DNA from: Frigoribacterium sp. MEB024
GTDB lineage: Bacteria > Actinomycetota > Actinomycetes > Actinomycetales > Microbacteriaceae
NCBI RefSeq assembly: GCF_000878135.1
Contig: NZ_JXQZ01000041.1
Coordinates: forward strand, 1-61,846
DNA: 61,846 bases
Direction of reading: 5' to 3'
Shown: positions 1 to 61,846 of the stretch, piece after piece
How the letters are laid out: the number at the start of each line of letters is the position of its first letter
How positions within the stretch are numbered: position 1 is the first letter of the stretch
The notes under the pieces: generated by a model
What the model saw: only the letters and a program-made list of their open reading frames with translations
The model's database searches: none
Told to the model about the DNA's origin: nothing
Program-made: the position numbers and the translations under genes

Positions 1-40
1 GGGGGCGAGGGGGCGAGGGGGCGAGGGGGCGAGGGGGCGA
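1..40. repeat. Tandem octamer repeat, 5 perfect copies
   Basis: Five exact copies of GGGGGCGA run from the first base of the window and may continue to its left. They lie upstream of the peroxidase gene at 170. No function can be assigned. Confidence 0.9.
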
Positions 41-169
41 CCGTGGGGATGGGACAGGTGGCCGCCGCACAGAGCTCGCGGCGGGACGGGGCTGGAGGGA
101 ACGGCGGCGCGACCGGGCAGGCTCGCGCCGGCGAGCGGACTCGCAGCGGGCGGGCCTACCGTCGGACGC

Positions 170-652
170 ATGACCCTCGACGACATCACCCTGACCACGA
201 TCCGCGGCGAGTCCACCACGTTCGGCGCCTACGCCGACAAGGTCGTGATGGTCGTGAACGTGGCCTCACGCTGCGGCCTCGCCCCTCAGTACGAGAAGCT
301 CGAGGCGCTGCAGAAGCAGTACGGCGAGCAGGGCTTCACGGTGCTGGGGTTTCCCAGCAACCAGTTCTTCCAGGAGCTCTCGAGCGGCGAGGCCATCGAG
401 GAGTACTGCTCGGCGACCTGGGGCGTGACCTTCCCGATGATGGAGAAGGTCAAGGTCAACGGTCGCGGTGAGCACCCGCTCTACACCGAGCTCAAGAAAG
501 CCGCCGACGCCGACGGCAAGGCCGGCCGCGTCAAGTGGAACTTCGAGAAGTTCGTGATCACGCCCGGCGGCGCCGTGCACAGGTTCCGTCCGACGACCGA
601 GCCCGACGCCCCCGAGGTCGTCGCGGTCATCGAGGAGGCGCTGGCCGGCTGA
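170..652 (+). CDS. Glutathione peroxidase family thiol peroxidase
   Basis: Expected to reduce hydroperoxides in the cytoplasm. In actinobacteria, which lack glutathione, members usually use thioredoxin; that is family knowledge, not visible here. The 160-residue length is normal. The peroxidatic cysteine sits in NVASRCGLAP (about residue 35), the conserved glutamine in GFPSNQF (about 68), a possible resolving cysteine in EEYCSATWG, and the WNF motif near 124. Cysteine replaces selenocysteine. The ATG at 170 gives the complete family N-terminus. The gene converges with the signal peptidase-LamG gene, sharing a hairpin at the stop codons. Confidence 0.93.
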   Translation: MTLDDITLTTIRGESTTFGAYADKVVMVVNVASRCGLAPQYEKLEALQKQYGEQGFTVLGFPSNQFFQELSSGEAIEEYCSATWGVTFPMMEKVKVNGRGEHPLYTELKKAADADGKAGRVKWNFEKFVITPGGAVHRFRPTTEPDAPEVVAVIEEALAG

Positions 653-674
653 CCGGGCGGCCGCCGTCGGTCAG
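649..674. terminator. Bidirectional hairpin between convergent genes
   Basis: CTGACCG (649-655) pairs with CGGTCAG (668-674), and the interior GGCGGCCGCC (657-666) is itself self-complementary. It overlaps the stop codons of both convergent genes. There is no clear U-tract, as often in GC-rich actinobacteria. Confidence 0.55.
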
Positions 675-2158
675 CGGCCGGCCGCGTACCGGGCCTGGAC
701 GGCCGAGGCGGTCTGGGCCGAGTTGTTGTAGATCGTCGTGCCGTCGACCGAGCCGACGAAGAAGCCGTTCGTGGGAGCCGAGGGCAGGCCGCCGAGCGGG
801 GCGTAGCCCACGCGCCAGTAACCGGCGGCCGTCTGCACGGTCTTGTTCGTGGTGTCGGTCACGACCGCGACACCGTCGACGTAGACGACCGTGCTCGTGC
901 CCGAGAGGGTGGCGACCACGTGGTGCCAGGCGCCGTCGTTGTACGAGGCCGGGGTCGTCGTGGCCTTGGTCGTGCTCGAGGTGGGGCGCACGCCGAGGGC
1001 GATCTTGCCCGCCGTGGTCAGGTAGAGCGCACGGTCGGCGGTCGTGTTCGTGCCGGTCTGTGCGGCGGTGAACGCGGCCAGGGTCCCTCCGGCGGCGCTG
1101 GTCGTCCGGAACCAGGTCTCGATCGTGAAGGCGGCCTGACCGGTGAGGTTGACCGCCGTCGTGACCTGGCCGGTGCCGTCGAGCTGCAGGTAGGGGCTCT
1201 GGTTGGTGGCGCACGAACCGGCGACGAACGTCGCCCCGCCGCTCAGGGTGCCCACACGGGCGAACGAGCTGCCGTCGGCCGTGGTCGTGCCCGACGTCTC
1301 GTTGTACGGGAAGCCGTACGAGGTCTGCGAGTTGTAGGTGTCCTGCAGGCAGTCGTAGTTCCCGGCACCGAAGCTCGACGTCGGGTTCGCCGTGGGCGCG
1401 GCGAACGCCGCGTGCGCGCCGCCCGAGACGACGAGGGTGAGTGCGAGGCCGCCACCGATCGCTGCCAGGCCGATCGCGCCTCCTGCGGTCCGGAGGCGAC
1501 GGAGGCGCCGCTCGCGTCGGCGCTGCACGCGGCGGCCGGCGGGGACGCTCACCCGCGGCGACGCGGGGCGTTCGTCACGGTCGTCACGCAGCAGGTACCG
1601 GTCGTTGCGGCTGAGCAGGACGACGAGGATCAGCAGTCCGCCGGTGACCAGCAGGTGGCCGTACTGGTGGCCCGCGGCCCAGACGAAGGGTGTTCCGACG
1701 TAGGGAACGCGCAGGAAGCCGACGCCGATGACGGCGCTGCGGTCGATCGGCGTCGAGTCGACGCTCGGGTTGGCGTCGCCCTTGGTGACGATCTGCCCGG
1801 CCTGGCCGTTGTCGTGGTAACGGTGCAGCCGCAGGTGCCCGGCCTGGTCGGGGTCGTCGAAGAGGAGGACCTGACCGCGGTGCACGTCGGACGCCGCCAC
1901 GGGCTTCGCGACGACGACGTCGCCGGGGTGGATGCGGGGCTCCATCGAGCCGGTCATCACGGTGGTCGGGCTCCAGCCGAGGGCGGCGGGGGCGGCCGCG
2001 TAGACCATCAGGCCGAGCAGCGAGTACAACACGACGCGTGACGCGGTGCCGAGGGCCAGGCGCGTCCAGTCGAGCCACGAACGAGAGGCACCCAGGGGCA
2101 CGGTGATCGAGGCCGCGGCTGCGGCGGCGGGCCGTAGCTTCAGGTCGATCGTGCTCAT
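671..2158 (-). CDS. SipW-type signal peptidase I fused to a LamG domain
   Basis: Two-part protein of 495 residues. Residues about 40-185 form an ER/archaeal-type (S26B) signal peptidase: a membrane segment near 41-60, catalytic Ser71 in TGSMEP, His112 in LHRYH in place of the bacterial lysine, the KGDAN box, and a second membrane segment near 165-183. After a basic linker and a third membrane segment (about 228-250), residues about 258-490 look like a LamG/concanavalin-like domain (ETWFRT, GAWHHVVATL, VYVDG). The peptidase should cleave exported proteins at the outer membrane face; the LamG part may bind glycans or tether substrate. The next gene, on the same strand and upstream, encodes a TasA-like protein that is its likely substrate. 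Domain assignments are from pattern recognition. Confidence 0.85.
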   Translation of the reverse strand: MSTIDLKLRPAAAAAASITVPLGASRSWLDWTRLALGTASRVVLYSLLGLMVYAAAPAALGWSPTTVMTGSMEPRIHPGDVVVAKPVAASDVHRGQVLLFDDPDQAGHLRLHRYHDNGQAGQIVTKGDANPSVDSTPIDRSAVIGVGFLRVPYVGTPFVWAAGHQYGHLLVTGGLLILVVLLSRNDRYLLRDDRDERPASPRVSVPAGRRVQRRRERRLRRLRTAGGAIGLAAIGGGLALTLVVSGGAHAAFAAPTANPTSSFGAGNYDCLQDTYNSQTSYGFPYNETSGTTTADGSSFARVGTLSGGATFVAGSCATNQSPYLQLDGTGQVTTAVNLTGQAAFTIETWFRTTSAAGGTLAAFTAAQTGTNTTADRALYLTTAGKIALGVRPTSSTTKATTTPASYNDGAWHHVVATLSGTSTVVYVDGVAVVTDTTNKTVQTAAGYWRVGYAPLGGLPSAPTNGFFVGSVDGTTIYNNSAQTASAVQARYAAGR

Positions 2159-2276
2159 GGGTGCCTCTGCTCGGGGGATGCGGATGATGCGGTGTCGGGC
2201 CGCCTGATGCGGTGGTGCGGTGGTGCGATGCTGCTGCGGTGTCGCCGTGACGCGGGGGTCAGCCGCGGGACGGGCC

Positions 2277-2876
2277 TCAGCTGTTCTGGGCCTCCCAGGT
2301 GAGGCCGAGGCTCGCGGTGCCGCCCTGGGTCGTGTTGGGGGCGGTGTTCGAGACGGTGTAGGTCACCTGGTAGGTGCGGGTCTCGGACGCGGTGCCGGTG
2401 GGGGCCCAGGTGCCGACGCCGTTGGAGTAGTTGGTGTAGCTGGTGCCGAAGGCGGCCAGCGTGCCGCTGTAGAGGCTCGAGCCCGACGAGAGCGGGGTGA
2501 AGCCGGTGCACGAGCCGAAGCCGCCGCCGGTGCCCTGCACGACGCTCAGCGTGATGTTGGACGCGAGGTTGTTGGTCGTGGCGGCGCCCGTGCCGTAGAG
2601 CTTGACGGCCGAGGCGAGCGAGCCGGTGCTGGTGACGGCGATGCAGTTGCTGCCGGTCTGGCCGGGCTTGAGGTTGGTGGCCGTGAAGAGCGCGGTGTTG
2701 CTGTCGTCGTCGGCGAGGGCGACGGTGCCGGCGGTCCAGTTGCTGGTGGGGTTGACCGTGGTCGACGAGAAGGCCGAGTACGACGCCGTCGAGACGACGA
2801 TGCCCGAGGCGACGAGGGCGGCGGGGATGGCGATCCAGGCGGCGATGCGGGCGATGCGGGGCGTGGGACGGGACAT
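2277..2876 (-). CDS. SipW-dependent, TasA/camelysin-like secreted protein
   Basis: Secreted protein of 199 residues. The ATG at 2876 follows a GGAG site at good spacing; an upstream in-frame ATG at 2966 would add 30 residues ahead of the signal and is rejected. A basic N-terminus and hydrophobic stretch (IAAWIAIPAALVASGIVV) are followed by the SAFSSTTVNPTSNW pattern usual just after SipW cleavage sites. The body is Thr/Ser/Asn-rich, beta-type, with two cysteines (IAV and SCTGF regions). It lies directly upstream of the peptidase-LamG gene on the same strand, probably as one operon. Likely a surface or matrix component; the exact role is unknown. Confidence 0.8.
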   Translation of the reverse strand: MSRPTPRIARIAAWIAIPAALVASGIVVSTASYSAFSSTTVNPTSNWTAGTVALADDDSNTALFTATNLKPGQTGSNCIAVTSTGSLASAVKLYGTGAATTNNLASNITLSVVQGTGGGFGSCTGFTPLSSGSSLYSGTLAAFGTSYTNYSNGVGTWAPTGTASETRTYQVTYTVSNTAPNTTQGGTASLGLTWEAQNS

Positions 2877-3001
2877 GGTGTGCTCCAGGGCGAGAGGGTG
2901 GAAGAGGGGGATGTCGGGGGCCACCCCGGCGAGGTGGTTCAGGGGCTTCGCCGGTGAGAAGCTCACCTCCCGAACCGTTCTGGTTTCGAGTGGTCGTTGT
3001 T

Positions 3002-3041
3002 CTCAAGTGGTACGACAGTCAAATTACTTGGAACTTGAGAG
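3002..3041. promoter_or_regulatory. Inverted repeat, candidate MarR operator
   Basis: Perfect 8-bp arms TCTCAAGT (3002-3009) and ACTTGAGA (3034-3041) lie in the AT-richer divergent space between the TasA-like gene and the MarR gene. Position and symmetry suggest an autoregulatory site that could also control the secreted protein operon. This is inference. Confidence 0.45.
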
Positions 3042-3153
3042 GCACGCAAGGCGAACCATGTCCCCAGTGGTGGGGGTGTCACGATCGTCGAGATTCTTGT
3101 TGACTGAGCCGGTGCCATGGACGGCACGCCCACACGCGTCACGGAGGACCCTC

Positions 3154-3702
3154 TTGTTCGTCTCCCCACCCCGGGCCGACCCCGGCCTCACCCCCGAGCC
3201 CGGCCTCGCGCCCAGCCCCGGCCTCACCCCCGACCCCGGCCTCGCCCCCGGCGACCTCGGCCGCCTGCTCGACTCGTTCCGCCTGCTGATGCTGAACCAC
3301 TCGCGCGTGCTCGACCACCAGGGCGACCTCTTCGGCCTGGGCGACACCGACATCCGGTTCCTCTTCTACGTGTGGGCCACCGGCGACCTGGTCACCCCCA
3401 AGCGCGCGGCCGAGCACCTCGACCTGTCGTCGGGTGCGATGACCAACCTCGTCGACCGTCTCGTCGACGCCGGGCACCTCGACCGGCGGCGCAACCCCGA
3501 CGACCGCCGCAGCGTCATCGTCAGCCGCACGCCGCGCGGCGTGGAGGTCACCACCGCCATCGCGAGCGCCTACGCCGCCGCGTTCGCCGAGGTCGTGCCG
3601 GCGTCGGGACACGGCGCCCTCGCCGACACGCTGCTCGACCTCGGCCGGGCGTTCGACCGCCACGGCGTCGGCGCCGTCGACGCTCCCCACGCCGCCGCCT
3701 GA
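3154..3702 (+). CDS. MarR family transcriptional regulator
   Basis: Winged-helix DNA-binding repressor of 182 residues. The TTG at 3154 is chosen because GGAGG lies 6 nt upstream (3143-3147); an in-frame GTG at 3112 lacks such a site. Residues 8-32 contain a Pro-rich run of four P-G-L-[T/A]-P repeats, unusual for the family, and could be a flexible arm. The MarR fold follows: helices around RLLDSFRLLMLN, the recognition helix in LSSGAMTNLVDRLVDAGHL, and the wing with DDRRSVIVSRTPRG. It is divergent from the TasA-like/signal peptidase pair, which it may regulate. Confidence 0.85.
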   Translation: MFVSPPRADPGLTPEPGLAPSPGLTPDPGLAPGDLGRLLDSFRLLMLNHSRVLDHQGDLFGLGDTDIRFLFYVWATGDLVTPKRAAEHLDLSSGAMTNLVDRLVDAGHLDRRRNPDDRRSVIVSRTPRGVEVTTAIASAYAAAFAEVVPASGHGALADTLLDLGRAFDRHGVGAVDAPHAAA

Positions 3703-3733
3703 CCGGCCTCGGCCGCGGCGCCGGGCGCCAGAA

Positions 3734-3791
3734 CGGGCGAGTCCGTGACGGACGGGCGAGCGCGACGGCCCGTCGACGACGAACTCGCCCG
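3734..3791. terminator. Nested hairpin between convergent genes
   Basis: Outer arms CGGGCGAGTCCGT (3734-3746) and ACGAACTCGCCCG (3779-3791) pair with one mismatch. Inner arms GACGGGC (3751-3757) and GCCCGTC (3768-3774) pair perfectly. It sits between the MarR gene and the convergent nuclease gene and probably terminates both. Confidence 0.6.
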
Positions 3792-3817
3792 CCCTGGCCA
3801 CAGGTCGCGGCCGCGGC

Positions 3818-4657
3818 CTACGGGATGAGGCGGCGCAGGCGTGCGGCGTCGGCCAGGTCGGCCCGGAAGCGGTCGAGCGTCGACAGCGTGTAGAGCCCGT
3901 CGATCTGCTGGTCGACCCAGAGCTGGTGGATGCGCTTGAGGTCGGCCTGGCGGCTCTTCCAGCCGATGCCGTCGATCACGGCCATGACGGTCTGTCGCGG
4001 CAGCCGGACGTCGGCCATCTCCTCGATCTCGCGCACGGCGTCGGTCAGCTTCGAGCCGGTCGAGTCGAACCCCTTCGCGGCGACCACGATCGCGGGCTCC
4101 TCCGCCGAGGGGATCACGAGGTCGCACGGCGCCGTGCGGTTCGCCCGACCGGTGAACCTCGTCCGCGTGCCGCAGGCGAGTCCGAGGTCGCGGGCGATGG
4201 CCTCGATCTCGTCCTCGAGCCTCCGCCCCGACACCCCGGCCCGGATCGCCGACGCCCGCGTGCCGGCCCGGGCCGACAGCAGGTCGCCGAAGTCGTACGT
4301 GCGGTGCCGCTGCGACGCGACGAGGCGCACGAGCTCGAACTCGTCGTCGAGGTGGGCGACCAGCTCGTCGGCTCGCCCCCGCGCGAGCGTCAGCCAGCTC
4401 GGGGTGTCGAAGGCGTGCCGCAGCGAGTTGCGCAGCTTTTCCTGCGACAGCCCGACGGCCAGGCCGAGGGCGGGCACCCACGCCGGGTGCTGCCGGGTCC
4501 ACTCGGCCAGGTGGTCGCGGTCGACGACGGGCAGCTCGCCGAGGCTCGCCGCGGCCCGGCCGAGGTCGGTCGCCGCCGCCGAGGGGGCCGTGGGGTCGAC
4601 GTGCGGGGTCATGCGGCCGAGCGACGCCACGTACTCGTCGAAGGTGGGGATCGTCAC
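3818..4657 (-). CDS. DpnII-like type II restriction endonuclease
   Basis: Predicted DNA-cleaving partner of the adjacent adenine methylase; 279 residues. The GTG at 4657 has a GGGAGGGA site just upstream, inside the end of the methylase gene, whose stop is 2 nt away, so the two are translationally coupled. Recognisable elements are DLVIP (Asp179), the core AAKGFDSTGSK (193-203) and the DpnII-type block IDGIGWKSRQADL (228-240) followed by IDGLYTL. The PD-(D/E)xK signature reads A193-A194-K195: the position normally holding the metal-binding acidic residue appears to be Ala. Either another acid substitutes or activity is lost. Family call fairly firm; target sequence unknown. Confidence 0.72.
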   Translation of the reverse strand: MTIPTFDEYVASLGRMTPHVDPTAPSAAATDLGRAAASLGELPVVDRDHLAEWTRQHPAWVPALGLAVGLSQEKLRNSLRHAFDTPSWLTLARGRADELVAHLDDEFELVRLVASQRHRTYDFGDLLSARAGTRASAIRAGVSGRRLEDEIEAIARDLGLACGTRTRFTGRANRTAPCDLVIPSAEEPAIVVAAKGFDSTGSKLTDAVREIEEMADVRLPRQTVMAVIDGIGWKSRQADLKRIHQLWVDQQIDGLYTLSTLDRFRADLADAARLRRLIP

Positions 4658-4659
4658 GG

Positions 4660-5805
4660 TCAGTCCCTCCCGACGAACACGTACTCGGTGGCCGCCGTGC
4701 GGGTCGCCGTGCGGTGCGTGCCGAAGCTGTAGGTGTGGTCGACCACGCGCACCTCGACGTGCGGCTTGACCGTGCGCATCAGCTGCTCGATGCGCTCGCG
4801 GCTCGGCACGGCGTTCGACGAGTACGACAGCACGAGCGCCCCCGCGTCGGAGAACTGCTCGAAGGTGCGCACGAGGGCGTCGTCGACCGTCCGCGGGTAG
4901 GCGAACGGCGTGAACAGCTTGGCGATCTTCTTGGTCTTGGTCTCGGTCATGATCGTCTGCCCCCGCCAGTACACGGCGAGCCCCTGCAGGAAGTGGTACC
5001 GCTTCATGTAGTCGGCGTCGTCCCGAGGAGGCGCGTAGGGCGGATCGAGGTACACCAGGTCGGCGGGCGGTCGCCTCAGATCGGCCACGTCGCCCTCGAC
5101 GGCCTCGTGCGCGAGGCCGTCGTCGAACACGGTCGCGCCGTAGGCCCGGACGGCCGCCCGGAACTGCTCGGCCATGGTCATCCGCAGGTCGCGGCGCCCG
5201 TCGTCGTACCGCGCGCCCGTGAAGGTGAAGACGCCCCGGGGCTGCTTGCGCGCCGCGGCGAGCACGAGGCCGGCGATCGCCAGGTCGCGCTCGGCGCCGT
5301 CGAGCCGGTCGACGTGCGACCAGGCCGAGTCGAGGAACGCCCGGTCGTCGGCCGAGAAGAACACGCCGTCGAAGGTGCGGCGCACGACGTCGCGGTCGTC
5401 GGCGGGCGGGCCGCAGATCTCGTCGACGAGGTCGTCCGACAGCGTCGTCGACCCGTTGACGACGGAGGCGCGGGCGATGACCGCGGGGAACGCCAGGAAG
5501 TCGTTGCTCACGACCCGGCGACCCTCCGCCTTCATCAGGTACGAGACGACGCCCGACCCGCTGAAGGCGTCGATCGCGGTCGCGGGCCGCACCGCGCCTC
5601 CTTCGCCTTCGGGGTCGTCGGCCGACACGGGCGCGACGCTCGAGAAGACGTCGTGCAGCACGGGCAGAAGCGCGTACTTCGAGCCCATGTAGCGCAGGCG
5701 GGGGAAGGCCGCGACGCGGGCGGGCACGGAGGCAGCCACGGGGGCGGCGGCCTCGCTCGCGACGGAGGGCACGAGCTCGACGGTCACCGGGCAAGTCTGC
5801 CGCAC
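4660..5805 (-). CDS. D12-class (Dam-like) DNA adenine N6-methyltransferase
   Basis: Transfers a methyl group from S-adenosylmethionine to adenine in DNA and should protect host sites from the neighbouring nuclease. 381 residues. It shows the class-alpha order: YMGSK (39-43), the AdoMet-binding DAFSGSG (79-85), a target-recognition region, and catalytic DPPY (254-257). The GTG at 5805 follows the kinase stop by a single base, implying coupled translation; GTG at 5787 is an alternative. The middle gene of a three-gene minus-strand operon with the kinase and the nuclease. D12 enzymes often act on GATC, but specificity cannot be read here. Confidence 0.9.
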   Translation of the reverse strand: MRQTCPVTVELVPSVASEAAAPVAASVPARVAAFPRLRYMGSKYALLPVLHDVFSSVAPVSADDPEGEGGAVRPATAIDAFSGSGVVSYLMKAEGRRVVSNDFLAFPAVIARASVVNGSTTLSDDLVDEICGPPADDRDVVRRTFDGVFFSADDRAFLDSAWSHVDRLDGAERDLAIAGLVLAAARKQPRGVFTFTGARYDDGRRDLRMTMAEQFRAAVRAYGATVFDDGLAHEAVEGDVADLRRPPADLVYLDPPYAPPRDDADYMKRYHFLQGLAVYWRGQTIMTETKTKKIAKLFTPFAYPRTVDDALVRTFEQFSDAGALVLSYSSNAVPSRERIEQLMRTVKPHVEVRVVDHTYSFGTHRTATRTAATEYVFVGRD

Positions 5806-5806
5806 G

Positions 5807-7258
5807 TCAGCGGTCGGACGGGCTCCGGGTGCGGGAGTCGAGGTCGACGCGCTCGGCGTGCGGGACGCTGCCGGTGGTCGTGCCGGCGATCCGCAGGCTC
5901 TCTTGTCGCAGCTCGAGCTGGGCGACGACCAGCGCCGCGAGGTCGGCGAGGTTGGCGACCTGCTCGTCGCTGGCCGTGCCCGGCTCGCGACCGATCACCG
6001 AGAGGGTGCCGATCGTGTGGCCGTCGCGCCGGGTGAGGGGCACGCTGACGTAGAACCGCATGCCGAGCGGACCGGTGACCAGCGGGCTCGATGCCACACG
6101 ACGGTCGGTGGCGGCATCTTCGATGACCAGCGGTTCGGACGAGTGGACGGCCCCGAGCGAGAGGTCGATGTGCCGGGCGATGTCGCCCACGGCCGGGTCG
6201 TAGTGGGTCGTGAACCACGTGCGGTCGTCGTCGATGACGGTCGCCAGGGCGATGGGCGCCGAGAACAGGCGGGCCGCCATGGCGGTGACGCGGTCGAGCG
6301 CCTCGTTGGGCAGGGTGTCGAGCACCTCGCTGTGGTCGAACGGCTCGGTGTCGCCCCCGCGCATCGAGCCGTCGCCGGTCGACAGGTCGCCCACGGCGTC
6401 GCGGTGCTCGGTCGTCTCGGTGATGACCACGTCGCGCATCATCGCGACGAGCTCGGCCCGCGTCGGCCGTTGCGCGGGATCGCGGCTGGTCATGGCGCGC
6501 AGGGCGTGCCGCCAGTGCTCGGGCAGGGGCTCGGGCAGCACCGGGTCGCGCGACAGCCGGGCGACGGCGGACTCGACGAGCGATCCCGGGAACTCGCGCC
6601 GGCGGGTGAAGCACTGCAGCAGCACGAGGCCGAGGCTGTAGACGTCGCTCGGGGGGCCGACCTCGCCACCCACGGCCTGCTCGGGGCTGAGGTACGCGGC
6701 GGTGCCGGTGGTGACCCCCTCGGCGGTGAGTCGTTCGACGTCCTCGGTGAGGGCGATGCCGAAGTCGGCGAGCTTGGCCCGGGCACGGGCGGCCTCGTGG
6801 TCGCCGTAGTCGACGAGCAGGATGTTCGACGGCTTGATGTCACGGTGCACGACCGAGTGGCCGTGGATGTAGTCGAGCGCCTCGGCCATGTCGTAGCCGA
6901 TCTCGGCGATGTGTCGCGCGGCGAGCGCTCCGTGCCGCAGACGGTCTTCGAGGTTGAGCCCGGCGATCAGCGGCATCACGAGGAATCGCTGGGGACCGTT
7001 CGGCCCCTGCTCGACCCCCGCGTCGAAGAGACCGACGAGGCCGTGGTGCTCGAGGCTCGACAGCACGCCGAGCTCGGCTTCTTGTCGGGCCGGGTCGACC
7101 ATCGCACTGTGGAAGACCTTGATCGCGACGGTGCGGTTGAGGCTCTCGTCGACGGCCTTGTAGACGGTCGCCATGCCACCCCGGCCCACGACGGACTGCA
7201 GGCGGTAGCGCTCGGCGAGGACGCGATCGAGCGCGTCGTCCTGCTGTGGCGCGGCCAT
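5807..7258 (-). CDS. Ser/Thr protein kinase with C-terminal GAF domain
   Basis: Cytoplasmic Hanks-type kinase of 483 residues. The ATG at 7258 is preceded by GGGGGAGG. The kinase domain spans about 15-280: glycine loop GRGGMATVY (25-33), ATP-binding Lys47, HRDIKPSN (138-145), DFG (165-167) and SPEQA. No transmembrane or PASTA segment follows, unlike PknB. Residues about 310-450 resemble a GAF sensor (FDHSEVLDTLPNEALDRVTAMAA, FYVSVPLTRRDGHTIGTLSV). It precedes the methylase by one base, so it probably senses a small molecule or redox state and is co-expressed with the restriction-modification pair. Whether it phosphorylates them is inference. Confidence 0.92.
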   Translation of the reverse strand: MAAPQQDDALDRVLAERYRLQSVVGRGGMATVYKAVDESLNRTVAIKVFHSAMVDPARQEAELGVLSSLEHHGLVGLFDAGVEQGPNGPQRFLVMPLIAGLNLEDRLRHGALAARHIAEIGYDMAEALDYIHGHSVVHRDIKPSNILLVDYGDHEAARARAKLADFGIALTEDVERLTAEGVTTGTAAYLSPEQAVGGEVGPPSDVYSLGLVLLQCFTRRREFPGSLVESAVARLSRDPVLPEPLPEHWRHALRAMTSRDPAQRPTRAELVAMMRDVVITETTEHRDAVGDLSTGDGSMRGGDTEPFDHSEVLDTLPNEALDRVTAMAARLFSAPIALATVIDDDRTWFTTHYDPAVGDIARHIDLSLGAVHSSEPLVIEDAATDRRVASSPLVTGPLGMRFYVSVPLTRRDGHTIGTLSVIGREPGTASDEQVANLADLAALVVAQLELRQESLRIAGTTTGSVPHAERVDLDSRTRSPSDR

Positions 7259-7459
7259 CGCCTCCCCCTCGTGACTGGTGTGGGGTCCATCCTGTCGCAT
7301 GCGGGGCGATCTCGTGACGGTCCGGCGGATGACGATCGCATCACGACGAGGTCACGCCCACCGCCCGGGGACCCAGGCGCGAGCGGACCGGACCTTGCGA
7401 TGCCCTGGGAGAACGCCGTCGTCGGGAAGGCATCGGGCGGGCCATCGGTTGCGTTGCGC

Positions 7460-8110
7460 ATGACAACCTACGGAATCATCGGAGCAGGCAACATCGGCAG
7501 CCAGGTCGCCCGGGCGGTCATCGCCCACGGGCACGACGTCGTGATCAGCAACTCGCGCGGGCCCGAGACCCTCGCCGACCTCGTGGCCGACCTCGGCCCG
7601 AAGGCCCGGGCCGCCACGGCGACCGAGGCCGGTACGGCAGGCGACGTGGTCGTCGTCACCGTCCCCCTCAAGAACGTCGACCAGGTGCCGGTCGAGCCGC
7701 TCGCCGGCAAGACCGTGATCGACACGAACAACTACTACTTCGAGCGCGACGGTCACATCACCGCGCTCGACGAGGGCACCGACACGACCGCCGAGATGCT
7801 GCAGCGCCACCTGCCGACCAGCACGGTCGTCAAGGGCTTCAACCACATCCCGGCCGCCGACATCACGACCGACACCGCCCCGGCCGGCACCCCCGACCGC
7901 CGCGCCCTGGCCACGTCGAGCGACTCGCCCGAGGCCGTCGCCCTGATGACCGACCTCTACGACGAGCTCGGCTTCGACACCGTCGACGTCAGCCCGCTGT
8001 CCGAGAGCTGGCGCGTCGAGCGCGACCGTCCGGCCTACGTCGTGCGCCAGACGAAGGACGAGCTCGTCGCCAACCTCGCGAAGGCGAACCGGGTGCCGCA
8101 GGCCTCCTGA
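7460..8110 (+). CDS. NADPH-dependent F420 reductase-like oxidoreductase
   Basis: Rossmann-fold protein of 216 residues from ATG 7460. The N-terminal GIIGAGNIGSQVARA dinucleotide fingerprint, VVISNSRGPETL and VVVVTVPLKN match the F420-oxidoreductase/ProC-like family. The middle has DTNNYYFERDG and KGFNHIPAADI, typical of actinobacterial stand-alone members that may reduce F420 or another cofactor. Divergent from the kinase operon; ends ahead of a strong hairpin. Confidence 0.85.
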   Translation: MTTYGIIGAGNIGSQVARAVIAHGHDVVISNSRGPETLADLVADLGPKARAATATEAGTAGDVVVVTVPLKNVDQVPVEPLAGKTVIDTNNYYFERDGHITALDEGTDTTAEMLQRHLPTSTVVKGFNHIPAADITTDTAPAGTPDRRALATSSDSPEAVALMTDLYDELGFDTVDVSPLSESWRVERDRPAYVVRQTKDELVANLAKANRVPQAS

Positions 8111-8141
8111 CCCGGCCGGGCGGTGACGCCGCCCGACGAAC

Positions 8142-8175
8142 GCGACCCGCGCCTCCTGCAGGAGGCGCGGGTCGC
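8142..8175. terminator. Perfect 17-bp stem terminator hairpin
   Basis: The 34-nt segment centred on CTGCAG between 8158 and 8159 is perfectly self-complementary (17 bp each arm) and lies between two convergent genes. A bidirectional terminator is the simplest reading. Confidence 0.8.
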
Positions 8176-8210
8176 GTCGTTCGTGGAGGTGTCGGCGGCC
8201 TCGCGACCGG

Positions 8211-8636
8211 TCAGGGCACCCAGCAGCGGTAAGCGGAGCCGGTCACGGCACGCTCGCTCGTCACGAGCGAGGTCGTGTAGGTCTGGGTGAACGTGTCGAC
8301 GGCGGGCAGGTCGACGACCTTCCACCCGACCACCGCGCGGTTCTCGTTCAGCGCCTGCACGGCGCAGGCGACGTCCGTGCCGCCCGCGACGTTGATCGTG
8401 TACTGCACCCGGACCGCGTCGTCACCCGCGACGGTGAACCCGTAGTGGCTCACCTCGAGCTCGGCCGAGTCGCCGTCGAAGGCGACGAGCACGACCCAGG
8501 CCGCGACCACGACGGCCACGGCGGCGCCCGCGACGAGGGCGATCAGTCGCGATCGACGGGTCCGGCCCGGCCGCCGACCGTACCGACTGTCGAGCCGTGA
8601 GGCCGGATCGGCGCGGGCCGGGTCGAGGGTCTGCAT
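8211..8636 (-). CDS. DUF4307 family single-pass membrane protein
   Basis: 141 residues: an Arg-rich cytoplasmic N-terminus, one membrane helix (about 31-52, LIALVAGAAVAVVVAAWVVLV), then an extracytoplasmic domain with two cysteines (CAVQALNEN and YRCWVP) that may pair. This architecture matches DUF4307, a family of unknown function widespread in Actinobacteria. Confidence 0.8.
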   Translation of the reverse strand: MQTLDPARADPASRLDSRYGRRPGRTRRSRLIALVAGAAVAVVVAAWVVLVAFDGDSAELEVSHYGFTVAGDDAVRVQYTINVAGGTDVACAVQALNENRAVVGWKVVDLPAVDTFTQTYTTSLVTSERAVTGSAYRCWVP

Positions 8637-8694
8637 GGCGTCAAGGGTAGGAGGCGCCGGCTCGGAACCGTATGGACGTCGCGTCCCTGCGGGG

Positions 8695-8778
8695 TCAGGC
8701 CGCGTCGGCCTCGAAGAGCATCGACAGGTCGATGGGTTCGGTGGGGGCGAGTTCGACGTACGTCAGGTCGTCGTTCAC
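8695..8778 (-). CDS. 27-residue acidic micro-ORF, coupled to upstream small gene
   Basis: GTG at 8778 to TGA at 8695 encodes a 27-residue acidic peptide beginning MNDDLTYVELAPTEP and ending FEADAA. Its GTG overlaps the TGA of the 56-residue gene upstream (GTGA), a classic coupling arrangement. No family recognised. It could be a regulatory peptide or a precursor-like peptide; no modifying enzyme is adjacent. Confidence 0.5.
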   Translation of the reverse strand: MNDDLTYVELAPTEPIDLSMLFEADAA

Positions 8779-8945
8779 AGGAAGAGCCCATTGCTGAGGA
8801 AGAGGGCGGCGACGAGGCTGGCGCTGGCACCGACGGCCGCCGTGGCGATGACGAAGAGGGTCGCCTGGCGTTCGGTCTCGCGGACCTCGGAGAAGGGGCT
8901 GCTGCCCGTGTCGGTGCGGCGACGCGACGGCGTGAGGAGTGTCAT
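8775..8945 (-). CDS. 56-residue single-pass membrane peptide
   Basis: ATG at 8945. A polar N-terminal half (TPSRRRTDTGSSPFSEVRE) is followed by one hydrophobic helix (LFVIATAAVGASASLVAALFL) and a short tail. The stop overlaps the start of the 27-residue ORF. Not recognised; high third-position GC and the overlap support translation. Confidence 0.55.
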   Translation of the reverse strand: MTLLTPSRRRTDTGSSPFSEVRETERQATLFVIATAAVGASASLVAALFLSNGLFL

Positions 8946-9289
8946 GGTGTGTCCGTTCTCGGCAGCCCTGTGCTGCCTGCCCGTGATGCTGGTCCTGAGT
9001 CGGCCGCGACTCGGTCGCGGCCCGCACCGCCCGTGAAGTCGGTACACACGAATGAAACCATGGGTTAGTTAGTCCATCTAGCTACTCGGCGAGGCTGTTC
9101 GCATTGCGGACAGTGCGTGCCTCCCGCAGCCCCTCGGTCACACCTCGGTAGCCCCTCCCGGCCCGGAATCCAGCCGGTTCGCACCGGCCCCTCCCCCAAC
9201 GGGGGCCTGTCCTCCTTTGGGGGGACCGGCAGACTGTCCCGGGCCTCAGGACGAGGCCGACGGAGGCCGAGCCTCCTGCACTGCACGGA
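8946..9289. other. Intergenic region with hairpin and AT-rich patch
   Basis: 344 bp divergent space between the micro-ORF pair and the SGNH gene. It holds a perfect hairpin, GGCCGCGAC (9002-9010) with GTCGCGGCC (9014-9022). An AT-richer patch near 9050-9085 containing TTAGTTAG is the likeliest promoter zone for the minus-strand micro-ORFs. No further gene is seen. Confidence 0.5.
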
Positions 9290-10102
9290 TTGCGAACACA
9301 CATGCCCCTGGTCGAGACCCCGACCCCCCGCCGACACGGCCGCCTGATCGCGGCGGTGGTCCGGGCCACCGCGCCTCTCTTCCACCTGCACCTCGCGCTC
9401 TACCGGCGCGAGGTGGCCCGGGCGCCCTACCCCCGCGACGCCCGCCGCATGACCGTGGACGGCCCCGACCCCGACCGCCTGCTCTTCGTCGGCAGCATCG
9501 CCGTCGAGGGGTTCGGCGTGCTCGCCCACGACCTGACCTGCGCCAGCCAGACCGCGCGCCTGGTCGGCTCGGCGCGGGGCCGTGGCGTCACGTGGCGCGA
9601 GGTCTCGGCACCCGTGCTGACGGCCGCCGAGGCCGCCCGGGTCGAGCTGCCGGCCGGACGCGCCGACGCGGCCGTGGTGCTGCTCGGCATCTGCGACGTC
9701 CTGCTCGCCACGAGCGGCTCGTCGTGGGAGGCCTCGCTCCGTCGCCTCGCCGTCCGGGTGCGCGAGACGGCCGGCCCGGACTGCCGCATCGTCTACGTCG
9801 GCATCCCGCCGATGGCGGAGTTCCGACCGATCCCGCCGGTCGCGAAGCGTCTGCTGACGCGGCAGATCGAGCGGCTCAACGCCCTGACGGCCCGGGTCGC
9901 GCTCACCACGCCCGGCGCCTCGTGGGTGCCGTTCCCCGAGTGGCGCTCGGAGGGGCAGTACCACCAGGAGCTCCTGTCGTGGGGCACCATGCACCGGCGG
10001 TGGGGGCAGGCGATCGCGCCGACCGTGGTGACGTCGCTGGTCGGCGCCGAAGCCGCCGACACGCCCTGCGAGAGCGGCGCCGGGTCCGGCGTCCCGGCCT
10101 AG
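9290..10102 (+). CDS. Divergent SGNH/GDSL-like hydrolase
   Basis: 270 residues from ATG 9290 (ATG 9302 also possible). The general plan of actinobacterial SGNH proteins is visible: a strand-loop LLFVGSIAVEGFGV where GDS is expected, ADAAVVLLGICDVLL where block III normally has an Asn, and a C-terminal MHRRWGQAI in place of the Asp-x-x-His block. The first Asp-Ser pair reads Gly-Ser and the block III Asn reads Cys, so the enzyme may be altered or inactive. N-terminal residues 13-35 are moderately hydrophobic. Overlaps the convergent Septum_form gene by 4 bp. Confidence 0.6.
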   Translation: MRTHMPLVETPTPRRHGRLIAAVVRATAPLFHLHLALYRREVARAPYPRDARRMTVDGPDPDRLLFVGSIAVEGFGVLAHDLTCASQTARLVGSARGRGVTWREVSAPVLTAAEAARVELPAGRADAAVVLLGICDVLLATSGSSWEASLRRLAVRVRETAGPDCRIVYVGIPPMAEFRPIPPVAKRLLTRQIERLNALTARVALTTPGASWVPFPEWRSEGQYHQELLSWGTMHRRWGQAIAPTVVTSLVGAEAADTPCESGAGSGVPA

Positions 10103-10917
10103 ACGCCCGAGTCCGCCAGGCTGCCGACGCGGGTCGTGCCGTAGGTGTACGCGTAGCAGACGACCGAGCGCTCGCCGTCGTCCCACCCCTTCTCCGTCGG
10201 GGCGAGCACGCCGTAGTCGGCGAGGGACTCGTCGTACGAGGCCCCGACGTAGTCGCCGAAGGCCGCGTCGCAGAGGGCGGCCGCCTCGTCGAGGACCTCA
10301 TAGCCGCCGGGGAACGCGCCGCCGTCCAGCTCGTCCACCAGGTAGGCCTCCTCGTCGTGGGCCTCGTCGCAGGAGGCCGTCTCGACGTCGCCCGTGCCCT
10401 CGCGGCCGAGGTCGCCGACGGTGAAGCAGGTGCCGACGTCGAGGCCGTCCACGCTCGTCACCCCCGAGAAGTCGAGGGGGTAGAGGTAGTCGCCGTAGAC
10501 CGCGTCCGAGCCGAAGTACGTGGTGGGGTCCTCGTCGGCGTACGACGAGCCGTCGTCGTAGCCGTAGCCCGCCGACCCGCCGGCGAGCGACATCCCGCCG
10601 AGCAGGCCGGCCCCGCCGCCGACGATCAGGGCGACGACGGCCGCGCCGACGATCGCGAGGACCCACGGGGTCTTCGAGGGCTGCACCGGCAAGGCGGGGA
10701 GGAAGGCAGGAGGCGCGGCGTAGGGGTCCTGCGTCGGCCACGGCTGCCAGGGCGCCTGGGCCTGGGGCTGCGACTGGGACGGCCAACCGGACGGCTGCTG
10801 CTCGGGCTGCGGCCAGCCCTGCGACTGCGGCTGCTGCCCGGGCTGCGGCTCGGGCTGCTGCCACCCCTGCGGTCGGGGCTGCTGGTCGGGCACGCCCGGC
10901 TCGATCGGTGTGCTCAC
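10099..10917 (-). CDS. Pro/Gln-rich membrane protein with Septum_form-like domain
   Basis: 272 residues. The GTG at 10917 follows an AAGGGGA site. Residues 1-85 are a low-complexity Pro/Gln/Trp-rich cytoplasmic segment, about 87-112 a Gly/Val-rich membrane helix, and the remainder extracytoplasmic. The motif DVGTCFTVG followed by ETASCDEAHDEEAYLV matches the cysteine-containing Septum_form family of Actinobacteria. Later cysteines (ALCDAAFG, SVVCYAY) complete likely disulfides. The role in septation is a family annotation only. Confidence 0.75.
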   Translation of the reverse strand: MSTPIEPGVPDQQPRPQGWQQPEPQPGQQPQSQGWPQPEQQPSGWPSQSQPQAQAPWQPWPTQDPYAAPPAFLPALPVQPSKTPWVLAIVGAAVVALIVGGGAGLLGGMSLAGGSAGYGYDDGSSYADEDPTTYFGSDAVYGDYLYPLDFSGVTSVDGLDVGTCFTVGDLGREGTGDVETASCDEAHDEEAYLVDELDGGAFPGGYEVLDEAAALCDAAFGDYVGASYDESLADYGVLAPTEKGWDDGERSVVCYAYTYGTTRVGSLADSGV

Positions 10918-11064
10918 GGTCGTTCCCCTTCGTCGACCAGGCCGTCGGATCACCGGGTCACGCCGGATCATATCCAGCGCCGGGCATCCCGCTCGACCCC
11001 CTGTCCGGGAAGACGGTCGTGATCTGGTTGCCCGCCCTCTCGGCCTGACCTACACTCGATCCGT

Positions 11065-11080
11065 TCGAACACACGTTCGA
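11065..11080. promoter_or_regulatory. LexA (SOS) box
   Basis: TCGAACACACGTTCGA is an exact match to the actinobacterial LexA consensus TCGAAC-N4-GTTCGA. It ends 17 bp before the ATG of the DUF6504 gene, so that gene should be repressed by LexA and induced by DNA damage. Confidence 0.9.
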
Positions 11081-11097
11081 ACGTGCAGGAGGACGAC

Positions 11098-11370
11098 ATG
11101 AGCACCCAGACCACCCACGAGCCCGTCGCGCTGTGGTTCGAGCGCGACCTGCCGGCGCGGCTGGTCTGGTCGTGCCGACGGTGGCGGGTGAGCGACACCC
11201 CGACCGAGCTACGGGTCGAGCCGGCGGTCACGCCCGCCTTCATCACGCACCCGCCCCGGCGCTTCGTCGGCTGGCGCTTCCAGGCCACGGACGACGACGG
11301 CACCACCCACATGTTCGAGGTCGTCCTCGGCGCCGACGGCGGCTGGGTGCTCGGCCGCGTCTACGACTGA
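11098..11370 (+). CDS. DUF6504 family protein, SOS-regulated
   Basis: 90 residues from ATG 11098, preceded by AGGAGG. The sequence WFERDLPARLVWSCRRWRVSDTPTEL and GWRFQATDDDG match DUF6504. In other actinobacteria this small protein is encoded beside the mutasome genes (imuA, imuB, dnaE2). No such genes are in this window, but the LexA box links this copy to the damage response. The molecular role is unknown. Confidence 0.85.
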   Translation: MSTQTTHEPVALWFERDLPARLVWSCRRWRVSDTPTELRVEPAVTPAFITHPPRRFVGWRFQATDDDGTTHMFEVVLGADGGWVLGRVYD

Positions 11371-11406
11371 GCCGGGACGACGACGAGCGACTGCGAGGAT
11401 GACGTC

Positions 11407-11835
11407 ATGACGGACCCCCTGCTCGAACGCATCGAGCGCTACATGGCCAGGTCACCGGTGAGCGAGTCGTCTCACCTCACCGCCTGGGCCCGGACGCTCG
11501 CCCTCGGCGAGCTGGTCCGCGTCCTGAGGACGGACGAGCCCACCGACGTCGGAGTGCAGACCCTCGAGTCGCAGCTGCGGCTCGCAGCGACGATCACACG
11601 GGACTGCGGCGGGGGCCTCGAGGTCGCGGCCTCGCACCACGATCGCCTCGCAGCCGATCTCACCGCCGTGCGACCGGATGCGGATCCGTACTCTCCCGTC
11701 CGCAACGCCGCCCGCGCCCATCGCATGGCGGCGGCCATCTGCCGTGGTGATCACTCGGACCTGCGCCGCTTCGCCTCCCACCCGAGGCACGGGGCCGACT
11801 ACACCGCGGCGCTCCGGTTGCCGCCGGCCGAGTGA
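11407..11835 (+). CDS. Hypothetical protein, 142 residues
   Basis: ATG 11407 preceded by GAGGATGACG. Soluble and helical in appearance (LERIERYMAR, LESQLRLAATITRDC, AARAHRMAAAICRGD), with a C-terminal RLPPAE. Located 36 bp after the DUF6504 gene on the same strand, so possibly co-transcribed from the same SOS promoter. Not recognised. Confidence 0.65.
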   Translation: MTDPLLERIERYMARSPVSESSHLTAWARTLALGELVRVLRTDEPTDVGVQTLESQLRLAATITRDCGGGLEVAASHHDRLAADLTAVRPDADPYSPVRNAARAHRMAAAICRGDHSDLRRFASHPRHGADYTAALRLPPAE

Positions 11836-11898
11836 CGGCCGGTCGTCGATCTGCCGGTAGGCGTCGGAGCGCATCGCTGCCCTGTCGAACGGCCTCGT

Positions 11899-12798
11899 TC
11901 AGGACGTCGGCGCCGCCGGCGCCCCGAGCTGCAGCGTCAGCTCCATGCACCGCAGCTGGGCCGGGGAGAACTCGTAGGGCATGCTCCTGATGACGTCCGC
12001 GGCGCTCCTGGCCTGGGTGGCCACGGCCGGGTCGGGACCGTTCTCCGCGTCGGCGCCTGCGATCGGATGGAACTCGTCCCAGGTGTCGAAGATCGCGTCG
12101 TCCTCCTCGAGCTGACCGGACACCTCGATGACGCGCATGAGCTCGGTCTCGAAGGCATGCCGCTCGGCGGCGACCTGCGCCACCCGGGGATCGTCGACGG
12201 CGACCGTGTCGTCGAGCGCCTCCTCGGCGGCGTCGACGCGGTCGGACTCGGCCCGCAGCTCGGGGTGGAGGGCCAGGACGAGGAAGCGGCTCGCCTGCAG
12301 GACGGCGCCGAGCGGACCGAAGATGCGCTCGGTGACCAGGAGGGTGTCCAGGTCGTCCTGACGCAGCGAGCCCCCGGGTGCGGCCTCGAGGCGGCCGGAG
12401 ACGATGTCGTCGAGCAGTCCCAGGCGGCTGCCGAGGGTCCGCATGCGCTGCACCGAGGCACGCTTCCTCCGCAGCTCGGCCTCCTGCGCGGCAAGGGTGT
12501 CGTCCAGGCGCGCGAGGACGTCGGCGACCTCGTCCTCGTCGCCGGCACCACCCGGTGCGGTGTCGGTGAACGCGTCGCGGATGTCGTCGAGGGCGATCCC
12601 GGCGTCGGCCATGCGTCGGATCCAGAGCAGCCGGATGATCTCCGCGTAGCCGTAGCGGCGGCGGCCGTCGCCGCCTCGCTCACGCTCCGGGAGCAGGCCG
12701 ACCTGGTGGTAGTGCCGGATCGCCCGCGGAGTGGTGCCGACGAACGCCGCGGCGTCGCCGATCAGGACCTGACGGGGCGGGGTCGGGAACGGATGCAT
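11899..12798 (-). CDS. MerR family transcriptional regulator with long effector domain
   Basis: 299 residues. An N-terminal MerR helix-turn-helix and wing are seen (VLIGDAAAFVGTTPRAIRHYHQVGLLPER, RYGYAEIIRLLWIRRM), then a coiled helix (about 95-122), then a roughly 170-residue acidic C-terminal domain of unknown ligand. No cysteine metal site is present. It lies downstream of kdpC on the same strand, separated by 134 bp, and probably has its own promoter. Confidence 0.85.
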   Translation of the reverse strand: MHPFPTPPRQVLIGDAAAFVGTTPRAIRHYHQVGLLPERERGGDGRRRYGYAEIIRLLWIRRMADAGIALDDIRDAFTDTAPGGAGDEDEVADVLARLDDTLAAQEAELRRKRASVQRMRTLGSRLGLLDDIVSGRLEAAPGGSLRQDDLDTLLVTERIFGPLGAVLQASRFLVLALHPELRAESDRVDAAEEALDDTVAVDDPRVAQVAAERHAFETELMRVIEVSGQLEEDDAIFDTWDEFHPIAGADAENGPDPAVATQARSAADVIRSMPYEFSPAQLRCMELTLQLGAPAAPTS

Positions 12799-12932
12799 GG
12801 CGGACCTCTCGAGGCGGGACGGGGCAGGCGGTACGTCGAGCAGACCACATGACGTAGCGGCAGGTGCAACCCGGTCGAGGCTGAGTCGGGACCGCTTCGA
12901 GCCTCTTCCGGAGCCGCCCCCGTCTCACGGTC

Positions 12933-13538
12933 TCAGCGTCCCGTCCCGGCCAGGGCCGCGTTGAGCTCGAGCACGTTCACGGTGGGCTCGCCCAGGTAGC
13001 CGAGGTCGCGGCCCTGGGTGTGCTCCTCCACGAGCGCCTCGACGTCCGCGACCGGCAGGTCGCGCGCCGCGGCGACCCGCTCGACCTGGATGCGCGCGTA
13101 CTCGGGGCTGATGTGCGGGTCGAGCCCGGACGCGGAGGCGGTGAGCGCGTCGACGGGGACGTCCTCCGGGGCGACGCCGTCGCTCTCGGCGATCGCCGCC
13201 CGTCGCTCCTCGACGGCGGCGACGAGGTCCGGGTTCTCGGGCCCGTAGTTGCTGCCGCTCGAGGCGGAGGCGTCGTAGCCGTCACCGGCAGCCGAGGGCC
13301 GCGACTGGAACCACTCGGGCAGGGCGGCGCCGTCGGCGTCGGTGAACGACTGCCCGATGAGTGACGAGCCGACGGTCTCACCGTCGACGCGGACGGCGGA
13401 ACCGTCCGCCGTGCCGCCGAGGACGAGTTGGCCGACCCCGGTGACGACGGCCGTGTAGGCCACGCCGAGGACGACGGTGAAGACGAGCATCGCGCGGAGG
13501 GCGACACCGTACTGGCGGAGCAGGGTGCGGGTGTTCAT
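12933..13538 (-). CDS. kdpC: Potassium-transporting ATPase KdpC subunit
   Basis: 201 residues with one N-terminal membrane helix (LRAMLVFTVVLGVAYTAVVTGV) and an external domain. The family blocks SSLIGQSF, FQSRPSA, SGLDPHISPEYA and PTVNVLELN are present. It stabilises the KdpFABC K+ uptake complex. Last gene of the kdp operon, 31 bp after kdpB. Confidence 0.95.
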   Translation of the reverse strand: MNTRTLLRQYGVALRAMLVFTVVLGVAYTAVVTGVGQLVLGGTADGSAVRVDGETVGSSLIGQSFTDADGAALPEWFQSRPSAAGDGYDASASSGSNYGPENPDLVAAVEERRAAIAESDGVAPEDVPVDALTASASGLDPHISPEYARIQVERVAAARDLPVADVEALVEEHTQGRDLGYLGEPTVNVLELNAALAGTGR

Positions 13539-13569
13539 GGTCTCTCTCTCGTTCGTCGTCTGCGTCGGC

Positions 13570-15717
13570 TCAGAAGCCGGGGAGCAGGCTGACGATCAGG
13601 TCGATGATCTTGATGCCGACGAACGGGGCGACGACGCCGCCGAGTCCGTAGACGAGGAGGTTGCGCGACAGGATCGACGACGCCGACGCGGCGCGGTACG
13701 TCACGCCCTTCAGGGCCAAGGGGATGAGCACGACGATCACGAGCGCGTTGAAGACGATCGCCGAGAGGATCGCCGAGGCCGGCGACGACAGCTGCATGAC
13801 GTTCAGCAGCCCGAGCCCCGGGAACACCCCGGCGAACATGGCCGGGATGATCGCGAAGTACTTCGCGATGTCGTTGGCGATCGAGAACGTGGTGAGCGCG
13901 CCACGGGTGATGAGCAGCTGCTTGCCGATGCGGACGATGTCGATCAGCTTCGTCGGGTCGCTGTCGAGGTCGACCATGTTGCCGGCCTCCTTCGCGGCCG
14001 AGGTGCCGGTGTTCATCGCGACACCGACGTCGGCCTGTGCCAACGCGGGGGCGTCGTTGGTGCCGTCGCCGGTCATCGCGACGAGCGCGCCTCCTTCTTG
14101 CTCCCTTCGGATGAGGGCGAGCTTGTCCTCGGGCGTGGCCTCGGCGAGGTAGTCGTCGACGCCGGCCTCGGCCGCGATCGCCTTGGCGGTGAGGGGGTTG
14201 TCGCCGGTGATCATGACCGTGCGGATGCCCATGCTGCGCAGTTCGGCGAAGCGTTCGCGCAGGCCGGTCTTGACGACGTCCTTGAGGTACACGACGCCGA
14301 GGACGCGAGCGTCCGAGGCCGCGGTCTTGATCGCGACGACCAGTGGGGTGCCTCCGGCGTTCGAGATCTCGTCGATGCGGGTCTGCAGTTCGTCGTGCTC
14401 GGTGCCGGTGAGACGGCGGCCTTCCTCGACCCAGGCGATGACGGAGGCGCCGGCACCCTTGCGGATCTGCGTGCCGTCGGGCAGGTCGAGGCCGGACATG
14501 CGGGTCTGGGCGGTGAAGGGCACGATCTCGCCCGGTCGACCGTCGGCGTCGTGCCACCCCGTCGTCAGGGCGAGGTCGACGATCGACTTGCCCTCGGGGG
14601 TCGGGTCGCTGAGCGACGACCGGGCGGCGGCATCGACGAGTTCGGCCCGGGCGATGCCGTCGAGCGGCGTGAACTCGGCCGCCTGCCGGTTGCCGTAGGT
14701 GATGGTGCCGGTCTTGTCGAGCAGCAGCGTGGTGACGTCACCCGCGGCCTCGACCGCGCGGCCCGACATGGCGAGCACGTTGCGCTGCACCAGGCGGTCC
14801 ATGCCCGCGATGCCGATGGCGCTGAGGAGCGCACCGATCGTCGTGGGGATGAGGCAGACCAGCAGGGCGATGAGCACGGGGATGCTCACCGACGCGTCGC
14901 TGTAGGCCGCGATGGGGTTCAGCGTCAGCGTCACGACGACGAAGACGATCGACAGGCTCGCGAGCAGGATGTTCAGCGCGATCTCGTTCGGGGTCTTCTG
15001 ACGCGAGGCGCCCTCGACGAGGCGGATCATGCGGTCGACGAAGGTCTCGCCGGGCTTGCTCGTGATCCGTACGACCACCCGGTCGGACAGCACGCGGGTG
15101 CCGCCGGTGACGGCGCTGCGGTCGCCGCCCGACTCGCGGATCACCGGGGCGGACTCGCCCGTGATGGCCGACTCGTCGACGCTGGCGATGCCCCAGACGA
15201 TGTCGCCGTCACCGGGGATCAGCTCGCCGGCGGTCACGACGACCGTGTCGCCGAGCGTGAGGTCAGCTGAGGACACGGACTCCGAGGAGGCACGCTCGGC
15301 ACCGGCGTCGGAGGTCGCGTCGTACGAGACCACGCGCTGGGCGGTGGTGCTGGTGCGGGTCGCCTTCAAGGTCTCGGCCTGTGCCTTGCCGCGGCCCTCG
15401 GCGACGGACTCGGCGAGGTTGGCGAAGACGACGGTGAGCCAGAGCCAGACGGCGATGGCCCAGGTGAACGAGCCGGGGACGGGCGAGCCGCCCGAGGTCT
15501 CGGGACCGGTGAAGAGGCCGGCGATCGCGAGGATCGTCGTGTAGGCGGCACCGACCTCGACGATGAACATGACGGGGTTGTGCCACATCTCGCGCGGGTC
15601 GAGTTTGCGGAAGGCACCGGGCAGGGCCGCGACGAGCGGGGCGGCGCCGAACGCGCCTCCTCGCTTCGTCGGGGCCTGGTCGTGGTCGGTGGTGGGTGTG
15701 TCGGTGGTGATGGACAT
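13570..15717 (-). CDS. kdpB: Potassium-transporting P-type ATPase KdpB subunit
   Basis: 715-residue ATP-hydrolysing subunit of the high-affinity K+ pump. ATG at 15717, two bases after the kdpA stop. The phosphorylation motif DKTGT has Asp334; [17 protein letters not shown] and [12 protein letters not shown] are all intact, with the expected transmembrane helices. Length is normal. Confidence 0.97.
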
Positions 15718-15719
15718 GG

Positions 15720-17393
15720 TCACTTCAGCCCTTCGGCGAGCGGTCCCAGTGCGAGGACGGGGAAGTAGGTCAGCGCGGTGATGATCACCGAGACGCCGGT
15801 GAGGAGGCCCACGAACTGCGGGCGGTGGGTGGGCAGGGTCCCGGCGGTGGCGGGGACCTTGTCCTGAGCGGCGAAGGAGCCGGCGAGGGCGAGCACGAGG
15901 ACGATCGGGAGGAACCGCCCGAGCAGCATCGCGACACCGAGGGTGGTGTTGAACCAGGGCGTGTTCGCCGTGAGGCCGGCGAAAGCGGAGCCGTTGTTGT
16001 TCGCGGCGGAGGTGAAGGCGTAGAGCACCTCGCTGAAGCCGTGCAGGCCCGGGTTCCAGATCGACGTGCCCTCGACGTCGGCACGCACCGCGGGGATCGC
16101 GAAGCTCAGCGCCGTGAAGGCGAGCACGATGGTCGGCGTGAGCAGGATGTAGAGGCTGGCGAGCTTGATCTCGCGCGGCCCGATCTTCTTGCCGAGGTAC
16201 TCCGGGGTGCGGCCGACGAGCAGGCCGGCGATGAACACCGTGATCACGGCGAGGACGAGCATGCCGTAGAGACCCGAGCCCACACCGCCGGGGGCGATCT
16301 CGCCGAGCATCATGTTGATCATCGGCATCATGCCGCCGAGGGCGGTGTACGAGTCGTGCATCGAGTTCACCGCACCCGTCGACGTCAGGGTCGAGGTGGA
16401 ACCGAACAGGGTCGATCCCCAGATGCCGAACCGCGCCTCCTTGCCTTCCATCGCGCCTCCGGCGAGCTGGGTGGCGGTGCCGGCACCGCGGAGCTCGAAC
16501 CAGGTCATGGCGGTCAGCGAGACGGCGAAGATCGTCGTCATGACGGCGGCGATCGCGACGCCCTGCTTGGTCGAGCCGACCATGCGGCCGAAGGTGCGCG
16601 GCAGCGAGAACGGGATGACGAGCATCATGAGGATCTCGAACAGGCTCGTCCACGGCGTGGGGTTCTCGAAGGGGTGGGAGCTGTTGGCGTTGAAGAAACC
16701 GCCACCGTTGGTGCCGAGCATCTTGATCGCCTCCTGCGAGGCGACGGGCCCGCCGGGGATCGTCGCGGTCCCTCCGGTGAGGGTCGTGACGTCGGTGAAC
16801 CCGGCGACGTTCTGGACGACCCCGCCCGCGACGAGCACGAGGGCCGCGACGACGGCAAGGGGAAGGAGGAGGCGGACGAGCGTGCGGGTCAGGTCGACCC
16901 AGAAGTTGCCCAGCGTGCCGCTCTTCGCGCGGGCGAGCCCGCGGATGACGGCCACGGCGACCACGATCCCGACGGCCGCGGAGACGAAGTTCTGGACGGC
17001 GAGTCCGCCGAGCTGCACCGCGTACCCGAGGGTCACGTCGGGCGAGTACGACTGCCAGTTGGTGTTCGTGACGAAGGAGGCCGCCGTGTTGAACGACAGC
17101 CCCTCGGGGACGGCGGGGAAGCCGAGCGAGTAGGGCAGGAACGCCTGGAGGCGCTGGATCGCGTAGACGAACAGCACGCCGACGACGGAGAAGCTGAGGA
17201 CCCCGCGCAGGTAGGCGGGCCAGGTCTGTTCCGCCGCGGAGTCGACGCCGATGAGGCGGTAGAAGCCACGCTCGACGCGGGCGTCCTTCGCCGTCGTGAA
17301 GATCCGCGCCATGTAGTCACCCAGGGGGCGGTACACGACGACGAGGACGACGACGACCGTGAGGATCTGGAGGATGCCGAACAGCGCGTCCAT
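15720..17393 (-). CDS. kdpA: Potassium-transporting ATPase KdpA subunit
   Basis: 557-residue polytopic K+-binding subunit. ATG 17393 overlaps the kdpF stop by one base. Selectivity-filter-like loops are present ([44 protein letters not shown]). Normal length and intact. Confidence 0.97.
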
Positions 17394-17482
17394 CAGAAGC
17401 GCTCGGGCTTCACGAGGGCGTACACGAGGTACGCCAGGGCGGCCACGGCGAGGACGGCGGCCCCGATGCTGAAGACGATCAC
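17393..17482 (-). CDS. kdpF: KdpF small membrane subunit
   Basis: 29 residues from GTG 17482: one hydrophobic helix ([19 protein letters not shown]) ending in the KdpF signature KPERF. The stop TGA shares its A with the kdpA ATG. In the complex KdpF acts as a lipid-like stabiliser. Confidence 0.88.
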
Positions 17483-17562
17483 AGCTTCTCGACCCCCTTC
17501 GCGACGAGGGACACCACTGCGAACACAGCGATGACGGCGAGCACGTACACGATGTCGAGCAC
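17479..17562 (-). CDS. 27-residue membrane peptide leading the kdp operon
   Basis: GTG 17562 with GGAG 5 nt upstream, TGA overlapping the kdpF GTG (GTGA). The sequence begins [14 protein letters not shown] and ends VAKGVEKL: a single hydrophobic helix with a basic/acidic end. It is coupled to kdpF in the same way that kdpF is coupled to kdpA. Its position suggests a second small accessory peptide of the pump, or a coupling leader. kdpDE are not in the window. Confidence 0.65.
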
Positions 17563-17827
17563 AACGACTCCAAGGAGGACGATCGACGGGCCGGACGGCC
17601 CGGTGCCCGTCGTGGGCACAGCGAGTCAGTAGACACCTCGCCGCAGCGCCGATCGCGGGCCCTTACGAGTTCCCTACGCCGAACGGCGTCTTCCTCACGG
17701 ACACCACACGCCCACCGGGGCCGAAGGGCTGCTCGGCCGCCGGACGGGTCGATCCTGCGATGCCCTCGGATCGGTACGGATGCGATTCGATGCGTCGTCG
17801 GTGATCAGCAGCGAGAAGAACGGTGGT
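17563..17827. other. Upstream region of the kdp operon
   Basis: 265 bp between the kdp leader peptide and the DUF1349 gene stop. It contains the self-complementary GGGCCGGACGGCCC near 17589 and presumably the kdp promoter and the end of the DUF1349 transcript. No gene is seen. Confidence 0.4.
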
Positions 17828-18454
17828 TCACGACTCGTCACGGAAGTCGGTGATCGACCGCTCGACGAGGCGTGCTTCGTCGAAGACGACGTCACAGCCG
17901 TCACTCTGGGGTGACTGGGCCTCGAACCCGACCTCCAGCGGCTTGTCGCTGTGGGGAAGGGAGAACGCACGGATCAGCGTCCACCGTTCGCCGTCCACGG
18001 ACGCGTGGAAGGCGAAGACCTTCCCCTTGCGAGAGACACGCAGGTGCACGTGGTCACCGGCGACGGTGAAGGCGTTGGCGTCGTCGGACACGAGGTTGTT
18101 GACGACACTGACGATCATGCCCTCCCCGCGTGGCGAGAACTCGAAGCAGAGCTTCGCCCACATCTCACGGTCGTGGCGCAGGAAGAGCACACCGGCATCG
18201 AACGTGCCGGCGAAGCGGACGCGGACGCGTGCGCTGAGCTGGAAGTCGCCGGCGGGAGCATCGGTGAGGAGCGTTGCAGCGTTGTGCAGCGTCGATGACG
18301 TGACCTGGCCGCCGTCGTCACCGCCCGGGTCGGTGAAGATGTCGGTGCCCGGGATGCTGGACACGCTGATGCTGCCTGAGGCAGCGTCCACCGACCACCC
18401 GTCGCCGGGGAACGGTCGGAACGGAGACTCGATGCTCGGGATCTGGATCGTCAT
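17828..18454 (-). CDS. DUF1349 (concanavalin-like beta-sandwich) protein
   Basis: 208 residues. The pattern ARVRVRFAGTFDAGVLFLRHDREMWAK, VHLRVSRKGKVFAFHASVDGERW and VGFEAQSPQSDGCDVVFD fits DUF1349, a beta-sandwich family of unknown function related to carbohydrate-binding folds. No signal peptide. It follows the MerR gene by 33 bp on the same strand and may be co-transcribed. Confidence 0.85.
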   Translation of the reverse strand: MTIQIPSIESPFRPFPGDGWSVDAASGSISVSSIPGTDIFTDPGGDDGGQVTSSTLHNAATLLTDAPAGDFQLSARVRVRFAGTFDAGVLFLRHDREMWAKLCFEFSPRGEGMIVSVVNNLVSDDANAFTVAGDHVHLRVSRKGKVFAFHASVDGERWTLIRAFSLPHSDKPLEVGFEAQSPQSDGCDVVFDEARLVERSITDFRDES

Positions 18455-18487
18455 GCGCTCACGCTAACGACGGTCGAGCACGCGCCT

Positions 18488-18910
18488 TCAGCCGACGCGG
18501 GCAACCACCTCTGCGCTGGCACGGAAGACGCACTCGGTCGAGCACCGCTCAGACCGGTCAGGGCACTCGGCCAGGTCGTGCTCGGCACGAGCAAGGCGCG
18601 ACCGGAGTCGGTCGAGGCGGGCCTGTTTCTCCTCGATCTGACGCATCTGCTCGGCCAGGAGCGGCCGCAGCGCCTCTCGGACATCGGTGCAGGACGTCGA
18701 CTCCATGGTGCTGAGGTGCGCGCCGATCTGATCGAGAGGCAGGCCGAGTTCCTTGCTCGCCTCGATCAGGTCGAGCCGGTTGAGCACGTCCGGGGTGTAA
18801 TCCCGGTACCCGTTCTGAGCTCTGGCAGGGGTCAACAGCCCGATGGACTCGTAGTACCGGAGCGCTGTCGCGGAGACGCCGCTGCGCTTGCTGACCTCGG
18901 AGATTCGCAC
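18488..18910 (-). CDS. MerR family regulator, likely metalloid/redox-responsive
   Basis: 140 residues: MerR helix-turn-helix (ISEVSKRSGVSATALRYYESIGLLTPAR), dimer helix (about 83-112), and cysteines at SCTDV, ECPDR and CSTEC that could bind a metal(loid). Start GTG at 18910. Divergent from the Acr3-like exporter, whose promoter has the 19-bp spacer and dyad that MerR activators recognise. The inducer is unknown; arsenite or antimonite would fit the exporter, as inference. Confidence 0.82.
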   Translation of the reverse strand: MRISEVSKRSGVSATALRYYESIGLLTPARAQNGYRDYTPDVLNRLDLIEASKELGLPLDQIGAHLSTMESTSCTDVREALRPLLAEQMRQIEEKQARLDRLRSRLARAEHDLAECPDRSERCSTECVFRASAEVVARVG

Positions 18911-18938
18911 ACCGCGACCCTAGAGCCGCCGCTGCCGC

Positions 18939-18969
18939 TTGACCTTCGAGCGGCTCGAACCTCTACCGT
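18939..18969 (+). promoter_or_regulatory. MerR-type promoter with 19-bp spacer and dyad
   Basis: TTGACC (-35, 18939-18944) and TACCGT (-10, 18964-18969) are separated by 19 bp. The spacer holds the perfect dyad TTCGAG-CGG-CTCGAA (18945-18959). This is the geometry of promoters untwisted by MerR-family activators, and it points at the exporter gene. Confidence 0.75.
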
Positions 18970-19005
18970 CACTGACGTGCCTTCCTCCTCGACACCGGTC
19001 CAGCC

Positions 19006-19971
19006 GTGAACGCGGTCGTTTCCTGGCTCGAACGCCGGCAGATCGGCCTCTACCTGGTGGCGATCGCGGCTGCCGGCGTGATCGGCCTCACCGTGCCGGG
19101 AGCGCACCACCTCGAGGGAGCGATCGAGCCCGTCCTCGGGCTGCTGTTGTTCGCGACGTTCCTCGGCGTGCCGTTCGCCGCGATCGGGCGGTCCCTCCGA
19201 GACGGACGGTTCCTCGCCGCGGTCGGAGTGCTGAACTTCGTCGTCGTCCCGCTCGTCGTGTTCGGGCTGTCGCGGTTCGTCGCGGACGAGCCGGCCCTGC
19301 TGTTCGGGGTGCTGCTGGTGCTGCTGACCCCGTGCATCGACTACGTGATCGTGTTCGCCGGCCTCGCCGGCGGTGCGTCGGAAAGACTCCTCGCCGCAGC
19401 GCCGCTGCTCATGCTGGCGCAGATCCTCCTCCTGCCGCTCTACCTGCTGCTGTTCATCGGCCCCGAGGGTGTGGCCGTGGTCGAGGTCGGGCCCTTCGCC
19501 CGAGCGTTCCTGCTGCTCATCGTCGTCCCTCTCGCCGCGGCCGGACTCGTGCGGGCCCTCGGCCGGCGACACCGCGCCGGTGCCCTGGTGGAGCGCACGA
19601 TGCTGGGCCTCATGGTCCCGTTGATGATGGCGACGCTGTTCACGGTCGTGGCCTCGCAGGCCGGGGCCGTCGGAGAGTCCCTGGCGCAGCTTCTCGTGCT
19701 GGTGCCGCTCTACGCCGGATTCCTCGTCGTCATGGCGGCACTCGGCCTCGGCGTCGGCCGCGTCGCCCGGTTGGACGTTCCGGCCACGCGGGCTCTGATG
19801 TTCAGCGGAGCCACGCGCAACTCGCTCGTGGTCCTGCCGCTGGCGCTGGCCTTGCCGGCGTCGCTCTCGCTCGCGCCGGTCGTCGTCGTGACCCAGACCC
19901 TCGTCGAACTCGTCGGCATGATCGTCTTCGTCCGGGTCGTCCCCCGCCTCGTCCGGGGTCAGTCGGTGTAG
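19006..19971 (+). CDS. Arsenic-resistance (Acr3/bile acid symporter family) transporter
   Basis: 321 residues, about ten membrane helices, start GTG 19006. The BASS-family core LLLFATFLGVPFAAIGRSL and the motif LLTPCIDYVIVFAGLAGG (Cys110, the conserved Acr3-type cysteine) support a metalloid exporter; SGATRNSLVVLPLALALP is the second family signature. Regulated by the divergent MerR gene. Substrate inferred, not shown. The 3' end overlaps the convergent NAD(P)-binding gene by 13 bp. Confidence 0.8.
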   Translation: MNAVVSWLERRQIGLYLVAIAAAGVIGLTVPGAHHLEGAIEPVLGLLLFATFLGVPFAAIGRSLRDGRFLAAVGVLNFVVVPLVVFGLSRFVADEPALLFGVLLVLLTPCIDYVIVFAGLAGGASERLLAAAPLLMLAQILLLPLYLLLFIGPEGVAVVEVGPFARAFLLLIVVPLAAAGLVRALGRRHRAGALVERTMLGLMVPLMMATLFTVVASQAGAVGESLAQLLVLVPLYAGFLVVMAALGLGVGRVARLDVPATRALMFSGATRNSLVVLPLALALPASLSLAPVVVVTQTLVELVGMIVFVRVVPRLVRGQSV

Positions 19972-20840
19972 TAGCCAGCTTCGAGGTCCCGGAGCAGCGT
20001 CGGGCCCGACGGTTCCCACGACACGAGCTGTCGGGTGGTGAGGGCGGACGCGGGCTGGTCACCACTGAGGAGGGCTCCGAACACGCCGAGCTGCTCGACG
20101 TCGACCGCCGCTGCGGGAAGGCCCGTCCGGGCGGCGATGACGTCGGCGACCTGACGCAGGGGAACGCCCTCCTCGCCGACGGCGTGCAGGACCGACCCTG
20201 CGGGTGCGCCCTCGAGAGCCAGGAAGAAGAGGCGAGCGGCGTCCGAGAGGTGGACGGCCGGCCAGCGGTTCTGCCCGTCTCCGACGTACGCCGCGACACC
20301 CAGCTGACGGTCCAAGCCGACGAGCGCCGCGATCAGTCCGTTCGCGTCGCCCTCGCCGTGCACCGAACGCGGCATGCGGACCAGTGCGGAACGGATGCCC
20401 CTAGCCGACAGGGCCAGCACCGCGGACGCCGTGCGAGCACGGGGCCCGGCGGGGCCCGCCGGGTCGAGCACGTCCGCCTCGGTGGCGACCCGGCCGAGGA
20501 GGATCGGGGTGCCCGAGGCGGCGACGAAGGCCTTGCCCGTTCCCTCGAGCGCGGTTCCGATCTCGGCGATCAGCTCCACCTCGTTGTCCACGGCCTCGTC
20601 GAATTCAGCGAAGTCGAGGGTGAACGCGAGGTGCGCGACGGCATCCGCCTTCGTGGCTTCGGAGACGATGAGGTCGTGGTCCCGCATGTCGCCGCGGACC
20701 GCGGTTCCGCCCGCGGCGACGATCTTCTCGGCGGACGCCTCGGATCGAGCCAGACCCGTGACGCAGTGTCCCGCGGCGATGAGCTCGGCGGTCAGGGCCG
20801 ATCCGATCCACCCGGATGCTCCGGTCATGAAGACGTGCAT
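19959..20840 (-). CDS. NAD(P)-dependent epimerase/dehydratase-like oxidoreductase
   Basis: 293 residues from ATG 20840, preceded by GGAGG. An extended-SDR/NAD-epimerase fold: MTGASGWIGSALTAELIAAGH at the N-terminus, VAHLAFTLDF, and WPAVHLSDAARLFFLAL near 215. The usual YxxxK catalytic pair is not evident, as in many members of this stand-alone group. Divergent from a TetR gene with two operators between them, so it is the likely repressor target. Confidence 0.85.
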   Translation of the reverse strand: MHVFMTGASGWIGSALTAELIAAGHCVTGLARSEASAEKIVAAGGTAVRGDMRDHDLIVSEATKADAVAHLAFTLDFAEFDEAVDNEVELIAEIGTALEGTGKAFVAASGTPILLGRVATEADVLDPAGPAGPRARTASAVLALSARGIRSALVRMPRSVHGEGDANGLIAALVGLDRQLGVAAYVGDGQNRWPAVHLSDAARLFFLALEGAPAGSVLHAVGEEGVPLRQVADVIAARTGLPAAAVDVEQLGVFGALLSGDQPASALTTRQLVSWEPSGPTLLRDLEAGYYTD

Positions 20841-20891
20841 GGTGTTCCTCCGTTCTCGGAGGCGGTGCCCGAGAGCCCGGCCTCGTCGAGT

Positions 20892-20940
20892 GATGTGACT
20901 TGGTAACATCACCGTATACGCGATGTGACCGAGTCGCATC
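20892..20940. promoter_or_regulatory. Two 19-bp TetR operators in divergent promoter
   Basis: GATGTGACTTGGTAACATC (20892-20910) and GATGTGACCGAGTCGCATC (20922-20940) are related dyads repeated at a 30-bp period, about three helical turns. They cover the AT-rich space between the oxidoreductase and the TetR gene. Confidence 0.75.
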
Positions 20941-20955
20941 AGTAGGATTCGGGAC

Positions 20956-21555
20956 ATGAGTCGTTGGGAACCGGACGCGCGCGGCCGGCTGTTGCGGGCC
21001 ACGATCGAGTTGTTCTCCGAGCACGGCTACGACGCCACGACCGCCGCACAGATCGCGGCCCACGCCGGGTTGACGAAGACGACCTTGTTCCGGCATTTCG
21101 CCGACAAGCGCGAGATCCTGTTCCAGGGGCAGGACGCGCTCATCGCCGGGGCCGTCGCCGGGGTCGTCGGGGCGCCCGCCGACGCGACCCCGGGAGAACT
21201 CGTGCGGGCCGGGATCGCGTCACTGTGTGCCGCGCACTCCGACGACCTCCGAGACGTGGGTCGACTGCTCGACCCGCTCCTGGCCGCGACCCCCGAACTC
21301 CGCGAGCGCGCCACCTTCAAGCGATCAGCCATCACCGAGGCGTTGACCGGGGCTCTCGTGACCCGACTCGGCGATGTCCGCCAGGCCGGCCTCCTCGCCG
21401 ACACAGGCGTGCGGGCTTACTACGAGGGTTATGCCGCCTGGATGCTCGGCGACGGCTCGGGCACCTTGACGGACAGCGTCACCGAAGAACTCGCCGCCTA
21501 CGAATCGGCGTCACGTCGACTGCACGACGACCCCGGGCAGGTCCGTCCTTCCTGA
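20956..21555 (+). CDS. TetR family transcriptional regulator
   Basis: 199 residues. The N-terminal helix-turn-helix reads ATIELFSEHGYDATTAAQIAAHAGLTKTTLFRHFADKREIL; the ligand domain is Ala/Leu-rich. It should repress itself and the divergent oxidoreductase through the paired dyads. Confidence 0.9.
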   Translation: MSRWEPDARGRLLRATIELFSEHGYDATTAAQIAAHAGLTKTTLFRHFADKREILFQGQDALIAGAVAGVVGAPADATPGELVRAGIASLCAAHSDDLRDVGRLLDPLLAATPELRERATFKRSAITEALTGALVTRLGDVRQAGLLADTGVRAYYEGYAAWMLGDGSGTLTDSVTEELAAYESASRRLHDDPGQVRPS

Positions 21556-21602
21556 CCGTGCCACCCGCCCGCTGGTGCTTCGGCCATCAGGACGAGCGAA
21601 GG

Positions 21603-22424
21603 TCATCGCAGATCGAGGCAGAACGCCATGACCGCTTGCTGGACCGGCAGGAGGGATGCCTTGAAGGCGTGGCCGACGAAGGCGGGGTGCGCGATGGCGT
21701 CGGCACTCACCTCGACGCCGCGGAGGAACGGCGGACACGGGTTCAGCCGTGCGCCCGTCGGCGCCGTGTCGAGCAGAGCCGAGGTGATGCGGTACGGCGC
21801 GAGGAGTTCCTCGTGCTCGCCCGGACCGTCGGTGAGGATCACGTCGGCGGATCGGATCGCCGTCTCAAGGTCGTCGGTCCACCTGGCGCCGGGACTCCGG
21901 AGCCCCGCGGGGCAGCACTGGACGAGATCGAGCTGCAGCACACGGGCCGCCTCCTGCCAGGCGCCCGCGATGTTGCCGTCGGCCCCGACGAACAGGAACC
22001 GCAGGGACCCCAGCTGGCTCTGCTGCCGGAGGGACCAGAGGTCGGAGAGCACCTCGCACGGGTGGTTCCGGTCGGTCATCGCATTGACGACCGGGACCGT
22101 GTCGACTGCAGCCAGCCCCTCCAGGACGGCGAGATCCCGGTGTCGGGCGACGATGACGTCGGCCCAGGCGCCGAGGTACTCGACGACGTCCTCGAGGGCC
22201 TCGGACTTGTCGAGCGTCGTGTCCGGGAGCACGACCGGCTGGAGCCCCATCAGGGCGGCACCGCGTTCGAACGTCACCCGGGTGCGCAGGCTGGCCGGCG
22301 GGAAGAACATGACGGCACAGCCCGCTGTCACCGGGCCACATCCGTCGCGGAAGGCGTCGGCGAGCGCGAACACCCGCTCGATGTCGGAGGGGGCCAGGTC
22401 GTCGAGTCTGATCAGGGAAGGCAC
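21603..22424 (-). CDS. Ornithine/aspartate carbamoyltransferase-family protein
   Basis: 273 residues from GTG 22424. Carbamoyltransferase landmarks are FFPPASLRTRVTFERG (the carbamoyl-phosphate loop, where STRTR is usual, here SLRTR), HRDL, HPCEVLSDL (HPxQ-like) and NPCPPFLRG in place of the HCLP ornithine loop. It is shorter than OTC (about 300-330) and not near arginine or pyrimidine genes. Probably a transcarbamylase with a different acceptor; the substrate cannot be assigned. Confidence 0.75.
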   Translation of the reverse strand: MPSLIRLDDLAPSDIERVFALADAFRDGCGPVTAGCAVMFFPPASLRTRVTFERGAALMGLQPVVLPDTTLDKSEALEDVVEYLGAWADVIVARHRDLAVLEGLAAVDTVPVVNAMTDRNHPCEVLSDLWSLRQQSQLGSLRFLFVGADGNIAGAWQEAARVLQLDLVQCCPAGLRSPGARWTDDLETAIRSADVILTDGPGEHEELLAPYRITSALLDTAPTGARLNPCPPFLRGVEVSADAIAHPAFVGHAFKASLLPVQQAVMAFCLDLR

Positions 22425-22826
22425 CCTGCCACCGTAGAAGACGAGCGGGACCGTTCGGGCAGGCCACTCACGAGTGCCGCGAGCTACCGCCGGTCGGCCC
22501 GCTGGGTATCCCTTGCCGGGCGGACGCGGGTTGCGAACCAACGGTGCGGTCGCTGACTTCGGTCATGCCACGGGAAGCCACGCAGGAGGCGATCGAGCGG
22601 ACGGAGGCGGACGGGTTCAGGCCGGTGCTCGGCCCGGGGAGCATCACCACGATGATCCACGTCGTTCACCGAGTCGGTCGGCCTGAGCGCTCTCGCGTCA
22701 GCCTCGGCGAACCACCCGCGTTCTTCGAACATGACGACCTCCGTCGGTTGCGAGAAGCATCCCAGTGGGATGGGTCGCGGTCAACGACGCTCATCGAGAC
22801 GCTGACGCAGGCAGTAGGTTCGCCAT
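22425..22826. other. Region with a possible but unproven coding stretch
   Basis: 402 bp. A plus-strand frame from ATG 22565 has coding-like base composition for about 80 codons (begins MPREATQEAIERTEADGF). It then runs into the overlapping 22827 gene without a matching end, so it may be a decayed or frameshifted gene. No RNA gene or repeat is seen. Confidence 0.3.
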
Positions 22827-23051
22827 GTGGTGGACAACTTTCGACGAGCGCTGCACCAGAGGTGGTTCCAAGGCGCCCTGTGCGTCTGGGCCCTCGTGGG
22901 CCTCGTCGCTCTCGGCGCTCCAGTGCTCGACTACTCGTCGACGTGGGTGAGCATGGCACTCGGCGCGGGAGGCATCGCCAGCTCCCTCTTCGTGTTCCGC
23001 GGCCTGTGGATCAATTCGGCACCTTCTCGGAGCATGAAGAGCGACGACTGA
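22827..23051 (+). CDS. Small two-helix membrane protein
   Basis: 74 residues from GTG 22827. It has a basic N-terminus, two hydrophobic helices (ALCVWALVGLVALGAPVL and SMALGAGGIASSLFVF) and a polar tail. Strong third-position GC supports coding. Not recognised. Confidence 0.65.
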   Translation: MVDNFRRALHQRWFQGALCVWALVGLVALGAPVLDYSSTWVSMALGAGGIASSLFVFRGLWINSAPSRSMKSDD

Positions 23052-23161
23052 CCGTCACGCCGCCGGAACTTCCTCCCACGCGACGGAGCACCCTGGTGTT
23101 CGCCCCCAGGGCTCGTCGTCCTCGCGGCGGCACGGACCACGTCTTTCTTGGCACTGGTCCA

Positions 23162-23734
23162 TCAGGGCGATGAATACAGCACGTCTGCGCGCTCTCGCGG
23201 CCTGAACTGGTCGGCGAAATCGCGTTCGTTCGGGCCCCAGACCTCGGCCCACAGCTTTTCGTGGCTCCGTCCGAGTTCCCTGTCGCGGGCCATGCCACGC
23301 CGAACAGCGACGTCGAGCTCGACGTCGCACCAGATCGTCACGTCGAGAGCGGGCATGGCCTCAGGGTGGAAGAGGCCGATCAGATCGACGACGAGGACAG
23401 GGGCAAGAGGAAGGGGCTCCAGGGCACCGAGTGCCCCGGCCGACCAGTCGTACCGTCGGAACTCGCCCTCTCGCCCGCCACGGAACGGGGACAGGACGCT
23501 CGAGACGAGACGTGACCGGTCCACCCCGTCCCAGTCCGCGGAGCGAAGGTGGGAGCGCTCGGGATCGAGGAAATCGTCACCACGCATCCTCACCGACCCC
23601 GGCAGAGCTGCGACCATGCTGTGCGCGAGTGTGGATTTCCCCGAGCCGCAGAAGCCGGAGATGCCCACCACGATGGGATGGCCGGCCGATCGAGACCGCA
23701 GCGCGATGTGCTCGACCACCTCGCTCTGGTCCAT
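23162..23734 (-). CDS. P-loop kinase, uridine kinase-like
   Basis: 190 residues from ATG 23734 (an upstream in-frame ATG at 23749 is possible). The Walker A motif is GISGFCGSGKSTLA, followed by MRGDDFLDPE (substrate/Mg region), VLVVDLIGLFHPE (Walker B-like) and RRGMARDRELGRS (lid). It resembles uridine kinase/phosphoribulokinase-type nucleoside kinases. The substrate is uncertain. Downstream of, and probably co-transcribed with, the membrane protein gene at 23753. Confidence 0.75.
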   Translation of the reverse strand: MDQSEVVEHIALRSRSAGHPIVVGISGFCGSGKSTLAHSMVAALPGSVRMRGDDFLDPERSHLRSADWDGVDRSRLVSSVLSPFRGGREGEFRRYDWSAGALGALEPLPLAPVLVVDLIGLFHPEAMPALDVTIWCDVELDVAVRRGMARDRELGRSHEKLWAEVWGPNERDFADQFRPRERADVLYSSP

Positions 23735-23752
23735 GCAACGACCCCCCATCAG

Positions 23753-24313
23753 CTACTTCGTCTCAGGCGAGACGGGCACATCCGTCCGTGGAGGGAGGGG
23801 CGGCCGGCGACGAAGCTCATCGAGCATCACGGTCGCCTTCGCCGACCCTCTCCAGGAATCGACCGTCGACCAGATCATGGCGACGACGAAGAACACCGTG
23901 AAGAGCCACCAGACGGGCCCCTCGGAGAGGGCCAACCAAGCAGTCAGCGCCGCGAAGGCGACGAACGTGACGGGCCCGAACCACCTATTCAACCGGTACT
24001 GACGCTCCCACTTCTCGAAGGTCGGAACCCACCTGCCCGGCTCGACCCCGGGAGGGATGCTGCCGGCCTTGAAGGCTGCCCGCATCTCGGCCAGGTCGGT
24101 GACTCCGCCGGCGAGACGCCTTGCTCGAGCGATCATGAAACCGAAGACCGCGGTCATCGCTCCCGCGTAGAAGACCGTCCCGATCAGTCGCACGAGAACA
24201 GGCTGGTCATCGGGCATCACGATCACACCGATCCCGAACCACAAGGCTCCTGTGACCACGAACAAGACCACGAGAAGAGCCGGCAAAGGCAGAGTACGGA
24301 AACGCGCCATCAT
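23753..24313 (-). CDS. Four-helix membrane protein of unknown function
   Basis: 186 residues from ATG 24313, with GGGAG 4 nt upstream. Paired helices near 10-55 (LPALLVVLFVVTGALWFGIGV and VRLIGTVFYAGAMTAVFGFMI) and 115-155 flank a cytosolic segment with PPGVEPGRWVPTFEKWERQYR. No family recognised. Adjacent small membrane genes suggest a membrane-protein cluster. Confidence 0.75.
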   Translation of the reverse strand: MMARFRTLPLPALLVVLFVVTGALWFGIGVIVMPDDQPVLVRLIGTVFYAGAMTAVFGFMIARARRLAGGVTDLAEMRAAFKAGSIPPGVEPGRWVPTFEKWERQYRLNRWFGPVTFVAFAALTAWLALSEGPVWWLFTVFFVVAMIWSTVDSWRGSAKATVMLDELRRRPPLPPRTDVPVSPETK

Positions 24314-24509
24314 GAAACTCCCTCGGTCGTCCTGCAAGCATCCCCGGCAGGCCGGCCCGAGCCAAATCAGCCGAAGCGAAACCCCTCTCGTCCTCGGCGC
24401 CGGCCCGTGCTCGGCCTCGTCGTCGCAGCCGAGGAGGCGCGGGCCCGGACACCAGGACGGTTCGCCTCGGACGTGCGCGCGCTGACCGAGCCCGCTGGAC
24501 GATCTTCCG

Positions 24510-24811
24510 TCAGACGATGAATCGAACCCAGGAGTCGGCCGGCAACTCCTGTCGAAAGCGGCCACGTTCGTCGGGAAGCGTGCCGGTGAAGGCGGACATC
24601 TCGTGGCGGAACATCGTCCAGAGCTGTTCGAGCTCGGGGCGATGCCGATGCCCCACAGGCCGGCCGTGTTCGTCACGTCAGACCCTTTGCCCCACGTGAT
24701 GGCGAAGACGACGGCTCCTGCCGCGGCCGCGACGACGGTCACAACGGCCGGAATGGGCACGGCAGCCCGATGGCCGGCTCTCCACGCCGCGCGTGAGCTT
24801 CTCTGGGGCAC
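24510..24811 (-). pseudogene. Frameshifted small membrane protein gene
   Basis: A GTG start at 24811 opens a frame with a convincing membrane helix (VVTVVAAAAGAVVFAITWG) and TAGLWGIGIAP. Near 24645 coding character jumps to another frame that continues PELEQLWTMFRHEMSAF and ends WVRFIV at a TGA (24510-24512). The interval is 302 bp, not a multiple of three, consistent with a single indel. A sequencing error or programmed shift cannot be excluded. Confidence 0.5.
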
Positions 24812-24865
24812 CAGGCTCTGCTCGAGTCGAGCGCGCCGGTCACCTCGAGCGGAACCAGCCCGTCA

Positions 24866-25807
24866 TCAGTCGCGGTCGGTCTCAGAGCCCCCGACGCGCG
24901 AGGCTGTCCGGTACCGCCCCGGTGGGAGAGAGCGTTCGCGGCTGAATGCTCGACTGAACGCGTAAACGGACGTGTAGCCGACGTCGGCGGCGATCTCGTC
25001 GAGCGTGTCCTCGGTGTCCCGGAGGCGATGTGCGGCGAGGTCCATCCGCCAGCGGGTCAGGTACGCGCCGGGCGTGGTCCCGGCGAAGGTCGCGAAGCGG
25101 CGGACGAGAGTCTGCTTGGACGTCGCGACCTCGCGCGCGAGGGCCTCCGTCGTCCACGGGCGCCCCGGGGCCTCGTGGATCAGCGTCACGGCGCGCAGGA
25201 GGAGCGGGTCGCGGAGGACGCCCCACCACGATGCGTCGACGGGCGGGGCGGAGGCCAGCCAGGTGCGGAGGACCTCGATCAGCAGCACGTCGACCAGGCG
25301 GTCCAGGAGGAGGTCCGTGGCGAGACCCGGGCGGGCGATCTCCCTGCCCAGGAGCCGGACGACGTCGGTCAGTGTGGCCTCGAGCTGCGGGGCACCCAGG
25401 TGGACCACCGGCGGGAGGAGCGCGAAGACGGGTGTGCTCCCGGCAGGGTCGTGGGAGTAGGAGGCGCCGAGCACCTGGGTCTGCACGTCACCGTTCCCCA
25501 GGCGCAGGTCGCCGCCCTCGCGGCGGGCGTCGGCGGCGGCGGCCACGTCGCACGAGTGGATGTCGGCTCCGGGCTCGCTCGAGAGGGAATGGGCCGCGCC
25601 CGTAGCGAGGATCACGACGTCGCCGGTCATCAGCAGGCGCGGGGCCTCCCCGTCGAGGGTCAACCAGGCGATGCCGGCGGTGACCGCGTAGACGACGGCG
25701 TCCCGGTCACGGAGCCACTCGACACCCCACTCACCACCTGCCGCGATCCGCGCACCGGCGCTCCCCCGCACCCCGGACACGTCGAGCACCTCGGAGAGAA
25801 CGTCCAC
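24866..25807 (-). CDS. AraC family transcriptional regulator
   Basis: 313 residues, start GTG. The N-terminal half is a cupin-type sensing domain (WLTLDGEAPRLLMTGDVVILATGAAHSL). The C-terminal half has two helix-turn-helix units (TTEALAREVATSKQTLVRRFATFAG and LDEIAADVGYTSVYAFSRAFSR). Divergent from the monooxygenase gene at 25978, the likely target. Confidence 0.9.
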   Translation of the reverse strand: MDVLSEVLDVSGVRGSAGARIAAGGEWGVEWLRDRDAVVYAVTAGIAWLTLDGEAPRLLMTGDVVILATGAAHSLSSEPGADIHSCDVAAAADARREGGDLRLGNGDVQTQVLGASYSHDPAGSTPVFALLPPVVHLGAPQLEATLTDVVRLLGREIARPGLATDLLLDRLVDVLLIEVLRTWLASAPPVDASWWGVLRDPLLLRAVTLIHEAPGRPWTTEALAREVATSKQTLVRRFATFAGTTPGAYLTRWRMDLAAHRLRDTEDTLDEIAADVGYTSVYAFSRAFSRERSLPPGRYRTASRVGGSETDRD

Positions 25808-25977
25808 CCCCTCAACCTACGGCTGATCGTGCGAAGAACCCACGACCGGAGCGCGGTTGGTCCTTTCGGACATCACCGTGGACCTTCCGCGCATTGAGCG
25901 CACCGCCAGCCGCTCCTAGCGTGAATGCCATCCCCGAGCGAATGCCGGGGCGAGAAGACACGAGAGAAGAAGTCACC

Positions 25978-26334
25978 ATGAGCACCACTGAAGACACCGT
26001 CCCCGACGGCCTGATGCCCGCCGACGTCCTGGCCTCGACCACTCCGGTCGCCGTCTACGGCTTCGCCCGCGCGAAGGCCGGCAAGGAGCGTGAGCTCGAG
26101 GAGGCGATCCGGGCGATCATCCCGGCGGTCCGAGCCGAGCAGGGCTACGAGCAGTACGCAGTCCACACCACTGAGGAGGCGCCGGGCGCGTTCGCGTTCT
26201 ACGAGCGCTGGTCATCCGGCAAGGACATCGCCCGCCACGTTCAGCAGCCCCATATGCAGGACTACTTCGGCAAGCTCGGCGACCTGGTCGAAGGCGACCT
26301 CGAAGCCGAGTGGCTCCGACCCCTGAGCGACTGA
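25978..26334 (+). CDS. Antibiotic biosynthesis monooxygenase (ABM)-fold protein
   Basis: 118 residues from ATG 25978. Ferredoxin-like ABM domain: VYGFARAKAGKERELEEAIRAIIPAVRAEQG, YEQYAVHTTEEAPGAFAFYERW and HVQQPHMQDYF with the conserved His pair. Such proteins oxidise or bind small quinone-like substrates. Gene product paired with the divergent AraC regulator. Confidence 0.88.
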   Translation: MSTTEDTVPDGLMPADVLASTTPVAVYGFARAKAGKERELEEAIRAIIPAVRAEQGYEQYAVHTTEEAPGAFAFYERWSSGKDIARHVQQPHMQDYFGKLGDLVEGDLEAEWLRPLSD

Positions 26335-26448
26335 CCCGGCGAGTCCGCACCGCGAGTCGCCCCCGCCGACTCGCGGCGCTGGGCATCCGGAGCGATTGTC
26401 CACCCGTTCTTCAGCCAGAGGCGCTCGAGAGTAGCGAAAACCGGACCA

Positions 26449-26466
26449 TGATCAGTCATCGGGCAG
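26449..26466 (+). repeat. Intergenic 18-nt repeat, weak copy
   Basis: TGATCAGTCATCGGGCAG against consensus CGATCnnCTATCGGGCAC. Leftmost copy found. Confidence 0.45.
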
Positions 26467-26625
26467 ACCGTGGAACTCTTCTACCGTGGACAAGAAGACA
26501 ACCCTGAAGCCAGTAGCGGCCGCTCTCAGAGCGGGAAGAGTTCACACGCGATCATCTCGCGACTGATCGACCGGCACATCAGCCCGAAGTAGTCATCGCG
26601 CGCGCAGCAGCGGAGCCGCAGAAGA

Positions 26626-26643
26626 CCATCGTCTAGCGGGGCT
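26626..26643 (+). repeat. Intergenic 18-nt repeat
   Basis: CCATCGTCTAGCGGGGCT, 54 bp before the lysozyme start. Confidence 0.6.
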
Positions 26644-26696
26644 GGTGGCAGATCGGAGAATGTGCTCGTTCGCACGGCCCCGTAGCCTTTCGTCCC

Positions 26697-27506
26697 ATGG
26701 GGCCTGAGGCGAACGGACATGACGAGGACAGAGACGACGCCTCGGCCCGAACAGGCGCGGTCCCTCGAGGACGGCGGCGGCGCCGCATCGTCCTTTCGGC
26801 CGCCGTGGTCGCCCTCGCATCGCTCGCCGTCGCCGCGTTGCTCTTCACGGGAACGCTCTGGCCCACCCGCACGGCGGCCCTCAGGTACCCGGTGCAGGGC
26901 GTCGACGTATCCGCCTACCAGGGCACGATCGACTGGGGCGTCCTGGCGGAGGAGGACATCGACTTCGCGTGGATCAAGGCGACGGAAGGCTCGAGCTACC
27001 GAGATCCCCGGTTCGAGGACAACTGGGCCGACGCACACGACACCGACCTATTCGTCGGCGCCTACCACTTCCTCAGTGTCGACAGCCCGGGGACGGACCA
27101 AGCAGCCAACGTCATCGCCACCGTCTCCCGGAACAGGGGCGACCTGCCCGTCGTGGTCGACGTCGAGTGCTACGCCGAGTACTGCGATGCCCCTCCCTCG
27201 GCAGCCACGGTCCGGGCGGTGCTGGACCCGCTCCTCCTCGCGATCGAACAGCATTACGGCCGACCAGCTGTGCTCTACGCGACCCGCGACTGGTACGAGC
27301 GATACCTCGCCGGGAGCTACCCCGCCAACCCCATCTGGTTCCGCTCGGTCGCCACCTCCCCGCGTCTCACCGATGATCGCGACTGGACTTTCTGGCAGTG
27401 GTCCGCGCGCGAGCAGCTCGACGGGTACGACGGGGACGAAGAGTTCATCGACATGAACGCCTTTCGAGGCACCCGAGAAGACCTGGAGTCGTTGCTGCTG
27501 CCTTGA
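26697..27506 (+). CDS. Membrane-anchored GH25 lysozyme-like muramidase
   Basis: 269 residues. A basic cytoplasmic N-terminus and one membrane helix (about 31-52) precede a GH25 domain (about 66-265): VQGVDVSAYQGTIDWG with Asp70, FAWIKATEGSSYRDP, GAYHFLSVDSPGTDQAANVI, and the catalytic VVVDVE (Asp155, Glu157), ending with WTFWQWSAREQLDGYDG. Expected to cleave the muramic acid-glucosamine bond outside the cell. A single-gene unit between two repeat copies. Confidence 0.92.
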   Translation: MGPEANGHDEDRDDASARTGAVPRGRRRRRIVLSAAVVALASLAVAALLFTGTLWPTRTAALRYPVQGVDVSAYQGTIDWGVLAEEDIDFAWIKATEGSSYRDPRFEDNWADAHDTDLFVGAYHFLSVDSPGTDQAANVIATVSRNRGDLPVVVDVECYAEYCDAPPSAATVRAVLDPLLLAIEQHYGRPAVLYATRDWYERYLAGSYPANPIWFRSVATSPRLTDDRDWTFWQWSAREQLDGYDGDEEFIDMNAFRGTREDLESLLLP

Positions 27507-27542
27507 TGCCCCGCCGTCGCGGCCGCGCTGATGCCCGCAGCA

Positions 27543-27560
27543 GCATCCCCTACCGAGACA
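27543..27560 (+). repeat. Intergenic 18-nt repeat, diverged copy
   Basis: GCATCCCCTACCGAGACA, 36 bp after the lysozyme stop. Confidence 0.5.
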
Positions 27561-27634
27561 GCGCCGGGGCCTGCGACGCATGAGGTCCCTTGCAACCACG
27601 GGGACAGCGGCCATGATCGCGAGAGACCGTGACG

Positions 27635-28579
27635 CTACTGGGTGTCGACGTGCCCGATCGGGTCGCCGGCTCGGCGGAGAGCGTCCCGGGCCGCGGGCCA
27701 GGCGCCCCCGTCGACGCGGAGAGCGGTGCGGAGGTAGGCGGTGCTCATGCGCTGGATGACGGCGACCAGTTCGGGGTTCTCGTCGGCGGTCTCGGCCACT
27801 TCGTAGCCGACGATCCCGCCCAGGGAATGTTCTCCGCCGTGCAGGGCGAGGAGGTCGGTGGCGCCGGGGCTGTGCGTGTAGGCGTCGGTGAACCAGTCCG
27901 GTCCGCGGCTGGACATCGTGGATTGGTCGTGGTCGCCGGCGACGACGAGGGTCGGGGTGGTGAGCTCACGGAACGACGGGCGCATGAAGGGGAAGTTCGC
28001 CTGCGCGAAGGGGTGCAGGTCGTCGCCGCCGAGACCGGTGGCGGCGAAGAGGATGCCCGCGGTGACGCGGCTGTCGGACATGTCGTCTCCGACGTGGCCC
28101 TCCTCGTCGACGATGCGTGCACCGAGGAGTGTCTGCGCTGTCTGGCCGCCCCAGGAGTGACCTGTCGCGGCGATCCGGTCGCGGTCGACGCGGCCGGCGA
28201 GACCCGGGACGGCCCCTTCGACGGTGTCGAGCTGGTCGAGGACGCGGGTCAGGTCGGCGATGCGTTCGGTCCAGATCGTCGGGAAGACCGGGTGGTCGAA
28301 CCCGAACCCGTTCCGCCTCGAGTCGAGGTGCGTGGGCTGGACGACGACGAAGCCGCGCGAGGCCCAGAACGCGGCCAGGGGCGCGTACCCGTCGAGGTTC
28401 CAGCCGTTGCCGTGCGAGAACACGACGACCGGCAGGTCGCCTCCCGTGGCGGGTGCCGACACGCGGACCTCGAGCGGGACGGCGCGCCCCGGGGCCGACA
28501 AGGTGACCGGCGCGACGGAGACGACCGGGCCGCCGCCGCCGCCGATCTCGTCCAGTGCGGTGACGAGTGATGAGGACAT
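27635..28579 (-). CDS. Alpha/beta hydrolase (PAF-acetylhydrolase/dienelactone hydrolase-like)
   Basis: 314 residues from ATG 28579. VVVFSHGNGWNLDGYAPLA (oxyanion region), the nucleophile elbow GHSWGG, GDHD acid region and HGGEHSLGG with the catalytic His. No signal peptide, so cytoplasmic. Divergent from a TetR gene with two operators between; probably a detoxifying esterase under its control. Substrate unknown. Confidence 0.85.
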   Translation of the reverse strand: MSSSLVTALDEIGGGGGPVVSVAPVTLSAPGRAVPLEVRVSAPATGGDLPVVVFSHGNGWNLDGYAPLAAFWASRGFVVVQPTHLDSRRNGFGFDHPVFPTIWTERIADLTRVLDQLDTVEGAVPGLAGRVDRDRIAATGHSWGGQTAQTLLGARIVDEEGHVGDDMSDSRVTAGILFAATGLGGDDLHPFAQANFPFMRPSFRELTTPTLVVAGDHDQSTMSSRGPDWFTDAYTHSPGATDLLALHGGEHSLGGIVGYEVAETADENPELVAVIQRMSTAYLRTALRVDGGAWPAARDALRRAGDPIGHVDTQ

Positions 28580-28624
28580 GGAGGGTGCCTTTCGTCGGGA
28601 GTCACGCTCTGCGATACTGCTTAT

Positions 28625-28662
28625 CGGAGCGCCGCTCCGCAACATTACGGAACGTCGCTCCG
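28625..28662. promoter_or_regulatory. Paired TetR operators
   Basis: CGGAGCGCCGCTCCG (28625-28639) is a perfect palindrome around one base; CGGAACGTCGCTCCG (28648-28662) is a close copy 23 bp on. They occupy the divergent promoter between the hydrolase and the TetR gene. Confidence 0.78.
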
Positions 28663-28700
28663 TTAAGCAAGCACCGGTTCGACCCGATCGAGGAGGCGCC

Positions 28701-29327
28701 ATGCCCGACACGCAGGACGGTGACGCCCCAGCCGCACAGCCACGGCCGGTGGGCCGACCCCGCAGGAGCCAGCAGGCTCTCCTGGACGCGGCTGCGGCGG
28801 TGTTCGTGGAGTCCGGCGTCGACGCTCCCGTCCGCGAGATCGCGACGAAGGCCGGCGTGGGGGTCGGCACCGTCTACCGGCATTTCCCGACCCGGCCTGA
28901 GCTGGTCGTCGCGGTCTACCGACACCAGGTCGAGGCCTGCGCCGAGGCCGGGCCGCGACTGCTCGCCGAGAGCGCGACCCCTGAAGGAGCCCTGCGTACG
29001 TGGGTGGCGCTCTTCGTGGACTTCCTCGTGACGAAGCACGGCCTCGCCACCGCCCTCCACGGTGACGCCGCTGGCTCCCACGCACTCCACGCGTACTTCG
29101 TGGGCCGCCTCGTACCGGTCTGCGGGTCACTCCTCGCCGCGGCCCGCGCCGATCTCGGCCCCACGGACGACGAGGCGGCCCTGGACGGGTACAGCCTCCT
29201 GAAGGGCGTCGGCAACCTCTGCATCGGCGCCGCGAGCGACTCTGACTACGACGCCGATCGGCTCGTCCAAGCCCTGATATCCGGCGCACTCACCCCAGAG
29301 TCATCACGGCTCGAAGGCCCCCGGTAA
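28701..29327 (+). CDS. TetR family transcriptional regulator
   Basis: 208 residues from ATG 28701, with GAGGAGG upstream. The helix-turn-helix reads AAAVFVESGVDAPVREIATKAGVGVGTVYRHFPTRPEL, after a Pro/Arg-rich N-terminal arm. Likely represses itself and the divergent hydrolase. Confidence 0.9.
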   Translation: MPDTQDGDAPAAQPRPVGRPRRSQQALLDAAAAVFVESGVDAPVREIATKAGVGVGTVYRHFPTRPELVVAVYRHQVEACAEAGPRLLAESATPEGALRTWVALFVDFLVTKHGLATALHGDAAGSHALHAYFVGRLVPVCGSLLAAARADLGPTDDEAALDGYSLLKGVGNLCIGAASDSDYDADRLVQALISGALTPESSRLEGPR

Positions 29328-29328
29328 C

Positions 29329-29346
29329 CCATCCACTAGTGCGACG
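29329..29346 (+). repeat. Intergenic 18-nt repeat, diverged copy
   Basis: CCATCCACTAGTGCGACG, starting two bases after the TetR stop. Closest to the copy at 33567 (CTAGTGGGACG). Confidence 0.5.
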
Positions 29347-29450
29347 CCCGGCCGTGGCGACAGACCCACATTTCGCAACCTGCCCTGGAACGAAACTGAA
29401 TAGGCTGTGAGACTCGACGACATGCGTTGCCTATCGAAGAGGTGAGTGGT

Positions 29451-29720
29451 TTGCCCCAAGAAACTTCCGACCGCCTCAGCCGTTATGCGGTGGCATTCGT
29501 CGCTGTAGGTGTCCTGGCGCTGGTCTTGCTCTGGGCGTTTGGTGCGCCAACCCTTGTGACCGCATTTGGTGCCGGGCTGGGACACCTGGCATTGCAGGAC
29601 ATCAAGCGAACGAGATCCCGCGACATCGCCCTGGCCTCGGTGGGCCTGACACTTGCGTACGGCCTGACGCTCAGCTCGATCATCCGGTTCATTCCATCGG
29701 CGATCAATGGTCTCAACTAG
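29451..29720 (+). CDS. Small membrane protein, 89 residues
   Basis: The TTG at 29451 is preferred because AGGTGAG (29440-29446) sits at correct spacing; TTG 29427 and GTG 29442 are alternatives. Two hydrophobic helices (VAFVAVGVLALVLLWAF and ALASVGLTLAYGLTLSSII) flank a basic loop DIKRTRSRD. Not recognised. A single-gene unit between repeats. Confidence 0.65.
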   Translation: MPQETSDRLSRYAVAFVAVGVLALVLLWAFGAPTLVTAFGAGLGHLALQDIKRTRSRDIALASVGLTLAYGLTLSSIIRFIPSAINGLN

Positions 29721-29885
29721 GCAGCCCCTCCTTCGCAGCGAGCTCAACAATCGCGCCCCTTCCAGGATCCACGGCACCGACCCGACAGGCACTCAACACC
29801 CCCGCGACGGATGAGCTCACGGCGGGTAGTGGCGATCGTCACCTCTACCCGACGCAGCCTCTGGCAGAAGATCCAGTCCGATGAT

Positions 29886-29903
29886 CGATCCCCTATCCGG
29901 CGT
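29886..29903 (+). repeat. Intergenic 18-nt repeat
   Basis: CGATCCCCTATCCGGCGT, 3 bp from the end of the convergent MarR gene. Confidence 0.7.
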
Positions 29904-29906
29904 GTA

Positions 29907-30371
29907 TCAGTAAGCGTCGCCGATGCCCGGTGATTTCTCCGCGCCCTCGATGACAGCGAGCAGCAGTGCGTTGAGCTGTGCGCTCCGCGACGCGTCCAGC
30001 CCGAACATGCTGAGGTCGTTCGTCGCCAGGGCCACCTGCTGCACCGCGTCGAGCACGGCCTGGCCGGCTGGCGTGCTCGCGGCGGGGTTCCTCCGGCCGC
30101 GGGCGCGGATGCCCACCCGGCGGACGAGACCGCGACGTTCCATCCCGTCGAGCACGTCCGACATGCTCTGCGGGCGAACGAAGACGGCCCGAGCGATCTC
30201 CGCCGACGTGAGCTCAGCACCGTCCGCCAGGCACGACAGCACGCCGAACTGCACGAGGCTCACGTCGTGCTCCGCCATCCCCGCGGTGATCTGGGAGCCG
30301 ATGATGCGGGCGACCTTCACCGCGTTCCAGCCCAGCACGGACTCGAGCCCGCGACCTCCGTCGTCACTCAT
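29907..30371 (-). CDS. MarR family transcriptional regulator
   Basis: 154 residues from ATG 30371, preceded by GGAGG. Winged helix: VSLVQFGVLSCLADGAELTSAEIARAVFVRPQSMSDVLDGMERRGLVRR, wing with GRRNPAASTPAG. Divergent from the cyclase-family gene, with two palindromes between them. Confidence 0.88.
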   Translation of the reverse strand: MSDDGGRGLESVLGWNAVKVARIIGSQITAGMAEHDVSLVQFGVLSCLADGAELTSAEIARAVFVRPQSMSDVLDGMERRGLVRRVGIRARGRRNPAASTPAGQAVLDAVQQVALATNDLSMFGLDASRSAQLNALLLAVIEGAEKSPGIGDAY

Positions 30372-30399
30372 GCGTGCCTCCTCGTCGCTCACCTCGATA

Positions 30400-30440
30400 A
30401 AACAGGAACCTGTTTTTGAGGCTATGGTGCAGGAACCTGC
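30400..30440. promoter_or_regulatory. Two MarR operator palindromes
   Basis: AAACAGGAACCTGTTT (30400-30415) and GCAGGAACCTGC (30429-30440) share the core CAGGAACCTG. They lie between the divergent MarR and cyclase genes. Confidence 0.78.
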
Positions 30441-30510
30441 TTCAGGGACCTCCTTGCAGTGTGCACCACCCACCCGCGCGAGACCGAACCGACATGACAG
30501 GACAGCCACC

Positions 30511-31386
30511 ATGACAACACCCGCACTCCCAGACGACCGAGGCCGCTGGGGCGCCGACGACGAACTCGGCACGCTGAACCTGATCGACGACGCCGCCAGG
30601 GCCCGCGCCGCTGAGGAGGTGCGGATCGGCCGGAGCGTGTCGCTCGCGTACCCGGTCGAACCCGCCTCGATGCTCGGCGGACCGTTCGCTCCCCCAGCAC
30701 CGCCGTCGCCCCCCGTTCAGCAGGCGCTGCTCTACACGGGCACGCCGCCCATGGGGATGTCCGAGGTCCTCGTCGTGACACCGCATCACCCGGCGCTGAC
30801 GCACATCGACGCTTTCGCCCACATGCCCGTCAACGGCACCGTGTACCCGGGCCGGCCACTCGAGGAGACCGTCACGGCCGGAGGCGTCGCTCACGGTTCC
30901 ACGACCGCCTTCGCCGCCGGGGTCACGACGCGAGGAATCCTGCTCGACCTGGCACCGGAGGGACGGCTGCCGTCCGCGCACCCCATCACCTCGGCGGACC
31001 TCGACGCTGCCGAGGCGCGAGCGGGGGTCGAGGTGCTGCCCGGCGACGCCGTGGTGGTCCGCAGCGGCTGGGGCTTCAGCTGGGACGCCGAGACCCAGGC
31101 GCCGGGCATGACCGTCGATGCGGTCACGTGGATGAAACACCGTGGCGTCTCGCTCTACGCCGGCGACATCAGCGACTCCTTCCCGCCGAGCGACCCGGAG
31201 ATGCCCATGCCGATGCACATGGTCGGGCTGGCCCGCCTGGGCATGCCCCTGATCGACAGCGTCGCCACCGACGACCTCGCCGCGACCTGCGCCGAAGTCG
31301 GCCGACACGCCTTCCTGCTCAGCATCGCCCCACCCCGCCTCCACGGCCTCACCGGCGTGCCCGTGAACCCCCAAGCCATCTTCTAG
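30511..31386 (+). CDS. Cyclase/kynurenine formamidase-like hydrolase
   Basis: 291 residues from ATG 30511. Cyclase-family (PF04199-like) metal-dependent hydrolase: GRWGADDELGTLNLI start, HHPALTHIDAFAHM with the metal-binding His/Asp set, and later GDAVVVRSGWG and LYAGDISDSF. Likely acts on an amide or lactone small molecule. Paired with the divergent MarR gene; substrate unknown. Confidence 0.88.
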   Translation: MTTPALPDDRGRWGADDELGTLNLIDDAARARAAEEVRIGRSVSLAYPVEPASMLGGPFAPPAPPSPPVQQALLYTGTPPMGMSEVLVVTPHHPALTHIDAFAHMPVNGTVYPGRPLEETVTAGGVAHGSTTAFAAGVTTRGILLDLAPEGRLPSAHPITSADLDAAEARAGVEVLPGDAVVVRSGWGFSWDAETQAPGMTVDAVTWMKHRGVSLYAGDISDSFPPSDPEMPMPMHMVGLARLGMPLIDSVATDDLAATCAEVGRHAFLLSIAPPRLHGLTGVPVNPQAIF

Positions 31387-31418
31387 ACCGACACCACGGC
31401 CGTGCGCGCCGCAATGAC

Positions 31419-31436
31419 CGATCGGCTATCGGGCAG
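31419..31436 (+). repeat. Intergenic 18-nt repeat
   Basis: CGATCGGCTATCGGGCAG, a near-consensus copy between convergent genes. Confidence 0.8.
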
Positions 31437-31451
31437 CGCTCCCGTCGAGAG

Positions 31452-31703
31452 CTACTGCGGAGGAGGCGGCGGAAAAACGTTGGTGAAGGCGTAGAGCACG
31501 ATGACCGTCGAGATGATCAGCATGCCGATCCCGCCGACGATCATCAGCCCTGGCGACTGGGTCTGCGGGCCGATCCGGCGCCCCTGATCCTTGTAGGCCC
31601 TGCGAGCGGCATCGGAGATGTGCTGGTGGAACACGATGAAGCAGACCCCGAAGATCGCGAACAGGGGCGCAAAGACCACGGCGGCGCCCTGCAGCTCTGT
31701 CAT
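31452..31703 (-). CDS. Small two-helix membrane protein, 83 residues
   Basis: ATG 31703 with AGGATGAGG upstream. Helices FAPLFAIFGVCFIVFH and LMIVGGIGMLIISTVIVLYAF flank a basic loop (DAARRAYKDQGRRIGP), with a Pro-rich tail. Not recognised. Follows the SDR gene on the same strand. Confidence 0.7.
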   Translation of the reverse strand: MTELQGAAVVFAPLFAIFGVCFIVFHQHISDAARRAYKDQGRRIGPQTQSPGLMIVGGIGMLIISTVIVLYAFTNVFPPPPPQ

Positions 31704-31776
31704 CGCCTCATCCTGTCCGCGAGAACGGCCACAGGTCCACATAGGTGCGGCCGCAGGACGGGTGCGCGTCCCCGTC

Positions 31777-32562
31777 TCAGGCGCCGGCGCCGCCGTCGAC
31801 GGGCACGATGGCACCTGTCACCGCCGAGGCGCGATCGCTGAGGAAGAACCCCGCGACCTCGGCGACTTCGAGAGCGGTTGCCATGCGGCCGATGGGGCTG
31901 GCTGCGTTGTTCGCCTCGATGATCCCTGGGCTTTTCCTCTCCCATTCGTCCATCATCTCGGTCGCCGTTCCACCGGGCATCAGGCCGTTCACCCGAATTC
32001 CTTCGGCAGCCCAGGTGACCGCCGCGGTCTCCGTGATGCTGTTCAGTGCCCGCTTCATTGCCCCGTACGCCGGCAACGGCGGCACAGCACGTCGACTGCC
32101 GATGCTCGAGGTGTTCACGATCGCGCCGCCGCCTGACTTCCGCATGAGGGCCGCCTCGGCGACCATCGCGACCCAGTGTGCGCGGAAGTTGACGGCGAAT
32201 TGCTCGTCGATGTCGGCGTCAGACGTGGTGTCGAGCGGACCCGTCTCTTGCTGGTTCACGCCGCCGTTGTTGAATGCCCCGTCGAGGCGCCCGTGGAGCT
32301 CCTCGACGCGATCGATGGCCGCGCGGACGCTGGCTCGGTCGGCGAGGTCCATCACGACGGTGTCAGCCGTGCCACCCTGGGTGCGGATCTCGCGGACGAG
32401 GGCGTCGAGCGCCCCGATGCTGCGGGCTGCCAGCACGACAGATGCTCCCTCTCTCGCGAAGAGACGGCCCGCTGCGGCGCCGATACCGCGGCTGGCTCCG
32501 GTGATGAAGATGACCTTCCCGGTCAGAAGGCCGACCGGCATGTTCTCGTTGTTGTTCGTCAT
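31777..32562 (-). CDS. Short-chain dehydrogenase/reductase
   Basis: 261 residues from ATG 32562. Classical SDR: TGASRGIGAAAGRL, NNGG (where NNAG is usual), NTSSIG with the catalytic Ser, YGAMK with Tyr and Lys, GGTATEM, and VDGGAGA at the end. NAD(P)H-dependent; substrate unknown. Divergent from a MmyB-type regulator. Confidence 0.92.
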   Translation of the reverse strand: MTNNNENMPVGLLTGKVIFITGASRGIGAAAGRLFAREGASVVLAARSIGALDALVREIRTQGGTADTVVMDLADRASVRAAIDRVEELHGRLDGAFNNGGVNQQETGPLDTTSDADIDEQFAVNFRAHWVAMVAEAALMRKSGGGAIVNTSSIGSRRAVPPLPAYGAMKRALNSITETAAVTWAAEGIRVNGLMPGGTATEMMDEWERKSPGIIEANNAASPIGRMATALEVAEVAGFFLSDRASAVTGAIVPVDGGAGA

Positions 32563-32647
32563 GTGATGAGCGTCTTCGCCCCGGGAACTCGCATCCAGGC
32601 ACAAACGGTACGAGGGTCCGCGGCCTGACCGGGCGGAGAATGGCGGC

Positions 32648-33505
32648 ATGGACAAAGGTGAGCTCGCAGCTTTTCTCCGGAGTCGCCGCGAGCGTCTCCA
32701 CCCCGAAGACGTCGGCCTCTCGTCTGGGTCTCGGCGAAGGACTCCAGGTCTTCGGCGAGAGGAGGTCGCCGTCCTCGCTCACCTCTCGGCCGAGTACTAC
32801 GCCCGACTCGAACAGGGCCGCGCGCCTCGGCCCTCAGACGTCGTACTCGCAGGCATCGCGGGCGCACTGCGTCTCACCCCCGAAGAGTCCGATCACCTGC
32901 ACCGGCTGGCCGGCACCGCCCCCACTCCGACGGGACTGCACAGTCGCGATGTACGGCCGAGCATCCTTACCCTGCTCGAACGACTCCCCCACACCGCCGG
33001 AATCGTCCTCTCGGCCACCTTCGAAGTGCTCGCCTGGAACGACCTGGCGGCAGCTCTCATGGAGGACTTCTCCCTGCTCGTTCCCCGCGATCGCAACCTC
33101 GCGAGGAAGACCTTCCTCAACGGTGGGCAGCAGTCAGAGGCGATCTACGGGATCTCCGACGAGGCCGCATTCCGGGAAGGTGTCGTGACCCAACTCCGTA
33201 GCGCCCAGGCTGTCTACCCATCTGACCCGAGCGTCCGCGATCTCATCGACGACCTCCGTTCCGGCAGCGCCGAGTTCGCACAGCTCTGGGAGCGACACGA
33301 CGTCCAGACACCACCGCCCCTGCAGAAGACCTTCCGCCACACACCGGCCGGACCGATCACCGTCAACTGCGACTCCCTAGCCATCACCGAGCGGGACCAA
33401 CACCTCGTGCTCTACACCGCACCAGCGGGCTCCCGAGACGCTGAGAACCTCGCCCTATTGCAAGTGATCGGCTCCGAACCCCTCATCGGACCGCGGGGCA
33501 CCTGA
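32648..33505 (+). CDS. XRE-family regulator with MmyB-type ligand domain
   Basis: 285 residues. Helix-turn-helix near 5-75 (RRTPGLRREEVAVLAHLSAEYYARLEQGR), followed by a PAS-like ligand domain (about 105-275) with LSATFEVLAWNDLAAAL and VLYTAPAGSRDAENLALL. The MmyB family typically controls a divergent SDR, exactly as here. Confidence 0.92.
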   Translation: MDKGELAAFLRSRRERLHPEDVGLSSGSRRRTPGLRREEVAVLAHLSAEYYARLEQGRAPRPSDVVLAGIAGALRLTPEESDHLHRLAGTAPTPTGLHSRDVRPSILTLLERLPHTAGIVLSATFEVLAWNDLAAALMEDFSLLVPRDRNLARKTFLNGGQQSEAIYGISDEAAFREGVVTQLRSAQAVYPSDPSVRDLIDDLRSGSAEFAQLWERHDVQTPPPLQKTFRHTPAGPITVNCDSLAITERDQHLVLYTAPAGSRDAENLALLQVIGSEPLIGPRGT

Positions 33506-33566
33506 ACGGCCCATCCAAGCTTTGGCTCCGAGAGATCGACCAACATCGCGGCCGAGTCTCGGTGGC

Positions 33567-33584
33567 CGATCGTCTAGTGGGACG
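33567..33584 (+). repeat. Intergenic 18-nt repeat
   Basis: CGATCGTCTAGTGGGACG, ending two bases before the stop of the minus-strand amidohydrolase. Confidence 0.75.
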
Positions 33585-33586
33585 CC

Positions 33587-34642
33587 TCATCGAGCCAGAC
33601 GGGGGAAGAGTACTTCGGCGGCGGATCGGTGCACTTCGCCCAGTCGTTCCGCATCGGGGCCATCGTAGGTGGCCAGGCTGTGGTCGAAGCGGGCTCGCCA
33701 TTCCGGGTGGGCGTAGGGGAAATCGCTGCCGTAGAGCACGTGCCCCGGCTCCGCGAACGCCAGGAGCGACGGTAGCGAGGTGGGTGTCGCAGACAAGGCC
33801 GTGTCGAAGTAGAACTTGCGGAGGCCCGCTTGGATGCTCTCGGGGGTGATTCCGGGGTTGAACATGGCGGCGGCGCTGAATCGGTCGGCGGCGTAGGGCA
33901 GGAATCCTCCGGCGTGCGAGAGGATCACACGGAGTTCTGGGTGCCGGTCGAAGACCCCGTGTGCGACGAGGTCGACGGCGGTTCGGGTGGTGTCGAAGGG
34001 GAAGTCCAGGAGCGCTGTGGGCATGCCTGGCAGTTCTGCCATCAGGGGTGCGGTGGGGTGCACGAAGACAACGGCTGAGCGTGCAGCGAGTTCGACCCAG
34101 AGTGGTTCGTAGGCGGGATCGCCGAGGTAGCGGCCGTGCGCGTTCGACATCAGCAGGACGCCGTCGGCGTGGAGTTCGTCGAGTGCTCGGACAGCTTCGG
34201 TGACGGCGCCGTCGAAGTCCGGGAGCGGGAGTACGGCAAAGTGTCCGAAGCGGTCTGGTCGTTCTCTGACGAGTTCGGCCTGGTAGTCGTTCAGTTCGCG
34301 GGCGAGGTCGCGGGCCGCGGCGTCGTCACCGAAGTGCACGCCCGGTGCGCTGATCGACAGCATGCCTGTCTCGATGCCCGCGTCGTCCATCATCGCGATC
34401 GCCGCCTCCGGGTCCCAGTCCGGCATGAGCCACCCGCCGACTGTCCGCGAACCGTGCCGAGCGGCGGTTCCCGCGCTTGGTGCCCACGGGTCCCACTGCG
34501 CCGTCCCACCGGCGACAGCCGGCGGACTCGCCTGCGTACCTGCCCCTGCGCCGCTTGCCATCGCCCGGTGTCCCGCTGAGGCCAACGCCTCGAAGTAGCG
34601 GGACGGGAGCAGGTGCTGGTGGACATCGATCTTGCCTGGCAT
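33587..34642 (-). CDS. Amidohydrolase family 2 (decarboxylase-like) protein
   Basis: 351 residues from ATG 34642, with AGGAAG upstream. TIM-barrel metal site: DVHQHLLP at the N-terminus, VFVHPTAP, LSHAGGFLPY and GSDFPYAHPEW. It matches the aminocarboxymuconate-semialdehyde decarboxylase-like group, which acts on aromatic or carboxylated substrates. Downstream of the membrane protein at 34676 on the same strand. Confidence 0.9.
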   Translation of the reverse strand: MPGKIDVHQHLLPSRYFEALASAGHRAMASGAGAGTQASPPAVAGGTAQWDPWAPSAGTAARHGSRTVGGWLMPDWDPEAAIAMMDDAGIETGMLSISAPGVHFGDDAAARDLARELNDYQAELVRERPDRFGHFAVLPLPDFDGAVTEAVRALDELHADGVLLMSNAHGRYLGDPAYEPLWVELAARSAVVFVHPTAPLMAELPGMPTALLDFPFDTTRTAVDLVAHGVFDRHPELRVILSHAGGFLPYAADRFSAAAMFNPGITPESIQAGLRKFYFDTALSATPTSLPSLLAFAEPGHVLYGSDFPYAHPEWRARFDHSLATYDGPDAERLGEVHRSAAEVLFPRLAR

Positions 34643-34675
34643 GTCGCTTCCTTCCGATTGCTTCATCACTGCCGT

Positions 34676-35878
34676 TCAGGGTGCCGAGGTCGTCGCGTGA
34701 GGTGTCGGGCTCGCGGTGACTGCGGTGAGCTCGGGGCCAGAACTCGACGGGGCGGTCGCAGTGGCAGCGCCGGAGCCCGGACGAGGGCCACCCTGTTGTC
34801 GGGCCGCAGCCTCTCGCCGGTTCCGGATCAGCATCGCGATCAACGTGAGCAAGATGCCGCCGACGGCCCAGATGCCCAGCCGCATGATCGGGGCCGACAT
34901 GGCAGCGCCGTCGAAGTACTGGAGGGAACGCAGGAGGTCGAGAGCGTCGCCTTGGGGGAACACGTAGTAGAGCGTCTGGAAGAAGTCGTTGAGGACGTGG
35001 ATACCGAGGGGGCCACCGGAGGAGGTGTTGCCGAGGATAACCAGGGCCAGTGTCATGGCCAGTGCTGCGATCGTTCCGCCCAGAGCTGCGACGCCGGTCA
35101 CGGCTCCTCCGATGGCCGCTCCTGTCAGCCACAGGACTGCGAACACAGCCCCCGGGTTCACGGTGACGGCTTCGAGGCCGGCGTCGATCCACAGGGTGAT
35201 CAGTCCCGCCAGCGCGGCCGTGTAGACGACGAGGACGACGCTGCGTTCGACAAACTTGGACGACGTGTCGACGGTGCCGAGGATGCGTCCGAAGATCGTC
35301 GCACCGAGCGCTGCGCCCAGCCCGGCGAACAGGATCGCGTAGAACTCGATCGATCCGACGGGATCGTTGCCCGGCAAGGGGGCGAGATCAGTGGTCTCGT
35401 TGGTGGTGCCGATGTTCGCCGCGATCGAGTCTCCGATGCCGGATACGGCCTGACCGACTGCTCGGCCCCCACCGCTGGCGATGTACGTCGTGACGGCGGA
35501 GGACTCAGCCGGGGAGGGAAGAACGACTGCGCCGTCGACGTCTCGATCACGGACCGCCGCCCGGGCCTCCTCTGGGGATCCCACGACGGTGAGCTCCAAG
35601 GCGTCCTGCTGCTCGAGCGCGACGATCGTGGTCGCGTCGCCAGTGACGGCGAGTTCGACGTCGTTGGGTCGCGGGTGGCCGAAGGCGCTCGAGTAGCTCG
35701 TCAGCATCGCCATCGCGAGCAGGAGGATCGCCACTGCTCCGAGGATCAGGTTGCGGTAGCGGTGCGCGGAACCCGGTCCCTCCGACGTCAAGGAACCTCC
35801 GGCGACCGCCGCTTCGAATTCGGGATGCTGCGGAGCGTCTCCGTGCCGTGGCGTCGATCCTGTCGCGTGCGTCATCAT
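34676..35878 (-). CDS. Six-helix membrane protein, ABC-2/DUF3533-like
   Basis: 400 residues. One N-terminal helix (about 43-62), an external loop of about 110 residues, then five C-terminal helices and a Pro/Ser/Thr tail. This topology and the ending LNDFFQTLYYVFPQGDALDLLRSL resemble ABC-2-type or YhgE/Pip-like permeases. Start ATG 35878 after AAAGGAA. Divergent from a TetR gene and probably its target; possibly an efflux component. Confidence 0.7.
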   Translation of the reverse strand: MMTHATGSTPRHGDAPQHPEFEAAVAGGSLTSEGPGSAHRYRNLILGAVAILLLAMAMLTSYSSAFGHPRPNDVELAVTGDATTIVALEQQDALELTVVGSPEEARAAVRDRDVDGAVVLPSPAESSAVTTYIASGGGRAVGQAVSGIGDSIAANIGTTNETTDLAPLPGNDPVGSIEFYAILFAGLGAALGATIFGRILGTVDTSSKFVERSVVLVVYTAALAGLITLWIDAGLEAVTVNPGAVFAVLWLTGAAIGGAVTGVAALGGTIAALAMTLALVILGNTSSGGPLGIHVLNDFFQTLYYVFPQGDALDLLRSLQYFDGAAMSAPIMRLGIWAVGGILLTLIAMLIRNRREAAARQQGGPRPGSGAATATAPSSSGPELTAVTASPTPHATTSAP

Positions 35879-35944
35879 TTCCTTTACAGTTGTCTAGTAG
35901 ATGACGAACGTACATCAGTGATCGAGTTCTGGCAAGATGGATAC

Positions 35945-36577
35945 ATGTCCGAAGCAACGAGCGCGCAGGCGGCCGTGGTGCAGCGGGTGGATCCGCGCGT
36001 CACCAGGACTCGCGCAGCTCTCGTCAGGGCGTTGACCGCCCTGGTCGCTGAATCGCCGAAGGGCGAGACGATCTCGATGAGCTCGGTCGCGCAGCGAGCA
36101 GGTCTCAGCCGGCAGGCGCTGCACAACCACTACGGCAACATCGGCGACCTCGCCACGGATGTGTGGATCAGCCGATTGCTGGACGGCACCCGCCTGTCTC
36201 TCGACGAGGGTGCCGCGAACCTTCCCCAGGCCCTGACCGACGCCGTTCGGGAGGCCGGCATCGAACCGCTGCTCGCCGCAGGGCGAGCCGATCGTGAGTT
36301 CTTCGACAAATTGCGGGCGATTCCCCGAGGTGAGCGAGTCACCGAGGTCCTCGCTGCCGCTGTCACCACGTGGCTGACGGACTCGGACGGCGACGCAAGC
36401 CGCCCGGGGATCTCTCTAACAGGCGAGGCGCGGGCCTTCGCCATAGGGGGGATGGTGGCGCTGGTCTCTCGTTGGCAGATGGCCGATGCTCCGCCGAGCA
36501 CGGCCCAGCAGGTCGTCACGCTCCGGGCGTTCGCGACCAGCGCTGCCGCAGCCGAGGTCACGGTGCGACCCTCCTAG
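35945..36577 (+). CDS. TetR family transcriptional regulator
   Basis: 210 residues from ATG 35945. Helix-turn-helix ISMSSVAQRAGLSRQALHNHYGNIGDL. The AT-rich 66-bp space to the divergent membrane protein gene (35879-35944) must hold both promoters and the operator, though no clean palindrome is seen there. Ends at a strong bidirectional hairpin. Confidence 0.88.
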   Translation: MSEATSAQAAVVQRVDPRVTRTRAALVRALTALVAESPKGETISMSSVAQRAGLSRQALHNHYGNIGDLATDVWISRLLDGTRLSLDEGAANLPQALTDAVREAGIEPLLAAGRADREFFDKLRAIPRGERVTEVLAAAVTTWLTDSDGDASRPGISLTGEARAFAIGGMVALVSRWQMADAPPSTAQQVVTLRAFATSAAAAEVTVRPS

Positions 36578-36585
36578 ACGCCCCG

Positions 36586-36619
36586 CGTCCCGTCCGGAGT
36601 GTTCACTCCGGACGGGACG
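36586..36619. terminator. Perfect 15-bp stem, GTTC loop, bidirectional terminator
   Basis: CGTCCCGTCCGGAGT (36586-36600) pairs perfectly with ACTCCGGACGGGACG (36605-36619) around GTTC. It lies between the convergent TetR and SDR-like genes. Confidence 0.88.
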
Positions 36620-36627
36620 GGCTGGCG

Positions 36628-37293
36628 TCAGTGGTCGTATGCGACGTAGTGCAGTTGATCGTCCCGTCGTTCGTCGTGGAGCTTGACGTAGGACTGGGCG
36701 ATGACGTCCGGCTCCGCGTCGGGACGGCCACCTCCGATGAGCGCTGTGATCGCTACGTGGGCGATGTAGACCCCCGTGCCCTCGAGGGCGCTGTGCAGGT
36801 TCAAGGTCCAGTTCCGAAGGCCCGCAGCGGCGATGTTGATGTTGCCGCGCGCAGGTGTCGGGGCCATCGGGCCGCCGCCGGTGGTGACCAGGATGGTCCC
36901 GGCGCCGGCGGCGATCATGTCGGGCAGGACGGCGCCGACGGCGGTGATCGCGCCACCGAGATAGAAGTCGATCTGCGGCTGGAGGTTCTCCATCGTCACC
37001 TCCAGGGCATCGACGGACTCCAACGTCGGATCGGCCGGCGAGAACTCAAGGATGTCGATCGGCCCGAGTGACTCACGGATCGAGCGGAGAGCGCTCGTGA
37101 TCGTGGCGGGCTGACCGACGTCGGCGGTGAAGCCCCGCGCGGTGATGCCCTCAGCGGCCAGGGTCTGGGCGAGTGCATCGAGCCGGGTCTGATCGCGCGC
37201 AACGAGGGCCACGTCGAACCCTTTCCGGCCGAAGGCGCGAGCGATCTCCAGGCCCAGGCCGGGGCCTGCTCCGATGATGGTCATGAGGGGCAT
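36628..37293 (-). CDS. SDR-like protein lacking the YxxxK active site
   Basis: 221 residues from ATG 37293. Rossmann start TIIGAGPGLGLEIARAFGRKGF and ADVGQPATI are SDR-like, but the catalytic region reads TTGGGPMAPTPARGNINIAAAG with neither the Ser-Tyr-Lys triad nor YxxxK. It could be a cofactor-binding sensor or an altered reductase. Divergent from a TetR gene with two matching operators. Confidence 0.78.
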   Translation of the reverse strand: MPLMTIIGAGPGLGLEIARAFGRKGFDVALVARDQTRLDALAQTLAAEGITARGFTADVGQPATITSALRSIRESLGPIDILEFSPADPTLESVDALEVTMENLQPQIDFYLGGAITAVGAVLPDMIAAGAGTILVTTGGGPMAPTPARGNINIAAAGLRNWTLNLHSALEGTGVYIAHVAITALIGGGRPDAEPDVIAQSYVKLHDERRDDQLHYVAYDH

Positions 37294-37344
37294 GGTTCGT
37301 CCTTTCGGGCCTACCGCTGGGCCCTCGCGTGCTGAAGCGGTAAG

Positions 37345-37393
37345 TTGAGATAGTCCTCAACTGGCGATCAGCTTAGATTGAGGCCGCCCTCAA
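37345..37393. promoter_or_regulatory. Two identical-arm TetR operators
   Basis: TTGAGATAGTCCTCAA (37345-37360) and TTGAGGCCGCCCTCAA (37378-37393) share TTGAG-N6-CTCAA and are 33 bp apart centre to centre, three helical turns. They control the divergent SDR-like and TetR genes. Confidence 0.82.
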
Positions 37394-37410
37394 TTTCCCG
37401 TGGAGTTGCC

Positions 37411-37974
37411 GTGACTGCTGTGCCAGGCCTGCGTCGAGACGCCCAGGCGAACCGCGAGAAGCTGCGCGCGGCCGCCGTCGCGGTGTTCTCGAGGCGAGGG
37501 CTGTCCGCGCCCTTGGAGGACATCGCCCGAGAAGCGGGCGTGAGCATCGGGACGCTCTACAACCGGGTGGGGTCCCGTGAGGAGCTCATCGACGCCGTGG
37601 TGGACGACATCGCTGGCGAGAAGCTCAAAGTGCTCAGGGCGCTCGTGCTGGACGAGGTCTCTCCTCGCTCCCAGTTGGAGACCTTCATCTCGGGGATGAT
37701 CGATCTGCAGCTCAGTGATCCAGCCATGAACGACGCGATGCTGCGGCGGTACCCCGACGCAGTTCTCCTCATCAACGCGTGCGAGCGGTCGATGGCCTTG
37801 GGGGCGCAACTCGTGGAGGCCGCCCATGCCGACGGCGTTCTCTCCCGCGAATTCACCCCCGATGACTTGATGACCGTGCTCTGGATGGCAGGAACGGCCA
37901 GCCGTGATCCCGCCGCCCCGGAGGGCTGGCGCCGCATCGTGGACCGCAGCGTCTCTGCCGCTTGGGTCGCCTGA
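37411..37974 (+). CDS. TetR family transcriptional regulator
   Basis: 187 residues from GTG 37411; a TTG at 37378 lies inside the operator and is rejected. Helix-turn-helix APLEDIAREAGVSIGTLYNRVGSREELI. C-terminal domain of the SbtR-like type. Confidence 0.88.
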   Translation: MTAVPGLRRDAQANREKLRAAAVAVFSRRGLSAPLEDIAREAGVSIGTLYNRVGSREELIDAVVDDIAGEKLKVLRALVLDEVSPRSQLETFISGMIDLQLSDPAMNDAMLRRYPDAVLLINACERSMALGAQLVEAAHADGVLSREFTPDDLMTVLWMAGTASRDPAAPEGWRRIVDRSVSAAWVA

Positions 37975-38053
37975 CTTCGGCCAGCCCCGTCTGGAGCGAC
38001 GACCAGGGGCTTCGCATTGCCGGGCTCGGCTCGATCGCCTACGGTTCTCAACT

Positions 38054-39067
38054 GTGCCCGCAGATCGCCGACGACCCCCGACGATCACCGACGTAGCCCG
38101 GGCAGCCGGCGTCTCCTTGCCGACGGTCTCTCGCGTCATGACCGGATCCACGCCGGTGAGCGACGGGACGACGGCGAAGGTCAGAGCGGCCATGGACGAG
38201 TTGGGCTACCGACCCAACGGTGCAGCTCGGGCGTTGGTGCACGGTCAGCAGCCGATCGTGGGCGTCATCGCACCAGATACCGCCGCGTACGGCCGCTCTC
38301 GCATGCTGACCGAGATAGAGGACAGGGCCCGAGCGAGCGGCTACGTCGTCGCCATCGCCATACTCGACCCCGCAGACGCGGACGGAGTGTCAGCTGCAGT
38401 CGAGGTCCTGCTCTCCCAGCCGATCGTCGGGGTCGTGGTCCTCGACTACAACTCGTACGACACCGTCAGGCTGCACTCGAAGCTCGGTGCGATACCGATC
38501 GCGACGGTGACGAACGGTGCTGACGCCGACGCCGACGTCGCTCACGTCCTGGTAGACGACCGTGCGGCAGCTCGTGCAGTCGTGGACCATCTGCTCGATC
38601 TCGGTCACCGCACGGTGCACTACGTCTCCGTCCCCTACTACGGCGGTCGTTCACACCCTCGCGAGCTCGGTTGGCGCGAGGCACTCGACGCGCGCGGAAT
38701 CGTTCCACCCGGTCCCGTCGCGTCTGACTGGACGGTGGATTCTGCTCTGATGGCAGGGGCTGTCCTCGCCGCGGATGCTGAGGTCACAGCGGTCTTCTGC
38801 CCGAACGACGAGATCGCCTTCTCGGTCATGCGCAGCATGCACGACGCAGGACGGCGCGTGCCCCAGGACGTCAGCGTCGCCGGGCTCGACGACCACCCGC
38901 TCGCGGCGAGCTGGGTCCCCAGCCTGACGACCTACCGCCTCGACTGGGGCTGGGCCGGCAGGTCAGCTCTCGAGCTCCTGATCGACGCAGACGTCGCGTC
39001 GACTGCCGACGCCCGACCGGCGAACATGCTGCTCCCTCGAGAGAGCACGTCTGCACCGCTGGTCTGA
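38054..39067 (+). CDS. LacI family transcriptional regulator of alpha-galactoside genes
   Basis: 337 residues from GTG 38054. N-terminal LacI headpiece (ITDVARAAGVSLPTVSRVMTG, the hinge helix GYRPNGAARALV), then a periplasmic-binding-like sugar domain (IVGVIAPD, GVVVLDYNSYD, AVFCPNDEIAFSVM, GLDDHPLA). Directly upstream of the alpha-galactosidase on the same strand, with operator-like repeats after it, so it should be the local sugar-responsive repressor. Confidence 0.92.
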   Translation: MPADRRRPPTITDVARAAGVSLPTVSRVMTGSTPVSDGTTAKVRAAMDELGYRPNGAARALVHGQQPIVGVIAPDTAAYGRSRMLTEIEDRARASGYVVAIAILDPADADGVSAAVEVLLSQPIVGVVVLDYNSYDTVRLHSKLGAIPIATVTNGADADADVAHVLVDDRAAARAVVDHLLDLGHRTVHYVSVPYYGGRSHPRELGWREALDARGIVPPGPVASDWTVDSALMAGAVLAADAEVTAVFCPNDEIAFSVMRSMHDAGRRVPQDVSVAGLDDHPLAASWVPSLTTYRLDWGWAGRSALELLIDADVASTADARPANMLLPRESTSAPLV

Positions 39068-39105
39068 TCCGTCTACTTGCACGATGCGTAAGAGACGTTT
39101 ATGGT

Positions 39106-39135
39106 CATGATCAACGCTTTCATGATCAACGCTTT
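39106..39135. promoter_or_regulatory. Tandem 15-bp repeat, likely LacI operators
   Basis: CATGATCAACGCTTT is repeated exactly twice in tandem (39106-39120 and 39121-39135) and followed by CATGG. It lies 43 bp upstream of the alpha-galactosidase start and shares TGATCA-ACG with the palindrome at 41366. Confidence 0.72.
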
Positions 39136-39177
39136 CATGGGACGTACAAGTCAGTTGAGAGCGCAAAGGAGCCTCGC

Positions 39178-41352
39178 GTGAGTGCGGAAGCCGTTCAGGC
39201 CACACAGGAACCATCGTCGGTGGCGGATGTGGTCACACCGACCGAGCGAGTCTTCGTCTGGCAGGCAGGTGCTCTCACGCTGTCCTTCGGTTCTGGGGAG
39301 CACCCGGTGCGCATCGTCGGCGTGGAGGCCGGGGCCCAGAACGTGGTCACTGAGGCGACGCAGCCACTGGTCGAGGCCATCATCACGGGTGACGGCCGCG
39401 CTCGGAACACGACTCGTTTCACACACACGGGCGTCGGAGCTCGTCTTCGTCTGGCCGATGTGCGCCGAACTGAGAGTGACGGCGTTGCGCGTCTCGAGAT
39501 CGAACAGCGGGATGCTCAGACGGGTCTCGTCGTGACGGTCACCTTCACGGCGTCTCCGGACGTCGCGGGAGCCCGCGTCAGGACATCGGTCCGGAACGAC
39601 GGGCCGATGCCGGTCGTGCTCGAGGCGCTGTCCACGATCGCGATCGGTGCGCTCGTCAGCCACGGAGACGACCCGCACGAGGCGCTGTTGCACACAGGCT
39701 CCGGCGAGCAGCTCGCCGAGAACCGCTGGGTGGTGACGAAGGCCTGGTCACAGGCTGGCCTCGGCGACTTCCACTCCGGGGTGAACCACCAGCCGGGTCG
39801 GGGCTACACGGCAGCGTCAGGGACATCGACCTGGACGACCGCTCGTGCGCTGCCCACGGGGGTGCTCGAACACCCCGTCTCCGGTCGAGCGATCGCCTGG
39901 CAGGTGGAGCACAACGGCGGTTGGCGGTGGGAGCTCGTGAACCAACGCGAAGGCGAGGACGCACTTGCCCTCGTCCTGCTCGGCCCGACGGATCTCCACC
40001 ATCAGTGGGCTGAGGAACTGGTGCCCGGCGCGTCGTTCGAATCAGTCCCAGCATCGTTCACCGTCGGCAGTGCTGGCGCAGAGAGCGCCGTTGCCGAATT
40101 GACCCGGCATCGTCGCTGGCTCCGGCGTGCTCAGCGAGCGGACAGCTCATCGCTCTTGGTCTTCAACGACTTCATGAACACGATCCTCGGCGACCCGACG
40201 ACGGAGCGGTTGCTTCCGCTTATCAGGGCTGCCGCCGCGGCCGGCGCCGAGTGCTTCTGCATCGATGCGGGCTGGTACGACGACAGCGAGGAAGGCGACT
40301 GGTGGCCGAGCGTCGGCGAGTGGCTTCCGTCGACACGACGGTTCCCCGACGGCGGACTCGCACGAGTCGCCGACACGATCCGATCTCACGGGATGAAGGT
40401 CGGGATCTGGGTCGAGCCCGAGGTCATCGGCGTACGCAGTCCCCTCGCCGAGACTCTCCCCGCAGAGGCCTTCATGCAACGGCACGGAATCCGTGTCCGG
40501 GAGCACGACCGCTACTTCCTCGATCTCCGGAACCCCGCAGCCCGGGAACACCTCGACCAGACCTTCGATCGTCTCATCGCCGACTTCGGTGTGGGGTTCT
40601 TCAAGCTGGACTACAACGTCACGCCCGGCGCGGGAACGGACCTCGACGCATTCTCCGTCGGGGCGGGGCTGCTCGCACACAACCGCGCACACCTGAGCTG
40701 GTTCGCGGCGCTCCGCTCCAAGCACCCGGACGTGGTTTTCGAGAACTGCAGCTCGGGTGCCATGCGCTCGGACTTCGGCATGTTGGAGGTCTTCGACGTG
40801 CAGTCCACATCGGACCAGCAGGACTTCCGCCTCTATCCGCCCATCGCGGCCGCCGCCCCGATGCAGATGCTCCCGGAACAAGCGGCCAGCTGGGCCTACC
40901 CCCAAACCTCCATGAGTGATGAGGAGATCGCCTTCACCTTGGTCACGGGACTGTCCGGCCGTCTCTACCTGTCGGGTTTCTTGAACAAGATGAACGAGGA
41001 ACAGTTCGCCCTCGTCGAAGAAGCGGTCCGGGTGTTCAAGTCGATGCGTTCCGACATCGCCGAAGCCGTGCCCGAGTGGCCGGGCGGCTACCCGGATTGG
41101 GACGCTCAGACGCTCTCGCTGCAGCTGCGAACTCCTGATCGATCGCTCCTGTACGTCTGGCACCGGAGCGAGTCGACCACCGAGACGATCGAGCTCGACC
41201 TGGGCGGTGAAGTCACACCGACCTCGCTTCGGCAGATCTACCCCGAGTCCGCGGCGGCCTGGGCCGTCTCTGGCTCCAACGACGATCGGATCGCACTGAC
41301 CCCACCGATGCCCGGTTTCTCTGCACGGGTCTACGACGTCACCTCCGACTGA
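39178..41352 (+). CDS. Alpha-galactosidase, GH36
   Basis: Hydrolyses terminal alpha-galactose from melibiose/raffinose-type sugars; cytoplasmic (no signal peptide). 724 residues from GTG 39178, with AAAGGAG upstream. N-terminal beta-sandwich, then a TIM barrel: CFCIDAGWYDD, WLPSTRRFPDG, VGIWVEPEVIG, nucleophile Asp478 in FFKLDYN, NCSSGAMRSD, and acid/base Asp546 in TSDQQD. Full length. First gene of a sugar operon with the ABC importer that follows. Confidence 0.95.
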   Translation: MSAEAVQATQEPSSVADVVTPTERVFVWQAGALTLSFGSGEHPVRIVGVEAGAQNVVTEATQPLVEAIITGDGRARNTTRFTHTGVGARLRLADVRRTESDGVARLEIEQRDAQTGLVVTVTFTASPDVAGARVRTSVRNDGPMPVVLEALSTIAIGALVSHGDDPHEALLHTGSGEQLAENRWVVTKAWSQAGLGDFHSGVNHQPGRGYTAASGTSTWTTARALPTGVLEHPVSGRAIAWQVEHNGGWRWELVNQREGEDALALVLLGPTDLHHQWAEELVPGASFESVPASFTVGSAGAESAVAELTRHRRWLRRAQRADSSSLLVFNDFMNTILGDPTTERLLPLIRAAAAAGAECFCIDAGWYDDSEEGDWWPSVGEWLPSTRRFPDGGLARVADTIRSHGMKVGIWVEPEVIGVRSPLAETLPAEAFMQRHGIRVREHDRYFLDLRNPAAREHLDQTFDRLIADFGVGFFKLDYNVTPGAGTDLDAFSVGAGLLAHNRAHLSWFAALRSKHPDVVFENCSSGAMRSDFGMLEVFDVQSTSDQQDFRLYPPIAAAAPMQMLPEQAASWAYPQTSMSDEEIAFTLVTGLSGRLYLSGFLNKMNEEQFALVEEAVRVFKSMRSDIAEAVPEWPGGYPDWDAQTLSLQLRTPDRSLLYVWHRSESTTETIELDLGGEVTPTSLRQIYPESAAAWAVSGSNDDRIALTPPMPGFSARVYDVTSD

Positions 41353-41365
41353 TCCATCAGAACCC

Positions 41366-41383
41366 TGATCACGAACGTGATCA
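41366..41383. promoter_or_regulatory. Perfect palindromic operator before the ABC genes
   Basis: TGATCACG-AA-CGTGATCA, perfect 8-bp arms, a LacI-type site 25 bp before the binding-protein ATG. It suggests a second regulated promoter inside the galactoside cluster. Confidence 0.75.
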
Positions 41384-41407
41384 AGCACACCCGAAGGAAG
41401 GCAAGCA

Positions 41408-42676
41408 ATGAAGCTTCAACTCTCCACACGTCGAACGATCGCCGCGTCGCTCGGCGCAGTCGTCCTCGTCCTCGCAGCGAGTGGCTGCAGCCGTGCCGGC
41501 GCCGGTACGGACAGCGACACCATGCAGTTCTTCTTCAACATGGGTGCTGACACCCCGCAGTACAAGGTCATGGCCAAGATCGTCGACGACTTCGAGGAAC
41601 AGACCGGGGACAAGATCCAGGTCACAGCCCAGTCAACGAACTACGAGAACGACATGAAGGTCAAGCTCGCGGCGAACAACGTGCCCGACCTCTTCTCGAC
41701 CCACGGCTGGTCGCTGTTGCGGTACAGCGATTTCCTCGTGCCCCTCACCGACCAGGCTTGGGCCGAGGACGTCAACCCCGCACTCGACTCAGCCATGCGG
41801 GACAGCGACGGTCAGATCTTCGCCTTCCCCGGAGAGACGGACACCGCGGGCATCTTGTACAACAAGGACGTCCTCACCGAAGCGGGCATCGACCCGAAGA
41901 CCCTCACCACCTGGGACGCCTTCGATGCCGCCGCAGCGCAGGTCACCGCCACGGGCAAGACCGCGATCTACTCCAGCGGCAAGGACCAAGGACCCGCTGG
42001 CCACATGGGCGACTACCTCGCCGCGCAGACCTACAGCACAGCTGAAGGCGAGCAGATGAAAGACGGAACATTCGTCCAGGCCCCGTTCGAGCAGATGCTG
42101 GACCGAGTGCAGCAGTGGCGTGAAGCGGGATGGTTCAACAAGGACTACTCATCCGCCTCCACCGATGACATGGCCCGCGCCCTCGCAGACGGGACCACCG
42201 GTTTCGAGCTCTTCCAGACGGTCCTCCTGAGTCAGGCACTGACACTCAACCCCGAGGCGAACCTCGGCTTCATGCCGCTCCCGACAACCGGCGACCAGAA
42301 GCCCTACCTCGTCGGCGGAGAAGGAGTGGACTCGTTCGGCGTCTCCAAGACCAGCACCCACCAGGAAGAGGCCCTCGCGTTCCTGGACTTCCTCGCGAAG
42401 CAGGACAACGCCGCCGCCCTCGCTGAGGCCACGGCGTCCGCCCCGGGTCTGACATCGGTCAAGGTCGATTTCGGCACGGTCGCCGACAGCTTCGACACGT
42501 ACGTCACGCCGGGAACGACACCCGTGCAGCCGTACTTCGATCGTGTGTACCTGCCGAACGGCGCGTGGGACACGCTCATCGCCGTGACCGATTCGGTCAT
42601 CACCGGACAGAGCACCGTCGAAGCGGCTTCGACCCAGATGGGTCGCCAGTACAAGACCCTCTACGGCCAGCAGTAA
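41408..42676 (+). CDS. ABC transporter sugar-binding lipoprotein
   Basis: 422 residues. Lipoprotein signal peptide with lipobox VLAASGC (Cys at about 27), then a family-1 solute-binding fold (KVKLAANNVPDLFSTHGWS, DTAGILYNKDVLTEAGIDP, LVGGEGVDSFGVSK). Anchored outside the membrane; captures alpha-galactosides (inferred from context). A strong hairpin directly after it separates it from the permeases. Confidence 0.93.
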   Translation: MKLQLSTRRTIAASLGAVVLVLAASGCSRAGAGTDSDTMQFFFNMGADTPQYKVMAKIVDDFEEQTGDKIQVTAQSTNYENDMKVKLAANNVPDLFSTHGWSLLRYSDFLVPLTDQAWAEDVNPALDSAMRDSDGQIFAFPGETDTAGILYNKDVLTEAGIDPKTLTTWDAFDAAAAQVTATGKTAIYSSGKDQGPAGHMGDYLAAQTYSTAEGEQMKDGTFVQAPFEQMLDRVQQWREAGWFNKDYSSASTDDMARALADGTTGFELFQTVLLSQALTLNPEANLGFMPLPTTGDQKPYLVGGEGVDSFGVSKTSTHQEEALAFLDFLAKQDNAAALAEATASAPGLTSVKVDFGTVADSFDTYVTPGTTPVQPYFDRVYLPNGAWDTLIAVTDSVITGQSTVEAASTQMGRQYKTLYGQQ

Positions 42677-42682
42677 TCGCCA

Positions 42683-42715
42683 GCACGGCGGGGACGGACA
42701 CCGTCCCCGCCGTGC
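42683..42715 (+). terminator. Intra-operon hairpin between binding protein and permeases
   Basis: GCACGGCGGGGACGG (42683-42697) pairs perfectly with CCGTCCCCGCCGTGC (42701-42715) around a 3-nt loop. It probably stabilises the binding-protein mRNA and lowers permease expression, a common arrangement in ABC importer operons. Confidence 0.78.
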
Positions 42716-42734
42716 ACGAGCCTCAGGAATCATC

Positions 42735-43685
42735 GTGCAAAACATCACCGAAGCCTCGGCACCACCACTGCACCGACGTGCCGGCAGCCCCGCGGTCCGC
42801 GAACGGACCAAGCGTCCCGCGAAGCGCGGGTGGGCCATGAACCTCATGTACCTCCCGGCGGCAGCTCTCCTCGTCGTCTTCGTCTTCGTCCCGCTCATCC
42901 AGGGCATCGGACTGGCCTTCACGAACTGGGACGGCTACTCCCCGACGAGGGCGTTCGTCGGGATCGCCAACTTCGCACAGCTCTTCACCGACGCGACCTT
43001 CCACACGGCGCTGCTGAACACGCTCCTCTTCGGGTTCGGGTGCACGCTGCTACAGCAGGTCCTCGGCCTTGCACTCGCGGTGGCGCTCGACGGCCGGGGA
43101 CGCATGTCCACGGTGACGCGATCGATCGTCTACCTTCCGGTTCTCGTCTCCCCGGTGGTGATGGGCTTGATGTACTACCTGCTGTTCCAGTACGACCGAG
43201 GAGCCTTGAACGACATCCTCGGAGGCCTCGGCCTCGGTCAGGTCGCCTGGCTGAGCAGCGGGCCCGGTGCCATCGCCATCATCATCGCCGTGAACACCCT
43301 CCAGTTCGTCGGGATCTCGATGGTCATCTATCTCGCCGGCCTGCAAGGAATCAGCCTGGAAGTCTACGAAGCGGCCGCGCTCGACGGCGCTTCCGGCTGG
43401 GTCTTGCTCCGCTCCATCACCATCCCGCTCCTGCAGCCGGCGTTCATCTCGAGCGTCATCATCAACCTCATCGGGGGCCTCAAGCTCTTCGACGTCATCC
43501 AGGTACTCACCGGCGGAGGACCCGGCTACGCATCGAACTCCGTCTCCACCCTCATCGGACGCACCTACTTCGGTCAGCAAGCAGCCGGATACGCGTCAGC
43601 GATGGGCGTCGCCCTGTTCGTGATCATCGCGATCGTCTCCGTGTTCCTAGTCCGCCGGATGAGCAGAACGGACGTGAACGCCTGA
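42735..43685 (+). CDS. ABC sugar transporter permease, MalF/UgpA type
   Basis: 316 residues from GTG 42735, six helices. The EAA loop VYEAAALDGASGWVLLRSITIPLLQPA contacts the ATPase. Overlaps the next permease by one base (TGATG). Confidence 0.93.
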   Translation: MQNITEASAPPLHRRAGSPAVRERTKRPAKRGWAMNLMYLPAAALLVVFVFVPLIQGIGLAFTNWDGYSPTRAFVGIANFAQLFTDATFHTALLNTLLFGFGCTLLQQVLGLALAVALDGRGRMSTVTRSIVYLPVLVSPVVMGLMYYLLFQYDRGALNDILGGLGLGQVAWLSSGPGAIAIIIAVNTLQFVGISMVIYLAGLQGISLEVYEAAALDGASGWVLLRSITIPLLQPAFISSVIINLIGGLKLFDVIQVLTGGGPGYASNSVSTLIGRTYFGQQAAGYASAMGVALFVIIAIVSVFLVRRMSRTDVNA

Positions 43686-44545
43686 TGACCGCCCACGCCA
43701 CCACCTCGCCTGGCTCCCGGCGTCGCACCCGCAGCGCAGCGAAGATCGGAAAGACCGCGTTCCTGGTGATCGTCGCCCTCGTGCAGATCACGCCGTTCTA
43801 CATCGCCGTCACGACCGCGCTGAAACCCGCCACGGACGACAGCTCGCTCTGGCTGCCTCCGTTCTCCGGAGCGACCCTGGCGAACTTCTCGACGGCGTTC
43901 ACCGTCGGCCGCCTGGACTGGGCGCTGGAGAACAGCCTTCTCGTCACCACGGTGAGCACGTTCCTCGTGTGCCTCATCGGCGCTATGGCGGCCTACCCCC
44001 TCGCTCGACGGCTGACGCGGCTCAACCGGGCAGTCTCACTAGGTCTCTTGGGCATGCTGATCGTGCCACCGCTCAGCATCCTCGTGCCGCTGTACACGAT
44101 GCTGTCGCGTCTCGGCCTCCTCAACACGTTCGGCGGACTCATCCTCGTCCTGACGACGCTTCAGCTCCCACTCGCCGTGTTCCTCTTCACCCAGTTCATG
44201 CGCGGTCTCCCCATCTCGCTCGAAGAAGCCGCTGCCATGGACGGAGCAGGAACACTTCGCATCTTCATGCAGATCGTCCTGCCCTCCCTGAAGCCCGTGC
44301 TCGCAACTGTCACGATCCTCACGGCGACGAACGTGTGGAACGAGTTCGCGATGAGCTCCTACATCAGCAGCAGCACGCCCATGCGAACACTCGCACCGGC
44401 AGTAGCGGTGTTCTTCTCGAGCCAAGGGACGAACATCGGAGCGGCAGCGGCCGCCGCTCTGATCGGGCTCGCACCCATCCTCATCGCCTACCTCTTCCTG
44501 CAGAAGTACTTCGTCAAGGGCGCCCTCGCAGGAGCAGATAAGTGA
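43685..44545 (+). CDS. ABC sugar transporter permease, MalG/UgpE type
   Basis: 286 residues, six helices, with EAA loop LEEAAAMDGAGTLRIFMQIVLPSLKP. ATG overlaps the previous stop by one base. No ATPase gene follows; the importer presumably uses a shared MsmK-type ATPase encoded elsewhere. Confidence 0.93.
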   Translation: MTAHATTSPGSRRRTRSAAKIGKTAFLVIVALVQITPFYIAVTTALKPATDDSSLWLPPFSGATLANFSTAFTVGRLDWALENSLLVTTVSTFLVCLIGAMAAYPLARRLTRLNRAVSLGLLGMLIVPPLSILVPLYTMLSRLGLLNTFGGLILVLTTLQLPLAVFLFTQFMRGLPISLEEAAAMDGAGTLRIFMQIVLPSLKPVLATVTILTATNVWNEFAMSSYISSSTPMRTLAPAVAVFFSSQGTNIGAAAAAALIGLAPILIAYLFLQKYFVKGALAGADK

Positions 44546-44824
44546 GGCCCGGCCCGCGAGGGCGCCCCAGCTAGTAACTCGATGACCATTGGCGCCGGAG
44601 CACTTGGTCTACTCATCGGCACGTCATGACACCCATCTGACTTCCGGGACGATGACTTCCCAGGCTTCGCACCGGAACAGCCCAGGTCATCCTGGTCACG
44701 TCCGGGCCCTTTCTTCTCCGCCCCTGAGACGAGCCCCGCCTGCGCCGGTCGCCCTCGTAGCTGTTTCGGGACGAGTTGGCAACTGGGGCATGCAATTCGC
44801 GAGAGAGCAGGGCTCAACGAACAG

Positions 44825-44848
44825 CCCGGCCCGGCCCGGCCCGGCCCG
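44825..44848. repeat. CCCGG/CGGCC pentamer tandem run
   Basis: About five tandem copies of the pentamer CCCGG run directly into the 18-nt repeat copy at 44849. Simple-sequence expansion. Confidence 0.75.
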
Positions 44849-44866
44849 CGATCCCCTACCGGGCAG
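44849..44866 (+). repeat. Intergenic 18-nt repeat
   Basis: CGATCCCCTACCGGGCAG, 34 bp before the DUF2625 gene. Confidence 0.75.
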
Positions 44867-44899
44867 ATCTTCTGGGTCTGCATCCGGTAAACCCTGGCT

Positions 44900-45580
44900 A
44901 TGGCTCAAACTATGGCCATGGGGAACACTGGGGACAATGCGTGGGCAGAACTTAGCGACCTCATCTCAGCATCACCCCTTGATGTCGCCGTTCTGCCACG
45001 GGACGCAAATGCGCGTACGGCGTCAGCGCTGGAACTTGGGCCGAGCTCATACCTTGGCGCCCTCGCTCGAGAAACATCGGGCCTGCTCATCGATCACGGC
45101 TGGTTACGAATCCTCGGCGGCAGCTCCTCAAATGGAGGGCTACCCGGTCTGGATCAAGCCAGCGCCGGCACACCAGGACTCCTCGTCGTTGCCTACGACG
45201 TACTCGGCGGAGCATTTGCCCTGGACGGCGGCGCATTCGGCAAAGGCGACGGCTCCGTCCACCACTTCTCAGTGGACAACCTGACCTGGGAAGACCTCGA
45301 AATCGGCCACGCGCAGTTCGTGACGACAATGCTCGCAGGGGCTATCACGAAGTTCTACGAGACGCTCCGATGGCCACGATGGCAAGACGACCTCGCCGCC
45401 TTGAACCTGGCCGACGGCTTGCATCTCTACCCTCCCCCCTTCACCACAGAGGGAAAGGACGTCGCCACCGTCAGTAAGGGGACGGTACCGATGAGGGAAC
45501 TCATCGGCGTACACAACACCTTCATGGACCAGCTCGGATCCGGTCAAGGCGTCCCCGACCCATGGTCCGCGGCCACGTGA
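44900..45580 (+). CDS. DUF2625 family protein
   Basis: 226 residues. The family block ALELGPSSYLGALARETSGLLIDHGWLRILG is clear, followed by LLVVAYDVLGGAFALDGGAF and TTMLAGAITKFYETLRWPRW. Cytosolic, function unknown. Lower GC than the core genes. No good ribosome site is visible, so a start at the downstream in-frame ATG (44912) is possible. Confidence 0.85.
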   Translation: MAQTMAMGNTGDNAWAELSDLISASPLDVAVLPRDANARTASALELGPSSYLGALARETSGLLIDHGWLRILGGSSSNGGLPGLDQASAGTPGLLVVAYDVLGGAFALDGGAFGKGDGSVHHFSVDNLTWEDLEIGHAQFVTTMLAGAITKFYETLRWPRWQDDLAALNLADGLHLYPPPFTTEGKDVATVSKGTVPMRELIGVHNTFMDQLGSGQGVPDPWSAAT

Positions 45581-45593
45581 CCGTTCCGACAGG

Positions 45594-45611
45594 CCATGGC
45601 CTACCGGACAC
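45594..45611 (+). repeat. Intergenic 18-nt repeat, weak copy
   Basis: CCATGGCCTACCGGACAC, 14 bp after the DUF2625 stop. Confidence 0.45.
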
Positions 45612-45696
45612 GCTCCGGACTCGAGTCGTCGAGGGTGCGAGGCGGGTCAAAGGGTGCCAAGGCGGTTGGTGGCCACGCCGGCGCTAGGGTCAGGGC

Positions 45697-46095
45697 ATGA
45701 ACGAGGCCGACCGCGAATTGCTCCGCCGGGCCGAGGCCGAAGTGGCGGCGCTGCCCCACCGCGACCCGCTCGTCGACCCGTCACCCCGTTTGGGCGACGG
45801 CCCCGCCCCCGAGACCGAGCCGACCGGTCGGGCTCGGCTGCTCGCCCCGCTGACCCTCATCGTCTGCTTCGTCACGGCCTGCGCCGAGGGTTCCTGGCTC
45901 TGGTTCTCCGCCGCAGAGTGGACCTCGATGGTCTGGCTCGCCGTGCCATTCCTGCTGGTCGCCTCGATCGTGCTCGCACTCATCGCCGGAGCTCTAGGCG
46001 GCCGCACTGGCCGATGGGCCGGCGTCTGTGGTGGCATCGCGATCGTGCCGCCCGTATGTTTCGTGGTGTCGCTTCCGCTGGCGCTTTTTACGTAG
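45697..46095 (+). CDS. Three-helix membrane protein, 132 residues
   Basis: A polar N-terminal 45 residues rich in Glu/Arg/Pro, then three hydrophobic helices (LTLIVCFVTACA, LAVPFLLVASIVLALIAGAL, GGIAIVPPVCFVVSLPLALF). Not recognised. One-gene unit between repeats. Confidence 0.7.
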   Translation: MNEADRELLRRAEAEVAALPHRDPLVDPSPRLGDGPAPETEPTGRARLLAPLTLIVCFVTACAEGSWLWFSAAEWTSMVWLAVPFLLVASIVLALIAGALGGRTGRWAGVCGGIAIVPPVCFVVSLPLALFT

Positions 46096-46140
46096 ACCGC
46101 TGCGGCTTGCGCCGAGTCAGCTTGGTGGCAGGCCGGTAGC

Positions 46141-46158
46141 CGATCGTCTAACGGGCAC
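46141..46158 (+). repeat. Intergenic 18-nt repeat
   Basis: CGATCGTCTAACGGGCAC, 46 bp after the preceding stop. Confidence 0.8.
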
Positions 46159-46217
46159 CTTCTTGTGAGGCTCTACGGGGCTGTCGGCGACATTGACGAG
46201 CCGTCTAGTCTCGGGTC

Positions 46218-46559
46218 ATGAGCACCGCCGAGCCGCTGGCGCCGCCGCGAATCTCAGCCAGGGTCGACGCGGGAGCGATCATGGTCCTGATCGTCGGCTT
46301 CGCAGCGACCTTGGTCGTCATCGTCGTCGCAGTTCTCTGGCGCGACATCATGGGCGACGTCTTCCTGTGGGCTAGGCCAATTCTGGTAGGCGTGCAGTTG
46401 TCGCTGTGGCTCCTGGCGTCCGCACTTTCTGGGCGCCGCATGCTACGTGGCCACCGCGCACTTGTTCCGGCGCTCTGGCTGACTGGCGCTGCTGCTGTGG
46501 CCTTCCACGCGAGCATGTTCCTGCTCACAGCCAGCCTCCCCTGCCCGTCTCTCTGTTAG
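46218..46559 (+). CDS. Three-helix membrane protein, 113 residues
   Basis: Helices IMVLIVGFAATLVVIVVAVL, ILVGVQLSLWLLASAL and PALWLTGAAAVAFHASMFLL; a Cys pair near the C-terminus (LPCPSLC). Not recognised. One-gene unit between repeats. Confidence 0.68.
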   Translation: MSTAEPLAPPRISARVDAGAIMVLIVGFAATLVVIVVAVLWRDIMGDVFLWARPILVGVQLSLWLLASALSGRRMLRGHRALVPALWLTGAAAVAFHASMFLLTASLPCPSLC

Positions 46560-46616
46560 GGGCCTGAGCCGGAGGGACGATCCGTGGGACGGGCCCCTCG
46601 GGCCTCGACCGCTGAC

Positions 46617-46634
46617 CGATCCCCTTTCGGGCGG
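46617..46634 (+). repeat. Intergenic 18-nt repeat
   Basis: CGATCCCCTTTCGGGCGG, 27 bp before the lipoprotein start. Confidence 0.72.
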
Positions 46635-46660
46635 CACCTCGGCCGTGTTTAGCTGCGGAC

Positions 46661-47107
46661 ATGCGCGATAAGAAGGGCCGCACGGCGAGCGTGCTGCGAT
46701 CCGTGGGCGGGATGACACTGCTGCTCGTCATCGTCACTGGCTGCGCACCCGTGCCGGTAGGCACCGCCGCAAGCTCCTGCGCCGTCAAGGAGATCGTCCT
46801 CGGCAACTCAGACCTGAGACCTGGCGGCGAGATCCAGCTCAGCGTGGACTGGATGACCGCGAGATGCGAAGACACCGGCGGAACGAACCGGCCCGCCGAG
46901 GACATCGACGTCACGATCACCCCGATGGAGAGTTCTGAGTCCCGCCATCTCGGGACGATCCAAAGTGCGGCCGGCCCGCACTTCACTGCCGCTGGCACGT
47001 TTCCACTTCCCGACGACATCCCCGCCGGAGATGGAATTCTCACCGTGACATCCACCACCGAAGAAGGGGCGGTAGCCGAGCTGCCGATCACCCTGGCGGC
47101 CGAGTAG
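46661..47107 (+). CDS. Small lipoprotein, 148 residues
   Basis: Signal peptide with lipobox IVTGC (Cys about 28), then a beta-rich domain with two cysteines (SCAVKEI, ARCEDTGG). Sequence such as LRPGGEIQLSVDW suggests an Ig-like fold. Not recognised. One-gene unit between repeats. Confidence 0.75.
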   Translation: MRDKKGRTASVLRSVGGMTLLLVIVTGCAPVPVGTAASSCAVKEIVLGNSDLRPGGEIQLSVDWMTARCEDTGGTNRPAEDIDVTITPMESSESRHLGTIQSAAGPHFTAAGTFPLPDDIPAGDGILTVTSTTEEGAVAELPITLAAE

Positions 47108-47126
47108 AGAAACTAGTCCTTGTGAC

Positions 47127-47144
47127 CGATCCTTCACCGGGCAC
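47127..47144 (+). repeat. Intergenic 18-nt repeat
   Basis: CGATCCTTCACCGGGCAC, 20 bp after the lipoprotein stop. Confidence 0.65.
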
Positions 47145-47190
47145 TAGATGCTCGGCCGACATACGGCTACGTTGCGAGGGCAGCCCAGAC

Positions 47191-47210
47191 CCCCGCTGTG
47201 AATGGCGGGG
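47191..47210. terminator. Hairpin in intergenic space
   Basis: CCCCGC (47191-47196) and GCGGGG (47205-47210) form a short stem, followed by a second GC-rich fold. Possible terminator between the convergent lipoprotein and NmrA-like genes. Confidence 0.4.
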
Positions 47211-47239
47211 TTCCTGGGTTCGCCCGGGTTCCCCGTCAT

Positions 47240-47257
47240 GGATCCCCTATCGGGCAT
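47240..47257 (+). repeat. Intergenic 18-nt repeat
   Basis: GGATCCCCTATCGGGCAT, second copy within the same intergenic space as 47127. Confidence 0.8.
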
Positions 47258-47384
47258 GCAGAAACGATCGTTTGTGACTAGCGCCGACGAACACCACGAG
47301 CGGGCCCTGGCCAGATCAGAACCGCTCCCCAACTGAAGACCGCCTTGGTCGGGGAGCAGCCCTTGCTGTCGTACAGCGAACGGG

Positions 47385-48233
47385 TCAGGCCCGGAGGTCC
47401 TTGAGCCACTGCTCGACCGTGCGCGGGCTCAGCCCGAGCTGCTGCTGTGCGCTCGTGGCAGGGTCGATGAGCTCGGAGGGCAGGGTGGCCCGCCACCGGT
47501 ACGAGGCCACGACAGGGTCCGCTCCGGCTGAGCCGAAGAGGGGCTCGATGACGCGGCCGAAGTCGTCGACGTCCTGCGCCTCGAACCGCACGCTCGTGCC
47601 CGAGGCTGCGGCGAAGCCAGCCGCGAGGTCGGAGCCCACGAGGCCGGGCAGCGCACCGACCCCGACGACACCGGTCACGGAGCCGTCCTGCAGCAGTCGC
47701 GCGACGACGTCGGCCACGTCGAGGTGCGAGCTCCACGACACGGCGTAGTCGTCACGGATCGGGTAGCGGAGGACGCCCTCCTGCTCCACGCCCGCGGCGA
47801 CCGGCGGCAGCAGCAGGTTCTCGAGGAAGAGGCGCGGGGCCGCGACGGCGACGGAGACCCCGGTCGCCCGCAGACCGGCAGTGAGGAAGCCGACGGGACT
47901 CTCAGCCGCACCGTCGCCCTCCGTCGGGTACCCGCTGGTCGAGACGACCACCCGGGCCGGCCGTGCCTGCTCGACGGCTGCGACGACCGTCCGGGCATGC
48001 GCGAGCTGCTGGGCGGCGTCGCCGACCGGAAGGTGCACGAAGACGCCGTCGACGCCCGCGTAGGCCGCCGCGAGGGACGCGACCGACATCAGGTCGACGG
48101 CGACGGGCGCGCCGCCTCCCTCATAGGCGGACGGGTCGCGGACCGCCGCGGTGACGGCGGCGCCGGAAGCGAGAAGGGATGCGACGACGGGGGAGCCCTG
48201 GGCGCCAGTAGCGCCGTGGATGAGATAGGTCAT
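47385..48233 (-). CDS. NmrA-like NAD(P)-binding protein
   Basis: 282 residues. Atypical SDR: TYLIHGATGAQGSPVVASLLASG, AYAGVDGVFVHLPVG, VVVSTSGYPTEG, RLFLENLLLPP. Such proteins often act as redox sensors or quinone reductases. Divergent from an HxlR regulator with a palindrome between them, so probably its target. Confidence 0.88.
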   Translation of the reverse strand: MTYLIHGATGAQGSPVVASLLASGAAVTAAVRDPSAYEGGGAPVAVDLMSVASLAAAYAGVDGVFVHLPVGDAAQQLAHARTVVAAVEQARPARVVVSTSGYPTEGDGAAESPVGFLTAGLRATGVSVAVAAPRLFLENLLLPPVAAGVEQEGVLRYPIRDDYAVSWSSHLDVADVVARLLQDGSVTGVVGVGALPGLVGSDLAAGFAAASGTSVRFEAQDVDDFGRVIEPLFGSAGADPVVASYRWRATLPSELIDPATSAQQQLGLSPRTVEQWLKDLRA

Positions 48234-48249
48234 GAAGCTATCAATGCAT

Positions 48250-48278
48250 CTGGTGCACCAGTTACGTCAACTGCACCA
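48250..48278. promoter_or_regulatory. HxlR operator region
   Basis: CTGGTGCACCAG (48250-48261) is a perfect 12-bp palindrome, and TGGTGCA at 48251 is matched by TGCACCA at 48272-48278. It covers the short divergent promoter of the NmrA-like and HxlR genes. Confidence 0.75.
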
Positions 48279-48292
48279 ATGGCGTACTGTCC

Positions 48293-48652
48293 ATGTTCAT
48301 GGCTTTCTGTGGGGAGATCTGGCCCGAGTGCGGCATCGCGAAGTTCCTGACACTGCTCGACGGCCCCTGGGCAACGCTCATCGTGCGAGAGCTCCTCGAG
48401 GGCCCGGCTCGTTTCACCGAGCTAAAGGAGGCGCTGCCCGGCATCAGTGCGCACACCCTCACCAACCGCCTCCGGAAGTTCGAGACGTCGGGCCTCGTCA
48501 CCAGGACGGCGTACTCCGAGATCCCGCCGCGCGTCGTCTACGAGCTCACCCCGACGGGGCAGGGGCTCCGGCCCGTGCTTGAGTCGATGAACGCCTGGGC
48601 GCTGTCCGTCCCGCCGACACCCGACGCAGAGATCGAGGTGGTTCCTCGGTAG
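48293..48652 (+). CDS. HxlR family transcriptional regulator
   Basis: 119 residues. Conserved winged helix: KFLTLLDGPWATLIVRELLEGPARFTELKEALPGISAHTLTNRLRKFETSGLVTR. Cys6 and Cys13 at the N-terminus could sense electrophiles or oxidants, as in other HxlR proteins. Ends next to a repeat copy. Confidence 0.9.
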   Translation: MFMAFCGEIWPECGIAKFLTLLDGPWATLIVRELLEGPARFTELKEALPGISAHTLTNRLRKFETSGLVTRTAYSEIPPRVVYELTPTGQGLRPVLESMNAWALSVPPTPDAEIEVVPR

Positions 48653-48653
48653 A

Positions 48654-48671
48654 GGATCGTCTATCGGGACG
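48654..48671 (+). repeat. Intergenic 18-nt repeat supplying a stop codon
   Basis: GGATCGTCTATCGGGACG. On the minus strand its CTA provides the TAG stop of the SRPBCC gene (48661-48663); on the plus strand it starts 1 bp after the HxlR stop. Confidence 0.82.
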
Positions 48672-49068
48672 CCGCCCTGAGCAGGTTTGCGAGATGGTAG
48701 TTCCACCCCTCCTCGTGTGCGGCTCGAAGTCCGTCGCCATCTACGAGCTGCCCAAAACCTCGTTCCGTCAGCGTGACCGTGCTCCGCTCGCCGTCACTAC
48801 GGATGTCGAAGCGGACCATAAGTGGCGACGGCCATTCCGGCTGCTGCCACACGAAGGCCAGCCGCCTCGGCGGTACTGCTTCCGTCACGCGACCGTCAGC
48901 GAAGTGCTCGCGGCCGCCCTCGGTCCAGGTCTCGCGCACGACCGAGCCGACCTCGGGAGTCAGCACCAGCTCAGGCCACCAGGAGTCGCGCTCGTCCGTA
49001 AGCGCGCACCACAGTCCCTCCGCGGAGGACACCGATGCGACGGTGATCGACAGCGAGTCAGCGCACAT
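48661..49068 (-). CDS. SRPBCC (AHSA1-like) domain protein
   Basis: 135 residues. The AHSA1/START-like fold is shown by SSAEGLWCALTDERDSWWPELVLTP, LAFVWQQPEWPSPLMVRFDI, STVTLTERGFG and HEEGWNYHLANLL. Binds hydrophobic small molecules in general; ligand unknown. Its last codons and stop lie inside the 18-nt repeat. One-gene unit. Confidence 0.85.
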   Translation of the reverse strand: MCADSLSITVASVSSAEGLWCALTDERDSWWPELVLTPEVGSVVRETWTEGGREHFADGRVTEAVPPRRLAFVWQQPEWPSPLMVRFDIRSDGERSTVTLTERGFGQLVDGDGLRAAHEEGWNYHLANLLRAASR

Positions 49069-49118
49069 GCTCAGACGCTAGTGCGTCTGCCCAGCACCGG
49101 CGCCGATGTGCCGGCCAG

Positions 49119-49136
49119 CGATCGGCTATCGAGACG
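49119..49136 (+). repeat. Intergenic 18-nt repeat
   Basis: CGATCGGCTATCGAGACG, 25 bp before the TetR operator. Confidence 0.75.
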
Positions 49137-49160
49137 CTTCTGCCGCGTTCTGTCTGTTCA

Positions 49161-49184
49161 CAAACCGACCGGCCGGTCGGTTTG
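49161..49184. promoter_or_regulatory. 24-bp perfect palindromic TetR operator
   Basis: Each half is CAAACCGACCGG or its complement, giving a perfect 24-bp palindrome centred between 49172 and 49173, 17 bp before the TetR ATG. The long AT-flanked form is typical of TetR/AcrR autoregulation. Confidence 0.85.
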
Positions 49185-49201
49185 CCTGTTATGGTGTGGT
49201 C

Positions 49202-49732
49202 ATGGATCGCCGCGCACTCGTCCTTGCCGCCGCCCGCGAGCTCGCGCTCGCACGCGGGGTCATTCCGTCGTTAAACGAGACCGCCGCCGCGGCGGGCGTA
49301 TCCAAGGGCGGGTTGGTGCACCACTTCCCGACGCGTGCGGCGCTGGTGCAGGGGCTGGCGATGGCAGCGCTCGAGGAGGTCGACACGGCCATGACCGCAG
49401 CGGCGGGCGAGGGGAGTGCGGCGGAGACCTGGTTGCGCATGTCGGTCCCCACGGGGGAGGACGTCGCGGTCTTCCGAGCGATGGCCATTGCGCACCGGGC
49501 GGTCGAGGCGCCGGGTGATGCGGTGGCGACTGCATCCCAGGAGGCCATAGCCCGATGGGAGGCGATGATCCGCGACGAGGTGGGTGACGCCGGCCGCGCA
49601 CGGGTGATCCGGCTTGTCGGCGACGGCTTGTTCGCCAACGTCATCGCCGGCATCGAGCCGGCACCCACGGCCGCGGAGCTCGACGCTCTCCTCGGTTCTC
49701 TCTTGCCCGCGGGTGGGAGGGGCGGGCGGTGA
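49202..49732 (+). CDS. TetR family transcriptional regulator
   Basis: 176 residues from ATG 49202. Helix-turn-helix PSLNETAAAAGVSKGGLVHHFPTRAALV. Its TGA overlaps the next gene's GTG, so the regulator and the GAP-family transporter are translated together. Confidence 0.9.
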   Translation: MDRRALVLAAARELALARGVIPSLNETAAAAGVSKGGLVHHFPTRAALVQGLAMAALEEVDTAMTAAAGEGSAAETWLRMSVPTGEDVAVFRAMAIAHRAVEAPGDAVATASQEAIARWEAMIRDEVGDAGRARVIRLVGDGLFANVIAGIEPAPTAAELDALLGSLLPAGGRGGR

Positions 49733-50397
49733 CCGCGCAGCTGCTGCTGGCGATCGCGGGCCTCGCTGCGCTTGACTCGCTGAACCCGGCCACGATCGTC
49801 GCGGTGACCTTGATCCTTCTCGCCGCCCCGCGGCGTCCCGCGCTGATGGCACTCGTCACGGTGCTTGGGGCGGCACTCACCGTGTTCGCGGTCGGCGCCG
49901 CGCTCTTCCTCGGCGCGGGCGCGGCAGCTGGTGCCGTCGACGGGATTGTGCAGGGTATCCGCTACGTCGCCTTCGCCGCCGCGGGCGTCGTCCTGGTCCG
50001 CTCCGGGATACGACGCTTCCACACGCGACCCAGGAAGCCGATCGGGTTGCCATCGTGGTTCACACCCTGGACTGCGCTCCCGTTCGGGGCGCTGCTAACC
50101 GGGGCCGACCTACCGAATGCGTTCCCGTACTTCATTGCGATCGAGCGCCTCCTAGACGCGCAGGTCACGCCAGCGGAGGGCCTGCTCGTCCTCGCCGGGT
50201 ACGCGGTGGTCTACTGCGTCCCGTGCCTCGTATTGCTCTTGGTGGGAAGCCTCGCGCGCCGTCGGACGCGTGCGCTGCTCATGCGTGTCACCGCCCGATT
50301 CGGTACCGGCGAGGTGAAGGCGTCCCCCTTCGTCGCGGTCGTGTTGATCCTGCTCGGCGCATTGGTCGCGTCGCTGCCGTTCTGGCTCCTGCGCTGA
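49729..50397 (+). CDS. GAP/Sap-family (LysE-like) membrane transporter
   Basis: 222 residues, six helices. LAALDSLNPATIVAVTLILL at the N-terminus and TGADLPNAFPYFIAIERLL match the GAP/Sap (PF11139-like) family, relatives of LysE exporters. Start GTG 49729 overlaps the TetR stop. Likely the exporter controlled by that TetR; substrate unknown. Confidence 0.8.
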   Translation: MTAQLLLAIAGLAALDSLNPATIVAVTLILLAAPRRPALMALVTVLGAALTVFAVGAALFLGAGAAAGAVDGIVQGIRYVAFAAAGVVLVRSGIRRFHTRPRKPIGLPSWFTPWTALPFGALLTGADLPNAFPYFIAIERLLDAQVTPAEGLLVLAGYAVVYCVPCLVLLLVGSLARRRTRALLMRVTARFGTGEVKASPFVAVVLILLGALVASLPFWLLR

Positions 50398-50410
50398 CCG
50401 ACGTCGAGCA

Positions 50411-51073
50411 GTGGTCCGGCGGAATCTCCTCGTGTGCGCGCTTGGCTCGTTCACGACGATCATTGGCATGACCCTGATTCTGCCGATCCTTCCTCTCTAC
50501 GTCCGAGACCTTGGCGTTGGGGATCCGGCCGCGGTAACTCTCTGGTCCGGCATCGCCTACGCCGCGACGTTTCTGACCGCGGCCTTGACAGCACCGCTGT
50601 GGGGTTATCTCGGGGACCACTTCGGCCGGAAACCGATGCTGATCCGCGCGAGCCTCGTCATGGCGATCGCGATGTCGCTCATCGGGGTCGCCCAAGACGT
50701 CACTCAACTCGTACTGCTGCGGCTGCTGGTCGGCCTCCTCGGCGGCTACGCCTCCGGACCAACCATCCTCGTCGCCGCTCAGACCCCTAAAGGCCGCTCC
50801 GCTTGGGCGCTGGGCACCCTCTCCTCCGCCATCATGGCCGGCACCATCGCAGGGCCTCTGATCGGTGGAACCCTCGCGCAGACAATTGGCATTCAAGGGC
50901 GTTCCTCGCAACCGGCAAACCAACACGCTCGGCTCGCAGTCGAGTGGGCGGGACAGGGTTTTGGTGTGGCGCTTGATTGCGTGGGTACGGCGAATCTCGG
51001 CCCTCATCGCGAGAGCCAGCTCGCTGGGAACTCACTAGTCCTGCCCCGTATGGGTGAGATCAGACGGGTTTAA
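50411..51073 (+). pseudogene. Truncated MFS transporter
   Basis: The first about 158 residues are the N-terminal half of a multidrug MFS pump (LPLYVRDLG, GYLGDHFGRKPMLIRAS, RLLVGLLGGYASGPTILVA, GPLIGGTLAQTIGI). After about 50892 membrane character ends and an unrelated polar tail of about 60 residues follows (from QGRSSQPANQ). The second half of the pump is missing, so the gene looks broken by deletion or insertion. Only 14 bp after the GAP gene, it was probably part of the same efflux operon. Confidence 0.72.
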
Positions 51074-51659
51074 TTGCGCCCATGGCCTCGTCGAGCAGCC
51101 TTCCAAAGGATCGGCCACGGTCCGTGGTGATCCATACATCCTTCGCGGCGATCACGCAGGTCAGGGCCGCGCCGGCGATCACCGTCGGGCGCGGGTCGGT
51201 GACCGCTAAACGGCCCAGGCGCATCCGTACGATTTCGGCGAGATCGCCCTGGACCCGCGAGATACGCGCGAGCTCGCCCGCACTCAGAGCCGGGTTGTCA
51301 TGGATGATCTTTTCGATCGCGAGGGCGCGTTCAGCGAGTGTCTCGTCCTCGAAGTGCTCGACGACGACGTCGAATGCCCGCCGTAGCGATTCCCACACCG
51401 GCTCGTCGACGGGCCGTGCACCGAGTGCCTGGGCGAGCATCTGCGACCACGCGTCGTACTTGCCCAGCATGACGTCCTCTTTCGAGGTGAAGTAGCGAAA
51501 GAACGTTCGCCTGGAGATGCCGGCAGCCGAGACCAGGTCATCGATTGTTGTCTGCTCGTATCCCCTAACCGCGAACAGATCCTGGGCCAGCATCGCCAAC
51601 TCGGTTTGCATGGCTCGTCGAGCTCTTTCACGCACCGGGATAGGAGTGGACTCGCTCAC
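51060..51659 (-). CDS. TetR family transcriptional regulator
   Basis: 199 residues from GTG 51659 (TTG 51680 also possible). Helix-turn-helix TTIDDLVSAAGISRRTFFRYFTSKEDVML. C-terminal ligand domain with AALTCVIAAKDVW. Divergent from an SDR with palindromes in between. Its 3' end overlaps the decayed tail of the MFS gene by 14 bp. Confidence 0.88.
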   Translation of the reverse strand: MSESTPIPVRERARRAMQTELAMLAQDLFAVRGYEQTTIDDLVSAAGISRRTFFRYFTSKEDVMLGKYDAWSQMLAQALGARPVDEPVWESLRRAFDVVVEHFEDETLAERALAIEKIIHDNPALSAGELARISRVQGDLAEIVRMRLGRLAVTDPRPTVIAGAALTCVIAAKDVWITTDRGRSFGRLLDEAMGAIKPV

Positions 51660-51701
51660 ATGTGCCAGCTTACAAGGCAACGGGCATAGGTGGCACTCAG
51701 T

Positions 51702-51713
51702 GGCACATGTGCC
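51702..51713. promoter_or_regulatory. TetR operator candidates
   Basis: GGCACATGTGCC is a perfect 12-bp palindrome; related GGCAC half-sites recur at 51692 and 51720, and CACATGTG recurs at 51657-51664 over the TetR start. Together they mark the control region of the TetR/SDR pair. Confidence 0.65.
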
Positions 51714-51762
51714 CTACAGTGGCATTTGCCAGACGTTGACCACGAAACATTGGAGCTGCCAC

Positions 51763-52677
51763 ATGACCACGCCATGGACTTTGAACGACATCCCACGCCA
51801 GGACGGGCGCGTCGCTGTGATCACCGGAGGCAGTAGTGGACTCGGCTTTGAGACCGCCCTCGCCCTCGCGGATCATGGCGCGGCCGTGGTGCTCGCTGTC
51901 CGCGACACCACCAAGGGCAAGGAGGCCGCGTCGAGAATCGCCTCCCATGTGCCCAATGCCAAAGTCTCCGTGCAGAACCTGGACCTGGGTTCACTGGAAT
52001 CCGTGCGCGCAGCGGCCACAGATCTCAGGTCGGCGCACCCGCGGATTGACCTGCTGATCAACAACGCCGGCGTGATGTACACGCCTCAGCAGAAGACAGC
52101 CGACGGTTTCGACCTGCAGTTCGGCGTGAACCACCTCGGTCACTTCGCGCTGACCGGGCTGCTGCTCGATCACCTCCTGCCTGTGCCGGGCTCTCGAGTC
52201 GTGACGGTGAGCAGCTACGGTCACCGCATTCGCGCGGCTATCTACTTCGACGACCTGCAGTGGGACCGCAGCTACGACCGGGTTGCCGCCTATGGCCAGG
52301 CCAAGCTGGCCAACTTGATGTTCACCTACGAGCTGCAGCGCCGCCTCACGGCGTACGGCAGCACTATGGCCGTCGCCGCGCACCCAGGCAACGCTTCCAC
52401 CGAGTTGACCCAGAACTTGCCTGCTCTCGCGCGGATCGCGTCGGCCGCCGTCAAGCCTTTGCTTGCCCAAAGCGCTGCTGGAGGCGCACTCCCCACACTG
52501 CGTGCCGCAACTGATCCAAGCGTGCTCGGCGGCCAGTACTACGGCCCCGACCGCATACGCGAGACCCGAGGACACCCGCAGTTGGTTACATCCAGCGCCG
52601 CCTCATACGACCTGACGACACAGCGCCACCTGTGGTCCGTGTCCGAGGAACTCACCGGCGTTACCTTTCCCGCATAA
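51763..52677 (+). CDS. Short-chain dehydrogenase, retinol-dehydrogenase-like
   Basis: 304 residues. TGGSSGLGFETALALADHG, NNAGVMYTPQQKTADGFDLQFGVNHLGHF, SSYGHR, and YGQAKLAN (Tyr and Lys). Typical of actinobacterial SDRs acting on hydrophobic carbonyls. Likely repressed by the divergent TetR. Confidence 0.92.
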   Translation: MTTPWTLNDIPRQDGRVAVITGGSSGLGFETALALADHGAAVVLAVRDTTKGKEAASRIASHVPNAKVSVQNLDLGSLESVRAAATDLRSAHPRIDLLINNAGVMYTPQQKTADGFDLQFGVNHLGHFALTGLLLDHLLPVPGSRVVTVSSYGHRIRAAIYFDDLQWDRSYDRVAAYGQAKLANLMFTYELQRRLTAYGSTMAVAAHPGNASTELTQNLPALARIASAAVKPLLAQSAAGGALPTLRAATDPSVLGGQYYGPDRIRETRGHPQLVTSSAASYDLTTQRHLWSVSEELTGVTFPA

Positions 52678-52779
52678 CGACTCAACCCCGGAAAAGAGAC
52701 GCCCTCTATCCAACGACCATAAGCATTCGTTCCTGCAGAACTCCACCTGGCACACAGCCAGGTGGACGATCGACCACCG

Positions 52780-52797
52780 CCGCCCGATAGCTAACCG
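52780..52797 (-). repeat. Intergenic 18-nt repeat, inverted copy
   Basis: On the minus strand reads CGGTTAGCTATCGGGCGG; the only copy found in reverse orientation. A plus-strand copy follows 68 bp later. Confidence 0.65.
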
Positions 52798-52865
52798 CCT
52801 ATAGGGCGATTAGCCCGCTCTCCCGAGACCGACACCACTACTCACTGACCCCCCGTCTCAGTGCG

Positions 52866-52883
52866 CGATCCCCTCTCGGGACA
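52866..52883 (+). repeat. Intergenic 18-nt repeat
   Basis: CGATCCCCTCTCGGGACA, 20 bp before the interrupted gene at 52904. Confidence 0.75.
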
Positions 52884-52903
52884 CGCGCCTGACACACTCG
52901 AGG

Positions 52904-53215
52904 TTGGAAGTCGTCTCGCAATTTCTGGCATTGGAGCGAACCATCGACGCACACGACCTACCCGCGTCACCCGACTGGTCCTTCACCTTTGGAGGCGAGG
53001 GCACTGCTCCTGCTGTAAATATCGCTGCCGACGACGCCTTGGCATGACTGGCCTCAGCAACAGAGGATTTACGCCGCAGGAAGAATCCGGCGGCGAGCTT
53101 CCCGCCGAGCTGGGTCGCCCTGATCCGCGAGGCGGCAAACGCGGGAGTCTCGGAAGGAGCCATCGCGATTGCGAGCGGACAAAGCCTGGCGTCTGTTCGG
53201 AACATCCTCTCTTAG
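52904..53215 (+). pseudogene. Small gene interrupted by an in-frame TGA
   Basis: A single frame from TTG 52904 to TAG 53215 is coding-like throughout except for a TGA at 53045-53047. The first part has SPDWSFTFGGEGTAPAVNI; the second has SFPPSWVALIREAANAGVSE and IASGQSLASVRNIL, resembling a small helix-turn-helix. Probably one nonsense mutation in a gene of about 103 codons. Bases around 52678-52865 hold only repeat copies. Confidence 0.5.
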
Positions 53216-53246
53216 CTTCTGGGTGAGGCCCCCTGGGCCCGCCAGA

Positions 53247-53264
53247 CGATCAGCTATCGGGCGC
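53247..53264 (+). repeat. Intergenic 18-nt repeat supplying a stop codon
   Basis: CGATCAGCTATCGGGCGC. Its CTA (53254-53256) is the minus-strand TAG of the 94-residue gene. Confidence 0.82.
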
Positions 53265-53538
53265 GCCGGGCTTTTCGACGAACGAACGTAACGACAGCCA
53301 CGCCAAGAGCCGAGACGACCGCTGCAACCGCGGCTACCCGTCCCACACGCTGCGCATTGAGCGCCGACTCGAACTGCTGCTTCGTCTGGACGATCTCCGT
53401 CCCCTCAGGCACTGGCCAGGGAAAGACCGGTGTGAACCACCCGGCCCTGACGGTTGCGATAGCGCAGACGACGAGTGCTGCGACGGTCAAGCCACTGAGA
53501 ACTAACGCCCACCGAGTGGGGCGAGATGGACGTGCCAT
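53254..53538 (-). CDS. Two-helix membrane protein, 94 residues
   Basis: Helices WALVLSGLTVAALVVCAIATV and VAAVAAVVSALGVAVVTFV are separated by an external loop (WPVPEGTEIVQTKQQFESAL); Arg/Lys-rich tail ends in the repeat-derived stop. Not recognised. One-gene unit. Confidence 0.72.
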   Translation of the reverse strand: MARPSRPTRWALVLSGLTVAALVVCAIATVRAGWFTPVFPWPVPEGTEIVQTKQQFESALNAQRVGRVAAVAAVVSALGVAVVTFVRRKARRAR

Positions 53539-53608
53539 GGGGTCACGGTAGCGCGCCTACGACTTACAGCCGTGCGGCCTGCGGTGCCGCCACATCGAGA
53601 CAAGTTGG

Positions 53609-53626
53609 CGATCGCCTATCGGGCAC
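53609..53626 (+). repeat. Intergenic 18-nt repeat
   Basis: CGATCGCCTATCGGGCAC, an exact match to the consensus, 34 bp before the LepB start. Confidence 0.85.
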
Positions 53627-53660
53627 CGAATGAGGGGGCTCCGCCCAGTACGTTGTCTCC

Positions 53661-54380
53661 ATGCCAACGGCCCTCAACACTGCCGGCCGACGCCCGCGAT
53701 CAATCTGGCGGTTCCTGCGTGACGTGCTCGTCATCTTCCTCGCAGCCCTCGTCCTCTCTTTCCTGGTCAAGACCTACCTCGTGCGCTCCTTCTACATCCC
53801 CTCGGGGTCGATGGAGCACACCCTCGAAATTAACGACCGCGTGATTGTCAACGAACTCGTTCCAGGACTTGTGCCCCTGCACCGCGGAGACGTCGTCGTC
53901 TTCGCAGACCCCGGCGGCTGGCTCAGCCCTCTCGAAGCCGCAACCCCTGCCACGGGACCAGTTGACAAAGTGCTCTCCACCATCGGGTTGGCACCCCATG
54001 ACGGCACCGGATATCTCATCAAGCGCGTCATTGGCCTGCCCGGAGACACCGTGACCTGTTGCGACGATTTCGGGCACATGAGCGTCAACGGCGTCCCCCT
54101 CGATGAGCCATACATCACCGTTCTCCCCGACGAAACCCGCGCTTCCCGTGATGACTTCACCGTCACGGTCCCCGATGGCTCCCTCTGGGTCATGGGCGAC
54201 AACAGGTACAACTCGAGAGATTCCCGCTACAACCGTGACAAACCCGGGGAAGGCTTCGTTCCCCTGAGCGACGTCGCTGGGCGAGCAGCCGTCATCAGCT
54301 GGCCCTCGAGCCGCTGGACCTGGCTCGACAATTACCCCACCGTCTTCGCCGGCACCGATCCCCGCTCCATAACCAACTGA
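53661..54380 (+). CDS. lepB: Type I signal peptidase, bacterial LepB type
   Basis: 239 residues. One membrane helix (about 20-38), catalytic Ser50 in PSGSMEHTL, Lys121 in YLIKRVIGLPGD, and the box WVMGDNRYNSRDSR. Cleaves Sec/Tat signal peptides at the outer membrane face. Usual lepB neighbours (rplS, rnhB) are absent, and the base composition is lower in GC than the core genes, so it is likely an accessory copy. One-gene unit between repeats. Confidence 0.93.
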   Translation: MPTALNTAGRRPRSIWRFLRDVLVIFLAALVLSFLVKTYLVRSFYIPSGSMEHTLEINDRVIVNELVPGLVPLHRGDVVVFADPGGWLSPLEAATPATGPVDKVLSTIGLAPHDGTGYLIKRVIGLPGDTVTCCDDFGHMSVNGVPLDEPYITVLPDETRASRDDFTVTVPDGSLWVMGDNRYNSRDSRYNRDKPGEGFVPLSDVAGRAAVISWPSSRWTWLDNYPTVFAGTDPRSITN

Positions 54381-54432
54381 AGGATTGCGACGACGCACGT
54401 TCTACGGAAGCGCACAAAGAGGGTGCGGCCAG

Positions 54433-54450
54433 GGATCGTCTATCGGGCAC
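54433..54450 (+). repeat. Intergenic 18-nt repeat, rightmost copy
   Basis: GGATCGTCTATCGGGCAC. Lies in 229 bp of otherwise unassigned sequence (54381-54609) between convergent genes. Confidence 0.85.
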
Positions 54451-54609
54451 CGAGGAGGTCGAGCGGCGGGTTGATCCAGACGCCACTGCGATCGACTGCA
54501 CGCTCTTGCTCTCCACATCCGGTGATGACGGTATCTGCGGCGAACACAGTCGTCTTTCGGGATGAGGTCGCTGGGCACATCACCATCGGTGATCGACCGA
54601 GGTAGACCG

Positions 54610-55434
54610 CTAGACCACCTGCTGCCCGTGATGTGCCGCACGGCGCTCCGTCACGAGGAAGACGACGAGCAGCACGACGCCGACGAGGACGACCACGATG
54701 TTGCCAAGCTGAGCCAGGGACCCAAGGCCGCCCTGCAGGGGGTATGTGCCCTGCATGAAGATGCTCGGGTCGGTGCTCGCGTGAAGCAGGATCGGAGCGA
54801 TAATTGTTCCCGTCACCCGGAGGGCGAGGTACATGCAGAGGCCGAAGAAGAATGTGTAGAGCATCTGCAGCATGGTGGAGATGAAGGGCTGACCGGTGAA
54901 GAGGTTGGTCGCGTGCAGTAACGAGAACAACGCAGCGGAGACGAGCCCGACGGCGATCTCGGAACGGCCGGCCGAGCGCATGATGCGTACCACGTATCCA
55001 CGAGTCAGCACTTCTTCGGAGAAGCCGATAACCAGTCCTGCCAAGAGCCACGCGGCGACCCAGTCGAAGCCTGCAGCGTCGTAGTCGATACTCGCGAAGC
55101 GCAACACGTTGAAGAGCAGCACGACGGCGATGGCGATCCACATCCAGCCTCGGCCGGGGACGTCCTGCCGTGCGAAGAGGCCTCGCAGCCAGCCGAGGCT
55201 GGCACCGAAGCCGATCAGGATGAGGCTGCCGATCAGGACCGGGACGACGATGAGGACGAGGACATAGCTGGCTGATCCAGCGTCGCCGATGAATGGCACG
55301 AAGGGTGCCATGAGGAGCGATGCCGGTTCGTAGATGGCGAGGTAGCCGACGGCGAGGATCAGCGCCTTCCACCAACGACCCCGTTCCCAGAACCGCGTCC
55401 ACCCTGATCGTGCAGCAGTGTCTTCCATCATCAT
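54610..55434 (-). CDS. CPBP (CAAX protease/bacteriocin-processing) family membrane protein
   Basis: 274 residues, about eight helices. Abi motif 1 EEVLTRGYV (paired Glu) and motif 2 LFSLLHATN with the metal-binding His; the third His occurs in LLHASTDP. Intramembrane protease family; some members confer immunity to bacteriocins. Target unknown. Confidence 0.88.
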   Translation of the reverse strand: MMMEDTAARSGWTRFWERGRWWKALILAVGYLAIYEPASLLMAPFVPFIGDAGSASYVLVLIVVPVLIGSLILIGFGASLGWLRGLFARQDVPGRGWMWIAIAVVLLFNVLRFASIDYDAAGFDWVAAWLLAGLVIGFSEEVLTRGYVVRIMRSAGRSEIAVGLVSAALFSLLHATNLFTGQPFISTMLQMLYTFFFGLCMYLALRVTGTIIAPILLHASTDPSIFMQGTYPLQGGLGSLAQLGNIVVVLVGVVLLVVFLVTERRAAHHGQQVV

Positions 55435-55483
55435 CCCCTCGATTGGTTTTCAGTTAACCATCAGGTTCGAGACAGATTCAAGT

Positions 55484-55792
55484 TCAAGTCGGTGGGCGAG
55501 AGTCCGCCTTAGGCGCGCTCCGCTGCGTGCCGATCGTGGTCAAACTGCGCAAACGCACGCGACCGATGACGATGCATGCCGCTGTGCCTCCCCACCAGAT
55601 GAGAAGGGCGACGATCGCGACCACGAGATAGGCGTCCTCGGTCGCCGCCCCGGCGTACGGCTTGGCGTCCAGGGCGTTCAGGGCTACCCGAACGAGGGCG
55701 GCCCCGAGGACGACGCTGAGGATGCAACCCACCGCAACGCCTGCGTAGATGCGTCGCCGTCGCGATGGGCTGTCCGGTTGCTCAGGCTTCAT
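55484..55792 (-). CDS. Two-helix membrane protein, 102 residues
   Basis: Helices IYAGVAVGCILSVVLGAALV and YLVVAIVALLIWWGGTAACI, with a basic, Pro-rich ends pattern. Start ATG 55792 overlaps the end of a truncated frame upstream. Not recognised. Confidence 0.68.
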   Translation of the reverse strand: MKPEQPDSPSRRRRIYAGVAVGCILSVVLGAALVRVALNALDAKPYAGAATEDAYLVVAIVALLIWWGGTAACIVIGRVRLRSLTTIGTQRSAPKADSRPPT

Positions 55793-55901
55793 GGTCGTGG
55801 CCTGCCCGTCGGCGTCGCACTGCTATCAGGGTGAACCCTGCCAGCAAGAAGAGTGCGGCCGCCGTGAGTACGTGACCCGATCTTCTTCGTCGCCCTCCTT
55901 C
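55782..55901 (-). pseudogene. Truncated C-terminal membrane-anchor remnant
   Basis: An open frame of about 39 codons without a start encodes SGHVLTAAALFLLAGFTLIA followed by VRRRR and a short tail: one helix plus a basic end, as at the C-terminus of an anchored surface protein. It overlaps the following gene by 11 bp. The 5' part is missing exactly on the side of the resolvase gene. Confidence 0.4.
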
Positions 55902-55924
55902 AGAAAAGCAGCTGGCGCAAGCCC

Positions 55925-56500
55925 TCAAAGTGGCGCCTGGTCGGCGCGCTGAATTGCCCGGTAGACAGTCGAACGCGCGACCCCGAACAGCTCGGCGATC
56001 TCGCTTGTGGTGTGCTCGCCGGTGCGGTGCAGCTGCACGAGATGCTTCTCCTGCGAAGCGGTCAGCTTCGGTTTGCGGCCGCGGAGCTTGCCTGCGGCCT
56101 TGGCGATCGCCATCCCTTCACGGGTACGGGCGCGGATGAGGTCGGCCTCGAACTCGGCCACCATGCCGAGGACGTTGAACAAGAGCCTGCCGACGGGGTC
56201 GGTGGGGTCGTAGACCGCTCCCCCGAGGTTCAAGGCGACGCCCTTCTTCGTTAACTCGTCGGCGATGTCGGTGGCGTCTCGCAGCGACCGGGCGAGACGG
56301 TCGAGCTTCGTGACGACCAGGACATCGCCGGTGCGGCACGCAGCCAATGCTTCTCGGAGGCCGGGCCGCGCTCGAGTCGTGCCCGACAAGCCGTGGTCAA
56401 CATGAACGTGTTGATCGTCAACACCGAGTGCTTTAAGACCGTCACGTTGTGCTGCGAGATCCTGTCCAGAGGTCGACACACGCGCGTATCCGATGAGCAT
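55925..56500 (-). CDS. Serine recombinase (resolvase/invertase family)
   Basis: 191 residues, full length. N-terminal catalytic domain with Ser9 in YARVSTSGQDLAAQRD, KLDRLARSLRD and GRLLFNVLGMVAEFEADLI; C-terminal helix-turn-helix HTTSEIAELFGVARSTVYRAIQ. Tn3 resolvase/Pin-type. No transposase accompanies it; it may be a remnant of a transposon or act on local sites. Confidence 0.93.
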   Translation of the reverse strand: MLIGYARVSTSGQDLAAQRDGLKALGVDDQHVHVDHGLSGTTRARPGLREALAACRTGDVLVVTKLDRLARSLRDATDIADELTKKGVALNLGGAVYDPTDPVGRLLFNVLGMVAEFEADLIRARTREGMAIAKAAGKLRGRKPKLTASQEKHLVQLHRTGEHTTSEIAELFGVARSTVYRAIQRADQAPL

Positions 56501-56534
56501 CCGCCGACTGTAGCGTTCAAACCCCCATCACCGG

Positions 56535-56622
56535 GCATTTTTGCGGGACAGGCATACGCGAATCCGCAGGCCAGGCGCCACTTGACATCAGCCGGCAGAA
56601 ACGGGCCCGAAGAAGTGTCCCG
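56535..56622. other. Candidate recombination (res-like) region
   Basis: Upstream of the resolvase, an AT-rich patch leads into CGGGACA (56544-56550), matched in inverted orientation by TGTCCCG (56616-56622) 66 bp away. Resolvase sites are often built of such inverted half-sites next to the gene. The rest of 56501-56799 shows no gene. Confidence 0.35.
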
Positions 56623-56799
56623 ATGAACGACCGCCTTCCGGACGGGCACGAAGCGGAGACCGGGGATCGCGAGGTGCCCGGTGTCGCGAGCAGCGCCTCC
56701 TGCAGGTGTCGCATCGGGGACACGAGGGCCACCGGCCCGGAGGCCGCGTCCCCGACGGCATCCCCGCTCCCGCGTCGAGGGCGGCTGGCCCGCGCGGGG

Positions 56800-57465
56800 C
56801 TACGGCGCCGTCGGCCCGCCGTCGCGACCACGGCGGCGGCGGAGCAGACCGCGGCCGGTGAGGAACGCCGCGTAGCCGAGCAGGCCGACCCCCACGGCCG
56901 GCACGAGCCACGCACGGGCTCCCGCCGAGACACCCGTGTTGAGCCGTCCGAGCCACGGCACCGAGTACCAGACCTCGCCCATGACCTGGCGCTCGACCAC
57001 GGCGTCGCGGTCGGGCTCGGCGTTGGCGTCACCCTTCAGCGTGAAGGTACGCCCCTCGGCGCCGACCGTGATGCCCACCACACGGTGCGAGATGACCCCG
57101 GGCACCCCCGAGCGGATCTGGTAGGTCACGACGTCGCCGACCCGGACGTCGGCCGGGTCGATCGGACGCACCACGACGAGCGTGCCGGGCGGCAACCAGG
57201 GCTCCATCGACCCGGTCAGGATCGTCAGGGGCACACCGCCCACCAACCGCGGCACGACGACGGCGAGCAGCCCTCCGGCGACGACGACGACGAGCACGAC
57301 CACCGCGACGGCCTGCCCGAGCATCGACCCGAGGCCCCGTCCCTGCCGATCCGTCCTGCCACGCGCACGCGACGGTGATCCCGACCGTGACCGCAGCGAC
57401 GCCCGCACCGGCGAGCGCGACCCCGACGACGCCCGCGACCCCGACGGGGGTGCAGCGTGCGTCAC
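56800..57465 (-). CDS. SipW-type signal peptidase I
   Basis: 221 residues. GTG 57465 overlaps the lectin stop (GTGA). A Ser/Arg-rich cytoplasmic N-terminus, helix about 51-75, catalytic Ser86 in LTGSMEPW, His127 in ISHRVVGI and KGDANAEPD, then a C-terminal helix (about 190-207) and an Arg-rich tail. Last gene of a four-gene operon whose three upstream products are its probable substrates. Confidence 0.9.
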   Translation of the reverse strand: MTHAAPPSGSRASSGSRSPVRASLRSRSGSPSRARGRTDRQGRGLGSMLGQAVAVVVLVVVVAGGLLAVVVPRLVGGVPLTILTGSMEPWLPPGTLVVVRPIDPADVRVGDVVTYQIRSGVPGVISHRVVGITVGAEGRTFTLKGDANAEPDRDAVVERQVMGEVWYSVPWLGRLNTGVSAGARAWLVPAVGVGLLGYAAFLTGRGLLRRRRGRDGGPTAP

Positions 57466-58730
57466 GACGACGCCCCCAGCGTGAACAGCTGCGCCTCGGA
57501 CGTCGTGCACGCCGACACCTGCATCTGTGTCGTGACGCCCGACCCCGTGCTGGTCAGGCAATTCGAGTTGCGGTCGCGGAACTGGAAGTGACCCGACCCG
57601 GGGACGACCGGCACGGCAGTCCACCGCTGGGCGCTGATCGCGTTGTCGCTGCGCAGCACGGAGCGGTGGTCGCTCGCGCTGTCCCAGTAGAGCCCGGGGA
57701 CCACGGGCGACGTGATCTTGAGGTACTGCCCCTCGGCGACGAACTGCCACAGCTGCGTCGTGGTGCCCCGGCAGCCGCTCGACCAGAGCGGCGAGCCGCT
57801 GGTCGAACCCCCGACCGTGACGCACCGGTCCGACGCCAGGTCCCTGACGACGTAGAGCGAGTCGTCGTCGAGCCAACTGGTGGAGTGCTTCACCGCGGGG
57901 GACGCCGGGGAGGCGCGGGCGGGGTTCGACGCGTCGAGCGCGCGGATCTCGTAGGCGTAGTACCGGTAGACCCCGAGCCCGGTGTCGGTGAAGCTGCGCG
58001 TCCACGAGGGCACGGTGCCGACGAGCACGCCCTCGCGGTAGATGCCGTAGCGCGACACCGCGGACGAATCCGTCGGTGCGGCCCACGTCAGCGAGATGCT
58101 CGTGTCCGTCTCGGAGGTCTTGGTGGGCGCCCCGGGCGTGAGGGTGTCGGCGACGGTCTGCACGGACGTCGCAGTGGCGGCGCTGCTCCACGCACCGAGC
58201 CGGGCCGTGAGCGCGGCCGTGATCGTCGCCGACCCACCCGCCGAGCCGAACCGGTCGGCCTGGGCGATGGACGTCTGGACGCACCAGGACGAGGAGGCGC
58301 CGGCCGGCAGGGTGCCGGAGGGCGCGTCGATCGTCGCCCACGTCCCCGACGAGGCGTCGCCGGGTCGGGTGCCGCAGCGGCCCGAGGCCGCAGGCCAGAC
58401 GGCGACGCGGGTCGTGGAGTCGAGGCCCGAACCGCTCGCGGCGGTGAGCCCGAGACTCCACGGTGCGGGCACCGTGCCGGTGTTGGCGACGGTGACGGTG
58501 GCCGTGTGCGAGAGGGCGGACGACGAGTACGTCGCCGCCAGCGTGTCGACGCCGGTCAGTGCGACGGCCAGACGTCCCGTTGAGGTCGTCGCCGAGGCGG
58601 TCTGCACGGGGGCCGTCCACGTGGCCTCGGCCGGCACGGCGACCGCCATCAGGAGTGCCGCGACGGTGACGACGGCGCCCCACAGGGGAACACGACGCGA
58701 CCGGCGGCGGGGTGTGGCTTCGGTGGGCAC
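57462..58730 (-). CDS. Secreted protein with FnIII and ricin-type lectin domains
   Basis: 422 residues. A signal region (VPLWGAVVTVAALLMAVAVPAEATWTA) has the alternate SipW-type boundary. Then a Thr/Ser-rich beta region (about 38-190), a fibronectin III domain (about 195-280, SISLTWAAPTDSSAVSRYGIYR) and a ricin B-type lectin repeat (about 290-420, DRCVTVGGSTSGSPLWSSGC, WQFVAEGQYL, QMQVSACTTSEAQLFTL). Probably a cell-surface glycan-binding adhesin processed by the neighbouring peptidase. Confidence 0.85.
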   Translation of the reverse strand: MPTEATPRRRSRRVPLWGAVVTVAALLMAVAVPAEATWTAPVQTASATTSTGRLAVALTGVDTLAATYSSSALSHTATVTVANTGTVPAPWSLGLTAASGSGLDSTTRVAVWPAASGRCGTRPGDASSGTWATIDAPSGTLPAGASSSWCVQTSIAQADRFGSAGGSATITAALTARLGAWSSAATATSVQTVADTLTPGAPTKTSETDTSISLTWAAPTDSSAVSRYGIYREGVLVGTVPSWTRSFTDTGLGVYRYYAYEIRALDASNPARASPASPAVKHSTSWLDDDSLYVVRDLASDRCVTVGGSTSGSPLWSSGCRGTTTQLWQFVAEGQYLKITSPVVPGLYWDSASDHRSVLRSDNAISAQRWTAVPVVPGSGHFQFRDRNSNCLTSTGSGVTTQMQVSACTTSEAQLFTLGASS

Positions 58731-58732
58731 GG

Positions 58733-59296
58733 TCAGACCTGCGTTCCGGTGAGTCTCAGGGCGAGGGCGAGATCGCCGAGGCCCTGCGAGGTGCTCCGGC
58801 CGTCGTCACCCATCCCGACGGAGACGCAGAGCATGCGGGACTCCCCTGCGGCGAGGACGACGCTCGTCGGCGACGCCACGGCCGGGGTCGGAGCCGACGC
58901 GGCGCCCGACCAGACGGGGACGGCACCTCCCGCGCGGCAGTCGGTCGCCGAGGACGACGTGCCGAGCCCGAATACGAGGGCGGGCACGGACCGGGTGTCG
59001 GCCCGGGCGCTCGTCACCGTCGCCGCGGCCACGCCGAGCGTGAGGGCGACCGTGCCGGTGTTCGTCGCGGTGACGGGACCGCTCAGGGTGAGGCCGGGGT
59101 AGAGCGGGTCGGTCGGCAGGGCGAGCGCACCGAGCGTCAGCGACGCCGACCCCGACGTCACGACGACCGGTCCGTCCGACGTGCTCGCCGAGTCGCTCAG
59201 CCGGGCGGACGAACCGCCGACCTCGCCGAGCGACACGACGGCCACCACGACGGTCGCGACGACCCCCACGACGAGCCACGTGCCGCGGGCACCCAC
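58733..59296 (-). CDS. SipW-dependent secreted protein, 187 residues
   Basis: Start GTG 59296 shares its G with the TAG of the upstream gene. N-terminal hydrophobic signal (WLVVGVVATVVVAVVSLG) followed by SARLSDSAST, then a beta domain with two cysteines (DCRAGG and LCVSVG). Thr/Val/Ala-rich, resembling alternate-signal-peptide proteins. Likely a surface or matrix subunit. Confidence 0.75.
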   Translation of the reverse strand: MGARGTWLVVGVVATVVVAVVSLGEVGGSSARLSDSASTSDGPVVVTSGSASLTLGALALPTDPLYPGLTLSGPVTATNTGTVALTLGVAAATVTSARADTRSVPALVFGLGTSSSATDCRAGGAVPVWSGAASAPTPAVASPTSVVLAAGESRMLCVSVGMGDDGRSTSQGLGDLALALRLTGTQV

Positions 59297-59862
59297 TAGA
59301 TCTGGGTGAGGGTCACGGCGACGGCCCCGAGGTCGACCGAGCCGAGCTGGGTGGCGTTCTCGAAGCCGACGGTCGTGCTCTTCGGGAACTCGATCGTGAC
59401 CGCGACGGTGACGTCCTCCTCGAGGCCGTCCCGACCGGTGACCGTCACGGCGGTGGGGGTCGTCGTGATGCCGTCACCCGTGGCGGTGAGCTGCGCGGTC
59501 GACGAGAGGTAGTCGGCGAGCGCGACGTCCGACGCCGAGGCCGAGCTGGGCTCGATCGACGAGGGGTCGAGGCTGAAGCTGGCGTTCAGGCCGTCACCGT
59601 GGGCGGTGACGGTCATGTCGCGCGAGTAGACGACCACGTCGCCCGGCACGATCGGGTAGCCGGCGATCGACTCCTGCGGTGCGCCTCCGTTGACGGTCCA
59701 GGTCGCGGCCCGGGCGCTCGGTTCGACCTCGAGCCCACCCGAGACGATGGTCCCGCCGGCCGTCTCGGCGCTGGTGTTCCAGAGCGCGAACGTGCCCGCG
59801 CCTCCGAGCAGCAGGGTGACGCCGGCGGCGGTGGCGATGGTGCCCTTGACGATGGTCTTCAT
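59296..59862 (-). CDS. Alternate-type signal peptide protein (SipW substrate)
   Basis: 188 residues from ATG 59862, with AAGGA upstream. The N-terminus GTIATAAGVTLLLGGAGTFA then LWNTSAE is the signature of the actinobacterial alternate-signal-peptide family processed by SipW-type peptidases. The mature part is a TasA-like beta domain (GYPIVPGDVVVYSRDMTVT). First gene of the operon; its long 5' region suggests post-transcriptional control. Confidence 0.88.
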   Translation of the reverse strand: MKTIVKGTIATAAGVTLLLGGAGTFALWNTSAETAGGTIVSGGLEVEPSARAATWTVNGGAPQESIAGYPIVPGDVVVYSRDMTVTAHGDGLNASFSLDPSSIEPSSASASDVALADYLSSTAQLTATGDGITTTPTAVTVTGRDGLEEDVTVAVTIEFPKSTTVGFENATQLGSVDLGAVAVTLTQI

Positions 59863-60172
59863 GACGCGGTCCTTCCGGGCGACCCGTGGGTCGTCGGCTG
59901 GTGTCCCGGCTCCTGGGCGCGAGGGCCGTCGACCCCGGCACGCATGCAGGGGGATGACCGTCGGGAGGAGGCACTTGAGATGCCGCGAGAGGCGGCACAG
60001 GCAGGGGACGGTATCTGCATGCAGGGCCGGTGGAACCACCGGGATGTCTGCTTGTTTGAACCATCTCACCTTTCTCGCCTCCACGGGGGGATGCGTCGAA
60101 AGGGCAGGTCGATTGCCAGTTTGACCCCTCCGCCGGGGTGTCGGGTCGACGGGGTGCGTGTACCGGGGACCG
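59863..60172. other. Long leader region of the SipW operon
   Basis: About 310 bp upstream of the first SipW-substrate gene. An in-frame GTG at 60068 with GGAGG upstream would extend that protein by about 69 residues ahead of its signal, so a structured leader or small upstream ORF is more likely. No riboswitch class recognised. Confidence 0.4.
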
Positions 60173-60212
60173 CAGGAGGCGCGGTGCCGGAAGTCCGGCA
60201 CTGCGCCTCCTG
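60173..60212 (-). terminator. 19-bp stem terminator after alcohol dehydrogenase
   Basis: CAGGAGGCGCGGTGCCGGA (60173-60191) pairs with TCCGGCACTGCGCCTCCTG (60194-60212) with one wobble. It lies 11 bp beyond the stop of the dehydrogenase gene. Confidence 0.85.
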
Positions 60213-60222
60213 GGGTGGGTCG

Positions 60223-61266
60223 CTACGGGACGATGACGGCCCGGCCGCGGACGGTGCCCGCGGCGAGCGCCTCGTAGGCCTTCGGGCCGTCGTCGAGCGA
60301 GTAGCGCTGTGTGGCGACCTCCACCTGGCCGGCGCGGGCGAGGTCGAGGACCTCGATCAGCTCGCTGCGGCTGCCCCAGTAGGGGATGCGCACGGCGACG
60401 TCGTAGCCGATCGTGCCGAAGCCGAGCTCGACGGTCCCGCCGCCGATGCCGACGATGGTCACGTCGGCGTCGGCCGCGGCGACCGCGACGGCCGTGGCCA
60501 TGGTCGGCCCCGCCCCGACGAAGTCGAAGACGGCCTGGACGCCGAGGCCTCCGGTGATCTCGCGGATGGCGTCGGCTGCATGCTCGTCGCTGATCACCGT
60601 GTGGTGCGCGCCGACGTGCTTGGCCAGTTCGAGCTTCTCGTCGGTGACGTCGAGCGCGATGATCTGCGCACCCGAGAGCGCCCGCAGGATCTGGATGCCG
60701 ACGTGCCCGAGGCCTCCGGTGCCGATGACGACGGCGTAGGTGCCGGCGCCGAGCTTCGGCAGCGAGGTCTTGATCGCGTGGTACGGCGTGAGGCCGGCGT
60801 CGGTGAGGGACACGTTCGCGACCGGGTCGAGGTCGCCGAGCGGCACGAGGTGGCGGGGGTCGTCGACGATCATGTACTCGGCCATCGACCCGGGGGCGCC
60901 GAGCCCGGGAGGCTTGATGCCCTCGGCGGCGGCGTTGACGCAGTAGTTCTCCTTGCCCTGGGCGCACTGGTGGCAGCGGCCACAGCCCCACGGACCGTAG
61001 ACGGCGACGGCGTCACCGACCTGCAGGTGCTCGACCCCCTCGCCGAGCTCGGCCACGACGCCGGCTCCCTCGTGCCCGAGGGTGAGCGGCAGCGGGTAGC
61101 CCTGCGCCGTGTAGTCCTCTTCACTGAGGCTCATGACGTACTCGTCGGAGTGGCAGACGCCCGCCGCCGTGACCTTGAGCAGCACCTGCCCGGGGCCGGG
61201 CGACGGCTTCTCGATCTCGACGACTTCGGGGTGCTGACCGACCTGGGTGTACTGGAGTGCCTTCAT
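60223..61266 (-). CDS. Zinc-dependent alcohol dehydrogenase
   Basis: 347 residues from ATG 61266. MDR family: catalytic zinc ligands Cys38 (GVCHSD) and GHEGAG, structural zinc loop CGRCHQCAQGKENYC, NAD-binding VIGTGGLGHVGIQILRAL. Oxidises alcohols with NAD(P); cytoplasmic. Single gene with its own terminator. Confidence 0.93.
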   Translation of the reverse strand: MKALQYTQVGQHPEVVEIEKPSPGPGQVLLKVTAAGVCHSDEYVMSLSEEDYTAQGYPLPLTLGHEGAGVVAELGEGVEHLQVGDAVAVYGPWGCGRCHQCAQGKENYCVNAAAEGIKPPGLGAPGSMAEYMIVDDPRHLVPLGDLDPVANVSLTDAGLTPYHAIKTSLPKLGAGTYAVVIGTGGLGHVGIQILRALSGAQIIALDVTDEKLELAKHVGAHHTVISDEHAADAIREITGGLGVQAVFDFVGAGPTMATAVAVAAADADVTIVGIGGGTVELGFGTIGYDVAVRIPYWGSRSELIEVLDLARAGQVEVATQRYSLDDGPKAYEALAAGTVRGRAVIVP

Positions 61267-61408
61267 GGGGCGCAGGCTACGCCCGGCCGCTGGAGAACGC
61301 ACGACAGGTGTCGCGTTACTGGCGGGGTCGGGTCGCGCTCATGGCGGGGTCGGGTCGCGCGGGTGGCGGGGATCGACGGTGACGGTGGTCGGCCCTACGA
61401 TCGACGGC

Positions 61409-61846
61409 ATGGCACACCTGCACCGGGCCGGCATGAGCCCCTCCAAGATCGACCTGCTCGACGCCTGGGTGCCCACCCAGCCGTGGTTCGAGGGCCCGCC
61501 CCGGTCCGAGGGCGCCGACGACGAGGGCCTGCGCAGCGTCGCCGCTTTCCGCTTCGACGACCCGGCGGGCGAGGTCGGCGTCGAGACGATCATCGTCGCG
61601 ACGGCCGACGGCGTGCAGCTGCAGGTGCCCCTCACGTACCGCGACGCTCCCCTGCCCGGCGCGGACGCGCACCTCGTCGGGACGACCGAGCACTCGGTGC
61701 TCGGCACGCGGTGGGTCTACGACGGCACGGCCGACCCGGTCTGGGCCGCGGCCCTCGCGACGGCCGTGCTGACCGGCGGCACGCAGGCCGAGGCCTGGTT
61801 CGAGGTCGACGGCGAGCGGCAGGTCCGCGAGCCGAACTCGACCGTC
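61409..61846 (+). CDS. Maltokinase N-terminal cap-like protein, 3' end outside window
   Basis: 146 codons from ATG 61409 are open to the window edge. The start MAHLHRAGMSPSKIDLLDAW then VPTQPWFEG and the beta-strand pattern VETIIVATADGVQLQVPLTYRDAPL match the maltokinase cap domain, which also occurs as a stand-alone protein. Whether the kinase domain follows cannot be seen. Confidence 0.75.
   Translation, partial: MAHLHRAGMSPSKIDLLDAWVPTQPWFEGPPRSEGADDEGLRSVAAFRFDDPAGEVGVETIIVATADGVQLQVPLTYRDAPLPGADAHLVGTTEHSVLGTRWVYDGTADPVWAAALATAVLTGGTQAEAWFEVDGERQVREPNSTV

Follow-up and report, generated by a model that had tools for sequence, protein, structure and literature searches.

Integrons carry rows of small units between recombination sites, mostly in one orientation and reordered across strains, with a recombinase at one end, and they rest on one tyrosine-recombinase type, the IntI integrase. 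Small resolvases, such as those of Tn3 and gamma-delta, are usually held by topology to fixed site pairs (cf. a passage of PMC9943657). In the pdif modules of Acinetobacter, accessory genes between short XerCD dif sites are shuffled by site-specific recombination; parts of PMC6449649 and PMC13141974 describe 28-bp sites with an 11-6-11 layout, C and D module types, and alternating orientation in a tabulated plasmid. A passage of PMC9024848 states that complete integrons are not found in Actinobacteria.

The DNA analyzed here is a 61,846-bp stretch of Frigoribacterium sp. MEB024 (assembly GCF_000878135.1, contig NZ_JXQZ01000041.1), called the window below. Part of it is very probably an integron-like cassette array worked by a small serine recombinase. 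The array has all of the integron features named above, but its linked enzyme is a small serine recombinase rather than IntI, its sites are short palindromes with a GATC center, unlike folded attC sites in look, its genes run in both directions, and in Frigoribacterium it lies 3′ of the recombinase gene. With the Tn3/gamma-delta resolvases and their res, and with the Gin/Hin invertases, it shares the protein family, a res-like region with a dyad upstream of the gene, and a crossover at the dyad center. It differs from them in that dozens of dyad copies flank exchangeable genes, in that a Pfam scan of 40 window open reading frames (ORFs) revealed no transposase, and in a pattern that is not one of single resolution or inversion. 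The pdif modules are similar in their exchange of accessory genes between short sites, but here the sites differ in sequence and layout and mostly point one way, and a serine recombinase is linked to them. Among the matches listed in searches of one open-access library, there was no serine-recombinase cassette array.

Sites and units of the window

A preliminary description of this DNA reported repeated copies of an 18-nt motif, 19 of 20 on the plus strand, and the observation holds. With up to three mismatches the consensus matches the window 10 times, always on the plus strand, whereas 100 shuffles averaged 1.1 matches and never exceeded 4. Site calling depends on a weight model, whose training copies came from 16 genomes and had no more than one mismatch; it gives 16 confident copies (score of at least 13), spanning 29886 to 56628, and 16/16 are on the plus strand. 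The motif is the core of an imperfect palindrome of ~26 bp, with a weak left arm, the center nCGATCnn, and a strong right arm, CTATCGGGC. Applied to 1.6 Mb around the arrays of 16 genomes, the model found 620 matches, compared to 8 in a single sequence of the same length simulated with a Markov model; the 620 include both strands, with palindromic places counted twice, and come from the same stretches that were used in training. The copies upstream of the last unit of the array are as follows.

26449 to 26466, plus, weak copy, first in the list of the preliminary description, score 8.6
26626 to 26641, plus, weak copy at a homology boundary, score 6.6; homology with genome G015 begins at 26624
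29886 to 29901, plus, recombination site core, score 29.1
31419 to 31434, plus, recombination site core, score 30.0
33567 to 33582, plus, recombination site core, score 21.0
44849 to 44864, plus, recombination site core, score 24.4
45594 to 45609, plus, recombination site core with center CCATG, score 15.4
46141 to 46156, plus, recombination site core with both arms strong, score 33.2
46617 to 46632, plus, recombination site core, score 26.5
47127 to 47142, plus, recombination site core, score 14.7
47240 to 47255, plus, recombination site core, score 30.2
48654 to 48669, plus, recombination site core, left edge of the gained or lost unit, junction compared, score 27.9
49119 to 49134, plus, recombination site core, right edge of the gained or lost unit, junction compared, score 20.7
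52866 to 52881, plus, recombination site core, score 19.6
53247 to 53262, plus, recombination site core overlapping the 3′ end of the minus-strand ORF 53254-53538, score 26.2
53609 to 53624, plus, recombination site core, score 29.7
54433 to 54448, plus, recombination site core, last before the recombinase unit, score 27.4

Some copies are near-palindromic, and the pairs 46131 (minus)/46141 (plus) and 48644 (minus)/48654 (plus) score on both strands, so a copy that looks inverted can be one place read from the other strand. The weak copies fared unevenly: that at 26449, with a score of 8.6, and those at 52782 (minus)/52792 (plus), which score about 11 to 12, fall short, but a block of homology (26624 to 27558 against G015) starts at the low-scoring copy at 26626, so weak copies can be real boundaries. 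Both flanks had been called empty. The 5′ flank indeed has no confident copy, but it has one weak place, 24490 (minus)/24500 (plus), with scores of 7.7 and 10.8; because window blocks from 18513 to 23744 also match stretches fetched around the arrays of other genomes, a decayed part of the array may lie further left. The 3′ flank does contain a copy, the res-like one at 56628, which precedes the start of the recombinase gene. Neither an Rfam search at the gathering threshold nor a tRNA search of the window gave a match.

The copies were also said to mark off self-contained units, and this is borne out by the recurrence of the same units elsewhere, some of them with other neighbors, as the following cassettes illustrate (gene families are from Pfam).

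44852 to 45596, no strand, 745 bp, DUF2625 gene; 745-bp counterpart in G013 and G015, 99.6 to 99.9% identical, with a different right neighbor
45597 to 46143, no strand, 547 bp, ORF 45697-46095; three relatives of 547 to 548 bp, 85 to 88%, with different neighbors
47130 to 47242, no strand, 113 bp; three copies of 113 bp, 92 to 100%
47243 to 48656, no strand, 1414 bp, NmrA-like gene and divergent HxlR regulator; four other 1414-bp copies, 96.8 to 99.9% over 1 to 1414
48657 to 49121, no strand, 465 bp, AHSA1-like gene (AHSA1); absent between the same neighbors in G015
49122 to 52868, no strand, 3747 bp, TetR, SfLAP, and SDR genes; 3747-bp counterpart in G013 and G015, 99.84%
52869 to 53249, no strand, 381 bp; three copies, 95.6 to 99.7%
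53250 to 53611, no strand, 362 bp; one copy, 92.5%, in G014

For the 1414-bp cassette, the pair of neighbors differs between any two of its five copies. The median unit length is 699 bp.

The recombinase gene and its upstream site

The gene that ties the system together, and the site at 56628 with it, had no place in the preliminary description.

54436 to 56630, no strand, last array unit, between the sites at 54433 and 56628, with the recombinase gene, ORF 55418-55834, and a CAAX-protease-like gene (Pfam Rce1-like)
55925 to 56500, minus, small serine recombinase of 191 amino acids, resolvase/invertase family (Pfam Resolvase, 1e-41, and HTH_7), the proposed array recombinase
56501 to 56644, minus, res-like region upstream of the recombinase gene; site core at 56628, with center CGACC, not CGATC

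The predicted product has the catalytic domain with serine and arginines and the C-terminal helix-turn-helix of a small serine recombinase. Its relatives in the PDB include Gin invertase (4e-32) and gamma-delta resolvase (8e-21), and it has R7, S9, R45, D67, R68, and R71, which we take to be catalytic as in gamma-delta resolvase. The gene is present in its own genome and in all 15 same-genus genomes, with a best match of at least 95% in 15/15 relatives. One of the two stop codons in a G014 copy (contig C10) is internal, and recombinase fragments are also present among the genomes compared; the stop codons in copies on G007 C1 and G006 C26, considered as signs of decay, are the natural gene end.

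Arrays and recombinase are tightly associated. In two closed genomes, G015 and G008, 90 of 98 pattern matches (66/71 and 24/27) fall within six arrays, so that the motif is concentrated rather than equally dense genome-wide, and all six arrays end in a recombinase copy, at the same end and in the same relative orientation. Across 45 array segments (kept out of 55 for having exactly one recombinase match of at least 85% over 150 residues), 354 of 395 sites are oriented one way relative to the recombinase gene and 41 the opposite way. Around 16 recombinase loci, equal flanks of 10 kb hold 107 sites 3′ of the gene and 2 sites 5′ of it, a count free of the bias that the stretches fetched impose on the side count in the 45 segments. 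These loci are 16 of 21 from Frigoribacterium, taken among the best 80 recombinase loci of a longer list; four were dropped for short flanks and one, L120, despite full flanks. Sequence comparison shows the sites, their polarity, and their linkage to the recombinase. Serine-recombinase shufflons and other invertible regions also have several sites of one small serine recombinase, but those sites are inversely repeated; mostly direct repeats, as here, predict excision and insertion, not inversion.

The array logic, the mostly uniform site orientation, and the small size of the exchanged cassettes would also suit a conventional tyrosine-integrase integron, or attC sites without their integrase. 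Searches with PF00589 found four tyrosine recombinase matches in the window's own genome, none of them on contigs C73, C63, C58, and C57, and five in G015 and G008, all outside the six arrays, with a distance of about 35 kb for the closest one; no IntI-type recombinase lies beside these arrays. Moreover, within the 110 bp examined on either side, conservation surrounds one dyad, only from about −8 to +16, which speaks against the long folded layout of attC. For the arrays searched, a conventional integron has next to no probability.

The other options in the preliminary description, a replication-oriented motif and a processing site, are weighed here together with a segregation-oriented motif and a terminator. 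The sites read toward dnaA in 4/4 arrays of G015 and in 1/2 of G008, with the terminus assumed to be opposite; 5 of 6 arrays are thus consistent, too few to judge. The copies, however, cluster beside the recombinase gene and not along the replichores, of 276 distinct units, 119 have their best ORF running with the site and 105 have it running the opposite way, and none of these options explains why DNA is exchanged at the sites; if they were RNA processing sites, no crossover of DNA would be expected. Such functions are not favored, and we regard them as extremely improbable.

Upstream of the recombinase gene there are a dyad site and, behind it, a conserved stretch, in which accessory sites are a candidate at most. 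A site is called upstream of the gene in 30 of the 45 segments and lies 134 to 137 bp from the start codon in 29 of these. Its arms resemble those of the array sites. The central dinucleotide is AC in 41/41 readable copies (37 by script and 4 read off its printout), compared to AT in 430 of 474 array sites. When recombinase units are compared with most other copies, homology stops at about 56632 to 56652.

The different center could mean that the array sites are true recombination sites worked by another enzyme, Xer or a serine recombinase encoded elsewhere, and that the linked gene is a passenger whose action is confined to the res-like site beside it; the same genomes do carry further, more distant members of the recombinase family. 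Against this stand the resemblance of the arms and the presence of the same gene at the same end of all six arrays of the two closed genomes, and so we consider another enzyme unlikely. We infer that the linked protein is the array enzyme from the linkage, from the position of the dyad center on the crossover, and from the lack of a tyrosine integrase in the arrays searched.

Exchange of units between genomes

The 431 units form 88 multi-copy clusters, of which 85 span more than one genome, or 52 if G013 and G015 are counted as one; these two have nearly identical arrays, and key counts were repeated without G013. The 492 sites give 103 pairs that are alike in both flanks, 329 alike only in the left flank, and 208 alike only in the right flank (31, 263, and 146, respectively, among the 426 sites without G013). 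In left-sharing pairs (246 distinct), agreement is above background up to position 3 and near background at 5 to 6; in right-sharing pairs (120 distinct), it is above background from position 3, and somewhat so at position 0 (0.81 versus 0.70). The meeting of the two near position 3 places the crossover in positions 1 to 4, GATC, and the mapped position is the dyad center.

Many, but not all, ends of homology between arrays coincide with copies, and far more often than chance would allow: 547 of 1060 are no more than 20 bp away from a site, compared to 3.4% for random positions, and the remaining 513 lie more than 20 bp from any called site. Without G013, 468 of 923 ends are near a site, and away from recombinase genes 389 of 619. 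Homology breaks in 188 of 378 pairs at sites, compared to 718 of 4381 pairs at non-site positions, the control being 3000 sampled out of 172,296 positions.

A site of recombination or insertion was among the three options left open in the preliminary description, which had proposed a search of sister strains for single units gained or lost between two copies. The 465-bp unit at 48657 to 49121 is such a case: it is missing in the sister genome G015, where the neighboring sequence matches at 1525/1527 and 4121/4128 bases, both junctions fall within GATC, and the unit sits elsewhere in a third genome. Units are thus exchanged exactly between two copies, and the integron traits of same-orientation sites and unit-by-unit gain or loss are both found, the latter in one clean case. 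Six unit types are common to the window and G015, five of them 99.6 to 100% identical and one 88%, whereas the flanking chromosome is 91.8 to 96.8% identical; shared units are mostly closer than the chromosome around them, which indicates that they spread after the genomes diverged. Exchange between strains at the sites, with crossover inside GATC, is shown by these comparisons.

Old insertions shuffled by homologous recombination, with the repeats as passive scars or deletion-only sites, would account for the homology ends away from called sites, and shared cassettes do provide homology. The junctions, however, switch within 4 bp in a short core with unrelated flanks, and the single unit was gained or lost with both junctions at sites, which makes shuffling of this kind distinctly improbable.

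Other candidates were less clear. An apparent one-unit insertion in G015 against G008 (c6, c51, c2) is unclean because the neighboring unit is a diverged relative, and what looked like unit replacements between G013 and G015 are length differences inside the same units. For the 3425-bp unit at G000 C57, a search of 299 family genomes and of plasmids did not find the two flanks joined at an empty site. A conserved unit of ~107 bp carries two opposed sites in 15 cases; its reading as a solo res with accessory sites was dropped, since its ungapped similarity to five res regions never exceeded the shuffle maximum (and equaled it in one).

Proposed mechanism

Each unit is bounded by half-sites of the ~26-bp imperfect palindrome. 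The recombinase at the array end most likely makes a 2-bp staggered cut in two sites, at the central AT of GATC, and the half-sites would be rejoined crosswise. If two directly repeated sites recombined, the intervening DNA would be released as a circle; if the site of a circle recombined with one in an array, the circle would be inserted, by which the sites of one row would come to share their orientation. In this model circles would be the intermediates, free circles would be captured, and new units would enter by integration.

According to a passage of PMC11607074, sites whose central 2 bp are mismatched yield only trace recombinants with serine recombinases. With AC at the recombinase-linked site and AT in the array, such a block would insulate the recombinase gene and anchor it at the array end. 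Some points count against the integron-like reading. Because the AT overlap is a palindrome, matching of overlaps would not by itself set the orientation. Another is the geometry of the array end: a res-like site adjoins the gene, as attI would, but its center differs, and in Frigoribacterium the gene stands between the two, with the array 3′ and the site 5′, a layout unlike that of attI and array in integrons.

We think it likely that this is a second, independent invention of the integron, a gene-capture platform of Actinobacteria in which a small serine resolvase integrates and excises small cassettes at double-stranded res-type crossover sites, with its own gene protected from loss by a mismatched central dinucleotide. 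Its use may extend to much of an order, in a phylum nearly without integrons. If so, the cassette array strategy arose at least twice, on unrelated enzymes, a large exchangeable gene pool would be indicated in these bacteria, and natural serine-recombinase sites would be at hand for genome engineering. The arrays would also make it testable whether small resolvases can capture genes.

Outside Frigoribacterium, 14 of 375 homology ends have a site no more than 20 bp away, compared to 0.65% expected; this enrichment is only modest, and so the claim of exchange is restricted to Frigoribacterium. Related site arrays occur in chromosomes and plasmids of Curtobacterium, Arthrobacter, and Pseudarthrobacter, and it is their occurrence that suggests a reach across much of an order.

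Site Architecture and Distribution

The 18-nt motif reported in the preliminary description is real: in the window (contig C73, 61,846 bases, within a 3.4-Mb draft genome) it occurs 10 times when 3 mismatches are tolerated, always on the plus strand, compared to a mean of 1.1 in shuffled sequence. A weight model called 16 confident copies there, 16 of 16 on the plus strand. The conservation profile, calculated per position from 106 copies having no more than one mismatch, revealed a site larger than that motif, with a left arm CCGnTnR, an 8-base center nCGATCnn, and a right arm CTATCGGGC. These arms repeat each other in inverted orientation around a dyad center between the A and T of GATC. Conservation is strong in the right arm and weak in the left, which makes the site polar.

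Equal density and random orientation throughout the genome, an outcome that the preliminary description named as refuting its reading, were not what we found in the two closed genomes of same-genus relatives, G015 and G008. The motif is concentrated there in arrays, rows of units that each lie between two neighboring sites: 66 of 71 pattern matches are inside four arrays in G015, and 24 of 27 are inside two in G008. One-mismatch matches number 5 to 58 per genome in MEB024 and 15 same-genus relatives, with 0 to 2 for a reversed-pattern control; the range is 0 to 15 motif matches in 44 genomes from other genera. On the G015 and G008 chromosomes the sites point toward dnaA in five of six arrays, with the terminus assumed to lie opposite, a sample too small to judge.

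Exchange of Units at the Sites

The preliminary description proposed looking for single units gained or lost exactly between two copies, and the comparison of the window with G015 supplies such a case.

47130-48656, identical to G015 at 1525/1527 bases
48657-49121, a 465-bp unit with an AHSA1-like gene and a site on each side, absent between the matching G015 stretches
49122-53249, identical to G015 at 4121/4128 bases

The outer two stretches adjoin in G015 at one site, 3595351, and this junction joins, in GATC, the left half of window site 48654 to the right half of window site 49119. The 465-bp unit recurs in the relative G007 at 99.4% identity, between different neighbors. Likewise, the regulator/target pair at 47243-48656 is found as an exact 1414-bp unit at four other array places, with no neighbor pair repeated among the five.

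Matches outside the array (window 13324-17716 with G015 150001-154405, 96.8%; window 60168-61846 with G015 186594-188298, 93.6%) suggest that the window array and the G015 array at 162-181 kb share one chromosomal locus. Beside another array locus common to the two genomes the flanks are 91.8 to 94.8% identical, and the cassettes between them differ. Of six unit types common to the window and G015, five are 99.6 to 100% identical and one is 88%. Since five of the six types are more alike than the flanking chromosome, these cassettes most likely moved at some time after the two chromosomes had diverged.

Across 1.6 Mb drawn from 16 genomes, we called 431 units between neighboring sites (median, 699 bp), in 88 multi-copy clusters and 188 singletons. 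At least two genomes share 85 of the clusters, or 52 when G013 and G015, whose arrays are near-duplicates, are taken as one. When 492 sites with flanks were compared in pairs, 329 pairs had only the left flank in common, 208 only the right, and 103 both (263, 146, and 31, respectively, without G013). Letter-by-letter concordance of flank-sharing pairs placed the crossover switch at core positions 1 to 4, i.e., GATC; at core position 0 the agreement of right-sharing pairs is 0.81, slightly above the background of 0.70.

A site lies no more than 20 bp from the end of a homologous block in 547/1060 cases (expected, 3.4%), in 468/923 without G013 (expected, 3.3%), and in 389/619 when ends near recombinase genes are also removed. 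As a check on pairs with a common left flank, right homology was found to be lost in 188/378 at sites and in 718/4381 at non-site positions, some of which may be uncalled weak sites. The sites account for part of the homology ends, not all.

A Linked Serine Recombinase

A gene absent from the preliminary description lies 1.5 kb past the last motif copy listed there.

55925-56500, minus strand, 191-aa serine recombinase (Pfam Resolvase, 1e-41, and HTH_7)

Its nearest solved structures are Gin invertase and gamma-delta resolvase, and its closest named relatives, among the matches listed, are in Frigoribacterium (Microbacteriaceae). The best match is at least 95% identical in all 15 same-genus relatives. 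In G015 and G008 a copy lies at the same end and in the same relative orientation in all six arrays, in one case separated by ~20 kb from the array site closest to it. In the 45 array segments examined, which contain 395 sites, 354 sites have the expected orientation relative to the recombinase gene; in equal 10-kb flanks at 16 loci, its 3' side has 107 sites (89 in the expected orientation) and its 5' side 2. A further site ~135 bp upstream of the start codon was called in 30 of the 45 segments, in array orientation in 29, and is followed by a stretch that is conserved in other genera as well. No tyrosine recombinase was found in the arrays searched (MEB024, G015, and G008).

According to PMC11607074, serine recombinases cut the crossover site at its center to give 2-nt 3' overhangs, and recombinants form in no more than trace amounts if the central 2 bp of the sites do not match. 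As expected from this way of cutting, the mapped crossover coincides with the dyad center. Of 474 array sites, 430 have AT as the central dinucleotide, compared to AC in all 41 readable sites linked to a recombinase gene (37 scored by script and 4 by eye). Cassette sites would thus recombine among themselves but be insulated from the site of the recombinase itself, so that the recombinase gene would stay anchored. The pattern of gain and loss suggests that new units enter as circles. A central AT is palindromic and alone would not fix the orientation of the sites, for which a resolvase-like topological filter and selection are candidates.

The copy at G014 C10:8077-8643 has an internal stop codon, and other genomes hold gene fragments; on these grounds some arrays may have no working recombinase of their own. 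At G004 C1:1775706 the recombinase-site flank matches the far flank of an array locus common to G015 and MEB024, as if the array were reversed.

Relation to Known Systems

The arrays work like integrons, although the integron recombinase, IntI, was not found in the arrays searched in MEB024, G015, and G008, and the site is unlike attC in appearance, as judged without an attC model. The site layout and orientation differ from those of pdif modules, and this is not a pdif system. The array-linked enzyme belongs to the small serine recombinases, and the open-access papers listed by our searches included no cassette system based on a serine recombinase. The system would be built from a known enzyme family, with the linked enzyme as the candidate recombinase.

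Recombinases 70 to 94% identical occur, among the matches listed, in Curtobacterium, Arthrobacter, Kocuria, Clavibacter, and others, on both chromosomes and plasmids. Curtobacterium plasmid D35 encodes one at 93.5% identity and has several palindromic sites. Its sites, 1.1 to 2.4 kb apart (locus L254, 11201-19867, with GNAT genes in the stretch), are on the 5' side of the recombinase gene, closer to the integron geometry of attI plus array. Arthrobacter and Pseudarthrobacter loci also have similar sites; the exchange of units is documented here for Frigoribacterium.

Cargo and Unusual Units

By a simple codon-GC rule, the best-scoring open reading frame runs with the site in 119 of 276 distinct units and against it in 105; 52 have none. 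Ten cassette proteins searched against Pfam included an HAD hydrolase, a GNAT acetyltransferase, an alpha/beta hydrolase, an MFS transporter, a SLAC1-type channel, and an HTH regulator, with one DUF match under its cut-off and three without a match.

A conserved unit of ~107 bp between two opposed sites occurs in 15 segments of 10 genomes, at most once per segment.

G000 (MEB024) C63:70130-70253, ~107-bp unit with opposed sites, one of the 15 places

A 3425-bp cassette with a SLAC1-type gene lies outside any array in MEB024 (C57:16113-19537) and G007 (C2:1201762-1205186), and a 20-kb stretch of MEB024 C57 has no recombinase of the array-linked family. The 12-kb stretch around this cassette is 99.98% identical between the two Frigoribacterium genomes and so was probably transferred recently. 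Several blocks of window 18513-23744 match stretches around other genomes' arrays; with almost no recognizable sites, this region may be an older stretch of the array that has decayed.
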